This document shows positions 1 through 64,000 of a DNA stretch of 64,000 nt, piece by piece. The notes below the pieces were generated by a model. That model saw only the letters and a list, made by a program, of their open reading frames with translations. It had not been told where the DNA came from and ran no database searches. This stretch comes from Dioscorea cayenensis subsp. rotundata (taxonomy: Eukaryota; Streptophyta; Magnoliopsida; Dioscoreales; Dioscoreaceae). The translations under genes and the position numbers were made by a program. Numbering within the stretch: position 1 is the first letter of the stretch; the number at the start of each line of letters is the position of its first letter. The DNA is taken from NCBI RefSeq assembly GCF_009730915.1, contig NC_052489.1:28947916-29011915 (forward strand). Direction: 5' to 3'.

Positions 1-3000
1 TATTTTATATAGTTATTTATCAGAGATTGATAATAAGATTTTGCTAACAGGAAAGTCGTTTATCTTATCTATAAAAGAAATACGAATATAATTTAAAAGA
101 AATAAATTTGACTAATAATATTTATGAGTAAACGTGATATTTCAGATATAACTGGCGTGGATAATTTTTTTATATCGATGAATAATTATTTATTTGTTTT
201 TGTATGTACTACAAAAATTGCAGAAAAATAGAGAATATTCATGAAATACGCTCTTTTATACTATCAAAACTTAAATTTCTCATCACAGCATCACCCATTT
301 AAGAATTAAATACACACTAGCTATTTAAAAAAGGGAAAAAAAACAGAACAATTACAACAAACTACAAACTAATTAAATTTCTAAAATACACTAAAAAAAA
401 TCAAAGTGATTTTAACCAAAAAAAAAAAAAATTGCACCCAAATGTTGTAAAGGTAAACTGATTAATAATAAATAAATAAAAGAATAGATAGATAGATAGA
501 TATGAAATAGTGAAGTTGGGTGGCAATGAAAAAGAAAGAGGGGGTGTGTGTGAACTGTGAAGAAGTGGGAAGGGGGGCATGAGGACCAGTCAAAGAGTGT
601 ACTCATGTTGTGATGATGATGGTGGGCGGCGCCCATCATCACATGAAGAGTGAGTTGAGGCAGGTGGTTCTCACGTGGGATTCCCGTGCGTTTTTCCTAC
701 TTAGCCAATCCAATCTTAAAACCCACTTAAATCATTAACCATGTCTCTTCCCAAGCCATAACCCAAGTAGGCCAAGGGAACCTGTCTCCTCAAACACTCA
801 TTCTTCATTAAACTATTTAAATAAATGCCATCTCAACAACTATTTTCGGAAAAGACATTAACTACAACCCAAAACCTTAATAAATATAAATAAAAATGTA
901 ATAATATTTTTTTTTAAAAAAAGTACTACTATTGTAACAAGAGACCTAAAATTGGTTCAACTTGTTTGATTTCACATCAACATAGAGAGCAATTATTTTT
1001 TAAAAAATTTAAAAAAAATACAAAAAATTAATAATAATCTCTAAATTACAAGAAAACAAATGAATAGTGGTGAGGTCTGTTTTATATTGTTATTATCATC
1101 ATTCTTTGTTTAGAGAACTAATTTGAATGGTTCTTAGGCATAAAGATCCAACTAAATAGTAATATGTCCATAAACAAATAGAAAACTCTCACCAAACATA
1201 GGAGAAAATCATTAAATAAAACAACCAACACATCAATCAAGTTTAGTAAGATGAAAGAGTAATTAGAGAAGCTCATAAGAAAAGCAAAGTCTTGGGAAAG
1301 CATGCATAGTGCTTTACCATATTCTCTTTGAGAATGGAAAGCTAAGCAAAGTGGGGGGGAAGATTACAAGCTTAGGAGCCAAGCATGCTTATTCTCTCTA
1401 ATGAAGGCAAACACTTAAAAATTTATAGTGACCCACTTCCTCTACAAAAAGGAAATAGGCCACACACTATGTCCTCTATTCAATCATGGTCTAGGATTCC
1501 TATCACTAGAGAGGTTCATTAACACAATACACATAGCCTTGAATTCAATATCCTGTAAAGATCTGTTGTTTGGCTGGCATCCATATTTGTTCAACGAGAT
1601 TAAGCACTAATTAGGAGAGCTGAATTCATTTGTACAAATGCAAATGCAAATGCTAATAATAAAAAAGAAAAAGAAAACAGCTTCAATTATTTATTGGCCA
1701 AGCAATTCAAAAAAGGTCAATTGTCTGATTGATTGACAAGCTGGTATATTCTTTGCTTCTTGTAGGTGATGGGATGTGATATTTTGCTAGGAAAAATCAG
1801 CTGCAGCTGTTCTACGATTCTTAGCTAATAATGGAAAGATTCACTATTAAACAAGCTATTAAAGAAAATCACAAGTTAGGGTGTCTAATCTCTGTCATTT
1901 TCAAGCTAATATTTGCCATACCACTAATACTCTAATCATTCTCAGCTTTTCTCTTTTAATGTCAGTATCAACTGTGTTTGTGAGCAAACAGAAAGAATAT
2001 ATAGGTTGAGTGAAACTAAGCACTGAGAATTCCTAATCCCTTGTGCACAAGAAAGAAAAGAAAAAGTCTTATAACTTTTTTATCTAGTGAAGTAGGCATG
2101 AACTTGAGGTTTTATTGGTCATCCCTTTCAAAATATATCAGGGTCTAATATACAACTCGCCGGCATAATATAAAAAACAATCTTCTCTTTAAGTTAAGGA
2201 ACAAATGAACAAAGTCTGGAATTTTTAATAATAATAAACACATCAAAGGACCAAAGAGGACAGTGAGGCACGTAAGGCAATTAAAAAATAAAAATAAATA
2301 AAAAAACAATTTCTACATGTAAGGGCACTAATTTCATTGTGATTCTATTGCTATCATGATGCAACTAAACTTAGGTTTAGGATTTCTTATCAAGTCAACT
2401 TTCTCTAATCCCTCATGTTGTTTCAATAATAGTTAAGTGAACTTGGCCAAGTTTCCTCTACATCCTAAAATAATAGAAGACATGACTTATTTCATGCAGT
2501 CACTATCAACTGCTGATTTTTTGTTTGTTTTGCAGGAGATGCCAGAATATTCAGCTCAAGATGTTTTGCTAATGTTGAATAGATAAAACAATTGAAGGAA
2601 ACTTAAACAGAATGATGCAAATAAATAAAATAAACTGCAATTTCCAAGTAAAAAAGGTTGATTGCGATCTAGATATGAAAGTCATTATTCTATGGACTTC
2701 ATTGCTCAAATCATTCATATAAAAAAAAGGAGTATACTTGAGGAAGCTTCATTGTATGCAGTCCTCTTCATGACAATATTGAAACATCCGAAATGATTCA
2801 GTGTTGATCAAGGCTAGGAGATCACCTAACCCCACATACACAAAACTACAAGGAAATACCTAGCCATTATCGACAGTGGTTCAAAAATTAGGAGTGATAA
2901 TCAAGGGTCCACCGTCCACATATCATTTTCTTTATGCTTCTAAGAAAACCAAATATGCTAAGAATCTGTTTGGCATCGAAGTTAGAGTCTCCATCAATCT

Positions 3001-3683
3001 ATTTAAACAGCCTCAGGAAACATTTTGAATGTCTTAACTATTGCCTGACAATCTCAATAGAATACTACTATAATAGTGCAAAAGCTCAAAAAACTTGTTC
3101 CCCAAAAATTTAAGTTCTGGGTGTTGTGGGCCTAAGTCCAAAAAATTGCTGATTTTGATTCAGTGTTGGGTCAGTTTCAAATCAACTTAACCAATTCCCA
3201 GTCCAAAATCTAAAGGGCAAGACTTTGAATTAACTGCTACATGTAAAATATGGTACACATCAATGTCAATGCAACAATACGTGTTGTAAATAACTTAATG
3301 ATATAGGTTATTCTACAGATTAAAATTTACCAAACCGTTTGACAAATTTACCTGGTATTCATTAGAAGGCGATTACTTGAATAGATGAAGAAGCTCCCCG
3401 CTAAGCTAAGCTGCTTACTGCAAGAACAATGACTGAATTAAGGATACCATCAATGAGGCTCTTCCTGATTGACTCATAAAGAAAATTGGTTAATATCAAA
3501 TATTTTCCTCCATGGTAACTCTCTAATTAAAAAGATTACTGGAAACAATAGGTTGAAATAAAAAGCAGTACAAGCAACAGAACCCTATATTTGACAGAAG
3601 AAAACCATTCCGTAATAGCGCATCGTAAGCATCAAGCAAGCTGGCATTCTTGTCATGCGTGCCTGGTTAGGTCTGATGCTTGT
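1..3683. other. A+T-rich gene-free stretch
   Basis: No open frame with coding character is visible on either strand. The reading frames present are short, low in complexity and mostly driven by A/T runs. It holds a short GATA-type simple repeat near 485-501, a compact stem-loop at 604-645 and a G-box-like CACGTG near 673. The right end lies downstream of the stop codon of the kinase gene and should include its 3' untranslated region. Confidence 0.6.
604..645. other. compact stem-loop with G+C-rich tip
   Basis: Bases 617-627 pair with 631-641 (11 pairs, one G-U) around a 3-base loop, with the tip reading GGGC-GGC-GCCC. The outer bases 604-616 carry a GATGATG repetition that allows slipped pairing with the right arm. 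It sits in otherwise A+T-rich intergenic DNA. No function can be assigned. Confidence 0.5.
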
Positions 3684-6600
3684 TTAAGGTTTTTCAACAA
3701 TCATATGGAGTTCAGAACACAACTGAGATACTTTGGGTTCATTCCAAAACAGTTGAACCTTCTGCATAAGTAATCTACAAGGATGGTCTTGAGGGAGAGG
3801 AAGTTCCTCTGGTAATGGAGGAACAAGGAATGGGTGCCGAAGTAGCTCAGGTATCCGCCACCTCTCATTCCGGTCCCATGCAAGACATCTACGCATCAGA
3901 TCAATGAGCCATGGGTTGGAGACTGGCTCATATACAATTTCGTGGTTCCTATCTGTTATGACTTTAAACTTGGCCCAGAAGGTCTTATATTCTGCAAATG
4001 GTGTCTTACCATAAACCATTTGGTAGAGGATGCAACCAAGGGACCAGATATCTGAAGGACGTCCACACTTGATAGTGTTTCCATTTGCATCATGTTCATT
4101 CCACATGAATGCCTCTGGAGACATGTAGTTCAGTGTGCCAACCTGCAGTTTAGTAACATGAAATGACAAACTACAACAGTTAATTCTACAAGACATTTGT
4201 CAATATATTTGTGTAAAGCCAAAACGTGTATAAAATGTTTAGAATATGAGACCTGTGCATCACGCTGGATGTTGGTTGTATCACTCAAGATGGCTTTAGC
4301 AATGCCAAAGTCAATAAGCTTCAATGAGCCTCTAACAAGTAGAAAAATTTGCAGGTTTCAGGTCTGAGTGCACAATACGCTCCTCGTGTATAGTGTTCAC
4401 AGCTTCAAGCATTTGCTGCACAAGGTTCAAACTGTTTAATGACGTGAAAGGGAAATAAATAACAGCTAAAATATCATCCCTTCGTTCAAGGTGAAATAGT
4501 GTAACATGCCCATTCAGAACTCAGAAGTCAAGGATCTCAACTGGGCTTGCTAAAGAAGACATACTACCACTTGGTGCTTGTGTTATAGCTCCAATAGCAA
4601 AGGCACCCTACTCTAATTCTTAGTGTTGGTCTTATCGTGTGAAATTTAATTTATAAATGTCAGGTATATGTGCAGAGCCTAACTGAGAAAAAAGCTTCAC
4701 AAAAATTAAAAATATTACCACAAACATGCCTTTTGCTACTGCATGTCTGCAGTTCGCATTTGCTGATCCAATAATTCCACACTAAAAATGAAATCGTCAC
4801 AGTAGCCAACAAAGATAATCTAATTAGCCATCCACAAGACACGATCGCTGGCAAGCAACTTCTAGTTTTCACCCATATGTTCACCTAATGGTTCCCCACT
4901 TCTATTGATAACACAAAAAATCCTTCAAAAACAAAATTAAGCAAAGTGAAAAAGACCTGCCAGTAAAATCGCAGCCAATTCTCATCCAATCTCCAGTTTG
5001 AGCTATCCATCTCTTTCCACTTTTGTGAAAGCATGTGGGCCAGATCAATTTCTCCATATTCAAGCACCATATAGATGTGCTCATCATCCTTAATCCTCCC
5101 CTCCTTTACCGTCATGCTGCCATTCACAACCTCCATAAGCAAAGTTTTGTCTGTGACCTAGTTTACATTGAACATTAGAAGTATTAGCGGCACGCAGAGC
5201 AAACTAATTACATTTCACAATTGTTATGAATAGCTGAATTTCAGACAATATGGTGAAGTTCAAAGAAGAACGAATATATCTCGAATTCAAAGAGATTATG
5301 CAAACTCATATACTCATTTGCAGGGTTCTGTTTGCCTATTTTTGGCACTGACAATAATTAATTAATTAGAAGACAACTTCAAGAAAACATATCTCAACAT
5401 TTTTCCCATGGCAACAAGATAATAAACTGTTCGTAAAAATATGATGCCAATGAGAAGATAATAAATCCAACCACCAGCTATTGGCCCTTGTTTCCGGAGG
5501 CATTTCTCTCAAAAGTTAAGATTACAACCACAACACAGAAATACATTTATCAAAAAAAAGCTACACTAACATAGTTCAAACATGAGATCTTACACCAAAG
5601 AATGTTAATAGTCACTCCTAACCATAGACACACCTTTTGAGACAACCAAATGGCTGCAAGAAGATATTCATAGTATTATTGCCATTATTATTACATAATA
5701 GAAGAATGAAAAGGAACTACTGCAAAACTGCGCTTCAAGTGGCAATGAGGGGAATAAATGACATATGTTCTTGTTTTATGGTACTACACATAATGATCCT
5801 GATGAAATGGACAACTCAATATCAATGTGGTTAGTAATATTGCAACTTACAGAGTGTATTGTTTGATATGACACTTCTAAATTTAAAGACATGACACATA
5901 AAACTTCACTTCTAAGTGATACATTTTTCCGTGAAAGAATTCAGTTCTAGTTATGTTCTATTGCAAGAAGATGTTGATTATCAATGGGCTCAAACACAGA
6001 AAAGAGCATACCTCCATAAATATGGAAACAAATCACAGTTTAAAATTCTAGATTCTAAGAAATTTTATACAATGTAGTTGTTCAAATATCAATATAATAC
6101 ATAATTTTCTACCAGATCTAATAGATACCAACAAACAAAGTCTATCTATTAATCATGCAGAAACCTACCAATTGTCTAAAGCAGTCGCACAAATGTATGA
6201 AAACTTAAGAAAATTCTCCTAACAGTTGTTAAAGTCAAGCTGCAGTCTTTTTTGAACTCTTAAAACCCTACATGGGATAGATGCAAATCACCAAATTGAT
6301 TTTTTAATCAGTAGTCTAAATGAACAATTTTAGAAAATGATGTACACAGCTTAAGAACATGCACCTCATAGTCAATCAGTTGGATGATATTGTTTTTTCC
6401 CTTCAACTTGTTCAAATACTCTATCTCCTGACAAAATCCATATGCAGTTGGGTAATCACGACCCTTAAGTTTGATCTTCTTAAGAGCATATATACTTCGG
6501 TCGGCTGATATTACTTTGTGAACTTCACTGCTCCCTCCGCTGCCTATTTTTACCAAGCTTTTTGATAGAGCTTTCCATTAACTTTGAAGAAAACATCTGG

Positions 6601-8653
6601 ATCATACTTCTTTTTACGAGAGACCTTTTCAACTTTGCTTGATTGAGAAGGTTCTAGATCCACATGTGAGGATGGGTTACCTCCCCAGGAACTAGAGATT
6701 GGGGAGCATTTACCAGAATCAGTTCCACCTTTCTCTTTAATGCTGTTACCCATATGAAGAGCCTGATGTTGATGCTGAAGAGCCTCACCTACGTTCTTTA
6801 AACTCCCTTGTCCCTCTTGAAGGCCATAATCCTGGAAAGCTGAAGAGTTCTCCACAGCAGATGATGACATTTGAGTTGGAAAGGCAGTTTGTCCACCCAA
6901 AGGAGCATGTGTCCCCTGGTATGTTGGGCAGGAGTGCACTGACATCGTAGTGGCATTTGAGGCGCCTACAACTGAAGACCGAGTTATTGGAGCCACAAAG
7001 TGATGACTATCCCTTGGTTCATTATGTCTCACTAAATCCTGTTCACTCACAGCTGTTTCGTTGTTCAAACTGCCTCCTCCTCCCTCTGTCAATGCAAGAG
7101 AATTCAAATAAGATGAAATGTCATCCATTCTAATATGAGTTTTCAGCCATGCATCAGCACCTGCATGAATGTAGCCTAAGATAGATAAATAACTATACAC
7201 CAAGCAAGCACACATTAGCTTATCACAAAAACCAAAGCCACATACAATAGAACATAATGAGCAATGGACAAACTATCTAACTCTCATGCTTACTCTAACA
7301 AGTTGGACCTGAACAGCATAAAGTCTGAGACAAATCTCACATAAACAATAAGCAAGTACACATGAGTCAGCAGTAAAATCAAAGCCATATAAACAATTAA
7401 AACATAGAGAAGAAATGAAAATTTATCTAAAACTTCTGCTTACTCTGAAAAGCTGAAACTGAACCAGCATCCCCAAGAGAAGAGGACTGTTGCTTCTTTG
7501 AGACATCCACTGCTAAGGCCTCTCTGAACAGCCCGTAAAGCAGGATCACTGTTCTGTATAGCAAACAAGTTCATGTTCTCATCATTTGCAGCAGTTATAG
7601 TTCCCGTTATTGATGGAGGGGTAAGGGAGGAATCCTCGGCAGTGTTAATTCTAACTTCCACAGCAGCATCCTTCCTCTCCTCTAACGATATTTTAGGATG
7701 GTTTACGGCTCCAACAACCACTTGACTTTGAGGCAATATATTACCAACATTGTCACTAGTCGTGGCAGAGATGGTGGTGCGATTCTTTGAAGACTCTGTT
7801 TGTGAAACCATGACACGAGTTGCACGAGCTGGTCGGGAGAAATTGGACTGCATAGTACCTGAGAGCAAAATCACAGAAGCAGTTCATGAGCACATCAAAC
7901 GCGCACAATAATAATCATCCATCAAACCAACAGAATTAAGTCTTTACACAAAAGAAATTCAAGCAACACATTTGCTTTTACTTATAAATCAAACCCACTA
8001 TAATGTTGCTTTTAACAATTGTCGTTTGTCCTTCAAAATTCATGTAATGTGCTGAATCTCAATTGCAAAGATTCCAAATTTTAGAAAATAAAAACAAATT
8101 ATGTTAGAAAGATCCACTACAGCTGAATCAGGTGCTATAGGTACCGAATGTGAGAAGAATGCCAAGGCTAGAGCACAGTTCATGACTACACAATATAGTT
8201 ATTAACACACTTCTTACTGACAAAAGAAGTCCAAAAATCAGTCTGATGAGCAAAAATCTCCAGAAAACAAGAGACAAAAAAACTTAAAAAGAAGTTCGAT
8301 TTCCAAAGAGACCTATTGAACTAATTTATTCTGAACAAGATACAGAGCAAAAAATCAGCAGAAAAAAGATCTATAAAACAAGAACTACTCAGAGTAAGCA
8401 TCAGATGCACACCAATACCGAAGATCCTTTTGGCAAGAAAACCAAGAAAAGAGATCGAAAGGGGGAAGGGAATACCGAGGGGGCGGTGGCGCTTGAAGAC
8501 GGCATGAACGTGGCGGAGGAAATCGGGAGGGGAGAGGGAAAGCGAGGAGGAGGAAGACGTCGACGACGACGTGATATTGGAGTCTCCGCCGGCGATCGGA
8601 CGGATGGAGATGCTTGACGGCGGAGGAGCCGGAAGGTCAGCCTTCCTTTCCAT
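3684..8653 (-). CDS. MPS1: MPS1/TTK-family dual-specificity protein kinase (frame interrupted by small indels)
   Basis: Spindle-checkpoint kinase that acts at kinetochores in the yeast/animal MPS1 (TTK) family. Exons on the minus strand: 8476-8653, 7444-7858, 6365-7160, 4957-5157, 4253-4415, 3684-4142, all with GT-AG borders. The N-terminal exon ends in [16 protein letters not shown]. The kinase domain shows the glycine loop [11 protein letters not shown], the lysine in [28 protein letters not shown], the activation segment [11 protein letters not shown] and [13 protein letters not shown]. The start is the first in-frame ATG (MERKADLP). Oddities: exon 5 has one surplus base in the A run 4343-4347, in the middle of the catalytic loop. 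Exon 3 has two five-T runs (6547-6551, 6559-6563), each one base too long for the family reading KLGKIG. Exon 2 is out of phase near 7520-7535. Either this copy is a young pseudogene or these are assembly errors; errors are favoured because similar faults occur in five other genes here. Confidence 0.85.
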
Positions 8654-9024
8654 CGGGATCCAACGGCATCTCGGCCGGGTAAGGTGGTCAAGAGAAGACA
8701 AGGAGAGGCTTTTCGTGGATCTCCGATGCCGGATCTCTCCGGCGGTGATCTCGATCCCGCCGGCGGCGGCAGTGAGAAGCTTTGCGCCGTTGAAGGGAGT
8801 GGGATCGAGGAAATTTGAAAAAGGCCTTGACGCCCGCTCTTTGCCTCTTTGGGATGTTTTCCCCCCATTTTGTCCTTTTTTTTAAAAAGCAATTACCTTA
8901 TTTAGGTTTTTTTAATTACAACCCTGTGAAACCTATAATTTCATTTAGTTTTTTGAAAAATAAACTCCATTTTTTTTCTTATATTTGCATAAGGGTATAT
9001 ATGTAAGAATCTTTGATTTAGTGT

Positions 9025-9197
9025 GGGTAGTGGTCTATTGATAGTTGGGTCGCCGATAGAGCTTTTCATCAAATGGTGAGAGTTCGATTCTCGGTTGTCG
9101 CAGATTAGTCTCAAAAGTCCACGTGTGCGCATGCGCCCGCCCATCGACGATTTAGCGAGGCCTTCATTGTCTGCTCCTTTTGTCAAAAAAAAAAAAA
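9025..9197 (+). mobile_element. probable tRNA-derived SINE
   Basis: About 170 bp with a polymerase III box A-like start (around 9028-9045), a good box B GAGTTCGATTCTC at 9080-9092, a short G+C-rich body and a 13-base A tail at 9185-9197. This is the structure of plant tRNA-derived SINEs. Target-site duplications are not clear. It lies about 370 bp upstream of the kinase start codon, within likely promoter space. Confidence 0.7.
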
Positions 9198-9376
9198 CAT
9201 TATTACTATTTTTAAAACTCCGAATTTCTAATTTGTCCACTCAGACTTCTCAAAATTAAATTGTTGATCATCAAAGTTTTAAAAAAAGGAATTATTTGGG
9301 TAAAAAAATAATTAATTGTTCCTCGTAATCACATCATTCACAACAAATTTTTATGATTATTTTTGCTGTTAAATAC

Positions 9377-9667
9377 TTCCTCCATTTTTTTTTTTATTAA
9401 TTTATATAATTCATATTGATTAAAAAAACTGATTGAAATTAATTAATAATCTAAAATTTATAAAAATTATATTAACTTTTCAATTTTACCATATTAAAAA
9501 AATATACTTTAAAAAATTTTATAATTAAATATTATTTATTAAAAAAATTGTAAATGTATATTAAATATAACAAATAAAAAAATAATATTTAATTTATACA
9601 AAAATTTTTTTAAATGAACAAATACAAAAAAATTCCAAAAATGTGACCAGTAAAAAAGGAAAGGAAG
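9377..9667. mobile_element. possible degenerate Stowaway-like MITE
   Basis: Very A+T-rich block that begins TA-CTTCCTCCATTTTT, close to the terminal repeat of plant Stowaway (Tc1/mariner) MITEs. It ends with a weakly inverted counterpart (AAAGGAAG) followed by a TA-containing flank. The terminal match is imperfect, so this is a tentative call. Confidence 0.35.
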
Positions 9668-9842
9668 ATGTAATAGTCTAAATAAAGAGAAATCTTCCAT
9701 TGACCCTGTAAAAAATGTCAGAAAATTACATCTAGTTGTGATTGATTAACAGAGGACTGGTGCCATACAGCTTAACAAGAATCCATGCAGTTTTGTAGGC
9801 TTATCATATCATAGGCCACGAATGATCGCCGATAACATTCAT

Positions 9843-12800
9843 TCAAAGAAGTTTATTAGCGGAGGATTGGCCCGCGGAGTATTTATAAGCAGCCTCAGCG
9901 CGTGCTTCGTCAAGCTTGTTCAGTAATTCTCTCATGAAAGGGGTGTTCGTCCCATGAGTGATTCGGAGTATATTAGTGGCCTTGGTGAATGATTTCAGAG
10001 CATCATCAGTCAGCTCCAAAAGCCTGTACCGACAAAACATAAATAGCAATGAGCACATCGAAGCACATGGTATTTGTATTCTTAGCCTCAATCCAAGAAG
10101 ACATGACAAATATCAACTTATAGTGTGCTGCATTGTGATCACTTCACGCATACATGTTATTGATGGAATGCAAGAGTTTTGTTCCAGTAAATCTAAACTT
10201 CTAATCAAAACTAAACAAAAAAGGCCGAAGACTAACAGATTGACGAAAGAAATCATATGAATAAGTAGTTGCAAGCCAAGTTGAAACAATACTTGTGCTA
10301 GGTTCGAGATATGCTTCACAACAAAACAATCAGGTTCTAGATTTTGATAAACAAGTAAAAATGCCCATAAACAAGTCCATTTATGATTTACAACCTCTAG
10401 AGTCTCAAAGTTGCTGATTTTATTTGTTTTTGCCTTCAACTAAAATTGCAGAGTGCACAGATGTTTATAAGACGCCAACATAAACAACAAATAGAAAGAT
10501 GTTCTGAAAAGATACTTAAAAATGTTAAGCATATCACAAGCCCAATGCCTTGATAAAGATGAAGACATGGGTGGAAAGTTAAATATTAAAGAGCATGACC
10601 TACCATTCTAGCTTCCCACAAGTGTAATATTGCAGGCCAACCATAGGATGATTTTCTGGGTACACTCCTGCTCTCATAAAAACACCAGTTTTGTCATAAA
10701 GTATGGCATGAAACTACATGAACTACCATTCAAAACAATAGAAACTGTATGATGGTTCTAATGCCTAGGAAGACAGAAAAAAATAACAAGCAAGGAGGCT
10801 TCCCAAAGCAAGAGATGGTATGATTATTTCTCAAGAGCAAAATGATAATTTAAAAGTTAACACAAGTCCAGCATACTCTGATAAACTGTAATGGTCAATT
10901 GACAAATTGTAAGGGAAGATCTCCAATCTTTTAGTTCCATGAAAATCTGCATCAACAACATAGCATATATGGTATGATCAGTCAACAAAAGACCACTCAT
11001 GCAAGACAAATTGTAAAGTAATGTGGTCAACCAATTATATAAGTCTTCTATTATCTTGTAGACAGAATGTCTCTACCAGTATGACCAGAGAGATCTAGAT
11101 AAACAATAGATTAACAATGACAGAAAGACTTCATGCACTCCATTCAATAAAGAAAATATCCCAATAATCAAAAAATAAGATCATCAGCAAATATAAGAAT
11201 AATGTATGTTAGTTCATTCAGTAACTATACTTTCATTTCTGATAACCATGCAAACAGCCAACTCATTGTTCAAAGTCAAGCAGTTAATCGACATGATGGT
11301 TGATGTCATACAGTTCAAAGCAGAACAATAACATTCAGCTATAGATTCTAAGCAATTCTGATGTATTCAGTAATTTTAGATAGATATGGGAAAAAAATAT
11401 ACATAGGAAAAAAGATGGCACTGAGAAGATGATTGCACCTTCATAAGAGTTTCGTGAGTTCGCATCAAATTGATTGAGAATGGATGACAGAGCTTGCTTT
11501 GAATTTGCTCGATATTTTTGTACAAAACACATGCTTCAGAATAATCTGATCTATAGTCAAGTTCAATGAAAATTATCTATATTGGTTACAGCTAAATGAG
11601 GAAACAACAGGGTTCCACAAAAGAAGGCAATGCAACGCACAGAAGAAAGTTTCAATTATGAAAAACAAATATATATATATATATATATTGTCTATTACAT
11701 CTTGTAATGAAGGATACTTCCAGAGGAATAACATGTAGAAGCTTTTGATAATAATTTTTCAATTTCATTAGCGGTCTTCTTGGTCTTTTCCTGATCCCTG
11801 GGAAGGCCGCATTGCTGGCAAATGAATGTTTGCTTCACTGTATATCAAGGAAAGCAACCACCTGAGCAGTTGAGAACCAACATGCACATGACAAATGAAG
11901 TGGTAGTTCCAGTTAAAAGTTTTTCAGTGGTCACTATTAAAGGCTTACCAGTGTCATGCAACAAAAATCCATAGCATTTTTTGTCCATACATCGATAGCC
12001 TTCCATAATAGCATTTTCCCGAAGGTCTTCATCCAAGCTCTAGATATGATAGAAAAATTTGTTCTTGAAAAGAGTTCAAGAGAAAGGGAGAAAGGGTGAT
12101 GAAAAACTGTTATCTTAAAAACAGATCTAAGCTAAACAACCTTAGTACAGCGGGGACATCTGCAACTGAAGAAATACTGCTTCAAATCCTTCTGTCGTGT
12201 TGAAGTAGTTGCTGCAGTTTCTATATAACTTATCAAGACCTTACCAAGATACAGGCATAATTAGCACAAAAGGTCCTCTCCATTTAAGTTGCAAGGAAAC
12301 ACAAAACATTAGTAACGATTTGTATTCACATTTTAAAGGTTGATTCTCACCTCAATCCCTTCAGTAATTGGTTCCATGGCACGAACAACAGCTACACGGC
12401 CTTCAAATACCAAAACTGAATTGGGCAAACAACTGAAAATACTTATGATTCCCATACAGAAATAACTGAAGCATATACTGCTAAAGAATAATTCACAAAC
12501 TGAAGGTTTACAAAGTAAAAGAAGTAAACAAACACATTTTAAGTAACCACCTGTGATTAATTGTTGAGATAACAGGGTATAGACCAGTCCCCAAGGGCCT
12601 TAGCTCACTGTCGCAGATTGTATGCGCATTGCATGCTATCTGCAACAAATCATAAAATGGCCAATTTTGAGGATACTATTATGAAAGTGGTGTCCCAATA
12701 AGAAGGAAAATAATTAACAATAAAAAACAACATGAGAAGCACACAAGAAATCAAGTTACCTTTGAAAAGTTCTCTGAAACCTCCTTTAAATTAATCTCCA

Positions 12801-14247
12801 CATATGGTACTACCAATTTGACAAGGTTAGCCATTTGTGCATACAGCACAAGTTGATTCTCATCAATGTCAGAGATATCTTTCGTAAATGGTTAATCAGA
12901 CCAAAAACTAAACCACAATAATAATAAAAGATTGTCTCCTCTAATACAGAAATTAAGATTAGGATACGAGATACTAAGGCATTCACCAAGTCATAGTTGT
13001 CTGTTGGTGTAGTTGGAATAACCTACATGACACAGAGAAAGAGAAACACAGGATAAACTAGATAGAACAGCAGATAAACTACCCCAAATGTTTATACTCA
13101 CATAATTGCATCAGACCAACAAACTATTATAGGTCATGTAGATAACTCTTGAAGTTTATCTTCTTAAATGCAGTTTCTCTGCTTACAGCATTGTATTTAA
13201 ACTGTAAGGAATCTGCCTTATTCTCAAAACAAATAAATAAATGGAATAAGACAATCTAACCACGTACTATGGAAGTAAGCAAAAGACGTATTAGTATTTA
13301 TCCAATCACTCACATAGTAAAATTGGAAGAAACATTAAAGGAGAGAAGAAAAGGTGGTGCTGAACATTACACAAAAAGAGCTTCAGAACAAGATTTTGAT
13401 GAATAAAGTTGTTGCAATCTTATTAAGAAACCATCTTGGATGGAAATATAGCAGAGAAATAGAAGCATCCACAAAAATAGAGAAAGATATTGAGAATATC
13501 AATAAACCTAGAATATGAAAACAAGGCATTATCTACCAAGAAAAGAAAACACAGCAATAAAAAATGAACCTGCTCATCTTGAAGTTTTCTCCTCAATAGG
13601 AGTTTCACCACAAGGCGTATAGAAGGAGTAAGCATTTTTCTTCTGTCTTCACTAAGTCCTGCAAGTGCTTGGCATTCTAGTTGATGTACCTTCCACTCAG
13701 ATCTCTAATGGATAATTGCAGCACTCAACCTTGTTAGATAAGAAAATGAAAAAGAAAAAAATATGTGCAAGAAACCAATAACACAACGCAAGCTTATAAA
13801 ACAGAAAATTTCTGCAGATTCATCAATACCTGGCAAACATTTCCACAGTACCATGCAATGCGGCAGCCTGAGCATTTCCTCAAGTTGCTTGAGCCAAAAC
13901 ATCCATCACAAACAGAGCCTCCAAGTAACTTACTAGGTGTAGAGGCATAAGGCTCTTGATAAAAAATCACATCTCCTGGAATATATAAGTAAGAGAATGA
14001 GTTCAAGACCAAACATCTCACAATTACAACAGAGTTGCCCAAAAATCTTTCATCTCAAATCCAACTCAAAATATGCAGACAAACTGGCAAGCACAGAGAT
14101 GTTGAAATCTTCAGAGCTGAAAGTCATTCAAACACTACAGACCAAAAACTATCAAGTTGCACATACTTCTGACTTTGATGCTTATCTTCTTTTCATGTTC
14201 ATGATTTCATAATAAAGCAAGCTCCTGTAATGTTGAATATGTAATTA

Positions 14248-14278
<31 letters not shown>

Positions 14279-14678
14279 CATCAAGACGAAGCCAATGACA
14301 TCTATTGATTGCCTGATTCTGTGCATTGACGTTAATTAGATTAAAAATTCAAGTATTCAACTGATAATCGAAAAGATGGAGCAATAAACACCAAAAATAG
14401 AAACTTTCCGACATTTTTATGCTTGTTCAGGCAAATGCATTGTCTAGCTCTACTCAAAATCACTCCTCTTCGCATATCTAATCTCAGGAAAGATAATCAC
14501 AACGCATACAGTAATAGCAAGACAACAACGAGACTTGATTGAAAGAGGGGGCAAGAATGATAGGGAGAAGACGCTTACCAGGAGAGAAGTCTTTGGTGGT
14601 GACGAGGCCACGGCCCTTCCCTGGAATGGGAACCACGGCCAAACCACGGGAAGAGAGGGCTTGCTGGAGAACCTCCAT
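9843..14678 (-). CDS. ASHR1: SMYD-type SET-MYND methyltransferase, ASHR1-like
   Basis: Likely lysine methyltransferase of the plant ASHR1/SDG37 group. Fourteen exons on the minus strand: 14579-14678, 13830-13975, 13570-13704, 12968-13022, 12760-12878, 12551-12639, 12351-12432, 12141-12239, 11949-12039, 11699-11837, 11439-11550, 10877-10946, 10604-10667, 9843-10023. The phases add up to an uninterrupted 493-residue protein, near the usual length of about 480. The split SET domain starts GLAVVPIPGKGRGL. A MYND zinc finger follows (CDGCF, CSGCRIAWYCGNVCQ, then HQLEC). The SET core has NAHTICD, INHSCLPNSVLVF and VLISYIETA, then the post-SET cysteines CRCPRC. The C-terminus is TPR-like with VYPENHPMVGLQYYTCGKL. 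The start is the ATG of MEVLQQALSS. Exon 10 to 11 joins through a split codon and reads HYK-ISDYSEACVLYKNIE. No frame faults. Confidence 0.92.
14252..14278. repeat. (TA)n microsatellite
   Basis: Uninterrupted TA repeat in the first intron of the ASHR1-type gene. Confidence 0.9.
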
Positions 14679-15269
14679 GAGATTGCCCCCAATCTTGCTC
14701 GTTGTGTATGCTAAAGAAGAAGAAGAAACAAGACCTTGGCTTTTCTCTTATTGCTCCCTCGAAAGTTCAAAATTATAATTTCATTAACTTCTCAGCATCA
14801 AATTGAATGATAGAACGAGAGATATTTCTCATATAATTTTTTTTTTTTACATAATAAAAAATAAGTTGGTAATTTTAACTTTTCAGCCCGACTATTTTAT
14901 TTATTTATTACATAATAAATAAATATTTTTTTAACTGCAAGACCAAAATGAATGCGAACAGTCAAAAATCATTATCAAGTATCAGCTGTGAAGGAATTTT
15001 AAGATTGTGGAGGGGTAATAAGTAAAAAAGAAAAACACACTGAAATTATTTGGCTTAACTTCCTTGGTAATATAGCACACTGGCAACAAATCCAGTTTTA
15101 CAACACACATTTGATAGTTATTTATACAGATATACATAATTCATATTACAGATATACAATTTTTTTTTTCTTCTTTTTTCTGATAGAAGAAAGGGGCAAT
15201 ATATCACTCCAAAGACTGAGAAAATTTGCAAGTGATTCTGATAGTTGCAAAGGTGCTTTCTTCTATCAA
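14679..15269. other. short spacer between ASHR1-type and fibrillin genes
   Basis: A 591-bp spacer must hold both the promoter of the ASHR1-type gene and the 3' end of the fibrillin gene. It is A+T-rich with T runs near 14839 and 15160. No other feature is visible. Confidence 0.6.
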
Positions 15270-18200
15270 TCAAACCGGAACTCGATAAGAACGATCTACC
15301 ATTTTCAAAATAAATAAGTTTCCTTTGTCACCTCTAGAGATCCTGCAAAACCAAATGAAAAAAATTAGAAACTCCACCACAATCAGTAATTTTTATTTTA
15401 AGCATACATGCCGTCAGAGTAACTGATAGCTTTCACCACAAATGAAGTTTCAGATATATAAAGTTTTTTTTTTTTAATCTAAAAAAAAATGCTAAAAGAG
15501 GAATGGTAAATTTATTGTTTAGATCGTGTATGGTCAGGTGTGCAGTCAAGTAGATGCTGTATGCAATCGAATCGACAAAATTGAGACTTGAGAGTACATG
15601 GCTGAAAATAAGTATTACAACCTCTTTGATTATTATAAACGATGAACAGAGTAATATGGTGGACATATATGAAAACATCATTACCTTATCTCTTCATCCA
15701 AATATGTGATCTCCAGTTCACCTCGACCACTTCCAGGTGATTTTATAGGAATCTGTTGATGAATTTGCAGAGATATAATACCATTTAAGGGTCATCAAAG
15801 AGTTTGTTGTGCAAAAAAGAATGGATGCGAGAAAACAAAGGGATTAGTTCGTAAGAAAATATTAGCTATCAATTGAAGCGAGATCAATAAATTTGAACTT
15901 CATGAATCAACCACCTACCAACCCAAATATCTTGAAAGTATCAAATCTGACAGCCACCCTTCTCGCATTTATGGGCACCAAATCAGCTGTGACCTGCAAA
16001 GGCAAACTTTATTTGAAGTACAGATTATCTAGAGTGACCAAGAAACAAGACAAAAAGTACAGAAGAACCTCAAATCATAAACAAGTTCAACAGGATTTGA
16101 TTCAACTCTTGTGGCTCACTGGCTCTGTAACTCTAATGAATATCACTGGCAATGGCATGATTGAGGGCTTGGCAGACTAGAAAGGTATATTCAGGTTTTA
16201 GACAAAGAAAAGCAAATTCAGAAAGAACATCGAAAAATAAGTATCGAAATTGAGATACATGTAATTTGGATCATTCTGCTGTACTGAATGTGAGCCTAAC
16301 GCTTGAAGAATTAAACCCAAATTTAAAGAAATAAGATGCATAAGTACCTGATTAAAATAAGGCCAGGTTTCCATATTTTGAGCTCGTAACGTGTCTGCAT
16401 TTATGGCTTGATAAATTTTCCCATTGGGTCGTAAAAATTTAGGTCTCTGCAATATTAAAAAGAACAAGTATATTAGGTGAATGATCCATGCCCTTCAAAT
16501 ATCACGTAATCAACACTCAAGCACCGAAAGAAAAACAGAAGAAAAGACTGTTAGCCATTCACAGCAGCCACTAAGAGTATACTCCAGAAGAAAGAAGGTG
16601 AATGGTCAAGGCAATGACTGTGCATGACCACTAGAGGGTATTATGGGAAATTCCATATTGATACTATGACCAAGGGTTCACGTGCAAGGATTATATCAAG
16701 GGTTAGCAAAGGGGATCTGGGGAGAAAAAGAGAAAAGAAAGAAAGCTTGATAACCTTACAGGTTGGCCTCTATCTTCCAATTACTTTCTATTAAAGACAC
16801 TTTCTTTATGATCTCTTAAAGTTTTAATAAAACAATGTGCAACGATATATAGAACACAGAGATCATGCAACACTGAAATTGGTAATTGGCGTACAAGAAT
16901 GCTGCCTATGCAGTGTAGTGCTATTCATGCAGTGTGGCTCTTTGGAGATCAGATCAAGGTACAGAATGACATTGTAATTGCAAAACAAGCCAATCTAAGA
17001 AAATTATATAAGTAAAACTATACAACTATTACCAAAATAGGTACAACCAACATGAGCAATCAATTAAACACAGAATATATGGATCTTAGTCTCATATGAA
17101 AAGCTCCAAGAAAAATAAGGCAAAAGAAAGAAGATCATTACTAAGTAAAACATACTGTATAGGCATCAACTTGACATTAACAGTCATGAGAACTCTAGAT
17201 GAGAATATTTTATACAATTAAACAGAAAAGCTGAATTAAAAAAGGGGGACAAGCTTTTACTTGAAAAATCCACACTAGGTCAAGCAAATGAAAAGAAAAC
17301 CTGGGGTTGCAAAATTGAGTCTTGAAGTTGTATATAGAAGCTCCCATTTCCCATTAAGCAGATCAGACTTGAGTGGCTCCTTGATTGTATTGACAGCCTC
17401 AAGTTGGCGAGCAATCTAATCAAGATATAAGCCAAATGCATCAAGAATTAACGCAATATCTCGTTCAATATCAATAAATGCTAGAAATTACAAAAGCATG
17501 AATCATTTGTAATAGTGATTTGACCGCCATGCAAGATAAAGCCCAACTGAACATCATACAAAACAACATCTTTGAAGCTTCTTGATAACAAAAAGTCAAC
17601 AAAAGGAAACAAATGTCAAGAACTAGAGCAATATCTCTCTCAGAGACTATAAATGCCACATTTTTCAAGCAACTACAAAAGAACAAGCCACCTGTAAAAG
17701 TGCTTTTGACTGCAATGCAAGCCAAACATTGTCAATAATTAGAGCAATATCTCCTATGAGGACCATAAAAACTACATTTTTCAAAAGAACACAACATCAC
17801 AAAGTCAGTCTTAATATTAATTTCACTACCATGCATGGTGAAATCAACTCCCATATCAAACAAAACGACATCTTTAAAAGTTCTTGTGAAACATTTTCAG
17901 AAAATAAAACTTAAAAGAAAAGGTGAACAAAAAAAACCCGCATACCTGATCGACCATTTCCTGGTCCTCAGGAGAGGCCTCAGCGCCGCGATCAAGAGGG
18001 GCAATTGCCTCAAAGAGCTCCTCTTTCAGGGCATCCTTGCTCTTGCCTCTCTTTCCGATGAAGGAAGGGAAGAAGGAGACACTAGTCCTCCATTTGGCGA
18101 TGAGCTTGTCAGGGGTTGCGGAGAAAGTGAGAGGATTGGTATTGCTGGACAAGGGACCATGGCAAGCAAGATAGGAGCAGGAGAAGGAGGAGGAGGAGGA

Positions 18201-18278
18201 GGAGGAGAAGGGTTGAAGGTTTCCATGAGAGCCGGAGAGAGAGAGATGGAGAGCCCGCGAAGAATAGGCGCAAGCCAT
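15270..18278 (-). CDS. FBN3: plastid-lipid-associated protein (fibrillin), FBN3/PAP4 type
   Basis: Fibrillin/PAP lipocalin-like protein of plastoglobules or thylakoids. Six exons: 17946-18278, 17301-17415, 16348-16446, 15919-15993, 15685-15752, 15270-15342. The first about 60 residues are rich in Ser and poor in acidic residues, as in a plastid transit peptide. Then come [79 protein letters not shown], the strand [28 protein letters not shown] and the C-terminus [16 protein letters not shown] ending RVPV. Length is about 253 residues. Oddity: exon 2 is 115 bases where phase demands 114. The last part reads correctly (SILQPQ) only if one base near 17325 is surplus. The family match is firm; assignment to the FBN3 subgroup rests on remembered conservation. 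Confidence 0.88.
17438..17860. repeat. imperfect tandem repeat in fibrillin intron 1
   Basis: A motif close to TCAAGAACTAGAGCAATATC recurs at about 17438, 17605 and 17725. Each copy is followed by related A-rich text including ACATCTTT and CATGCAAG-like words. Spacing is about 167 and 120 bp, so units have diverged by indels. Confidence 0.6.
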
Positions 18279-18649
18279 GCTTGTTGGGAGCGCGAACAGA
18301 GAAATGAACAAGAGATGCTTGGGAATCGGGATCGCGAGTGGATAAGCCAACCATCAATCAAACGAAGGGATTTTTGCATGTACACCCCTCAAAAAGAAAA
18401 TAATGAAATTTCATGCATACAATACCTCCCATTAATTTTATTAATTATGTGTTTACTGTAGGAGAATTTTGCATAATATGTAACCCTGGATTTCAATAAG
18501 ATATAAACTTTCTGAAGATAAAATTATTATCTTCATATGTAAGTTCTTGGTTTATGTCTTCAGATGAGGATAACAATATTTTTTTATAAATAGAACAATA
18601 ATATTGTGTAATAGGTGAAGATGAGGAATTATATGATATTTTTTTATTC

Positions 18650-18650
<1 letters not shown>

Positions 18651-18704
<54 letters not shown>
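18651..18704. repeat. (ATT)n microsatellite
   Basis: About 18 uninterrupted ATT units. Confidence 0.95.
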
Positions 18705-19578
18705 TCACCACCACCATGCCCGAGTTGAGATATAAACTTTGTAAATTCAATAACTTTAAATTAAAAAATTTTAAAATAATTTGTCTTTAAATTTATATTT
18801 TTATTATTATGTTCAGATATAACAATTTTTTGATTTATTAGCATTAAATCATGATTATTAAAGACTCAAATTCAAATTTTAGTTTAGGTAAAATGAAAGC
18901 ACAAATATATTAAAAAAATCAACTCCACGCATGGACACCTTAACATGGTACAAGACCAAAAATGATCTTCATTGAAAGTCCAGGACTGTATAGCACATGA
19001 ACCAATAGTGTGGTCAATCTTTAGGAAAATACAAATGTAAGTTAATATATTTTAAATTAATATGGGAAAACATGAACAAAAAAATCCTTACCACTTCCGA
19101 CCCATATCAATATATATCTTGCTACAAATATCAATGCCTTCATTGAAAACAATTAATTAGTTTGGAACCCTGTAGATCAGCAGTCAAAGAACTTATTTTT
19201 GACAAATAAGAGATAGAAAGACCAAATACACAAAGTAGAAGTGGGAAGGAAGAAAGAAGAAAAAGAGATTCATCTATGTTGAGAAAGAAATGAACAAAGC
19301 AGACAAGAAAATCTTGAAAATAAAGACAGTGAACTGTGCATATAAACAGAGATATACTCAATTTTACCTCTGAATTTTCCAAGTTACTTGCAGATGACAA
19401 TGAGGTAAACCTAACTTGGCAGTTATTTTAAGTCTATTTGGTTCTGAACAAAATTGTAATTTTAGATTAGATAGGTGATCTCACACAAACATAAAATTTA
19501 AAACATAAAAGAACAACCTCAATTCAAGGAATAATCTGCAAAGGCAAAAATCAAATATGTATAGAGAGCTGAAATGCT

Positions 19579-19580
<2 letters not shown>

Positions 19581-19609
<29 letters not shown>
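19581..19609. repeat. (AC)n microsatellite
   Basis: About 14 uninterrupted AC units followed by A-rich sequence. Confidence 0.95.
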
Positions 19610-19611
<2 letters not shown>

Positions 19612-19706
19612 AATAAAAAATAAAAAAAATAAAAAAAGGAGAGAGAGAAAAGGTTCATATAATATATGAAAAGCAAATTCTCTTTCCCCAACTAAGAACT
19701 ACCCTG

Positions 19707-20320
19707 GATCATTCCATAGCCTTTGTTATGAACCACTAGTGTAATGAACCTATGATGCAATTGAGAAATAATAAACTCTCACACTGACAAGTAATTAATT
19801 ATGAGAAGAAAGAAAATCACATGAGCATGAGCAATCAGAAAAACAAGATTCAACAATGCGTGAAGTTAATTCAATTACACCAGTAGGCAAAACACAACAC
19901 TCATAACAATGATAATCACAATAACAAATTTATCCTCATACCACAATAAAAGAAACCAATACCATGTTTAGCAATAACAAATGGACACCACATCAAAAAT
20001 CCAAACTAATCACTGATTACTCCATAATCTTTGTCATGAACCACTAGAGTTAGATGTAAGTGAGAGATGAGAAACTACAATGAAAGAGAAGTTAATCACA
20101 TAAAGATAGAAAAACACATGACCATGATCAATTAGAAAAACAAGATTCAACACTGACTGATATTAATTCAATTACACCAATAGAAAAGGAAAAAAACACC
20201 AACAACATTCTCATAACTTGATACTCACAGTAAAGAGCATATCCTCACACCACAAATGGAGAAAACAGTACCACCTTCAGAAAATCACAAATGGAACATA
20301 AAAACCCAAACCTAAATATC
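19707..20320. repeat. two-copy imperfect tandem duplication, unit about 307 bp
   Basis: Copy one starts at 19707 (ATTCCATAGCCTTTGTTATG) and copy two at 20014 (ACTCCATAATCTTTGTCATG). Both continue with ATGAACCACTAG, a GAGAA-ATAA stretch, an ATCACAT-GAGCATGA-like block, AAAAACAAGATTCAACA and TTAATTCAATTACACCA. Divergence is modest, with small indels. Confidence 0.75.
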
Positions 20321-20614
20321 ATTCTAACCAACTTGGACCAATTCCTTCAAACACATCCATGGGCAATTCAATTCAAAGATCATGACAAGAACTGATTAAC
20401 AAAGCCATTCAAATGCAAATCTAACTGAGAAAAATGTCATCTTGTACACAGCACCCAATAAAACTACAAGGGAATGGCATGATCAATAAAATATACACTA
20501 GAAAAAGGTTTCAATTTCCAAACGGTGTCTAGTTCATGGCAAAGGATAGCAAAAGAAAGAGGTTACAAAAGATAAAGAAAAACACATTACTTATCTGATG
20601 GAATAGTTGACATC

Positions 20615-21308
20615 TTAGCGAGACTTCTTCTTGCCGGCAACGGCGACCCTCTTGCCCTTGAGCGTGCGGCAGTTGTTCTTCGTCCGCTGGCCCCTGCAAG
20701 GCAAGCCCATCTCATGCCTGATCCCTCGGTAGCACCGGATCTCCTTCAACCTCTGGATAGCCAGCCTATTGAACCTCCTCTGTGAATCAAAACCACAAGA
20801 AATCATCGCCATTATGACTCAAACTAAGCTACAAAGAGAATTTTAGAGGAGGAACGCAAGAGGGGTGGGATTACGAGGTCGCCTTCGATCATATACTTGG
20901 AGACCTCTTCACGGAGGGAGATAAGCTCATCATCGGAGAGGTCCTTGGTGATCTTATTGTCGAGTGAGAGATCGCAAAGGATCTGGCGGGAGCGGGAGCG
21001 ACCAATGCCATGGATGTACTGCAGGGAAAACTCCACCCTCTTGTTGTTGGGAATCTCCACTCCGCCAACGCGAACGCACCTTATGTTCAGCATCCCTTGG
21101 CGCTGCAAAGCAAGCAAGCAAACAACCAGTGAAAATCTACACCAAATTGAATCGCGAGAAAGGGGTTTCAAGAATCGAGGACCTTAGAATTGGCGGTGTG
21201 GTTGGAGAAGGAGAGATTGGTGGAGAGAGGAACGGAATGGCTTGGGCCTCGGCTGACGATGGAGAGGGAGGAGGAGAGAGGCAACGCTGCCGCCATGGAG
21301 AGGGCCAT
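20615..21308 (-). CDS. RPS13: plastid 30S ribosomal protein S13 (uS13c), nuclear-encoded
   Basis: Component of the head of the plastid small ribosomal subunit. Exons 21183-21308, 20875-21102 and 20615-20779 give 172 residues without a frame fault, close to the plant plastid form. The N-terminal exon encodes a Ser-rich transit peptide. The conserved S13 body runs [74 protein letters not shown] and [16 protein letters not shown], with a basic tail GKKKSR. The start is the first in-frame ATG ([10 protein letters not shown]). The second ATG, four codons later, sits in a similar context and may be used. The TMEM41-like gene ends only about 0.6 kb upstream of this start. Confidence 0.95.
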
Positions 21309-21360
21309 TGCTTCCACTCTCTGTGGATAGAACCTCGATGCTCAGCGCTGCGAGAGATAG

Positions 21361-21566
21361 GGTGTTAATTATAAAATATTTAAATGAATTGGAGTTTTTA
21401 CATATACCCTCCTGTGTTTTCTCATATTTATATATTTAACGTCAAAAGTCATGAACGCTGAGAGAGAGAGAGAGGTGTTAATTATAAAATATTTAAATGG
21501 TTTGGAGTTTTTACATATACCCTCCTGTGTTTTCTGATATTTATATATTTAACGTCAAAAGTCATG
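21361..21566. repeat. two-copy tandem duplication (period 113 bp) upstream of RPS13
   Basis: GGTGTTAATTATAAAATATT at 21361 recurs at 21474. About 93 bases are nearly identical between copies, including TACATATACCCTCCTGTG and the end AACGTCAAAAGTCATGA. A (GA)n run at about 21459-21473 separates them. The block starts about 50 bp upstream of the S13 start codon, so it lies in the promoter or 5' leader. Confidence 0.85.
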
Positions 21567-21914
21567 AGTTAGCTTTGTAAGGTGCACCCTCCTAACTTTA
21601 ACATAAAATACAGCTCAAAATCACTCTCAATGAACAAAAACAGGTTGATTTGGAAAAGTTAAACATTCCAATATTACATCAAACTATATAACAAAGAATT
21701 CTCTTACATCCTTGATTTAGAGGAAAATATTTTGAGGTAATAATTAAATGAATTTAAGGTTAAATATTAGCTCCTATCTTCAGGGATATATAGGCTTGAA
21801 AAAAGCAAAAGCTTATCCTCATCAGACTGATGACACAACTTTGCTAGTCTTTCTGTTCTTCTCAGTGTATACTGTGCTCAAGCAACATCCACACACATTC
21901 TCTGAATAGAAAAC

Positions 21915-24900
21915 TCATTCATATGTTCGCTTCTTCTTCAGGATTGTTGGAGAAATGGAGACAAATCCGATGAAGAACAGAACTACCAAAGTCTTGAAAT
22001 CATATAGATCTCTGACTGATTTCAAATCCCCGAGAGCAAGTCCAGCCTGACGAAAAATCATACATACATTAATGTCTATTCTAACAAGGCAATGTAGAAT
22101 CTATATTAGAAGATGAAAATAAGAATTAATTGTGGTCTCCAGAGAAGGGGAGCAGGAGATATATCATGCAAGGGTAATAGTACAAAGTTGATTTGTAGGA
22201 CCATGAGAAACATTTAAACCTATATAAATCTTGAAAATGCGTGATCTCTAGTAGGTAACATAACCTCTCTTTCATTTTTCAGAATGTGATAAAATTTTGA
22301 AGGAAAAATGTGAAGTTTTTCTCAATGTTATATTTTTCCAATATAAGATTCCTCTTCTGCAGAGGATTGTCCACCATGAAATCTTATTCACCATAGAACC
22401 TAACAGCAAGCATAATGCTTGATCACAAGATTGAAGGTTGAATTCTTTTGCAATGTTGTCAAGCCACATCAAATAAAAACAACCTTGAGCATCTCTAGAC
22501 AGAAGCACCCCCAACACTAAATTACGGATAGTTTGGTTAGGTGCACACATCTCATTATGTAATTTCCAATGCAATTTGTGATGCAAATCACTAAACATCC
22601 GTTTCTCATTGGTTTGGCTGTTTAATGATCCTCTGATATCTTAATAGCGATCCAAACAGACAAATGTTGTTTTCCCTCACCAACATCATTAAGTATAATG
22701 ACAATTTGATTAAATTACAGTAGCAATCTACCATATATTCCTTCCTAAACTATTGACGTTTCTTAGCTTTTGGAGGGTTGACTCAGCAAATTCTTATTTC
22801 AATGCCAAGGTACTATCATTTATGGTGGATATCAGACTGGTAACCATGCAGCTTCTTCCATCTATAATCTTAAGATGGACCTGTCAATTAACTGTCCCAA
22901 GTCCTACCAACCTGCTTTGCACTAACAAGAACACAATTCAAAATAGCACACCATAGGTATTGGCAAAGCAGCTCTAATCAAATGCCAAATGGACACGTGA
23001 TTCAATTATGCTTTCTTCCTACCTTCATGTTAACTAAAAGTGATGCATAGAAGAATACATAATGAACAAAAACAACAAAATTATGGATTTCACTTCATGA
23101 AAAATTACACCAACAGAGTTGAGACACCAAAGCAGAGGCCCAAAGCTTGCAGCCATCAACCTCGCTAAATAGTTCATTAATAAAGATGCGAAAAAAAAAA
23201 GTGATATAGTGGAGTAGGCAAGGTATTAAATATAACACCAGCTAAATGGTAAGTGCATCAATGAAAAGTTAACTTACCCTGACAGTAATATAGGAAGTTG
23301 GGATAAGACCGATCAATGTCGCAAGAAAGAAAACATGAAATGGTATGTCAACAATTGGAGATGCCACATTAATGAAAGTGTTTGGCAATGTCGGAGTTAT
23401 CCTCAAGAAAAGCATGTAGTTTAACAACTTATCTCGCCGCTTTGCTATCTGCATTAAAGTGGATAAAACAATCTTAGAATTTCAGAAAAAAAAATAATAA
23501 AAAAATAGTAGCACCAACAAAGTGATACATTTCAACTGGGAAATAGCAAAAGGTATAGGAGCCACTGCAAAATCTGCAGGGGCAGAGAGGTATCTACATG
23601 CACAATCAGTTATTTAAGTTGGGGAGAAAATATCTAACATTAATACCTCTGATTGGAAAAATCGCAACTTTTCAGGCCACAACCAATTAGCCAAGGGCCG
23701 CCCAATTAACTTAGAAAGAAAGTAGCAGGATGATGCACCAGAAGTGGCAGTGAAGACAACCAAAAGAATACCTCTGACAACACCAAAAAGTGCTCCAGCT
23801 AGCAGTGACATGAAAATGGTTCCAGGTATCATAAACGTTTGCATGAAGATGTATGTCGCACAATAACCCAGCATAAACTTTGCTTGGTAGTCCCGTGCAT
23901 AGACGGCAATATTATCTCTGCATCACAGATTTAGAGAATCAAAAAATATCACAATCATGAAGAAAATAGTATCAACTTGTGTTGGAAGTGGTCATGCTAA
24001 CAACATCGCAAGAGTAGTACCCGCTACTAGGATTAACATGAGATATAGGCTATAGGGACTAAATGAAGTGCAGCAACTAGCCAACAGCAACGACAATAAT
24101 AACAACAACAAACCATTTGGTCCAATTATTTGCGGTCAGCTACATAAATTCTTCCCTTCCACATTTCTCTATCAAAGGCCAAGGAACTAGATAAACTAAG
24201 CACAAACATATTACTATGCAAAGTTTCTGCGAAACATGTTTGAGATCTAACTCTCCCTTTTCTATGACCTTCCACTTGGAAAGCTTTCAACTTTCTAATG
24301 AAGCATCTATAGGTCTATCTTAACCAATTCTCTCTTAACTTGCCAGTAATAGGTGCTACCCACAATCTATTTTGAATAAATTAATTTCTTAATCAATCCT
24401 TCCTAATAGTGTCAAACATCCATCTCAACATTCTCATCTCAGCAAAACTTATCCTTTTAATGTATTGTCCTAACCACCCAACATTCTAACTTGTACATCA
24501 TTGCTGGCTTGACTACTGTTTTATAGAACTTACTTTTCAATCTAAGACGTATTTTATGGTCACATAAAACATTAGAAGCTCCCTTCCATTCAACCTGCCT
24601 TAATTGTAGTTGTGACATCTTCTATAAGTTTTCCATCATCTTAGATTATAGAGCCTAATTATCAAAAACTTCTACTTCTACCAATCTCAGCAACTAGCCA
24701 GTATCACCCTTATTGTGCATTGCCATACCATTGTCAGGTCAACAACAGCGAGCCCAATTGAAATTAAATGCACTTTTAAAATGAAGACTGAAAATAACCC
24801 AAATGGTTCTCAAACAACAAACAACAATTTTAATAAACATAAAAATCATAGTTTTTCCAATCCAAACATATATACATGATACTACAAATCAAATCGCCAA

Positions 24901-25548
24901 GCTATTAAGTGGCCTAAAAAATCAAGCGGTAGATTTTCAAAAGATTGATGCTAATGATCAAATACTCTATAAAAACCAATAATACTAATGCGCTGTCTCT
25001 TTAGAACGGATTTAGTGGGTACATGCTATAATTTTGGTTTGAAGGCTCTCAACAGATCTCAGCAAAGAGATGGTGACTCCAGTGGAACACTGAAACCGCA
25101 ACTCCAAATCAAGTGATTACATTATGAACATGCAATTAAGCGGTGCGGAGTTTCAAGCAATCAATCTCTCCATCTAACAAAAAAACAGCTTGCAGCCATT
25201 TCATGTTCATTCACAAAATCCTCAAAAAAATTTGGTAATTCGAAAATAAACCACGAAATCAAACCCATAGCCCGATCCAGCTTACTTGAGGATGCGAAGA
25301 TCGGAGATAGTGCGGGGGAAGCGGAGGATCTTGTCGTACTCGGCCTTGGGCATGGTAAGAAAGATGCAAAAGAGGCCAGCTGAGAAGATAAGGAACACCG
25401 AGAGCGCAGCAGCCGTTTCCCAACGATTCAAAGGAAACTTCGAGGAATCGAGGCGAGCGCCGGCGGTCTTCTTGCTTGTAGGCGAGTCCTCGTCGGTGCC
25501 CAGAGCGTTCTCCTCGTCCCGGCCGACCACGATCCTCGGCGCCGCCAT
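21915..25548 (-). CDS. TMEM41-like VTT (SNARE-associated/DedA-type) membrane protein
   Basis: Polytopic membrane protein of the VTT/DedA superfamily; relatives TMEM41B and VMP1 are ER lipid scramblases. Exons 25286-25548, 23647-23917, 23278-23448 and 21915-22046 give 278 residues with intact phase. After a hydrophilic N-terminus (MAAPRIVVGRDEE) a first helix is seen at about residues 45-67 (ETAAALSVFLIFSAGLFCIF). The VTT core follows: DYQAKFMLGYCATYIFMQTF, then MIPGTIFMSLLAGALFG, the small-residue stretch ATSGASSCYFLSKLIGRP, then LRITPTLPNTFINVASPIVD and GLIPTSYITVRAGLALGDF. The C-terminus is a final helix and ILKKKRTYE, where the lysines may act as an ER-retention-like tail. The start is the first ATG in the frame. 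The long second intron carries a LINE fragment. Confidence 0.9.
24082..24690 (-). mobile_element. degenerate LINE fragment (reverse-transcriptase 3' part) in an intron
   Basis: Read on the minus strand, 24690 to 24115 encodes a broken but recognisable C-terminal region of a plant non-LTR reverse transcriptase. It has NVLCDHKIRLRLKSKFYKTV, then VKPAMMYKLECWVV, FAEMRMLRWM and VAPITGKLRENWL, followed by the 3' text giving VADRK. It ends in a (GTT/ATT)n tail, seen as AACAACAACAA near 24100-24111 on the plus strand, as is usual for this family. It is 5'-truncated, interrupted by stops, in the same orientation as the host gene, and lies between exons 1 and 2 of the TMEM41-like gene. Confidence 0.8.
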
Positions 25549-28485
25549 CTCGATGGAGCTGCGCAAGGACCAGCGCGCATGAGAGAAGGATTTGGGGGCT
25601 TTCGAATTGGGAGTGGTCGGTGGGTGGAGGGAGAGAAAGGGAGGAAAATGGCAGGCCAAGCAAGGACCTTTCTTTCTTGTGTTGAGAGAGACCTTGTAGA
25701 ATAAAATAATGATACTTTGGAGGGGGTTTTCCGCATAATACTCTTAATACTTACAAAATTGTCAAAATATTTGGGCCTCATTGGAAAAATGCAAGGTAAA
25801 TTACTTTTCAGACCCCCTAATTTACTGCTAGTTCATTTTTAGTCCTTATAAGGCATTAGGAATTAGGATGTAGTTTTTCCCTGAAAAATAAAAATTTCTT
25901 TCTATACAATATATCATAAATAATAATATTAGCAAATGAGTTAAAATTCTTTTGAAGCGTAAAATATTGAAGTACAACACAACCAAAATTTAAGTTTCAA
26001 AGAATTTTATATATGAAAATTACAATAAATTTTTGTACTTCAAAAATCATGGCACAAAAAAATTTGTTAAATTACAACACTATCAAAAGAAAATTTATTA
26101 ATTGATAGTTTTTATTAATTTTTTTAAAAAAAGTAACATGTGAATATTGAGAAGAAAAGAAAAACTCATAAAACATTATTGTAAATTTTTTTTATTGCAA
26201 AACAAACCTAGAGAAAATAAATAAATAAATAAATAAATACTACGTAATTTTGAATTTTTTGCCCATCACTTGTACAAATCAAGGTGTACATCACAAATAA
26301 TTTTATGTTGACCAATTAATATTAAACACAGTATAATACAAATACTTATAATACAGCTCAACCATCTCTGTTGTATTTGATTACTTATGTTATACAAATC
26401 AAGGCTTTTGGTTATATGCAGTTGAAAATATAATGAATTTCATATTATAATATATTTGTAAATCTTATATTTGAGAATGTAGTGAGTATCAAATTTATTT
26501 GTTGGTTAGATGTATTTAGAATGTTACATTATAAAATTTTGTATTTAGTTTGAATAATTTGTAAAGATTGATTTGATATATAGTTACAAATTTTATTAAT
26601 TATAAATACACAATTATATTTTATTAATTATAAAATAAAATAACATATTTAGTTAATTTAATAATTTATTATTATTTTTGTATTAATTCATTTTATATGT
26701 TTAATATTTATATTAAATATAGTATACACTATCAATTATTGCTCAATGACAATAAAATTTAAAACAAACATTTAAAAATTTAGTTATAAAAAAATTTTGT
26801 AATTTTTTTATAATTTTAAAATTAAAATAGACAATTATATTAAATATTTATAAAAATAATAAAATAAATTTTATAAAAATTAAAATGATAATAAAAATGG
26901 ATATTTTCATGCCTCGCATTATAGTTGTATGCCTATTTCAAACAATCGGATGCCTTGTGATGAGTATTTTAAATCTTGGATTTTATAATTGGCCGTGTTT
27001 CAAAATCCACTTAAATGGGTCCACTGAATTTTCATTCACATCAACTTTTTAAATCCCACCAAATAAACAATGGATTTTAAAATAATATTTAATTTTTTTT
27101 AAACATATTACACATATTCCATTATAAAATTGGCAAGTATATATACAATAAAAAAAATACATACACCAGGAAATTAAATATTCGGTTATGTGTCCTCGCT
27201 CGTGATACAAAGTTTAGATTTTAAACCCACATCCATAAGGTCATGCCTCGAACCCGGCTCGCCAGGCTCAGTGCGCTGACAAACGGCCGCACACCTACAA
27301 GGCCTAAACCAAATAGGCATACAAAGCCTCGAAACCTAGTCCAAAGCAGAACATACAATATAACAGAGCTGTAAAATCAAAAGTCAAAAACTGAAATTCA
27401 CAAGGTTCAAAATTCCAACTATCAAGTACAAGATGGTGCTCTATAAATAAAACACATACTCACACAGACAGAACAACAACTCAAACTTATAAAGGATCAA
27501 GATCACAATCTCTCGCTAGCTCACTAGATGTCTGTTGTACTATTCACTCCTGAACTTAAAAAAATAAACAACAGATTATGAGTTTGACAACTCAGTAAGC
27601 ACCCACTAAAAAATTATAGGGATCATTTGCAAAAATCAGAAATTATCAAAATCAAAATCAGAAATCAAATTTATTTCAAATAAACTTAGATGTCAAAACC
27701 AAGCATATAGGTCCCCAAAACAATTATTGCCAAAACAAAATAACAGAACTCATATATTTACCCTCGGTGACCCGAGCCAGATTTATCAGAGGCCGTTTTT
27801 CTTCACCGACGGAAAGCGGTGTGAAACTATAGTTTCTATATCAGAGTACATGTCGACACAGTCAGTGTTTAACCCCTAGTGACAGGGTTATTGCAGAGTT
27901 AGTTTGGGGACTACGAGTACTTTGTCAAAATATTTCATGTTCACAAAACAATAAACTATCAAAATTCATACTGGGCAAAATGCAAGTAATTTGCAGTCAC
28001 ATGATCCCATTTTTATCATATCAAAATAATCCAGTTAATTGAATCCAAACATGAACAGATAATAAAAAAACACAATAGTAATTAATCAGAAAGTAAATAA
28101 ATATCTGAAATTCAAAAATTAAGTAATCCAAACTTAAATAAATTATTTAAACCTTTCAGATAATTCTAATCCAAAATAAAATATCATTAACTCGAACTTT
28201 AAAATAATTTAAAATAATTCTAAAAATAATAATAAATAAATAATTCAAAATATAAATAAATAAATAAAATCATTATTTTTCTCAAAATTTTCAGATGTTC
28301 AGAAAACTAAAGTATATACATATAATATGATTTATATGTGGGATACTTACCAGCCAGATTTTTGAATTCTTACATCAATCGAGTATTTCTAAAGAAGTCC
28401 TAATTTGGGAATAACCCATCAGAATTACAAGTAAACAAATTCTAAAATTCACACGAATGCAAAAACAAATCAAACACTAATGCTA

Positions 28486-29848
28486 TGTTTGGATTGAGGG
28501 CCGACGAGGGAACGTAAAGTAAAGCGAGGGTTTTGGAGGGTCAGAGTCGGTCATTCCCTCGTTTGGATTGGTATTTTTAATTTAACGAAGGGAAAGGAAC
28601 TCTGACCCTCCAAAACCCTCCGAAACCCCCTTTTTCTTGGCCCCCCGATTTGGGGTGCCGGGGGAGGGAGAACCTCGTAAAGATTTTAAAATTTTTTAAA
28701 AGACCTTATTGCCCTTAATTTTTTTAAAATTAATTACATAACACCACTTCATAAGTTTTTTCTTTCACTTTTTTTCAATCTAATTTTATTTTAATCAAGT
28801 ATTCACATGACACCCATCACAATATTTGTTTTTATGTATTTCTTTTTTGTTTGCTTATTTTTTTTTATCTATTTGTTTATATTGTGTTTTTTATTTCTCA
28901 ATTCAACATTAGAATAATTTATCTTAATAGAATTCTATTCTTAATATAATTCTATTGCTATCCAAATTTTATTCGAAGCACAAATAAAATTAAAATTTTC
29001 TTTGAGTGAGAAAAAAAACTAATAATTATGTAATTCAACATGATTATTATGCTATGAATTAAAATATTAACATAGGTTTATTAACAATATGATAAAGTGA
29101 TCTTGTGATGATCCATATAGAATTGTAGAAGGAATTGGTCTTTAAATCCTAATTAAGTAATTTGGTGTTGTATAATTGAGAGGGAAACTATTCTAAGAAT
29201 AGTTAGAAGCTACTTTGCATCGGCACGACTAATTGTTCATGCGTGATGCTACATAGGATAATGTGCTATTCAAAAGGTAGGTTGTTCTTTCAACTATAGA
29301 TTCTGATGACTAATAATTTGTTTGTATTTAAAAAAATTTGATGTTTGGGAAATATATATTTTGGTTTCACTTTTATCTTCGACTTTATTTTTGTCTTCTT
29401 TATGCAAATATTATATGGTTATATGATAGACGATAGTTTATTTGTGCTTCAAATATCCACATAATTTATTTTCTTTTATAAATTATGTGATTAGACATTA
29501 ATGCAATTGTATTTTATTATAAAATATAAAAATCAAAATCAAAATAATAATTTTAATATTTATTAAAAAAAATCTACTTAAAGTGTGAATTTATTCGAGA
29601 TATTCATAATGCATGTGTTTAAATAGAAATAAGTAATTTTTATTTAATAATAAGGGTATAATTGGTAAATTATATTATTATATATCTTTTCCTTTCCTTT
29701 CCCTTCCGTAATCATACAAGGTTTATTAGAGAACTCTTTTTTCTTTTTCCTCCATAAAATTTGTCTATCCAAACGAGGGTTGAACCCATCCTTTCCTTTC
29801 CCTCCCTTTCCCTCCCCTTACTTTCCCTTCGACTTTTGAATCCAAACA
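28486..29848. mobile_element. non-autonomous TIR DNA transposon, 1.36 kb
   Basis: Left end TGTTTGGATTGAGGGCC and right end, inverted, TGTTTGGATTCAAAAGTCG share a perfect TGTTTGGATT start followed by imperfect GAGGGAA/GGGAAAG-rich subterminal repeats. The 3-bp sequence CTA directly flanks both ends (28483-28485 and 29849-29851), consistent with a target-site duplication. The interior is A+T-rich and encodes nothing recognisable. TSD length and subterminal style suggest the PIF/Harbinger superfamily, but hAT-like relatives are not excluded. Confidence 0.65.
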
Positions 29849-30079
29849 CTATGTAACAAAATTACCAAGGTTAAGACCAATAACCAATTCCCCTACAAAC
29901 CTTAAGATTAAAATCAGCGTAGCTTTGCAAATTCTAACCCAAATCAAAAATTTTAAACTTCTGAGAAAACTAGGCATCTTCATGTAAAACATATCCAAAC
30001 CTTACAATGATTTGAGACCTACAGAATTTAAGCCACCGGTATTAAAAATCATAACTATGTAAACCAACAGTTTCAGACA

Positions 30080-30800
30080 TGCCTATTCCAATAAAAATAT
30101 CTCACAACATATAACTTCAAAAGTAATACAATCTTACTGACAATCACATAACTCAGAAATGAACAACTTTCCTATTTTTTTTACCTTATCCAATTCAATC
30201 TTCATGATCATAAAAAATAACCATAATTCTTCATGCTATGCACAGAAATATCATCCGAGACACTTATACCAATAGGGCTATATCTCACAAACTACAGATG
30301 CAAAAAATCTAAAATTTTGCAGGTATTTAGGTAACATCAAACTATATAACTTTGTTATACTACTCTTCTCCAAATTCCATATACAAGACCATCAAATTGT
30401 CTAAGAAATCCTTATGTTCTCTGCAGATTTAGTATTGAGCACACCTATAGAAATCTGATCATATCTCACAATTTACATGGCTAAAAATTCTGAAATTTTG
30501 CAGAGTCAAATATAACATCGTCCTATATAACTTTCTTATATAAATATAAATCTAAAACAGAACTTACAATTATGAAAATAATCAAAAACTGTTCAAGGGC
30601 TGAACAGAAATCCTGTCCGCATCACCTGCGTCTAAAAATTTATAATTTGCAGGATACTACTCCAAAAATTCTGAAATTTGGCAGAAAGCTAAACAAGATC
30701 TCGATCTACAATTTTTCTATTCTGATCTCTTCCAAATTCCATCTCTAGATCTTCGAAATAAATTAGAGATCTCTATTATGCTAACATGAACTTTCTAAAT
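30080..30800. repeat. diverged tandem modules of about 150-180 bp
   Basis: The words ATATCTCACAA, AAATTTTGCAG, TATATAACTTT and CTCCAAATTCCAT recur in the same order about three to four times (near 30095, 30285, 30466 and 30640), with diverged spacers. They lie within the LTR-like fossil. Confidence 0.55.
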
Positions 30801-32029
30801 TTTATCCTCAAATTAAAATTAAATCAATTCTCACCAAACCCTAACCCTAACTAGTAACACGTCACAAACAAGTATAAGAAAGAGCAATAACAAAATAACT
30901 CGGAACCTTACCTCAGCAATAACAGTGAAATGAAAACCGTGACGATGAAACCCTTCTCCCGTCCTCGTTGCCGACATCACCCGCAAAAAGGAAGAGAAAG
31001 AAATGAGGCAAGTCTCTCTCTCTTACCTAAAAGGTGATCTAAAAACCGAAAGGTTCGAGGAGATCTGGCAGGTTTTGAAAACCAAACAAAAACAAAATCA
31101 ATGCTAAGATTAAAAGTAAAACCAACGGCTAGGATTAAAAGATAAAAGCAATGGCTAGAATTTGATTTAGGGGTGGGGCTCACACATAATAAGAGACTAT
31201 TAAAATGTTATCACCATTATATCAAGCAGGTTTTGTACTTGGACAATAAAATTCACATATCAACGCTTTTTCGATGGAACCAATGGCTCTAGATTAAATG
31301 TATGTTGACTTGAAAATGGTGGATTTTTGTGATATAGTATTATTTAATATAATATAAAATAATTTTAATAATAACATTACTATATATAATAAATATATCT
31401 AAATACTTAATATACTCCACCCAGGTAAAACTACCCCTCGAGATGAATTAATTTAAAAAAATTTCAAATCATGAGTGAAAACAAGAATCACATTTAGTTG
31501 GAGTTTATTTATTTATCTTTTAATAAATAGGGAGAAGCCTTTTATTTATAAAAAACTTAGGGAATATGGATAAACATGTAGTTAATATTACATACATCTC
31601 TGAAGTTATTTTGGGAATGTTTATTTTCGGGGATTTTGGGAGAAGTGAGGAGAAAATGATATACTTTATCTTATTTTTAGTGTTCATTTGTCATACAGTA
31701 AATTTTGAATTATACTCATTTCAATATTTTTTTTACTGAAATGTTAGGGGAGTAAGCCAATTTATAAAACCTCATTTATTTTCAATTCAAATTTTTTTTT
31801 GAATTCATAAAACTCTTTAATTTTTATTTTTTACAAATAAACACCCCCTAATTTTGAAATGAATGGCCTCTAAGTTTTGTTTTTTTTAAAAAACCATAAA
31901 AATGTAGATATAGAAACAAATAATAATTAACAAGCATGTGATTTTTATGCGGGAAAATTATGGAAACGATGACAATTAATTTTTGAAAAGGTTACTTACA
32001 ACGGTGGTGCTTCGAATGGCCCACCATGT

Positions 32030-32039
32030 GACACGTGTC
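32030..32039. promoter_or_regulatory. palindromic G-box / ABRE (GACACGTGTC)
   Basis: Perfect 10-bp palindrome with a CACGTG core, the binding site of bZIP and bHLH factors. It lies about 100 bp upstream of the TATA-like element of the patatin-like gene and suggests abscisic-acid, stress or light control. Confidence 0.6.
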
Positions 32040-32130
32040 CCTTCCTTTCTCTCGTGTCTTTCTTTTTTTGTCCTCATTCCCAAATGAAAAAGAAAGGAAC
32101 GAAACTTTGGTCCTCACGAAATTCCAAACA

Positions 32131-32140
32131 TTTATAAATA
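32131..32140 (+). promoter_or_regulatory. TATA-like box of the patatin-like gene
   Basis: TTTATAAATA lies 48 bp before the ATG at 32188. A TATA box here places transcription start near 32163, downstream of the ATG at 32146. It therefore favours the 32188 start, which also begins a typical plastid transit peptide (MASLASISALVAG). Confidence 0.5.
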
Positions 32141-32187
32141 CCGAGATGCTGCCATTGAAGAAGCCCGAGCTCGCACGGCGTGCCTTC

Positions 32188-35100
32188 ATGGCATCTCTCG
32201 CCTCGATCTCCGCCCTTGTCGCTGGGCGTCCTTTCGATCGCGCTCGCTTTCCCTCCCCTCAGCGAGCCAAGGGGTTCAGGGTCTTCGCCCGGACCGAAGG
32301 CAAGGACGCCCCGATCGAGGAGAAGAAATCCCTGGCTGTCGCCACCGGGGAGCTGTTCCTTGGCCTCGCGTCGCGGCTTATCAGGACACGGCGCCCGGAG
32401 GTGGATTTTTTTTACCCCAGGAAAGGGAGGTCGGTGGTTGTGGAGGATCCGACGGGAGAGGATGTGGTTTGGGAGCAGCGGGAGAAAGGATGTGGAGGCG
32501 GAGAGGGAGGGGAGGATGGTGACGAGCCCTGGGTTTAGTTTCTCTGCCGCTGGGTTGTTGTTTCCCTACCATCTTGGTGTTGCTCAACTGCTTCTTGAGA
32601 AAGGCTACATCAAGGTGACTTCTTTTTCTTTCTTTCTTTCTTTCTTTTTTTTTTGGTTGATTGAATTTTAAGTATTCTGTTCTTCATTAGCAAGAGCTAG
32701 ATTCTGCATTGCATTGATAACTACTAGTGAAACTCTAATTATAAAAACCATGTATTTAATTTAGAATTCTGTAAACCTAAAGAATTTTGAGATTGCTCTG
32801 TCTGTTTGTCTGGCGGTAATAAGATAAATGGTGTTTAATTTGGAATTCTAGAAACCTAAAGAATTTTGAGGTTAATCGTTTATTGGTCGGGTGGTAATAA
32901 GATGTATTGTGTTTAATTCGAGTTCTTAAAACCTAAAGAATTTTGAGAATCTCATCTATTTGTCTGGTGGTAATGAGATGAATGGTGTTTAATTCATGAT
33001 TCATGATATTTGTAAATTGTGGGCCTGTGGCATAGAGTTGTTTGTATTGACTGGCATTTAGTCTATATTTATTTGAACAAATGCAGATAAAGATGGATGG
33101 TGTTGGGGTAGTGATTTAGGTGACCTAAAACCATGGTACAGCTTTCCAATTTTTAACATACCTGCAAAAATTACCAGTTTGTTTCATAGAACAAATGGCA
33201 CCAAGAAAAATTATGTAAGCTTCGTATCTAGATATGAAATTTATGGTAACATTTTCATATGTTGGCAACATGATCTATTTATTTAATAAGGAAATATACC
33301 TTTTTGGTTGGATGGTGTATTGTGTGGCACATTTTAGATTGTGTACTGAAATATCTGGTGTATTTGTGCTGCGATGCCTTTAAGATGCTGTTTGTTTAGG
33401 ATTTATCTGTTATTATTTGTTCATTTCTTTCTTGGCTGCAGAATAGCTTCTATTTTCAGCATTAATTGTGTGTTGTTTTATTCTTTCTATTTCCATTTAT
33501 TTATTAAGGCAACCATTCCTTTCTGATTTAGGAAACCACGCCTTTGTCTGGCTCATCAGCTGGAGCAATAGTATGTGCAGTGATTGCTTCTGGAAGCAGT
33601 ATGCAGGAAGCCCTACGAGCTACCAAGATTCTTGCTGATGATTGTCGACTCAATGGCACTGCATTCCGCCTAGGAGTATGTATGATCTCTGATGAATTTG
33701 TCAAAGTGCTCATTATATTTCCAATTTACTTCTTTTGAAGAAATCCTATAACAAATAACTAGGTTCTCTTGCCTTCAGAACAATTTGTTTATGCGTATTG
33801 TATCTGCTGTATCTACTGTTTTAATTGTGACCACTTTGGATGAAAGATTTTTAAGTTTGCATTCAAGGTAGATGTCTTCTGTTAAGTTGCAATTGATCTT
33901 GTAATTTCTGAATCTTGTTATGCGCAGGCAGTCCTCAGGGATGTTCTTAACAATTTCCTGCCTGATGATGCACACACAAGATCCAATGGAAGGGTTCGTG
34001 GTAAGGATAGAGTCTCTCATTTTCCTTTCATTTGGTGTCTTTAGTTTGCTTCTTGCACTTTTGAGGTTGTGTTGTACATCTAAGATTGAGCTAAATTACT
34101 CTATAGTTGGTGAATGTTTCCTTATTGTACAAATGAAAGAATGAATGTCCTTGGTCTTTGATATTATAAAGAAGCACATAATCATACCCAATCATGTGAA
34201 GTCATGGAGTGCCCATGTTAATTGAGCGGGCTCTACAAAGGAATATTAAGGCCTAGCTCAAAATTGGGGTTTACTGCAAGATCTTAAAATCATTTTACAC
34301 ATTAGTACTGATAATTGCTAACTTCAATATGTGCATTTCTGGAGACTTAAATGGAGTTACTGAGAGCAGTACCACAAGTGTATTATGCTTGTATTTTAAC
34401 AAGGTGATGATATATATTGGGTAGCACCTTTTGTTTACCACATTTATGTTCTCTAAGGCTGGTATATAAGATGTATGCCTTGATAATGTCCATTTACAAT
34501 TGAAGTTCTGAAATTATATTCTTTATTCAAAGCAACAATCTCTCTTGGCCCCTGAAATGTTTGAGGTTTTGTGGTCTGAAAAAAATTATAAATATTGTAC
34601 CTATGTTAATTAAACATTTCTGAGTTAGATTTTTCTCACTCATGGTTATTCATGCACGTCCATGCAAATGATACATGAGTACCTAGCTTTGTAAGTTACA
34701 TTTATCTGAGAATATTTCAACATGGTGTGCTAGCTTTCTAGATTCAAAATGTCATTGTTTAAGTTAGTGTATTTTTTCTTCTTTATTGTCATTGAATTTT
34801 TACATGATAAATCTCTATATCCCTTATGTGTATCTAGATATTATTTTCTTGGCTGATCCGGCCCTCGCTTTCCCTATAGTTGCTATCACTCAGTTATTCT
34901 GGAGACCAAAGGGTCTGCTTGTGGATCAATTTGACTCCAAGGAAGACCTTATCAATGCAGTCTTCACCTCTTCATTTATCCCTGGGTACGTTTGTGTTAA
35001 ATATTGCTATTGTGCTTTATAATATAAACTTTGTGAGATTTTTGAAATATGCAAGATATGGCCATGACCTTCAAGATGTACCCTTGTTGGTTTAATGACT

Positions 35101-35936
35101 TTTTATCTGATGCTATGGAAGGGCTGTTAAAATTTTTCACATTGTGATAGCCCAAATCCATTAGTCTTAGGTCCATCTTTCCATTTCCTATCTCTGAAAG
35201 GGAAATTGGTTAATTTCTGCATCATAATAGCATCTCCCAGGCTTCACTCTAAATGGCTCTATTTTTTTTTTCTATCCAAGATTGTGCGCAAAGGATTTCT
35301 CTCCTTTATCTTAAAAACCTTTTTACCTTTATGTGTGAAAATTTGCTGTTTGGTGTTGTTTTGACATTATTAGTTCTCTTTCCTGTGTTTACTATCCTGT
35401 ATCGAACCTCAGCTGCAAAACTTATATTTTCCTTTTTATCAAATCTCATTTATTCTACATGCTTGTTTCTAGTTTCTCTGGTATTTTTCCCTATTCAATC
35501 CCCTTCAGTCCTTAAGTTAAGGTCACTAGATATAGGCTTCACCACTGGCCATAAAATTGTGCTCCTCTTAGTTCAACTCCATTGATAACAATCTGTCATA
35601 AGAAAGAGTCCCAATCTGCAAAATAAATTCTAAATTAATGTACTACTTGCTAAAATAAATGGACCAAATATTGTCATGGTACAGGTATCTAGCACCAAGG
35701 CCGGCAACTATTTTCCGAAATCGGTTATGTATTGATGGTGGTTTGACGTTGTTTATGCCACCAACTTCTGCTTCAGAAACGGTGCGACTTCTATATTCAT
35801 CATTGGGCAATATTTAACTTTGAATGGCATCTGAATTATAGTTTTATTGTAGTGATTGTTGTATCAGGATTGCTAATGTCCATGCTTTGGAAGAATCATT
35901 TGTCCTTGTATGAAAATGGGTGGAATTTTGATGTCA

Positions 35937-35971
<35 letters not shown>

Positions 35972-37016
35972 TGTATTGCCATTTTATCACACTTGATATC
36001 ATGCTCACCCATGAAAGTTTTTTATTCCCAATTTAGAATGAATAGATGAAGGTTTACTAGTCATCCATATATAGGAGAATTATATTTTGACGCATGACAT
36101 TACACCCACATGCATTTATTCATTGCTTTTTTTTTTGAAAAATCCTTCAGACAAACTGGTTTTGGTACATTTCCATTTCTGTATATCTAGTAATTTGCGT
36201 GATGAGGCATAGGCTTCTTTGGAGTGGGCTTGAACATGTTCTGCTTGTTGAATATCAGAACTTCCTAGCAGAAGTCATCCTTGAAGTATTTTTGTTGTTT
36301 TTTTTAACCTCGTGACTATCAATATCTCAGATCTGGCTTAAGAAAGGAGGAATTTTATATAAATATTTTGCATATACATTAAAGTGGGACAACACTTGCA
36401 CAGAAGAGATTCAGTAGGTTTACTAATATCTTGAGCCCTATGACATTAAATTTGATTTTGGTCTTAAATCGTGTAAAATAGCAATGCAATGAAAGTTAAT
36501 TTTAGTTTCTTAGAGAGCTCAATCTTCTTGTTGCTCATGCATCTTACACCATTCACGGGATAATCTATTTTGTAAATTGTGCTTCAACTATGTTTTTCAG
36601 CACAGCTACTCTGCAGTCTTTGCTAATCTGATTTCCAACTATATTTTAATTTGCTAATGGCTACTCGTTGCAGGTGCGAGTATGTGCTTTTCCAGTCAAT
36701 CAATTAGGGTTAAAAGGCATTGGAATCAGCCCAGATTGCAACCCAGAGAACAGAGCTGGCCCTCGACAGGTGCATTTAATTATGATAAAAGCAAGTCCTG
36801 CACTCAGCCAATTCAGTTTCTCATGCTTTCAATATATATCTTCTTTCATTTCAGCTCTTCAACTGGGCACTAGAGCCTGCAGATGACTACATTCTTGATA
36901 AACTTTTTGAGCTTGGATATTTGGATGCGGATGTCTGGGCTTCGCAAAATCCAGTGGAATCGATCATAAAAGATGAAGATGACAGCAATGGTTCAGTGTC
37001 TCAGATCATAAGCTAG
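32188..37016 (+). CDS. patatin-like phospholipase/acyl hydrolase, probably plastid-targeted
   Basis: Serine acyl hydrolase with a Ser-Asp dyad. Exons: 32188-32614, 33532-33675, 33928-34000, 34880-34985, 35685-35781, 36674-36769, 36855-37016 (about 367 residues). The N-terminus MASLASISALVAG is transit-peptide-like. The patatin core has SPGFSFSAAGLLFPYHLGV (oxyanion region), the nucleophile elbow SGSSAGA (GxSxG), a sheltered helix MQEALRATKILADDC, GLLVDQFDSKEDLINAVFTS, SSFIPGYLAPRP and the catalytic Asp in CIDGG (usual motif DG[AG]). The acidic C-terminus includes KDEDDSNGS. Oddity: exon 1 has one surplus base at the GG pair 32488-32489. Upstream reads DVVWEQREK and downstream KDVEAEREGRMVTSPGFSF in another frame. 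An in-frame ATG at 32146 is the alternative start. Intron 1 contains a tandem repeat. Confidence 0.88.
32752..32998. repeat. three-copy tandem repeat (76-79 bp) in patatin intron 1
   Basis: Copies start at 32752, 32831 and 32909, with a partial fourth at 32985. Each has GTGTTTAATT, AATTCT, AAACCTAAAGAATTTTGAG and a TTTGTCTGGTGGTAATAAGA-like end. Copies differ by scattered substitutions. Confidence 0.85.
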
Positions 37017-37890
37017 ATTGCTGATATAGTTGAAAAGTAGATGGTAAGCGCTGACTGTTTCCCTGACAGTTAAAACATTCGTATAGCTATATTGTTTTAC
37101 GAAGCATTACTGCAACTGCTGCATCCTGCAAGGGCACAGTTTTTACTTTGGGGATCCTTATTGGGAAAGGAGCATAAGAATTGAAAAATTCTTTCGTTAT
37201 TTAAATAAATTTAAGCAAAAGATGAGGAAGAAACTAAAGAGATCAGGCTCTGGAGTTGTGTATAAGCTTTAAATAGTAATACATACTGAACATTGTTAAA
37301 AATGATGTTGAATGTTGACAAAAACAATTGTTGTGTATTTGTATATACAATTGTTTTATTGTTAATTATAGATATTTTTATGTATAGTAATTATTGAAAA
37401 TTTCATTCCTTGCTGTATTTTTTAAGATAATCAGGGTAAATTCTGCGCATTTGCAGGTGCAGTACATTTCTACAGACTGTATTTTGAACTCCGAAAAATT
37501 TGTGCACCTCAGTTAATATTGATATCTTTGACATTTAAACCTCGAGAAAATTTTAAATTATATAAAATTGCTTTTTGCTCACTATCTCAAACTAGAAATC
37601 CAGCGCATGGGAAGAAACTGTTGTTGCGGAACAAATTGGATCCCATCTAACACAGGGCTCTTTAGAAAATGTTAAGAACAACCAAAGTACAAGCAATCAC
37701 ACCATCACTCTTACAAGTAATTCTCTAGCATGTACAAAAGAACTGTAAATTGAAGACCTAATGGTCACTTGCAACCTGGATAGAGAACTGGGAATTTGTA
37801 TTCAAGCTTCCGCAAAATTCCAGCCAGTAAATCTTTTCCTTGTCAGCAAACCTCTTGGATTGAACAATTTGGCTTCCCCAAGAAACATAA
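37017..37890. other. convergent intergenic spacer
   Basis: The stop codons of the patatin-like (+) and CAND7-type (-) genes are 874 bp apart and the genes converge. The interval must hold both 3' untranslated regions, so the transcripts may come close or overlap. No other feature is seen. Confidence 0.6.
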
Positions 37891-40220
37891 TTATTCCCGC
37901 TTATCTTCTTCTGGTTCATCTTCAAGACTAAAAACATCAACCATTTCCTTCTTCTCCAGCTTGACTAGTGACACATCGCCGGTAAGGGATTGAGATTCTT
38001 CATCATCAACATCCTCTCCAGCTTCACCCGAGTAGGCGTATCTGTTTTGGCATGTGAAGATTGAGATGTTTTCTTGGCATAAATTTAAAGATCACCAGGG
38101 TAAGACATACCTTTGAGAGCTTTGAGATGGTGCCCAAAGATAACACAAAACACATAACAACACAAAGGTTAGAATGTCCCAAAAGGCAATGATGATCCAA
38201 GCAGTTTGCCACCGTTCACTGAACGGATCAGTAGCTTTGAAATAAACCTGTTTAACATGTGTTTTAGATCAGACGATATGCTCAATATCTGACAAAATGA
38301 GAAACTTAAATACAATCATGTGGGAAGACAGCTTCTTATTGTCAGATAAACTAAATAAGGAGATTTTCTGTTGTGAAAACCAAGATTGATCTCAGCATGG
38401 AGAAAGATTAGCGAAAGCAATTTAATGATGCCATAGAAAACTAACAAGTTTGAAGTCTTGGAGATTCACAGAATGGTATTTACCACAAAGCTGTAATACA
38501 AAATGGAAAAAGAAAACTGTTGCCAATTTCCCTTGCATTGATAAGGCAAACACAGGTTAGTCAAACCACAGAGACAATGTAATTCATAGGATGTTCAAAC
38601 AGAGTCCAAATAAAAGTTTCTTCAGTTTACCAATCCAAGATGCTGAGAAGACTAAGATATTCAAATGAACCACAAAAGGTAAACAATGTTCTTAATACAC
38701 GAAAAAAAAGGGAACAATTTTGTACCTCATATCCAATCCAGGCAACTGAAGCAATCACAGCAACCGCAAGAGCATTAGTAAATTTACGGTAAATGTCCAA
38801 TTTGACAGAACTCCGCCTTGCCTGAGAAGTACAAAGTTACAACTGAAATCAGGCCTGAACCATAGAAAAATGAACAAAAAGAAATAAGCATCAACATGAT
38901 CTCTAAGACCTATTTGTCAAAAAGAACAATTTTAGAAAATCATACAGCTCAACAGATCCACACAGAACCAGGATATACCTGCAGCTTTTCCAATGTTCGA
39001 GAGAGGGAAGTAAAAATCCAGAGTATAAGAAAGGCATCCAGGAGTGCATCAGGGAGGACAAGAAAAAGCCTAGCTTTGCCTGAAATATCACTTATGGTTC
39101 CCACATTTTCTGCGATATCCAGCAACTCAGAAGCTACAAAATATGTTACGCCAAGAAGAAGCACCTTAGAGGTAAGACCTCCAAGAGTTGGCCGGACAAC
39201 ACCATATCCCATAGAGATAGATAATATGAGCAGACGTGAAACTGTTTTCCTTATAGCGCCAATGGTAACAACCCAAGTTGTAATTACAACAGGTCTTATC
39301 CCAGAGTTATTAAAGTTCAGATACTCAAAAGTACCAAAGTGTCATTTCAAATAAGCCGAGTGCAATGACAAGAGTCATCCAATTCTGTATTGGCAGTATA
39401 TCCTTCCAAAACCTCACGTACTGTGCAAACCAAATGATGCTAAGAAGCAGATATGACAGGGACATGAATATGTAAAATGTCATTAGTGGGGCCATCCTCC
39501 CTGGTAGATAACCATCGGGATTTTTCCAAGAGGTCTTTCCACTCATCTTGAGTCCTCTCAACTTCGGATCACAGGAAATAAAGAACAGGTTGTACATTCC
39601 AGTCTTCGTAATGTTAACCTCTTTGGTTTCCATTTGTGTGGATAAATAATTTGCAACAAAATCCGTATTTAGCACTACTGGCCAGTTAAAATCCACAGAA
39701 GATGGTCTTCTAATTACTTCTCCTTGTCTACAACCCTCAAGCTTTGCAAGATCAGGGGTACAGCATATTGACCTTTGGCCACCATAGGCAGATCCTCCAA
39801 TGTTATCCCTATCAGCTGCTTCAAATATAATAGCCTGTATCAGTCCAGTACTACGCTCCATACCAGAATGTTGATCAGCTGCTTCCTTACTCCTCCAGAA
39901 TGTTATGTTCTCAAACCTGTACAATAATTTTGGATGAAAGGGTACTGAGAAGTTGGTTATAGTATAAGAGCAATGGGGTACAAGATGATTATGTGAACAT
40001 ATAATTTGGAAGGGGGTACCAAGTTCCACATCATAACCCAAGTAGAACCTATTTGGCTATAGTCAAAGCTTACAACCTCAAGTTCTGTACTATATATAAT
40101 ATACAGGTTGACATGCAAAGCTAATTACATACGAGTGACAACATCATTTATGTTCTCATGTGATGACAACCAAAGAAAGCCACTCGATTAAGTCAATACA
40201 ACCGATACACATGCTTAATT

Positions 40221-40257
<37 letters not shown>

Positions 40258-41051
40258 TAAGGAACATTAACCAAATTGTAAAACAAGCACAAGCTATCAC
40301 AACCGAAAAAACCAGACTTTTTATTGATTCACATGCTGACATGCACTTCATAATGCAGAGAACCAATGAGCCTTACCTGATGTTTCTATTAATTAATTAG
40401 CACATTTTAACTGGAACATCATTCTACAAATCAATTTCTCTCTTATTCTCTCAAAAAGAGTGTGTCTATAGAGAAAACTAGTCCAAGACCTAGACTCTCC
40501 TTGTGGAACCAAACGTTCCTCAGATCCAAGTGAATAATACTCACTACAAAACCACACAAGATCTCCATTCCCATTCAAAGACTAACTTCTAATCAGAGAA
40601 AAGCAACTCCCTCTTCAGCAACACGGATTCAATCAACTCAGCTACCAAACAGACACCTTCCTCAGATCCCACACAAAAAAGCCATCAAATCCTTCCATTT
40701 TCAAGACAAAACCTCAAGCAACCCCTTCACCTCAACTTCCAATACAAAACCAAGCTAAAAAATAAAAGAAATCAAACAAAAACCATCCAGAATACCATCA
40801 AACTCACATCAAAAGATCGAGCTGAAGCGCGCTTACTTGATGAAGGAGCGTCCATCATGAATCCCACTGGAGCCATGGCTATCCGAGGAGTCACGGGAGG
40901 CGACGATCCCCTCGCTTCCACCGGAAAGGAGAAAGGCGTTGCCGACCTCCTTGAACGTCTCGAAATCATAAGTGTGGATCGATGGCTCGACTGCGGAGAA
41001 CCAGAAGATGAAGACAACGGCGAGGAGAAGCCGAGAGCCGGCGAGATCCAT
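37891..41051 (-). CDS. CAND7: lung seven-transmembrane receptor family protein, CAND7-like
   Basis: Endomembrane seven-helix protein of the GPR107/GPR108 (Lu7TM) family, listed in Arabidopsis among candidate G-protein-coupled receptors. Exons: 40837-41051, 38979-39916, 38726-38821, 38111-38247, 37891-38041 (about 511 residues). A signal peptide (LLLAVVFIFWFSAVEPSIHTY) leads into the luminal domain with FENITFWRS, an SICCTPDLAKLEGC cysteine pair, GMYNLFFISCDP and NPDGYLPGRM. Seven helices then start at APLMTFYIFMSLSYLLLS and include IGAIRKTVSRLLILSISMGY, GLTSKVLLLGVTYFVASEL and FWDILTFVLLCVLCYLWAPS. The tail is acidic (VFSLEDEPEEDKRE). Oddity: exon 2 has a surplus base in the A run 39327-39330, within WYFEYLNFNNSG, which splits the helical domain into two frames. 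The first intron includes a (TA)n run. Confidence 0.88.
40223..40254. repeat. (TA)n microsatellite
   Basis: About 16 uninterrupted AT units in the first intron of the CAND7-type gene. Confidence 0.95.
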
Positions 41052-41149
41052 GGGAGAGGGAAGGATGAGCGAGAGATCTCCGAGAGAGAGAGAAAGAGAG
41101 AAAGAGAGAAGGGAACGGACCAACCGCCAAAGCTTCAACGGAGATGCCG

Positions 41150-41199
41150 ATGCCTCGTGATTGTAAACGAGGAGATGACTATGCCTCGTGATTGTAAAC
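41150..41199. repeat. 19-bp direct repeat in the divergent promoter
   Basis: ATGCCTCGTGATTGTAAAC occurs at 41150-41168 and again, identical, at 41181-41199. The pair lies about 100-150 bp upstream of the CAND7-type start codon. Confidence 0.85.
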
Positions 41200-41753
41200 A
41201 AAAATAATAATAAATAATAATAAATGTTATATATTAGATATAATATTTTTGGCACAGATACACTAATTTCATGGAAATGTATTTTAGTAAGTTTGATTTT
41301 TAAAATTTTTAAAAATCAAAATATTAATTTTTTTTAATTTAAATAGAATTAACGGACCAAAATGAATGTGTATGTATGATTTTCTATAACTTTGTCTTTT
41401 TATAATAAAATAAATCTATCTAAAATAATTTAAGTTTATAAATAAATTTTTAGATACTTGAATAATTTTCTTAATTTTTGTTTGTTTTAGAAATATAGGC
41501 ATAAATATCTCAATCACTTCCAATATATCTAAATATTATCCGACTAAATATAAGCAAAATAACCCAAATAAATTACATGAGGAAAATAATAATAATAATA
41601 ATAATAATATATTTTTTTAAAAAAAGAAGCTCTGAAATAAAAAAAGGGGTATATCCAATTAAAATAAATAAAAAAATAAATGAAATGTATTTAAAATTAG
41701 GGTTTAATTTGAGAAATCCCCAAAAACGAAAACAAAAGAGTTTTTGGATCGCG

Positions 41754-41792
41754 ATGCGAAAGCGAACTAGTGCAATTGGGCAAACGAGCTAA
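41754..41792 (+). promoter_or_regulatory. upstream open reading frame in PYM leader
   Basis: ATG at 41754 opens a 12-codon frame (MRKRTSAIGQTS, stop at 41790-41792) that ends 62 bp before the PYM start. If included in the transcript it would reduce or condition PYM translation. The transcription start is unknown. Confidence 0.35.
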
Positions 41793-41854
41793 AAACGTCT
41801 CCTTGTTTCCCAGATCACCGAAGGGGAAAGCCCAAAGCTTCGCCGGCGCCGGAG

Positions 41855-44800
41855 ATGGGGGAGCAACAGCAGCCCTCCCGCCTACTGAGAATCCCCAAAG
41901 AAGGCGAGCGGATTCTCGCTCCTACGCGCCGCCCCGACGGCACCCTCCGCAAGGCCATTCGCATCCGCGCCGGCTACGTTCCTCCAGGACGAAGTCGCCA
42001 TCTATCAGTCCAAGGGCACCCTAGTAATCCTTCTTCTTCTTCTTCTCTATGCCTTTAATTTCTGATTTCTGCGCTTGTGGTTGTGGTCATTTGCTTATTG
42101 TGCTGTGCTTTTAGTTGAAGAAGGAGGCGCAGCTCGAGGGCCCGCCGGGGTATGATCCGGCGGTGCATGCCAAGCCGAAGACCAAGTCGGCCAAGAGGAA
42201 CGAGAAGCGCAAGGAGAAGAAGCAGCAGGTGATTCTTGCTTTCTTTTATTTTTGCACTTTGTTCTGATAAAAAAGAGCTATTTTTTATTGTCTAATGAAG
42301 AATAATGTTGCAAAATTGTGACTTGATTTGATGAGACACTGCACTAAGCTTTAGTTTTGGGTTTTTTTATATCTATTATGCATACTGTTTTTGGATCTTT
42401 GAGCATGCATATCTTGTGCCCACAGACTCCTCAGAAAGGAAATTGACACTAGTTTTAGAAGATGGTCGTTTAATTGCCACTTTGCTGTTGACATTTATCT
42501 GATTCTTTTCCTACCTAATCCTGATGATTATGATTTCAATTAATCAATAATTGACTTGTGAGAATTATTGGCTATGAAATCAATTAATAATCAACAAGCA
42601 AAGATTATGTATTTTTCTAATCAATTATGACTGGCCGGAAGCAGCAGAAATCAGTGGATTCATGGGTAAGTTCCTCGCACTAAAAAAAAGAAATGGTTAA
42701 GGATCAATTCCTTATTCACAACCTCCTTTTGGAAGGGTATTGAAATCCTATACCTAGGAAGAATTTTGAGTTAGAATTTCTAAGAGTTGTCATTATTTGA
42801 GAAGAAGCACTTGTAATTTTCATCCTCTAGCCATTTGCTGATTGCTTTTTGCACTTGAGCATTTCGAGTTAGATGAACTTCCATCATAGCTCATGAGGAC
42901 CCCTCTGATGAAGTCAGTCTTGCCAATTTTTAATTTGAACTCAATAATATTTTCAGGAATTACATAGAGTGAAGAACTTATCTCCACACCAAGGAGCAAT
43001 TTTATGTGGAAATCTCCCAAAAGCTCTTGCCTTTTAGGTAATATTTTCTTACCCAGTTCACCAGAAGTGTTCTTTTGAGTTAACAACCTTCAAGCCATTT
43101 TAAAGTTTAAAACCTTTTAGATGTTCTTCAATCGATAGATGGGTTTTCCAATGTTCTTCATCCTCTAAAGTCATGTCTCAACGGATAAGGATTAACTAGT
43201 GACAAGGCAATCCCGCATGGTTTTGCACCAGTTTTCTATAGTGATATGCTCATGCTTTTAGCCACTTTGTAAAATTAAACCAGTGCAGAGTGCTAGTTAG
43301 AATGACATTTCATGATAATTTTATTGTAATATTAGTAGAGAATTTCTATCTTCTCATAGAACAATGATTTATAAACCCATTAAGGGGGCGTTTGGTTCAA
43401 TGTAACTGTAAATACAGTGGATTTCTAGTTACAATGTAACTGAAAATCCATGGATTTTATAATACAGTGCAGTCAAATCTAGTGTTTAGTTAAATGTACT
43501 GTAGATGCTGTATTATAGGATTTTGTATTTGATAAGAGATATTTATAAATTTGAAATTAATTTTTTTTTTACATTATAAATATTTTAATGATTTTAAGTA
43601 CTGTATTAATTAATTTAACTATTAATTTTATTATTAAATTAGTTATCAAATTTATCAGTATATTTATTTATTTATTTTATTTTATTTAATATTTTTTAAA
43701 TTTAATTTTTAACCCAATAAAAAAAAGTATTTTGAACTTTTCATATATTTTTAGCATGTTATTAATGATTTTAATTATCGCATTGATCATTTTAACTCTT
43801 AATTTTATTATTAAATTAATTATCAAAGTAATTATTAAATTTATTATTAAATTTTATAATTTTTCACTCCACAAAAATATCCATAAATATTTAATCATAT
43901 TTGTTTTTCTTTAATTGGTCACATATAGGTCACAAGTTATGCATTTGAAGAAATTTAAAGATAAGGGATTTCGTTTTACGCCCAATTTGGCCGTAAAACC
44001 AAATCTCTCAATGGATGTAATATGAGTTACATTGGTTTTTGAAATCCTGTGAACCAAACACTGGATTTCAGAAAACCCAGCAACTCAAGTTACATGTAAC
44101 TCAAAAACCCTCCAAACAAACACTACCTAAAATGAAATGACCACCGATTTCTCTATTGAATCACACCTATTGTACTGTACAACTCCCAATACTTATATTG
44201 TTGTGTTCAGTCATGGTGTGTTTGAAAATCTTCTCCCTTAGATAATTCATGCATGATAGGCTTTTTCTCAATAATAGTTTAACCATGTTGAAACTTTTTA
44301 AAATTGAAGAAGTTTGATTCTGATCATCATATCAAGTGAATGAGGCAGTTAATATCTCTTGCCAGCTTACAGTCCTAATCCTAATTGATTAATTGATTAC
44401 TAGCAACTTCATTACAATTTACTATGGTTATTTATTTATTTGTGGTTACATCTGATCATAGAATCTTGTGATATTTAATTAGGAACTCAAAACACCACAA
44501 CATTCTATGGTGTGAATAACCAATATTAACCTATATGAACTCAGAATCATTCTAATGCTCTATTGTTCTGAAAAACAGAACATTGAAATGCATTTATGTG
44601 TGCATTTTTCAAGATTGGGCTGGAAATGTGACCAATATGTTTTATGGCAGGCAGCTCTTGCTGCGGCAGATAATAAAGGCAAAGATTTGGATTCAGATCA
44701 GGCCGAGGTGATAGGAACTACAGATGGCCCTTCTGAACTCATCCCTCTTGCAGAAGAGGAGCATGTGGAATCAGTTGTTGACCAAATGGATACCCTCACT

Positions 44801-46509
44801 ATTTCTGTAACACCAGTTGTATCTACTACTTCCTCTAATCCAGATGATTGCTGGGGACCTGGGATATCTGGTCCAGATATTGATAAGAAAATCCGCGCAC
44901 TTAAAAAGAAGGTAAATTTCATAGCTAAGACTCATAAAAAGCTTTTTCATTCAGTGATATGTATTTTTTTCTTTCAAGGCATAACTCATAACAAGTTGGA
45001 TTCTAATATATATATTTGAACAGGAGAATTGTGTTTATTCTCTACCTTAAGATTAATGCAAAATCTTCTGTACCAATTACATTTGTGGGCATTTAAAGTC
45101 TTGTATTTATTGAATTTTCCATGATAGGAATATCAGCATTGAATTGTTGAATAATAAATTCTTTTTTTGGCAGCAAAGTTAAAGGTTATGAACTATGTCA
45201 AAAAATTAATGGTAGGTTGAATCTAGGCTGCTCCTCATTGTTCTCCTTCCAGTATATCTCATGATGGGTGTTTCATAAGCTTAAACTTTGCTAAGAAACG
45301 TAGGTTTTATGCATTAAAGCATAGATATTGATAAGAACTTTGCTAATTGTGGAATCTCATTATAAGTCTACCAACAAGAAAACATTCAGATTAACTGATT
45401 AGTACCAAGATCCCACTTATGAAGCATTAGCTTTTTAGTTTGTGTTGTGCCCTTTTCCTTTTATTCAAATTCAAGTGAAGTCCCCACTTATGAAACAATA
45501 GCTTTCTAGCCTGTGTTGTCTTTATTCCATTTATAAGGAAGCACGGTAATTTCTCTAAACACCCTTATCCTCTTCTATAACTGCTGTTTGCATTAAGTGA
45601 GTCTAAGTTTTGTTTTGTGGTCCATATTGTGGTTTATGATGGCTTTGGATAGCTTGGGGATAACTATTCTCAAGTATCAAATTGGATCATGAAGGCATGA
45701 GTTATCATTGTCGCAGATTTAATTTTTAAAATGTTCACTCAACTTCATACATTTGCTAAGAGAGTTTATAGATTATAATCAGGCACATCCTCTAGGCTTT
45801 ATGTATCTAAGAGGATATGTGGTTGTGAGATAGTTGTTGGGTAGGTCATAGGTGGTCCCAAAGGGTGTTTTTTCTGTTAGTGCAATTCTTTGAAGCCATA
45901 GACAGACTTCCTTTGGTAGTTGAAAACTTATGCTTGATTTGTCTTTTTCTCATTAATTAAAAAGGTATCCTTCGTATCGCCCATTAGCTTTCCAGATTTC
46001 ATTCTTATCCTTGATTGCGACATGCCATGGTAGGAATCTGCTACCGACATATTGAAGATCAAAATCAGTCCTAGAATGTCTTCATCTTTTCAGAGTTGTG
46101 CATCTTAGTATAAAGCATTAAAGCTTCTTGAACTTGATGACTGACTGGAAGATTTCTGTTTGTCTGTTATGTTTATAATACTCAGTACTCATTCTTAATC
46201 TGACTTGCATCAAATATTTGTTCCATATAAATTTTGTTCTTGTTGAAAGTGCCAATACATGACAAAGGTTGAAGGATGGCGCTTTTGTTCCTAAAATTTC
46301 TGCAATAATCGAACAAATATACTGCAGCGACAAGTATTCTAAGACCATCTTTGTACATATATATGTTGCAGATTCGGCTTGTAGAAGCACAATTACAAGG
46401 CATTAAACAAAACACCAAGCTTGAGCAGTCAGAGAAGATGACAAAGATTGAAGGATGGCGTGAGGAGCTTAAACTGCTTGAAGAAAAAAAGACAACTCTA
46501 GTTTCTTAA
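41855..46509 (+). CDS. PYM: PYM, partner of Y14-Mago (exon junction complex disassembly factor)
   Basis: PYM/WIBG binds the Mago-Y14 heterodimer through its N-terminal domain and removes exon junction complexes from translated mRNA. Exons: 41855-42023, 42115-42228, 44651-44911, 46372-46509 (about 226 residues; the Arabidopsis protein is about 204). The N-terminus has RILAPTRRPDGTLRKAIRIR, GYVPQDE and VAIYQSKGTL, the Mago-Y14-binding signature. Next is GPPGYDP and a Lys/Arg-rich stretch, then an acidic linker, PDDCWGPGISGPDIDKKIRA and a C-terminal coiled coil (IRLVEAQLQG ... EELKLLEEKK). Oddity: exon 1 has a surplus C at 41984-41985, so GYVP is followed in frame by PGRSR instead of QDEVAIY. 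The second intron is long and carries a Harbinger-type element. Confidence 0.92.
43384..44127. mobile_element. PIF/Harbinger (Tourist-like) element in PYM intron 2
   Basis: 744 bp flanked by TAA on both sides (43381-43383 and 44128-44130), the classic TWA target duplication. The left end GGGGGCGTTTGG matches the inverted right end GGTAGTGTTTG. Subterminal inverted text (AATGTAACT near 43398; AGTTACATGTAACTC near 44089-44103) pairs further in. The interior is A+T-rich without a transposase, so it is non-autonomous. Confidence 0.8.
45411..45525. repeat. two-copy 71-bp tandem duplication in PYM intron 3
   Basis: CCCACTTATGAAGCATTAGC near 45413 recurs as CCCACTTATGAAACAATAGC near 45484. Both are followed by TTT-TAG and TGTGTTGT words. 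Confidence 0.7.
46258..46460 (+). repeat. exon fragment echoed in preceding PYM intron
   Basis: GACAAAGATTGAAGGATGGCG-type sequence of exon 4 (46440-46460) occurs with one change at 46261-46281 inside intron 3, about 180 bp upstream. The intronic copy has lost its context and is probably not spliced in. Confidence 0.7.
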
Positions 46510-47074
46510 ACTCCTAGATCAAATTCTCATCTTTTCATCGGTGGTTACACAAGCTCGAAGATCTAGCTACTGGATGTGGGAGCCTCTTTTCTTGAATCAG
46601 GCAGTCAATCAAAGATGGTTTATGGTTTATTTATTTATGTCTTCCAATGCTGCTTAGATATATGAGTGTACCATACTGATATCTATTATCGATGAACCTT
46701 CGGCTAGTTCACTCAATTACCTGTAGAACTAAGTTCCTAAAACTGGTGAACTCCTATGTACCACCGTCCTTGACACGACTAGCTATTGCATTGCTTTTGC
46801 CTTACCGAATTAATGAATTATCAAATTGCATAATCTTTTATCTTGAAATTGAATATGCAGAGACAGGAACAAGCACGTAGTCTGATGCGAGTAGATTCAA
46901 TTCAGTCGGCATGATATGAAATACGAAATCATCGAAGAAAGGTCTGTCATTGGTACACTGATCCCTTTTCTTTTTCATCAATGGCAGGACTACTGAAGGA
47001 TTAAAAGTGATATCACTTTACTACATCTAGAGGGTTTCTTCTCACTCAAAGAATGTACGTGATAAAGATAGGTA

Positions 47075-47105
<31 letters not shown>

Positions 47106-48058
47106 TTTTTCTTGAAAGCCATCAAAACCTTTTTTGTGGGGGACTTACAACGATGTGCACTATGAAAGTAAGTCCACTTGTTTGGCAGGGCTTATTTAAT
47201 TGAGTATGTTGGAAATGCACCTCAGATGCTCAATCATTTTATATGTGGTTAATTTTCATCCCTCATCTTTCTTGTCTCTAGTATAAAACTTTTATTTATT
47301 TTTATATTGCTGAATTATTGGTAGCATATCCAAAAGATTTTGTTCATTTTGAGCATCATATGTTGTTATGGTTGATGGTGCTGCTTGTATTTTGGTTCAA
47401 TTAACAAAACATAGCTATTTTTATGAAAGGAAGTGTTTCAATATGTAGTGGTGTGAAATGGTTTCAAGTTAAAATTTTCTTGTTCTTTTTAATCCACTTC
47501 GCCTCCTTTTGAATTAAGTGAATTCAGATTAAAGGAGGGAAGACTTTCACACAGTCTTGAATGATAAAAAAACTAAAATAAATAATTAGATATAATAAAT
47601 CAAAAAATATAAATCATTCTGTAATTTCACTTAATTCAAATATTTTTACTTTAATTAGGCATATGATTGGATATCATTGAACCAAATATGAATCTTCTTC
47701 CTCCTTTAATATAATAACAATAATAATAATAATAAATAAATAATAAATAAAGAAGGAGTGGTGATGTAACTTGATACCATTTCCACTGCATCCAAGACAT
47801 ATGATACCATAAATGGCGTAGGGGCCAAAGTTGTTATGATCCATCCCTTTCCATTTCCTTCTTGCTCTCTCTCTCTCTCTCTACTTATTTCTCCTCATGC
47901 TTCAGGTGAAGTGGGTGGGTGGTGAATTGTGGTAGTACAACATCCCAAGTTCTATCTCTATCCTTCAACTATTCACAATCTTTTAAGTGATGCCCAAAAA
48001 TAGGACTCTGATAAAACCAATCACTTGCTTGTTTACATTCTCAAAAAGTAGGAAAGAT

Positions 48059-48060
48059 AA

Positions 48061-48100
<40 letters not shown>

Positions 48101-48102
48101 TT
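48059..48102. repeat. (ATT)n microsatellite
   Basis: About 14 ATT units. Confidence 0.95.
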
Positions 48103-50260
48103 GTACTAGATATTTCAGGACATTGTTATTGATCATCAAGCAGCAAAAACAACAACAACTCAGCTTCCTATTCTTTTATATGTTATTATAACTAACCAAC
48201 TAACTAACTACCTACCAAACTAACTAACTTTGTAAATGATATTATGGCGTTTATTTTTATGTATGATTGTGTATAGATCTTATACACATGAGGTAGGGGG
48301 GAGTGGGATATTCTGAACGGGTATCTAACACCAAACTTAGGAAGTGGAGAAGGACAGTCCTTGGCGTGGGAACAGATAATGTTGGGGTTGTCCATTGTCT
48401 GCTCATCATCCAAAATATGATGTGATCCCCATTATCTATTCACTATTGTCTTGTTATTTTTATTTTTTTTATTTTTTATTTTTTGATTGATCACATATAC
48501 TTGAATTTATTTACATGGTTTGGACCTGCTTAGCAATAATACTCATGAAAATACCCTTTGAAATTTACTCTATCAGTCACCGAAAACTTGTGTACATTCA
48601 TAAAAGTAGATAAATTATAATCGAAAACCAAAATAGAAAGATTGAAAAACCTTGATTATAAGATCAATAAAAATTAGATGACAGCTATCTAAATAACAAA
48701 TGACACCCAGAAAATAATCGGTTCTTTGAATTATGTATTACCATAACACATTTGTTTTTGTTTTAAAAAAAAATACATAAAAAAAGAAAGAAATATTCAA
48801 CACATTTCATCTAGTGACAGTAAAAGTAACGTAGAAGTAATGCAAAAGTAATGAGAGGTTATCTAAGCGTATCATGAAACTACATGTCATTGTTTATCTT
48901 TTGAAGTGAAATATTATAACCCACAAGTGTGAACAATACCAGATGACTCAGTTAAAGGTTAAATAGCACAACCATGAGGTGTATCAATTTCTTCCTTGTA
49001 GATAAACAAGGGTATAAAAAATAACCTTATTGTGACAAACATTCACATAAGCATCATAATAATAACACATGGTTTCTTTCACTGTTCCAAATTTCACAAT
49101 GCAACCTGTGTAACATAAGAGTAGAAGATGAAAATTTTTCATTGTTACAAACAATATCACATATTCATAAAAAATTAATTTCAAATGAACATTAGATGCA
49201 AGACACACGAATTAACAGTAAAATCATAATTTCCCACAATTCTACAAATGTGAATAAAAGTTACATCATTTGTTAATGCAAATATTCCAAGATACTCATT
49301 TCATTATTATAAAACTTGCACCACAAATAGGTAACATAATCATTGATAATCATGAGCTTGTGAAATAAGAGTAAAAAAAAAAATCGCATTTAAATTTTTA
49401 TTTCACAAAATACACAAATCACATTAGGAGTCCAGCTCCACATAAATGAAATTAACACCTAATATCTGTATCTTCACTTTGCATGAACTAAAATTTGAAA
49501 CCATTTACACAACAAAAATATACATCATATACAAAAAAGAATTTAATATCAATGTACCATAATGCCATTAGTAAAATAAAAAATAATACTACAGTCTCCC
49601 ATAAATTAATTAATTTGATAAATAAAAAAAATCTATTAATGACACATAACACATCACCTGTTAAAATAAACCATGGCCACATATTTTGAAAAAAAAAACA
49701 TATCATTCTTGCATAAATGATTTGACAAATGAAAAAAAAAACACAACCTAAAATCATGTTGCATTTGACATATGGGTTGAGAATAATAGCGCGGATTCAA
49801 TCAGTGAAATGAAACATACGACAGAGTTATGTCAAGTATGAACAAACAAGAAAGAAACTGTCAAAAACGAACCCAGCTAATTAATTAATAAAGGAATTAT
49901 TAGCTAAGCAAATAGATAATAAAGTATCAAATCAGGGTTGTTAGTTGTGTTTGTGGATATGTATGAAGGTACGAGGGGAAGTGGTCATTGCTCCACAAAA
50001 GAAAAGTCTGGTTGTCCTATGAAATGAAAGCACTCAAGCGCCAAAATGACCCCAAGCCCCAAGCGTGTGTCAATGAGGGGGCTTCTCTTTCTATAAACCT
50101 TTCTTTGTCCATCTCTCTCCATCCTCAAAAGCCACTCTGATAAAAAATGAGATCCACACCCAATTATATGCACATCTATAGAGACAGACACACACACAAA
50201 CACACACTCACAGAGAAAGAAAAGAGAAAGAGCAAGAGAGAGAGAGAGAGAGAACTAAAA

Positions 50261-50331
50261 CCATGTTATACCCACTCCTCCAATCAACGTCCATTCAATG
50301 GCATCCTTACAAAGTGGGTATAAAGCCATGG
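50261..50331. other. stem-loop upstream of the TCP gene
   Basis: TTATACCCACT (50266-50276) is perfectly complementary to AGTGGGTATAA (50313-50323). Outside it CCATG (50261-50265) pairs with CATGG (50327-50331) across a 3-base bulge. The loop is about 36 bases. The size is in the range of a small plant hairpin, but the loop side is poorly paired and no known microRNA sequence was recognised. Confidence 0.5.
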
Positions 50332-50588
50332 GGAAAGGCATGTGTTAGAGAGATAGAGAGTTGATGAAGAGGTTTGATGATGCTGAAAGTGAAAGGTCAC
50401 TCTGGTTGTCCAACTCCCGCACATATGTGAAAAATGGAAAGGTAGAACTACTATACACAGAGTAACTAACAATAAACTATCATAAAAGCAGGCAATGAGA
50501 ATGAAGTCCTGAAGTCTACTGTTAAGTCATGAAACTATAAAAGAGCACGCTAACATTGACTTGCAGAAAAAGAAAGAGAAAGAAAGAG

Positions 50589-50619
50589 TATTTATTTATT
50601 TATTTATTTATTTATTTAT
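50589..50619. repeat. (TATT)n microsatellite
   Basis: About eight tetranucleotide units. Confidence 0.95.
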
Positions 50620-50989
50620 CATTGTTAATTTTATTTTCCCCATATAACAAGCTGCTGCAAAGAGAGGGAGGAGGGGATGAAAAGAGTGTGTGTTGTGTGT
50701 GTATGTGGTCAAAGGAGAGGCCTCAGACAGTGTCAGGGCCATAGCACCAGAGTGAGGGGGTTGTGCCAAATAATTGTCCCTGAGGTTTCCAGGATAAGGA
50801 CACGCGTAGCCCCTAATCCATCCATACACTAGTGTACGGACGTACCAATTCATAAACTCTTTCTTTTAATTATTTATTTATTTTTTATTTTTGTAATGAT
50901 AATATATGTACAGTAACAACAGTAAGCATTACAAAACTGAACAAATAAACCCTAAACACAGCCATGCATGGATGAATATTGTAACACAC

Positions 50990-51060
50990 AGAGTTATTAA
51001 ACTTAAGAAAGAGAGAAAGAGAAAGAAAGAAAGAGAGAAAGAAAGAGAGAGAGAGAGGGA
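50990..51060. repeat. polypurine GA-rich tract
   Basis: Near-continuous GAAA/GAGA purine run on the plus strand about 400 bp upstream of the TCP start codon. A mirrored CT-rich run follows in the leader (51258-51284). Such GAGA elements are bound by BPC proteins in plants. Confidence 0.6.
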
Positions 51061-51302
51061 CTGGACTGCTTACCACGTGATGGCGCACCATATGAGATGT
51101 TTCAATCCACTCACAGTCACAAACCCACCACCCAATATTGTGTGATGAGGGGGTTAATGTGGGAATGACCCTTGTTTCATTGCTCCTAATAAATACCAGC
51201 TTTGCAAAGCTACATCTCCATCTCTCCAGCAGGCATTGCATATTCAAGCTCATCATCTCTTTCTTTCTTTCTTTCTCTCAAGTCTTTTTGAGAGTCTCAT
51301 CC

Positions 51303-51317
51303 ATGAATGGCTTGTGA
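51303..51317 (+). promoter_or_regulatory. four-codon upstream open frame in TCP leader
   Basis: ATG-AAT-GGC-TTG-TGA lies about 155 bp before the main start. It would be in the leader if transcription starts near the TATA-like sequence at 51188. Confidence 0.35.
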
Positions 51318-51370
51318 TCGGCCACGTTTAACAGACCTTCACCGCCGTAGAAATCTCTAACAATCATCAC

Positions 51371-51404
<34 letters not shown>
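51371..51404. repeat. (CAT)n microsatellite in TCP leader
   Basis: About 11 CAT units between the upstream open frame and the start codon. Confidence 0.9.
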
Positions 51405-51471
51405 TCTTTCTGTTTTTCTCTTTTTTTCTCTTTTTTTATCTGTTTTGTTTGCCACCTTTAGCTTCACATAA

Positions 51472-52329
51472 ATGCAACCATTCCCTGAACCTTCATCCTT
51501 ATCTTCTTCTCCTTTACCCACTAACTCTTTCCACTGTGATGGTCTTCATGAGCTTTTGTTTGCTGCTCATATACTTCCTTTTAGCAGCAGCACTACTACT
51601 ACTACTACTACTAGTGATCCACCACTGCTCACTCCTGTTGTACCAAATGATGTGCAACTCACTCCAGCGAGAACTATTACTACCCGCAAGAGACCAGTGA
51701 GGAAGGACCGACACAGTAAGATATACACGGCGCAGGGGCCGAGAGACCGGAGAATGAGGCTCTCACTTGAGGTTGCTCGGAGATTTTTCGATTTGCAGGA
51801 CATGCTTGGGTTTGATAAACCAAGCAAAACCGTTCAGTGGCTGCTTAACAAGTCAAAGTCAGCGATCAGAGATCTTACCGCAGTAGTGAACCCCGGAGGA
51901 GGATTCATGTTTAGTAGTGGCAGTAGTAGTAGTAGTCAGTCTTCTACTTCAGAATGTGAAGATAAGTTCACTGCAACAACAATGACTAATGAAGTGAATG
52001 TGAAACCACAGAAGATCAAAAGGTCAGTTGTTCAACAAACTAAAAAAACCATGTTTAATCCAGTTCTTGCTAAGGAGTCCCGGGCAAAAGCGAGAACAAG
52101 AGCAAGGGAAAGAACACAAGAGAAGAAAAGATTAATGCTTGGAACTAGTGCTAGTACCATTGAGGAATCTGGTTCTCATGATCTCAAGTCATCACTGGAA
52201 TTGGCTGCTGATGCTGATGAGCCGATTCAGAACTTTGATTATCACCAGAACATCATCACCTGCAATGATATGGTGTCATCATTCCCAGACCATTGGGAGT
52301 TGCAACAATTCTCAGGTATTTATTGGTGA
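51472..52329 (+). CDS. TB1: TCP transcription factor, class II CYC/TB1 (teosinte branched1-like)
   Basis: DNA-binding repressor of axillary bud outgrowth or floral symmetry in the CYC/TB1 clade. A single uninterrupted 285-residue frame. Residues about 75-134 form the TCP basic-helix-loop-helix domain: [60 protein letters not shown]. Residues about 200-219 form the Arg-rich R domain, [19 protein letters not shown], which is diagnostic for CYC/TB1 members. The N-terminus has Ser/Thr runs (STTTTTTT, from an ACT repeat), and a Ser-rich run follows the TCP domain. The short acidic C-terminus ends [12 protein letters not shown]. No intron is needed inside the frame; one in the 3' region cannot be excluded. 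The gene stands alone between long gene-poor flanks. Confidence 0.93.
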
Positions 52330-55300
52330 AGCCCTAATATTCCATGAAAAACCTAATTATCAGATATTGTGTTGTTCTCAGTTAAGTGTTCTAGATTTAG
52401 TTCCTATCTTGTTTGGATTTTAGAGTTCCAAGAATTCTATGATGTCTATCATGCCTGGTTTAATTCAATGTATCAAGAATAATGGTTTGTTTGTGAGCTC
52501 CTTCATGCAATCTAATGCCTTGATTTACATGCTTACCCATTCATCAAATGATCCATCACAATCACTCTTTTTGTGTTTGTACTTCATGTAGATAGGTGTG
52601 TAAGTGAAGTTGTCTCCCTTTGTTTTCCTTGTTTCTTGTTCTTGTTGTTTTCTTTTCTTGATCATGTGAAACACCAGAAGTTAGTTAAAGAAACATCAAA
52701 TATATATGCCACAAAATTCATTCACAAACCTAGTTTCCTTTTTGAATATGTGGTATTAGTCCAAATTCACTACCCAAACAGAGTCACCGGAGCTAAATCA
52801 ACAAAGAGAAACAATTTCCATTATTTTAATGTTCATAACTAGAATCATGACACAGCTGCACAGCATGCACCTCAGTGTTAGCATGTCACTCATTTGTCAC
52901 ACAGTTTATCTATCCATAACTGCACAAGATTACTGCTGCTGTCAGGCTCAATACAATGATCATATTACGAGCACAAGGTTATCAATTTTTTTTTTTTTCT
53001 ATAGATTCTGGGTTTTACCCATTGGGAAGGTGTTTAACAGCTTATGGAATTAGAATGAAGATAAGATCACGGTTTAAGATGGAACAGCCTCTCCCACTGA
53101 CATCATCAGTGAATCCTGCATTTACTTCCCAACTTCAGAAATTTCAGAAAAAACTTTTAAAACTACAAGCATCAGTATATATATCTTACCTAATTACTCC
53201 TTAGATTTTAGAATTAGGATAATCCATGGATAAATAGGAAAGACAATCTCTTGAACTAAGAAAGGTGTTTGTCCCTTTACTGTTCATCACTTTATTGGAC
53301 CAGATCATCATGCATCTACATTTCTAGTCAACCACACCATGATCATTATATTTCTGAAGCTTTCAGTGTCAAATTTGCTAAAGCTCACTAAGTGACGGAT
53401 AGGTCTCTTTTGGCAACCAAAGGAATAAAAAAATCACATATATGAATGAGCTTCATAACTCATTTCCAAGGCAAGTAGCCATATTACAAGGCAACTTCAT
53501 TACAGCACAAAAAGAAAATTATGAAGATCCTAAAATATTATTACTTCTACCATTTGCTCAAGACTGATTAAGATTTAAACAAGTAAGAAATTAAGTATTT
53601 TCACACCTAAGTTTGAGTATCAGATCTCATATGACAAAATTAACATTCTTAAGCAACCAACTTCGAGGGTGATATAAATCTACAATGATGAAACTTAAAC
53701 TCAATTGACAACTTGAATTTTGCAAAAAATTAACTTGTGATAGATAGATGAGGATCCAGCTTACAGAAGTATGCAGCTCCCAACTTCATATTTTTAATGG
53801 TGTCAAGGTTATAGGTTTCAATTTCATTGAGCTAATAGGAGTTGGGTGAAACAATGAGTTCACTGAAAAGTGTACATTGGAAAAAAGAATAAGACATTTT
53901 GAAAACCAGACACATACAAGGAAAAAGCTCAATGCTGAGGTTCCTTGTATGCAAGAATTTATAATCATCAAGCATAAAGCTCTGATGATGTAATGATTCA
54001 TTTTCAACTCATACAAAAACATCATGCATTTCTAAAGAGAAGACAGGATGCATGGGTGAATTGAGTATGAAACACACATTTACTTAACAATGTAAAGCAA
54101 AATTATCCCTGGGTAACATCTATCCTCATATTTTACAATATATAGAAGTCCCAATTCATTAATTCTTCAGTTAATAATAACTAATCAAGTCCACCACCCT
54201 GAGCAAGACTTTGGAATTTGGTGGACTAATGCACTTGAACTCTATATAAAAATTTTCCAATGGAATGAAACTAGAATCAGAACTCAGTGCTTTTGAGAAC
54301 CTCATCAACAGGAATGAACGGGAACAATTTGAAGTTGAAAACAAAGACAGACCATGTAGAGGAAAGTAGATAATCATTTGGATTAGTTGAAATTGATCTT
54401 CAAGATAATGTTCATGCATAGCTGGAAGTCTGCATATTTTTTCTTTTTGTGTCTCCCATTTGAAAAAGAAGAGTTTAAGGTTCTGTTGGATGACCCCCAT
54501 GTTTGGAATCATGATGGTTTCTACCTAAGGTCCACAATGCATGTAATAAAAAATTGTTTGTCAGACCAAAATCAAGTCTGAGAACACATGCAACCAAAGG
54601 CCAAAATAGACCAGCTCAGTGGTGCGGAAGTTGCCCCACTTTCATATCACTAACTGCTTCAATTGCACCATTGAAACTTCTGAGGTTCAGAAACATGGAT
54701 GGCGTGCTTTGTATGTGTTCTGTCAGTGAACATATACATGCCTGCAAGCCCACCAGTACTAATAGGAGTAGGACAGCTATATGGCAATAAGGAACACAAA
54801 AGTTGAACAGTTTCCTGCTTCCGACCCTCTACGCACAGCATTTTCCTTGTCATTAATAATACATCACCCACTACCTCCAAGTAGCAAATTGCTAATTTAT
54901 GGAAAAACTTTCAGATCCTACAAGTAATTTCAGGATGCATTTACTAGTTATATGAGTCCACTTGAGCAGTGAAACTCCATATTGGACTGAATTCTTCTCT
55001 AGTATGGGACCTCATACACAAAAGAGTTGAGCTTGTGAATTTCTCAGGACAATGAGAATTAAGTCATTGTGTACCACTTGTCTTTCCCCTTATTTGCTTC
55101 GTGTCTTAGCTTATTAATTCATGCAATTTATATTGTCCACTTGTTCATGTCCTTTACGATAAATATCATAAGCATTAACAATTTATGATGATTGTTTTAG
55201 GAAAACAATAGCGGAACATAATTAATTCTAGTACCAATGAGTAACATGGGGCTTGCCTGTTGATGATAAGAGAACAATGTAATGGTTGGTTCTGCGGACT

Positions 55301-55914
55301 ACAATGAATTCAAACATTAGAATAGTAAACAAGGCTTTCATTCTTAAAAAAAAACTAAACAAACGTTTCAAGCTAAGGTTTCTACTCACCATCATGGAAC
55401 TAGAACAAAGAAAAACATTCATGAAGAGCATTAATTAAGCTTTGTATTTGTGATTAAGAGCAGTTGATATCCAAAACAATACTGTAGAAATCCTTTTGAG
55501 CTGTTGGATTACAAACTCCACTGCATTATTTGTCCTTTTGCTCAATGATTGTGAGATAAACTTCAATAATAACAATGTATTTAAGTAGTGGGTTAATGTG
55601 GCCTGGATATTTCAATGAGCTATCACCATCATGTCTAAGTGGCTGTGTTGGAGGTCTCGGTTAGAGCCCAGATAGAGCCCTTAACATGGCCAAGGTAATA
55701 GAAACCAAGAATAGAAGTACCATAAGCTTGATACATACAACTGTTTCAGTCAGGTTATTCAGCAATATCAAGAATCAAACTTCCCCTTGGTTTAGCAAAC
55801 CTCATAACAACTAATTAAAGTACACTCAATTTTTTTCAAATAATGGAAAAGGTCTTGTTCACAACAGAATAAATATATAATCCTGAAAGAGACTAAATAG
55901 TAATGATGTACCAG

Positions 55915-56012
55915 AGGTAGTGCTCACCCAAGGGCTCTAGTTATAATTCTAATATAGGTAGTGCTCATCATTGTAATTCTAATAGGTAGTGCTCACCCAA
56001 GGGCTCTAGTTT
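55915..56012. repeat. short local repeat, unit AGGTAGTGCTCA
   Basis: AGGTAGTGCTCA occurs at about 55915, 55956 and 55984. The first and third copies extend identically through CCCAAGGGCTCTAGTT, and TAATTCTAATA links them. Confidence 0.8.
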
Positions 56013-56498
56013 CTGTCCTCATTAACAAATCATTAAAGCTAACCTGCTAACCTAAAAAAATTTCACAGATAATGAAATCATATATACCAAAAAGAAAATA
56101 CTGAACATAAATGCCAAAGAAACAATATATTCATTTATATATAATTCTATATAGCTAGTGCCGGACCAAATTTCTCCATCATAACAAATAGTAAAAAGCT
56201 AGGGTTACTTTTCTTTCAACATTGGGATACTAAAATCAAGCAATATTCTATCACCAGTCTCCTATATATGCATGGAATAAGCATAAATATTAACCATATT
56301 TATGTTTAAAATTTGCGTACATATAAATATCTTAACGATCACTTTCCATGTAGTTGAAAAGTTCAATACATAAAGCTCAGTTCCAAATTAAAAACACACT
56401 TCTGACTAGAAAAGCTATTGTTCATTGACTTGTAAGCTTTAGACAACTTTGGAGTTCTTGCATTCAATGAGTTGATATAAATTGTAATGACCTAACCC

Positions 56499-56645
56499 TT
56501 TTTTTTGTTTCTTTTTTTTCACCTGAGAATGTGGACAACCACTGCCTGCATTATTATGCCTCAACTATGCATAAGGAGGGAGTTGAATCCTTGACATCTT
56601 GCATGAGAGTCAAATTACTTACTGCTCACCATTGCGACGGTGTAG
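56499..56645 (-). mobile_element. probable tRNA-derived SINE
   Basis: On the minus strand a box A-like TGGTGAGCAGTAAG (56618-56631) is followed about 30 bases later by a box B-like GGATTCAACTCCC (56578-56590) and, 60 bases on, by an A-rich tail (T run 56499-56519 on the plus strand). Spacing and order fit a tRNA-derived SINE. Exact 5' end and target duplications are unclear. Confidence 0.55.
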
Positions 56646-56811
56646 TGTTGAACTCTCATTCTTTCAACTTGTCTCCCTCATGTACATGCAACCCCTTCAT
56701 TCTATTTGTATTAGGTTATGCATTTAAGCGGATAAGTAACCATGGGATACTCTTTGTTTTATAGTGAAATAAATGGATCATAAGCATGATTGTTATGCAT
56801 TTAACATAAAT

Positions 56812-57163
56812 GGGGCCGTTTGTTTCGTGATAATGACATATTGCCACATAATAACATTACAATGGTAATATGAATGACAATGTTTTATAGTTGAAAATAT
56901 GGTAATAATTTGATATAACTATGTTTGGTTGAGAACCCTTATTACTAGAAATAGTTCATTACCGTGTTATGAGATTACAACACATATAATAATCCAAAAT
57001 AGACACCAAATTTAGTGGTAATAGGATTACTAATTTTTTTAATAATGTTCCAAAGTTGATAATGTGATATTACCACCTAAATTACCACCAATGAAATGCC
57101 AAATGTAATAATATTTTCACATTACCACTTAACGCACCACCTTACCGCGGACTAAACGGCACC
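56812..57163. mobile_element. MITE-like TIR element, 352 bp
   Basis: Left end GGGGCCGTTTGTTTCG and inverted right end GGTGCCGTTTAGTCCG match at most positions. The interior is A+T-rich and repeats TAATA/TTACCAC words on both arms. It has no coding capacity. A clear target duplication is not visible, so the superfamily is open. Confidence 0.6.
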
Positions 57164-58307
57164 AAAGAATTATTTTCCCACATTTATCATAACTTATAAA
57201 CTTTCGGATACAAATTATATCAAACCGAAAAGACAATAATGACGCTCTAGTTAACACCTAGAGCTATTAAACCTGGCGTCCAAATTGTTCATCAATGACT
57301 AAAAGATCAAAACAATACAAATAACATCTTACTAACATAGATCATTGCCATCCATATTAATCACAGATCCTCTCGCAATAGATCATAGTGACCATGGAGA
57401 TAGAAACACTGTCAAATTCACAAACAATAAGAAAAATATATGCAAAAAATAGCAATCACAACTCTTTTACCACTGATATATTGTCAAACTTCATATAAGA
57501 TACATTTGATTTTATTACTTGAGCTACTTAATCTACACTGTTGCCTAATTTTATCTCGCGTGCATTTAATTTATAACTTCAACTACAAGAAATCAATCTA
57601 TATATTTTAACAAGAAAAATCAATTTCAGCATTTCATAACAAATATGACCATATGAGAGATAATTTATTTATCACGCATAAACAAAAAACCAGACATTTA
57701 ACCTTAAATAAAAAGTGTTTATATAGCCATTGATATATGCATATTGAAAGCAATGCAACCCCATCAAGCAACATCTTCTCTTCATTCATCTTTAACATTA
57801 GTAATTACATATAATTTTATTTCAAGATGTTCCATCTCTTGGACGATCATAAATAGAACTTGAATAATTCCACCATCATTTAATCGATACTTTAAAATAA
57901 AAAAATATGTTCCATAAGCACTAAATTTCTTAAGACATACTACTCTTTCTCCTCAAAAAAGAGAAAGGAAACAAAATTAAAATCAGGAACAACAACAACA
58001 ACAACACGCTAATCAATGAGCACTGTGTAGTGCATGCAATCTGAAACAAGGGCAAGAATCAAAGCACCAAGAAACATCAAATCAACCAAATATAAATCCA
58101 ATGAAAACAACATCTCAAAAGCATCATCAATGAAACATAAACAACAAACCTGCAAAAATACCCTAACAACTCATAACTCCCGCAACCAGATGAAAAATCC
58201 CAATCCCTGAAGCATCTTCCAATTCCAATGCAGCCAATATATAGGAATGTCTCAGCAAACCATGGCAGTGTTTGCTTGCAGGAAGGATAAACTATTTTAG
58301 ATAGTGG

Positions 58308-58335
<28 letters not shown>
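58308..58335. repeat. (GA)n microsatellite
   Basis: About 14 GA units bordering the G+C-rich block. Confidence 0.95.
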
Positions 58336-58338
<3 letters not shown>

Positions 58339-58339
58339 C

Positions 58340-58540
58340 CAGCGTGCATGGGAATGAGGTTGAAATCCGAGCCATGGACGTGCAGATGCCGGCAGAGAAG
58401 AAGGCGTAGTTCGCGCTGAAAAGCGCGTTAGGGCACGCCCTTGTTTGTACGGTATGGCCGATCCTTCCGGGATCCGCACCAGGACAAGCTTGTCCCTGCC
58501 TACCCCTATCCCCTACCCTTACCTCTACTACCCTGCCTCG
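58340..58540. other. G+C-rich block dense in short perfect stems
   Basis: Within 200 bp of A+T-rich surroundings there are four adjacent inverted repeats. 58412-58427 is a 6-bp stem CGCGCT/AGCGCG with a GAAA loop. The others are GGGC-AC-GCCC at 58431-58440, GATCC-TTCCG-GGATC at 58460-58474, and the 14-bp palindrome GGACAAGCTTGTCC at 58482-58495. Open frames through it show no known domain. It could be a promoter-proximal island, a non-coding RNA gene or a transposon end. Confidence 0.45.
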
Positions 58541-58853
58541 TCGCATTTTAAATTATTAAATCACATTTTTTTTTATTTTTTATATTGCGTATATTTTTAC
58601 TGACAATTACTTGTGCAAAAAGAAACAAATAAATAAATAAAGATTCAGTGTTTTATATAAAGTGTTGCAGAAAAAACGGAAGGACAAAGGATATGGGCTA
58701 TTTATAGCTAGGGGGTAGGGGGAGTAGGGAGTGGAGGATAGGTTGTTGGGGTATGGGAATCTTTTTGACCAGGAGAAGCATGGAAGAAGGTGAAGGGATG
58801 GAGAAAAGGTCACCTGATGATGATGAGATTGAGGTGTAGCCGAGTGTGTGAAA

Positions 58854-58882
58854 GGAGGAGGAGGAGGAGGAGGAGGAGGAGA
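58854..58882. repeat. (GGA)n microsatellite
   Basis: About nine GGA/GAG units followed by a short G+C-rich stretch to about 58980. Confidence 0.9.
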
Positions 58883-59454
58883 AAGAGTGCAGTCGAGTCA
58901 AGTGCAGTTGGCGCATTGTCACGAGGGGGCGCGAAACTAGGCGGCATTGTCGGTTCAAAAGCCGGCTGCCACGCTGAACACCATTTGACATGATAAAAGT
59001 TTGCTTTTAGATTTTTATTTAGTTTTGTTTGCATTCATTCAAACGTTGTGAAGGAGCTCAACACACTCACTCACTCACTCACTCAGTCACTGTTATCATC
59101 ACTCGTCACAACCCATCACCTTTCAGTGTCAACATTATAATAATATGCTAAAAAGCAAATCATATGTTTTAAAGGGTTTTTTTAATAAATTGTTGAATTT
59201 TTGGGAAAAAATATTTTTATTAGTGAATTTTGATTTGTTTTGGCATGCGCATTTCATTTGTAATTCAGTCGATGGATTAGCATATTTATTAACTAACGTG
59301 AAAGTTTGAAAAAACCCAATCAATACTTTAAGTGAGCATTTCAAAACAAATTAAAATTTAGTGATATCAATGATATTTGATCAAAATTCAATGATTTACT
59401 AAAATAATTAATCATTTAAAAAAATAGATATATTGTCCGAAATACATTCAAATA

Positions 59455-59630
59455 ACCGAAGTGTTTATAATCTAGTGGTATTTAACCCTATATAAAAACA
59501 AAAGTTGAGATATTTAAAGATTCCAAGCTCACGAGTCGTTGAAAATATTGATGATAATAGGTCACCAGTTATGAGTGTAGACTCGTGCGTATGTCTCTTA
59601 TGTATATAGTGCTTGTCACTCTCGTAAAAA
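59455..59630 (+). mobile_element. possible degenerate SINE
   Basis: ATCTAGTGGTATTTAACC resembles a box A region. A weak box B-like GATTCCAAGCTC follows about 45 bases later, and the segment ends in a C+T-rich stretch plus a seven-base A run before (TA)n. The promoter boxes are diverged. Confidence 0.35.
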
Positions 59631-61226
59631 AATATATATATATATATATTAAAAAAATTATATGTATAAATGGAGAACCATGAGAATAATTTTTAGATAA
59701 TAGATTACCTTAAAAAAATATATTGTGGTAAATTAACCAGACAAAAAGTCATAAAACCGGTGGATTAAGGCATTCAACTGAATTGTTTTTCTCTTAGAAG
59801 TTGAGTAAATTTCAGGACAAGTTATGCATAATTCATACAGGTGGGTTAGTACAGTCCAAGATTCCTACTGTAAAGATAACTGATAACTCATCAGTAGTGA
59901 CTGATACTTGTGCACAATGGAAAGATACTTAGCATCCCAAAAGTACTTCTTTCTGCTTTAATTATGCACTTTGGTTTGTGCTTCATATTTCAAATTTTAA
60001 CTTTCCCAATTTGCAAATATTTATGCAGTTGCATCCGTATTACAGAGGCTTCATAATAGCATGCATTCCATGAGCATGAACATTCAAGACAAAAGTGGCT
60101 TCCCATTTCTTTTGTATCTTTTGTCTGTGAAAACTTGAATGGCACATGGTTCACATGGCTTTGCTAAAGCACTGTGATGGGAAGTCTGAATAACTATTTG
60201 TACCTCATAATATCTTCATGTTAAGTAATACAAAAAAATAATTATACAGTGATAATCTTAGATTTTTTGACATTATATTTTCTAAATATTATAATTTTTA
60301 TTGAAAGAATAAATTAAAGAAGATATGAACTATTTTATTTTATTATTTATTTATTTATTTATTTATTTTATAAGATTGACAAATCAGTTATTTTAACTAA
60401 TGTTATACGAAAGATTTATTACTTAACTTTTTTTAACAAAATAAATAAATCATAATTTATTAAATAAAATAGGAACAAATAAATAACAATTTGATAGCAG
60501 AGAAAGCACAAAAACATCAGAATAAATTAATTCCAGACAGAATATTTCAAAGAATACTTTAATTTATATGAGTTTTTAATAAAAAAAACAGATCATATTT
60601 GGTTTATGGATTTCATACTAAAGTTAATTCAGAAATTATTTGATATGGTATGTGTAATATCTATTGAGTGATATGGTTGTTAATTTAGATTTTAAAATAA
60701 TTATGAGATACTAATACAGTGAAATACTATCTATCGTATAAACCACATAGTGTTTCCACATAAACACTAGATTTTATGTTGATAAAACAAAAAAAAAGCA
60801 ATAAAATAATTATATATTTTAAATCATATGCTAATTTGCATTCAAAACTACTACAAAGGTAGTAATATGTTGAATATATAAAAATACAATTAATAAAATA
60901 ATCATTTGTATTTATATATATTTAAACGTATTAATTAGTCAATAAAAAAAGTACTGTACACTTATTATACTTATCAAACTTTTTAGCATGTTGGAGTTTT
61001 TGGATAAAATCATAAAACTGGAGAAAGATCTATGAATAATTTCCAAAACATATATATATATATATAATAATTATATAACTACAAAAAAGAGGTTAGTATA
61101 TTAACAAAAAAATAAATAAATAAAATACCATGTCTATAATAATTCCACACGTGTACCTCCAGTGGATGGTGAAGGTGAAATCCATTTCCTATAATTATAA
61201 TAATCCATTCAACGAATCACGACCGC

Positions 61227-61234
61227 CCACGTGG
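61227..61234. promoter_or_regulatory. G-box (CCACGTGG)
   Basis: Perfect 8-bp palindromic G-box 101 bp upstream of the EamA gene start codon. A second ACACGTGT-type core lies near 61148. Both are sites for bHLH/bZIP factors. Confidence 0.6.
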
Positions 61235-61334
61235 CACTCTCTCCGCAGCCTTCCAGATTTATCCTGTACTCCTTCCTTTCCGTCTTGTTCGCGCTCTCAG
61301 GTCTCCACTCTCCGGCGCTACGGCGACGATCTCC

Positions 61335-64000
61335 ATGGCTTCCCCTTCAAGCTGGGGACGCTCTCCGATCGTCGCCGGTACCGGCGCCGCCGCTGCGGTG
61401 CAGGCTTCGCTCACTCTCCCCACCACCTCCTCCCCTCTCTCCGTTCTCCAGACGAAGAAGATCAAGAGACTTCGGATCCGCTCCTCCTATGGCTGCCCTC
61501 CTGAGAAGAATCCTCCCAACTCCGAGCCCTTGGTTTGGTTGGAGAAGGGATCTAAGACTCTGCCCCTCTCGATTCCGAGATCTGGTGATTTTGTGTCCGT
61601 GATCAGGAAGCTGAGCTCCGATTTAGGGATTAAGTACTTCCGCAAGCGCCCTCTGTGGAAGAGGATCTTCTTTGCTTCCAAGAAAGTTAGGAGTCTCATC
61701 TTGCTTAACGTCCTCACCGTCATCTATGGTAACTACCTCCTCTTTTCTTTCAGTTGTTTCTGGTATTTTTCTTAGAGTATCTGAAGAATTTTGTTATGGA
61801 CCTTTGACCATCATCTATAGTTCAACTCTGAGAACGAATGCTGTTTTGTTTTGCTTTGATTCCGGTGACAAGTCGCTACAGTGACTATTGTAGCAAGCGT
61901 TGTCACTCCATAGATTTGCTTGCATAGTTGCATGAAGGATGTAGGATAAAGTTAAAGATTTGTTGTCATCCATTGCAGCACTAAAATGGATTTTCTATTT
62001 TTTTATTATATATGTGTATGTATATGTTTTCTTTTTCTTGAGAAATGTGGGCATCCTCCATCTCCATCTTTTACTTGGGGAGAAATGAAATACCAACTCT
62101 CTTAGATAGATTACTGTGTTGATCATGTGAAAATCTTCGTTTTTGAACCCGTGTAAAAATTGTTGGCTAATTATATCATCCTCATTTTTACATGTCCATA
62201 TATTATTTGTAAGAGCTGTGAATAGCAATGGCATTATAGCATTCTTTTATTTGCGTGAATTTTGATAATCCTTGTCAAAGGTACGACTAACAATGTCATC
62301 ATTGCAATTATTTTATATGTGTAAATTTTCATGTTTCTTTATCATACTTGTCATAGTTGTTACCGATGACATCATGACATTCTTTTATTTGTGCAAATTT
62401 TGATGTTATTTGATAACATTTGTCAAAGCTTGAAGAACAATCACATCATGTAGCGGTCTTGTTTGGTAAAAAATTCTCATATTTACTTGATAAGAATTGT
62501 ATTATTGTTGCATAGTTATTTGTTTTCTGAGTTTCAGTTGATTCCTATATATTTCAGCCAGTGATATTCCAGTTCTGAAGGAGGTTGAGGATGTTATGGA
62601 TCCTGCGGTCTTCACTGCTGTGCGATTTCTGCTAACTGCCATTCCCTTCCTGCCGTTTATTTTCCAAACACATGGGGATTGGAAGACTCGTTCATGTGGA
62701 CTAGAATTAGGTATTTGGGTAAGTCTGGGCTTCCTTTGTCAATCCCTTGGACTACTCACCTCTGATGCTGGGCACGCATCTTTCATTTCTGCAATCACTG
62801 TAAGATCCCTTTGTAAATTTTTCTTGTGCATGTCACAGTAAAGACCTTGATGAACCACGCAAAAGATTTAAAGAGATCCATAAAAATAACCAGGTAATTG
62901 TTGTACCCATGATTGATGGTTTGGCTGGAGCAAAAGTGCCTGCCATTACCTGGTATGGAGCTCTCTTATCCCTGATGGGCATTGCTATGCTGGAGCGTTG
63001 CGGTTCTTCAGTTTGTGTAAGTGTAGCGCCTTGTTTATCTTCCGCATTATACTGTATTATGCAAACCTTTTTTTCCCTATATTACAAAGACAAAGGCATT
63101 TTTTTTATTTCAATTCTCTACATGTCAACGCATAGGATATTGTCAGCAAGTTGTATATGCATTTAAGTATCCTGCATGTGCTTTTTAAGTCCATGTATGT
63201 TGTTGCAGCAACCATGTTATGAGAGCATATTCGAGTCTTATACTAAGATAAGCTTGCTGTATGGATGTGAATTGATTGATAATGGCATGCACTTCTCTTC
63301 ATAGTGGCGGCAGATCATGAAATTTTTTGGTTCATAGATCTTTCCAATGTCACTGTAATGGAAGAAAGAGATGTGAATTGGGTGGATGCACTTTGGCTTA
63401 TGGCCAAGAGCGGACCATGATTGAACATGATTGCTTTACTTTCCTGTTGGTCATTAAAATTGTGATTCCTATATGATCTTGGGCCTTCAATTGATTTTAT
63501 GGTGAAACTGTTAAACCCACGCCTGATCATCTATTTATTAGCTAATAGAAAGTAACTTTTTTTTTGTAATCAAAGGTTTATCCACGTTCCCCAAAAAGTT
63601 TTGATCTTTGACCAATGGTGGACTCAACAAACTTAGCTTGATTTTCCTTCCCTAGGTTAATTTTTAATTTCTAGCTCATGGAATTTCTAATAGTTTCTAG
63701 CTCATAAAATTTCCATGAACGGATTTTGATCGAAAAAACTATGGCTGTTGCCTTTTAACCATTCCAAGATCTGATGCTGCGGTAGCTTTGGGTTTGGAAT
63801 GCATTATTTTGTGTAGTTTATTTCGAAAGAGGTGAAGCTCTGAATCTCATGAGTGACAATTCAAATTTTTTGAAGGTAGGTGACGCTCTGAATCTCATGA
63901 GTGCAATATTTTTTTTGGAATCCATACACTTCGTACTGAGCATATTTCACGAAGTACAAATCAGGATAAGTTCTTGGCTCTATTGGGCTATCAGGTATGT
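61335..64000 (+). CDS. EamA/DMT-family transporter, plastid-type (5' part, continues past window)
   Basis: Drug/metabolite transporter superfamily membrane protein. Visible exons: 61335-61728, 62558-62799, 62894-63016, 63876-63994; the last ends at a GT donor and the gene runs out of the window. The N-terminal about 110 residues are Ser/Thr- and Lys/Arg-rich, as in a plastid transit peptide (MASPSSWGRSPIVAG). EamA helices then include VRSLILLNVLTVIYASDIPV, MDPAVFTAVRFLLTAIPFLP, ELGIWVSLGFLCQSLGLLTS, DAGHASFISAITVIVVPMID, WYGALLSLMGIAMLERCG and VGDALNLMSAIFF. Oddities: in exon 4 the T run 63909-63916 has eight T where the family reading IFFGIHTLRTEHISR needs six. The first 30 bases of exon 4 are duplicated 51 bp upstream across the acceptor. 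The substrate is unknown. Intron 1 contains imperfect tandem repeats. Confidence 0.85.
62230..62460. repeat. three-copy imperfect tandem repeat in EamA gene intron 1
   Basis: ATTCTTTTATTTGCGTGAATTTTGATAA-type units recur at about 62240, 62310 and 62381. Each ends in CTTGTCAAAG or a variant, with a period of about 65-75 bp. Confidence 0.7.
63829..63910 (+). repeat. 51-bp tandem duplication spanning an intron-exon border
   Basis: GGTGAAGCTCTGAATCTCAT at 63830 and GGTGACGCTCTGAATCTCAT at 63879 begin two copies that continue with GAGTG and CAAT. The downstream copy is the start of EamA gene exon 4. The upstream copy lies in the intron just before it. Confidence 0.85.

Follow-up and report, generated by a model that had tools for sequence, protein, structure and literature searches.

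Two known kinds of assembly fault are closest to what we describe here. The first comprises the indel errors of long reads described with Kastor (PMC12007338), in which short indels, mostly at homopolymers, split intact genes into apparent pseudogenes. The second is haplotypic (false) duplication, described with Mabs (PMC10548655), in which near-identical neighbouring contigs resemble paralogues. The yam window of our study (the whole 64,000-nucleotide stretch of Dioscorea rotundata DNA) shares features with both. As far as the consulted part of the Kastor paper goes, its errors concern small genomes and its insertions are tied to no particular homopolymer, unlike the window, which belongs to a plant nuclear genome and where, also in contrast to those errors, gains outnumbered losses (9 to 2; sign test p = 0.065). 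Compared with the cases in the consulted part of the Mabs paper, the yam copies are putative haplotypes and the two contigs part abruptly past 28.9 kb. According to the portion of PMC9010478 used here, the conserved gene families missing from D. rotundata number 595 and those missing from D. alata 53, a comparison that is relevant if it was obtained from the same assembly. None of the papers listed by our literature search on frame errors and haplotigs, which was weak and is no proof of absence, named D. rotundata.

A first-pass annotation had named nine frame faults in conserved exons of the window and attributed them to uncorrected assembly errors. Three-frame translations, inspected by eye, confirmed that the frame does change at all nine sites (9/9; Table 1), in plant genes that otherwise look intact. 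Rather than mutations of the plant, the frame breaks are almost certainly one- or two-base errors that remained in the assembly consensus, chiefly at short homopolymers.

Table 1. Genes, lesions and duplicated sequence in the window (positions are those of the window; +1, +2 and -1 denote bases gained or lost).
Feature	Position	Strand	Details
Duplicated stretch	-19155 to 9695 (in-window 1..9695)	+	Start of contig B; alignment with contig A
MPS1 (TTK-like) kinase gene	3684..8653	-	Six coding exons by gene model (2212 b); Pkinase pieces; PDB matches
MPS1 last exon, frame end	3690..3694	-	One base longer than in contig A, either a gain here or a loss there; retrocopy unlike both contigs
MPS1 gain	4343..4347	-	+1 base vs contig A and vs C12 retrocopy
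MPS1 gain	6547..6551	-	+1 base vs contig A; site outside retrocopy coverage
MPS1 gain	6559..6563	-	+1 base vs contig A; site outside retrocopy coverage
MPS1 cancelling pair	6683..6704	-	-1 at 6683, +1 at 6701 vs contig A and retrocopy
MPS1 loss	7515..7535	-	-2 bases vs contig A and vs retrocopy
Fibrillin (PAP_fibrillin) exon 2	17301..17415	-	115 b between two phase-0 junctions; putative +1 near 17325
Patatin-like gene, first exon	32146..32614	+	469 b (1 mod 3); putative +1 near 32488; family name from first-pass annotation
CAND7-like GOST 7-TM gene	38952..40056	-	+1 at 39327-39330; Pfam and paralogue
PYM (Mago-binding) exon 1	41855..42023	+	169 b, exon 2 at phase 0; putative +1 near 41984
EamA-type transporter exon	63909..63916	+	T run, probably +2; C6 paralogue; family name from first-pass annotation

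We found that the start of the window lies in a stretch of 28.9 kb that is present twice in the assembly, as the first part of two neighbouring contigs, A and B. The second copy opens contig A, at a distance of 68 kb upstream on the same pseudochromosome and in the same orientation, and the copies are 97-99% identical. The alignment of contigs A and B begins at base 1 of each, and 1000 N precede each contig. Aligned end to end, the two copies differed by 217 SNPs and 218 indels; 131 out of the 218 indels involved a single base, and in 95 cases out of these 131 a run of three or more was lengthened, so that the short indels are concentrated at homopolymers. The stretch contains three genes, namely a MORN-repeat (PIP5K-like) gene, an oxysterol-binding-protein-like gene and MPS1, and in all three the frame breaks fall at differing sites in the two contigs. 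In particular, the MORN-repeat exon is open in contig A (424 aa, 7 MORN stretches), whereas the frame in contig B is shorter and holds 5 MORN stretches; the oxysterol-binding-protein exon is open over 181 aa in contig A and split in contig B; and the PH-domain exon is open over 128 aa in contig B, while that of contig A stops at 77. Contigs that each break genes at different places fit neither decay nor ordinary alleles.

All the PDB sequences that MPS1 matched at E values up to 1e-10 were TTK (22/22), and its internal splice sites are canonical, which bears out for this gene the earlier statement that splice sites are intact. At the gain at 4343-4347, the Pfam kinase profile continued from positions 98-129 in one frame to 131-153 in another, the second match being weak (E 0.091). 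Contig A has no extra base at any of the three clear MPS1 sites (3/3), a comparison with a separately assembled copy that, among the six affected genes, covers MPS1. Because this second assembled copy is without them, the extra bases are best taken as sequencing or assembly mistakes, and the attribution to uncorrected errors gains further from the differing breaks of the two contigs. An intron-less retrocopy of MPS1 on C12 covers one of the three clear sites (4343), where it agrees with contig A; its length equals that of contig A at all four covered window-specific lesions (4343, 6683, 6701 and 7520; 4/4), although it has gaps of its own and is thus an imperfect judge. Once the lesions assigned to each contig were discounted, the longest MPS1 exon had equal length in contigs A and B, and the first five of the six exons together gave a whole number of codons. 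The fault placed near 7530, formerly given as ambiguous in sign, is real and can now be read as a two-base loss in the window relative to contig A and the retrocopy. The cancelling pair at 6683/6701 and the difference at 3690 had been missed in the first-pass annotation. By our count the named clear sites are gains, as had been proposed, but two out of the 11 assignable lesions are losses and nine are gains, while the difference at 3690 can be read either way; the argument from purely +1/+2 lesions was therefore wrong, and the conclusion drawn from it stands without that argument.

The remaining lesions lie in genes outside the duplicate, and they were judged by different lines of evidence. 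In CAND7, the GOST_TM profile was matched over positions 1-54 and 52-170 in two frames of the window and in a single frame in the C7 paralogue, in agreement with the proposed extra base. The surplus proposed in the EamA exon likewise agrees with a C6 paralogue that reads through in one frame, and the spacing favours +2 over -1; thus, the T run is probably two bases too long, one too short being the less likely alternative. The proposed gains in fibrillin and PYM are supported by frame and exon length, since neither length fits its phase-0 neighbours, and in PYM the Mago-bind domain ends shortly before the frame break. The candidate gain at 32488 in the patatin-like gene was read from the reading frames. 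Pfam searches gave no match in either frame of the patatin exon, for the EamA pieces tried or for the second fibrillin piece; at these sites exon length, reading frame or a paralogue took the place of a Pfam match. DNA searches detected no second copy of fibrillin, of patatin or of an EamA exon adjoining the broken one, and for this reason duplication by itself leaves the persistence of errors there unexplained. No close paralogue of fibrillin, patatin or PYM was found. The 10.3-kb DNA query used for CAND7 and PYM yielded the CAND7 paralogue, but it was dominated by microsatellites, its own locus was absent from the matches, and it is uninformative on the copy number of these two genes. The genes that had been called clean were covered by the open reading frame lists and by one Pfam-matching piece each.

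We propose that the 28.9-kb stretch was assembled twice, probably as two haplotypes placed in tandem as neighbouring contigs, and that each assembled copy retained its own set of indel errors. The reads were likely error-prone long reads, and short-read polishing was probably poor here, partly since duplicated sequence maps non-uniquely. In MPS1 the coding sequence is affected about as often as the rest of the stretch: the density of 1-2-b indels is 4.5/kb in the MPS1 coding sequence and 6.0/kb in the rest, against 1.4/kb and 8.0/kb for SNPs, a contrast tempered by the SNP-poor MPS1 introns discussed below.

A different reading, which we consider very improbable, takes contigs A and B as the true haplotypes of a heterozygous clonal crop, each carrying real frameshift mutations. 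Two haplotypes could plausibly differ by 217 SNPs over 28.9 kb, and the sequenced individual was heterozygous according to the portion of PMC5604175 drawn on here; however, indels are about as numerous as SNPs across the whole stretch, the breaks in three genes lie at different sites in contig A and contig B, and downstream genes without a second copy are affected as well. The MPS1 coding sequence (2.2 kb) differs between the contigs by 10 frame-shifting indels, no in-frame indel and three SNPs, which is hard to match with real alleles. In the rest of the stretch, which includes exons of two further genes, 214 SNPs and 159 short indels (1-2 b) were counted (Fisher p = 0.02 against the MPS1 coding sequence). 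This contrast is weaker than it appears, and the depletion of SNPs in exons, considered as a second argument for error, lost force once the MPS1 introns were compared, to the benefit of real alleles: the introns are SNP-poor too (six SNPs and eight 1-2-b indels over 2758 b; coding sequence against introns, Fisher p = 0.42), and the low SNP count in the MPS1 exons is therefore at least partly regional. A restricted form, which seems to us slightly less credible again, keeps the contigs as true haplotypes of the clonal yam and treats only some of the frameshifts as genuine; these would be a burden of broken alleles, of somatic origin or inherited, concentrated in one chromosome segment and masked by transcription slippage or by the other allele.

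An equally slim chance attaches to the view that the 29-kb tandem duplication of the MORN-repeat/PIP5K-like, oxysterol-binding-protein-like and MPS1 genes is real and that these genes have since decayed into pseudogenes. Copies that are 97% identical, about 68 kb apart and in the same orientation would suit such a duplication, yet both begin at contig base 1 directly after a 1000-N gap, which points to assembly. Pseudogenes would be expected to show broken splice sites and a mixture of in-frame and out-of-frame indels, whereas the MPS1 splice sites are intact and 0/10 of its coding indels are in-frame; moreover, fibrillin, patatin, CAND7, PYM and EamA are affected though they lie outside the duplicate. 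Finally, it can be set aside as wholly implausible that the protein is restored by a programmed frameshift, ribosomal or transcriptional, at the short homopolymers: several lesions do fall within runs of four or five A or T, but others are at two-base runs or outside runs, the sites are not conserved in the second copy or retrocopy of MPS1 or in the CAND7 and EamA paralogues, which are without the shift and, in the case of the paralogues, open in one frame, and we know of no programmed frameshift site in these gene families.

As residual assembly errors, the extra bases matter only as spoilers of gene models and bring no new biology. Should the window belong to the public reference assembly of D. 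rotundata, the breaks in some of its conserved genes exist on paper only, and near-identical neighbouring contigs can mimic gene duplications; such loci need a read check before this assembly is used to call pseudogenes, gene loss, copy number or loss of function. The damage looks local and the error rate not uniformly high, since most PPR loci elsewhere in the genome, 77 out of 85 among the best-scoring matches listed, have long open frames. This survey took one row per locus from a list of 152 matches (86 rows, 85 loci after merging) and is a biased sample; the matches of a kinase search were so interspersed with introns that they yielded no rate of frame breaks. A duplicate pair on C7 includes a PPR gene with the same kind of one-base lesion.

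We examined the three-frame translation of the window by eye and found a frame change inside a single exon at all nine places where the first-pass annotation had reported a fault: MPS1 (a TTK-like kinase gene) at 4343, 6547, 6559 and near 7530, fibrillin at 17325, patatin at 32488, CAND7 at 39327, PYM at 41984 and EamA at 63909. The assignment of the kinase gene to MPS1 is supported by its last exon, for which all 22 PDB sequences matched at E up to 1e-10 were TTK. Its kinase profile was split, with positions 98–129 in one frame and 131–153 in the next (the second match was weak, E 0.091), and the GOST_TM profile of CAND7 was likewise divided over two frames (1–54 and 52–170). The paralogues of CAND7 on C7 and of EamA on C6 read across the position of the break without a change of frame, and the spacing in the C6 paralogue favours a gain of two bases over a loss of one in EamA.

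Contigs, loci and exons considered (positions without a contig name are window coordinates)
Feature	Position	Length	Remark
Contig A	C19:28860458-28927759		upstream neighbour of contig B
Contig B	C19:28928760-29034452		carries the window (C19:28947916-29011915)
MPS1 gene	3684..8653 (-)
MPS1 retrocopy (L027)	C12:14541244-14542274		intron-less, partly deleted
PPR gene copy (L048)	C7:76201-77400
PPR gene copy (L049)	C7:146101-147300
Fibrillin exon 2		115 b	one base over length for phase-0 neighbours
PYM exon 1		169 b	one base over length for phase-0 neighbours
Patatin exon 1		469 b	1 mod 3; one surplus base likely

A DNA search of the genome (584,211,761 bases, 2,249 contigs) recovered a 99% copy of the MPS1 gene 68 kb upstream. 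Gaps of 1000 N were present at three places around the window, and contigs A and B aligned in a single piece from base 1 of each over 28.9 kb, giving 29,183 columns that contain 217 SNPs along with 218 indels. The alignment stopped abruptly at window position 9695, after contig A base 28894, just downstream of MPS1. Among the indels, 131 were of one base, with 73 extra in B and 58 extra in A. This duplicated 28.9 kb is probably a retained second haplotype. Haplotypic duplication is well described (PMC10548655). The arrangement on C19 is a tandem double copy, lying partly in window 1-9695 and at C19:28860458-28889351, each copy starting at contig base 1 after a 1000-N gap. Parts of the contig A tail matched stretches of contig B at 75–81% and were repeat-like.

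Contig A was one base shorter than the window at 4343, 6547 and 6559. The retrocopy on C12, 85–91% identical to MPS1, had the length of contig A at all four sites it covers (4343, 6683, 6701 and 7520), though it carries gaps of its own and is therefore an imperfect judge. Against both, the window showed +1 at 4343, -1 at 6683, +1 at 6701 and -2 at 7520. The last fault, previously ambiguous in sign, is thus a two-base loss, while the cancelling pair at 6683/6701 had gone unreported. At 7060 the extra base belongs to contig A, since the retrocopy agrees with the window; at 3690, by the stop codon, the contigs differ in coding sequence and the retrocopy is unlike either. Once the lesions assigned to each contig were discounted, the longest MPS1 exon measured 794 b in both, and the five exons that precede the final one together came to 1,752 b, which is divisible by three.

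In the window, nine gains (4343, 6547, 6559, 6701, fibrillin, patatin, CAND7, PYM and EamA) stood against two losses (6683 and 7520) in a tally that leaves out 3690. The earlier argument that bases were only gained fails on these two losses, judged by contig A and the retrocopy, and the surplus of gains is itself not firm, given a two-sided sign test p = 0.065.

As to alleles or decay, the MPS1 coding sequence (2,212 b in our own exon model, internal splice sites canonical) showed 3 SNPs between the contigs and 10 indels, all of them frame-shifting, versus 214 SNPs and 159 indels of 1–2 b in the rest of the shared stretch (Fisher p = 0.02). The MPS1 introns carried 6 SNPs and 8 indels of 1–2 b in 2,758 b (p = 0.42 versus exons); they are SNP-poor too, which makes the shortage of SNPs partly a regional effect. 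Strong evidence still stands in the density of frame-shifting indels in MPS1 exons, which is about that elsewhere, in their excess of three to one over SNPs there, and in the differing break sites of the two contigs. The frame breaks are almost certainly residual assembly errors, as first proposed: contig A is free of the three clear extra MPS1 bases, and the breaks in A and B lie at different sites.

The shared stretch also carries an oxysterol-binding-protein-like gene and a MORN-repeat gene, presumably PIP5K-like going by its other exons. On contig A the MORN frame spanned 424 aa and held 7 MORN stretches, against 331 aa and 5 stretches on contig B, and the frame running into the Oxysterol_BP domain spanned 181 aa on A and was split on B. 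A frame that takes in the last part of a PH domain (a weak match, below the Pfam cut-off) reached 128 aa on B and met a stop at 77 aa on A. Further gains and losses were seen by eye in these frames on both contigs. When the fibrillin stretch, the patatin exon and an EamA exon adjoining the broken one were searched for at the DNA level, none had a second copy, and the patatin exon matched elsewhere only in pieces of 32–42 b; the errors are therefore not confined to duplicated sequence.

Elsewhere in the genome, 8 of 85 PPR loci drawn from the best-scoring matches listed had an open frame shorter than 300 aa. On C1–C20 this held for 4 of 72 loci, and on small contigs for 4 of 13 (Fisher p = 0.017). 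Most loci sampled were open, so the damage looks local, and it is perhaps commoner on small or duplicate contigs. The PPR gene pair on C7 (99.3% identical, 70 kb apart) differed by seven SNPs and one base over 1.2 kb, the copy with the longer run being the broken one.

GCF_009730915.1 (D. rotundata TDr96_F1 version 2) is a 584 Mb assembly built from Nanopore reads. Homopolymer indels in long-read assemblies, which make genes look like pseudogenes, are well described (PMC12007338). The D. alata authors report that 595 conserved families are missing from D. rotundata versus 53 from D. alata (PMC9010478), which fits assembly error and is no proof of it.

Finally, a carbonic-anhydrase-like (dioscorin-like) gene cluster lies at C14:1.23-1.57 Mb, with relatives on the small contig C801, which may be a second haplotype. 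As would fit a Dioscorea genome, a piece of one of the clustered genes matched Dioscorin 5, a protein of yam tubers (PDB 4twl, E 1.1e-29).
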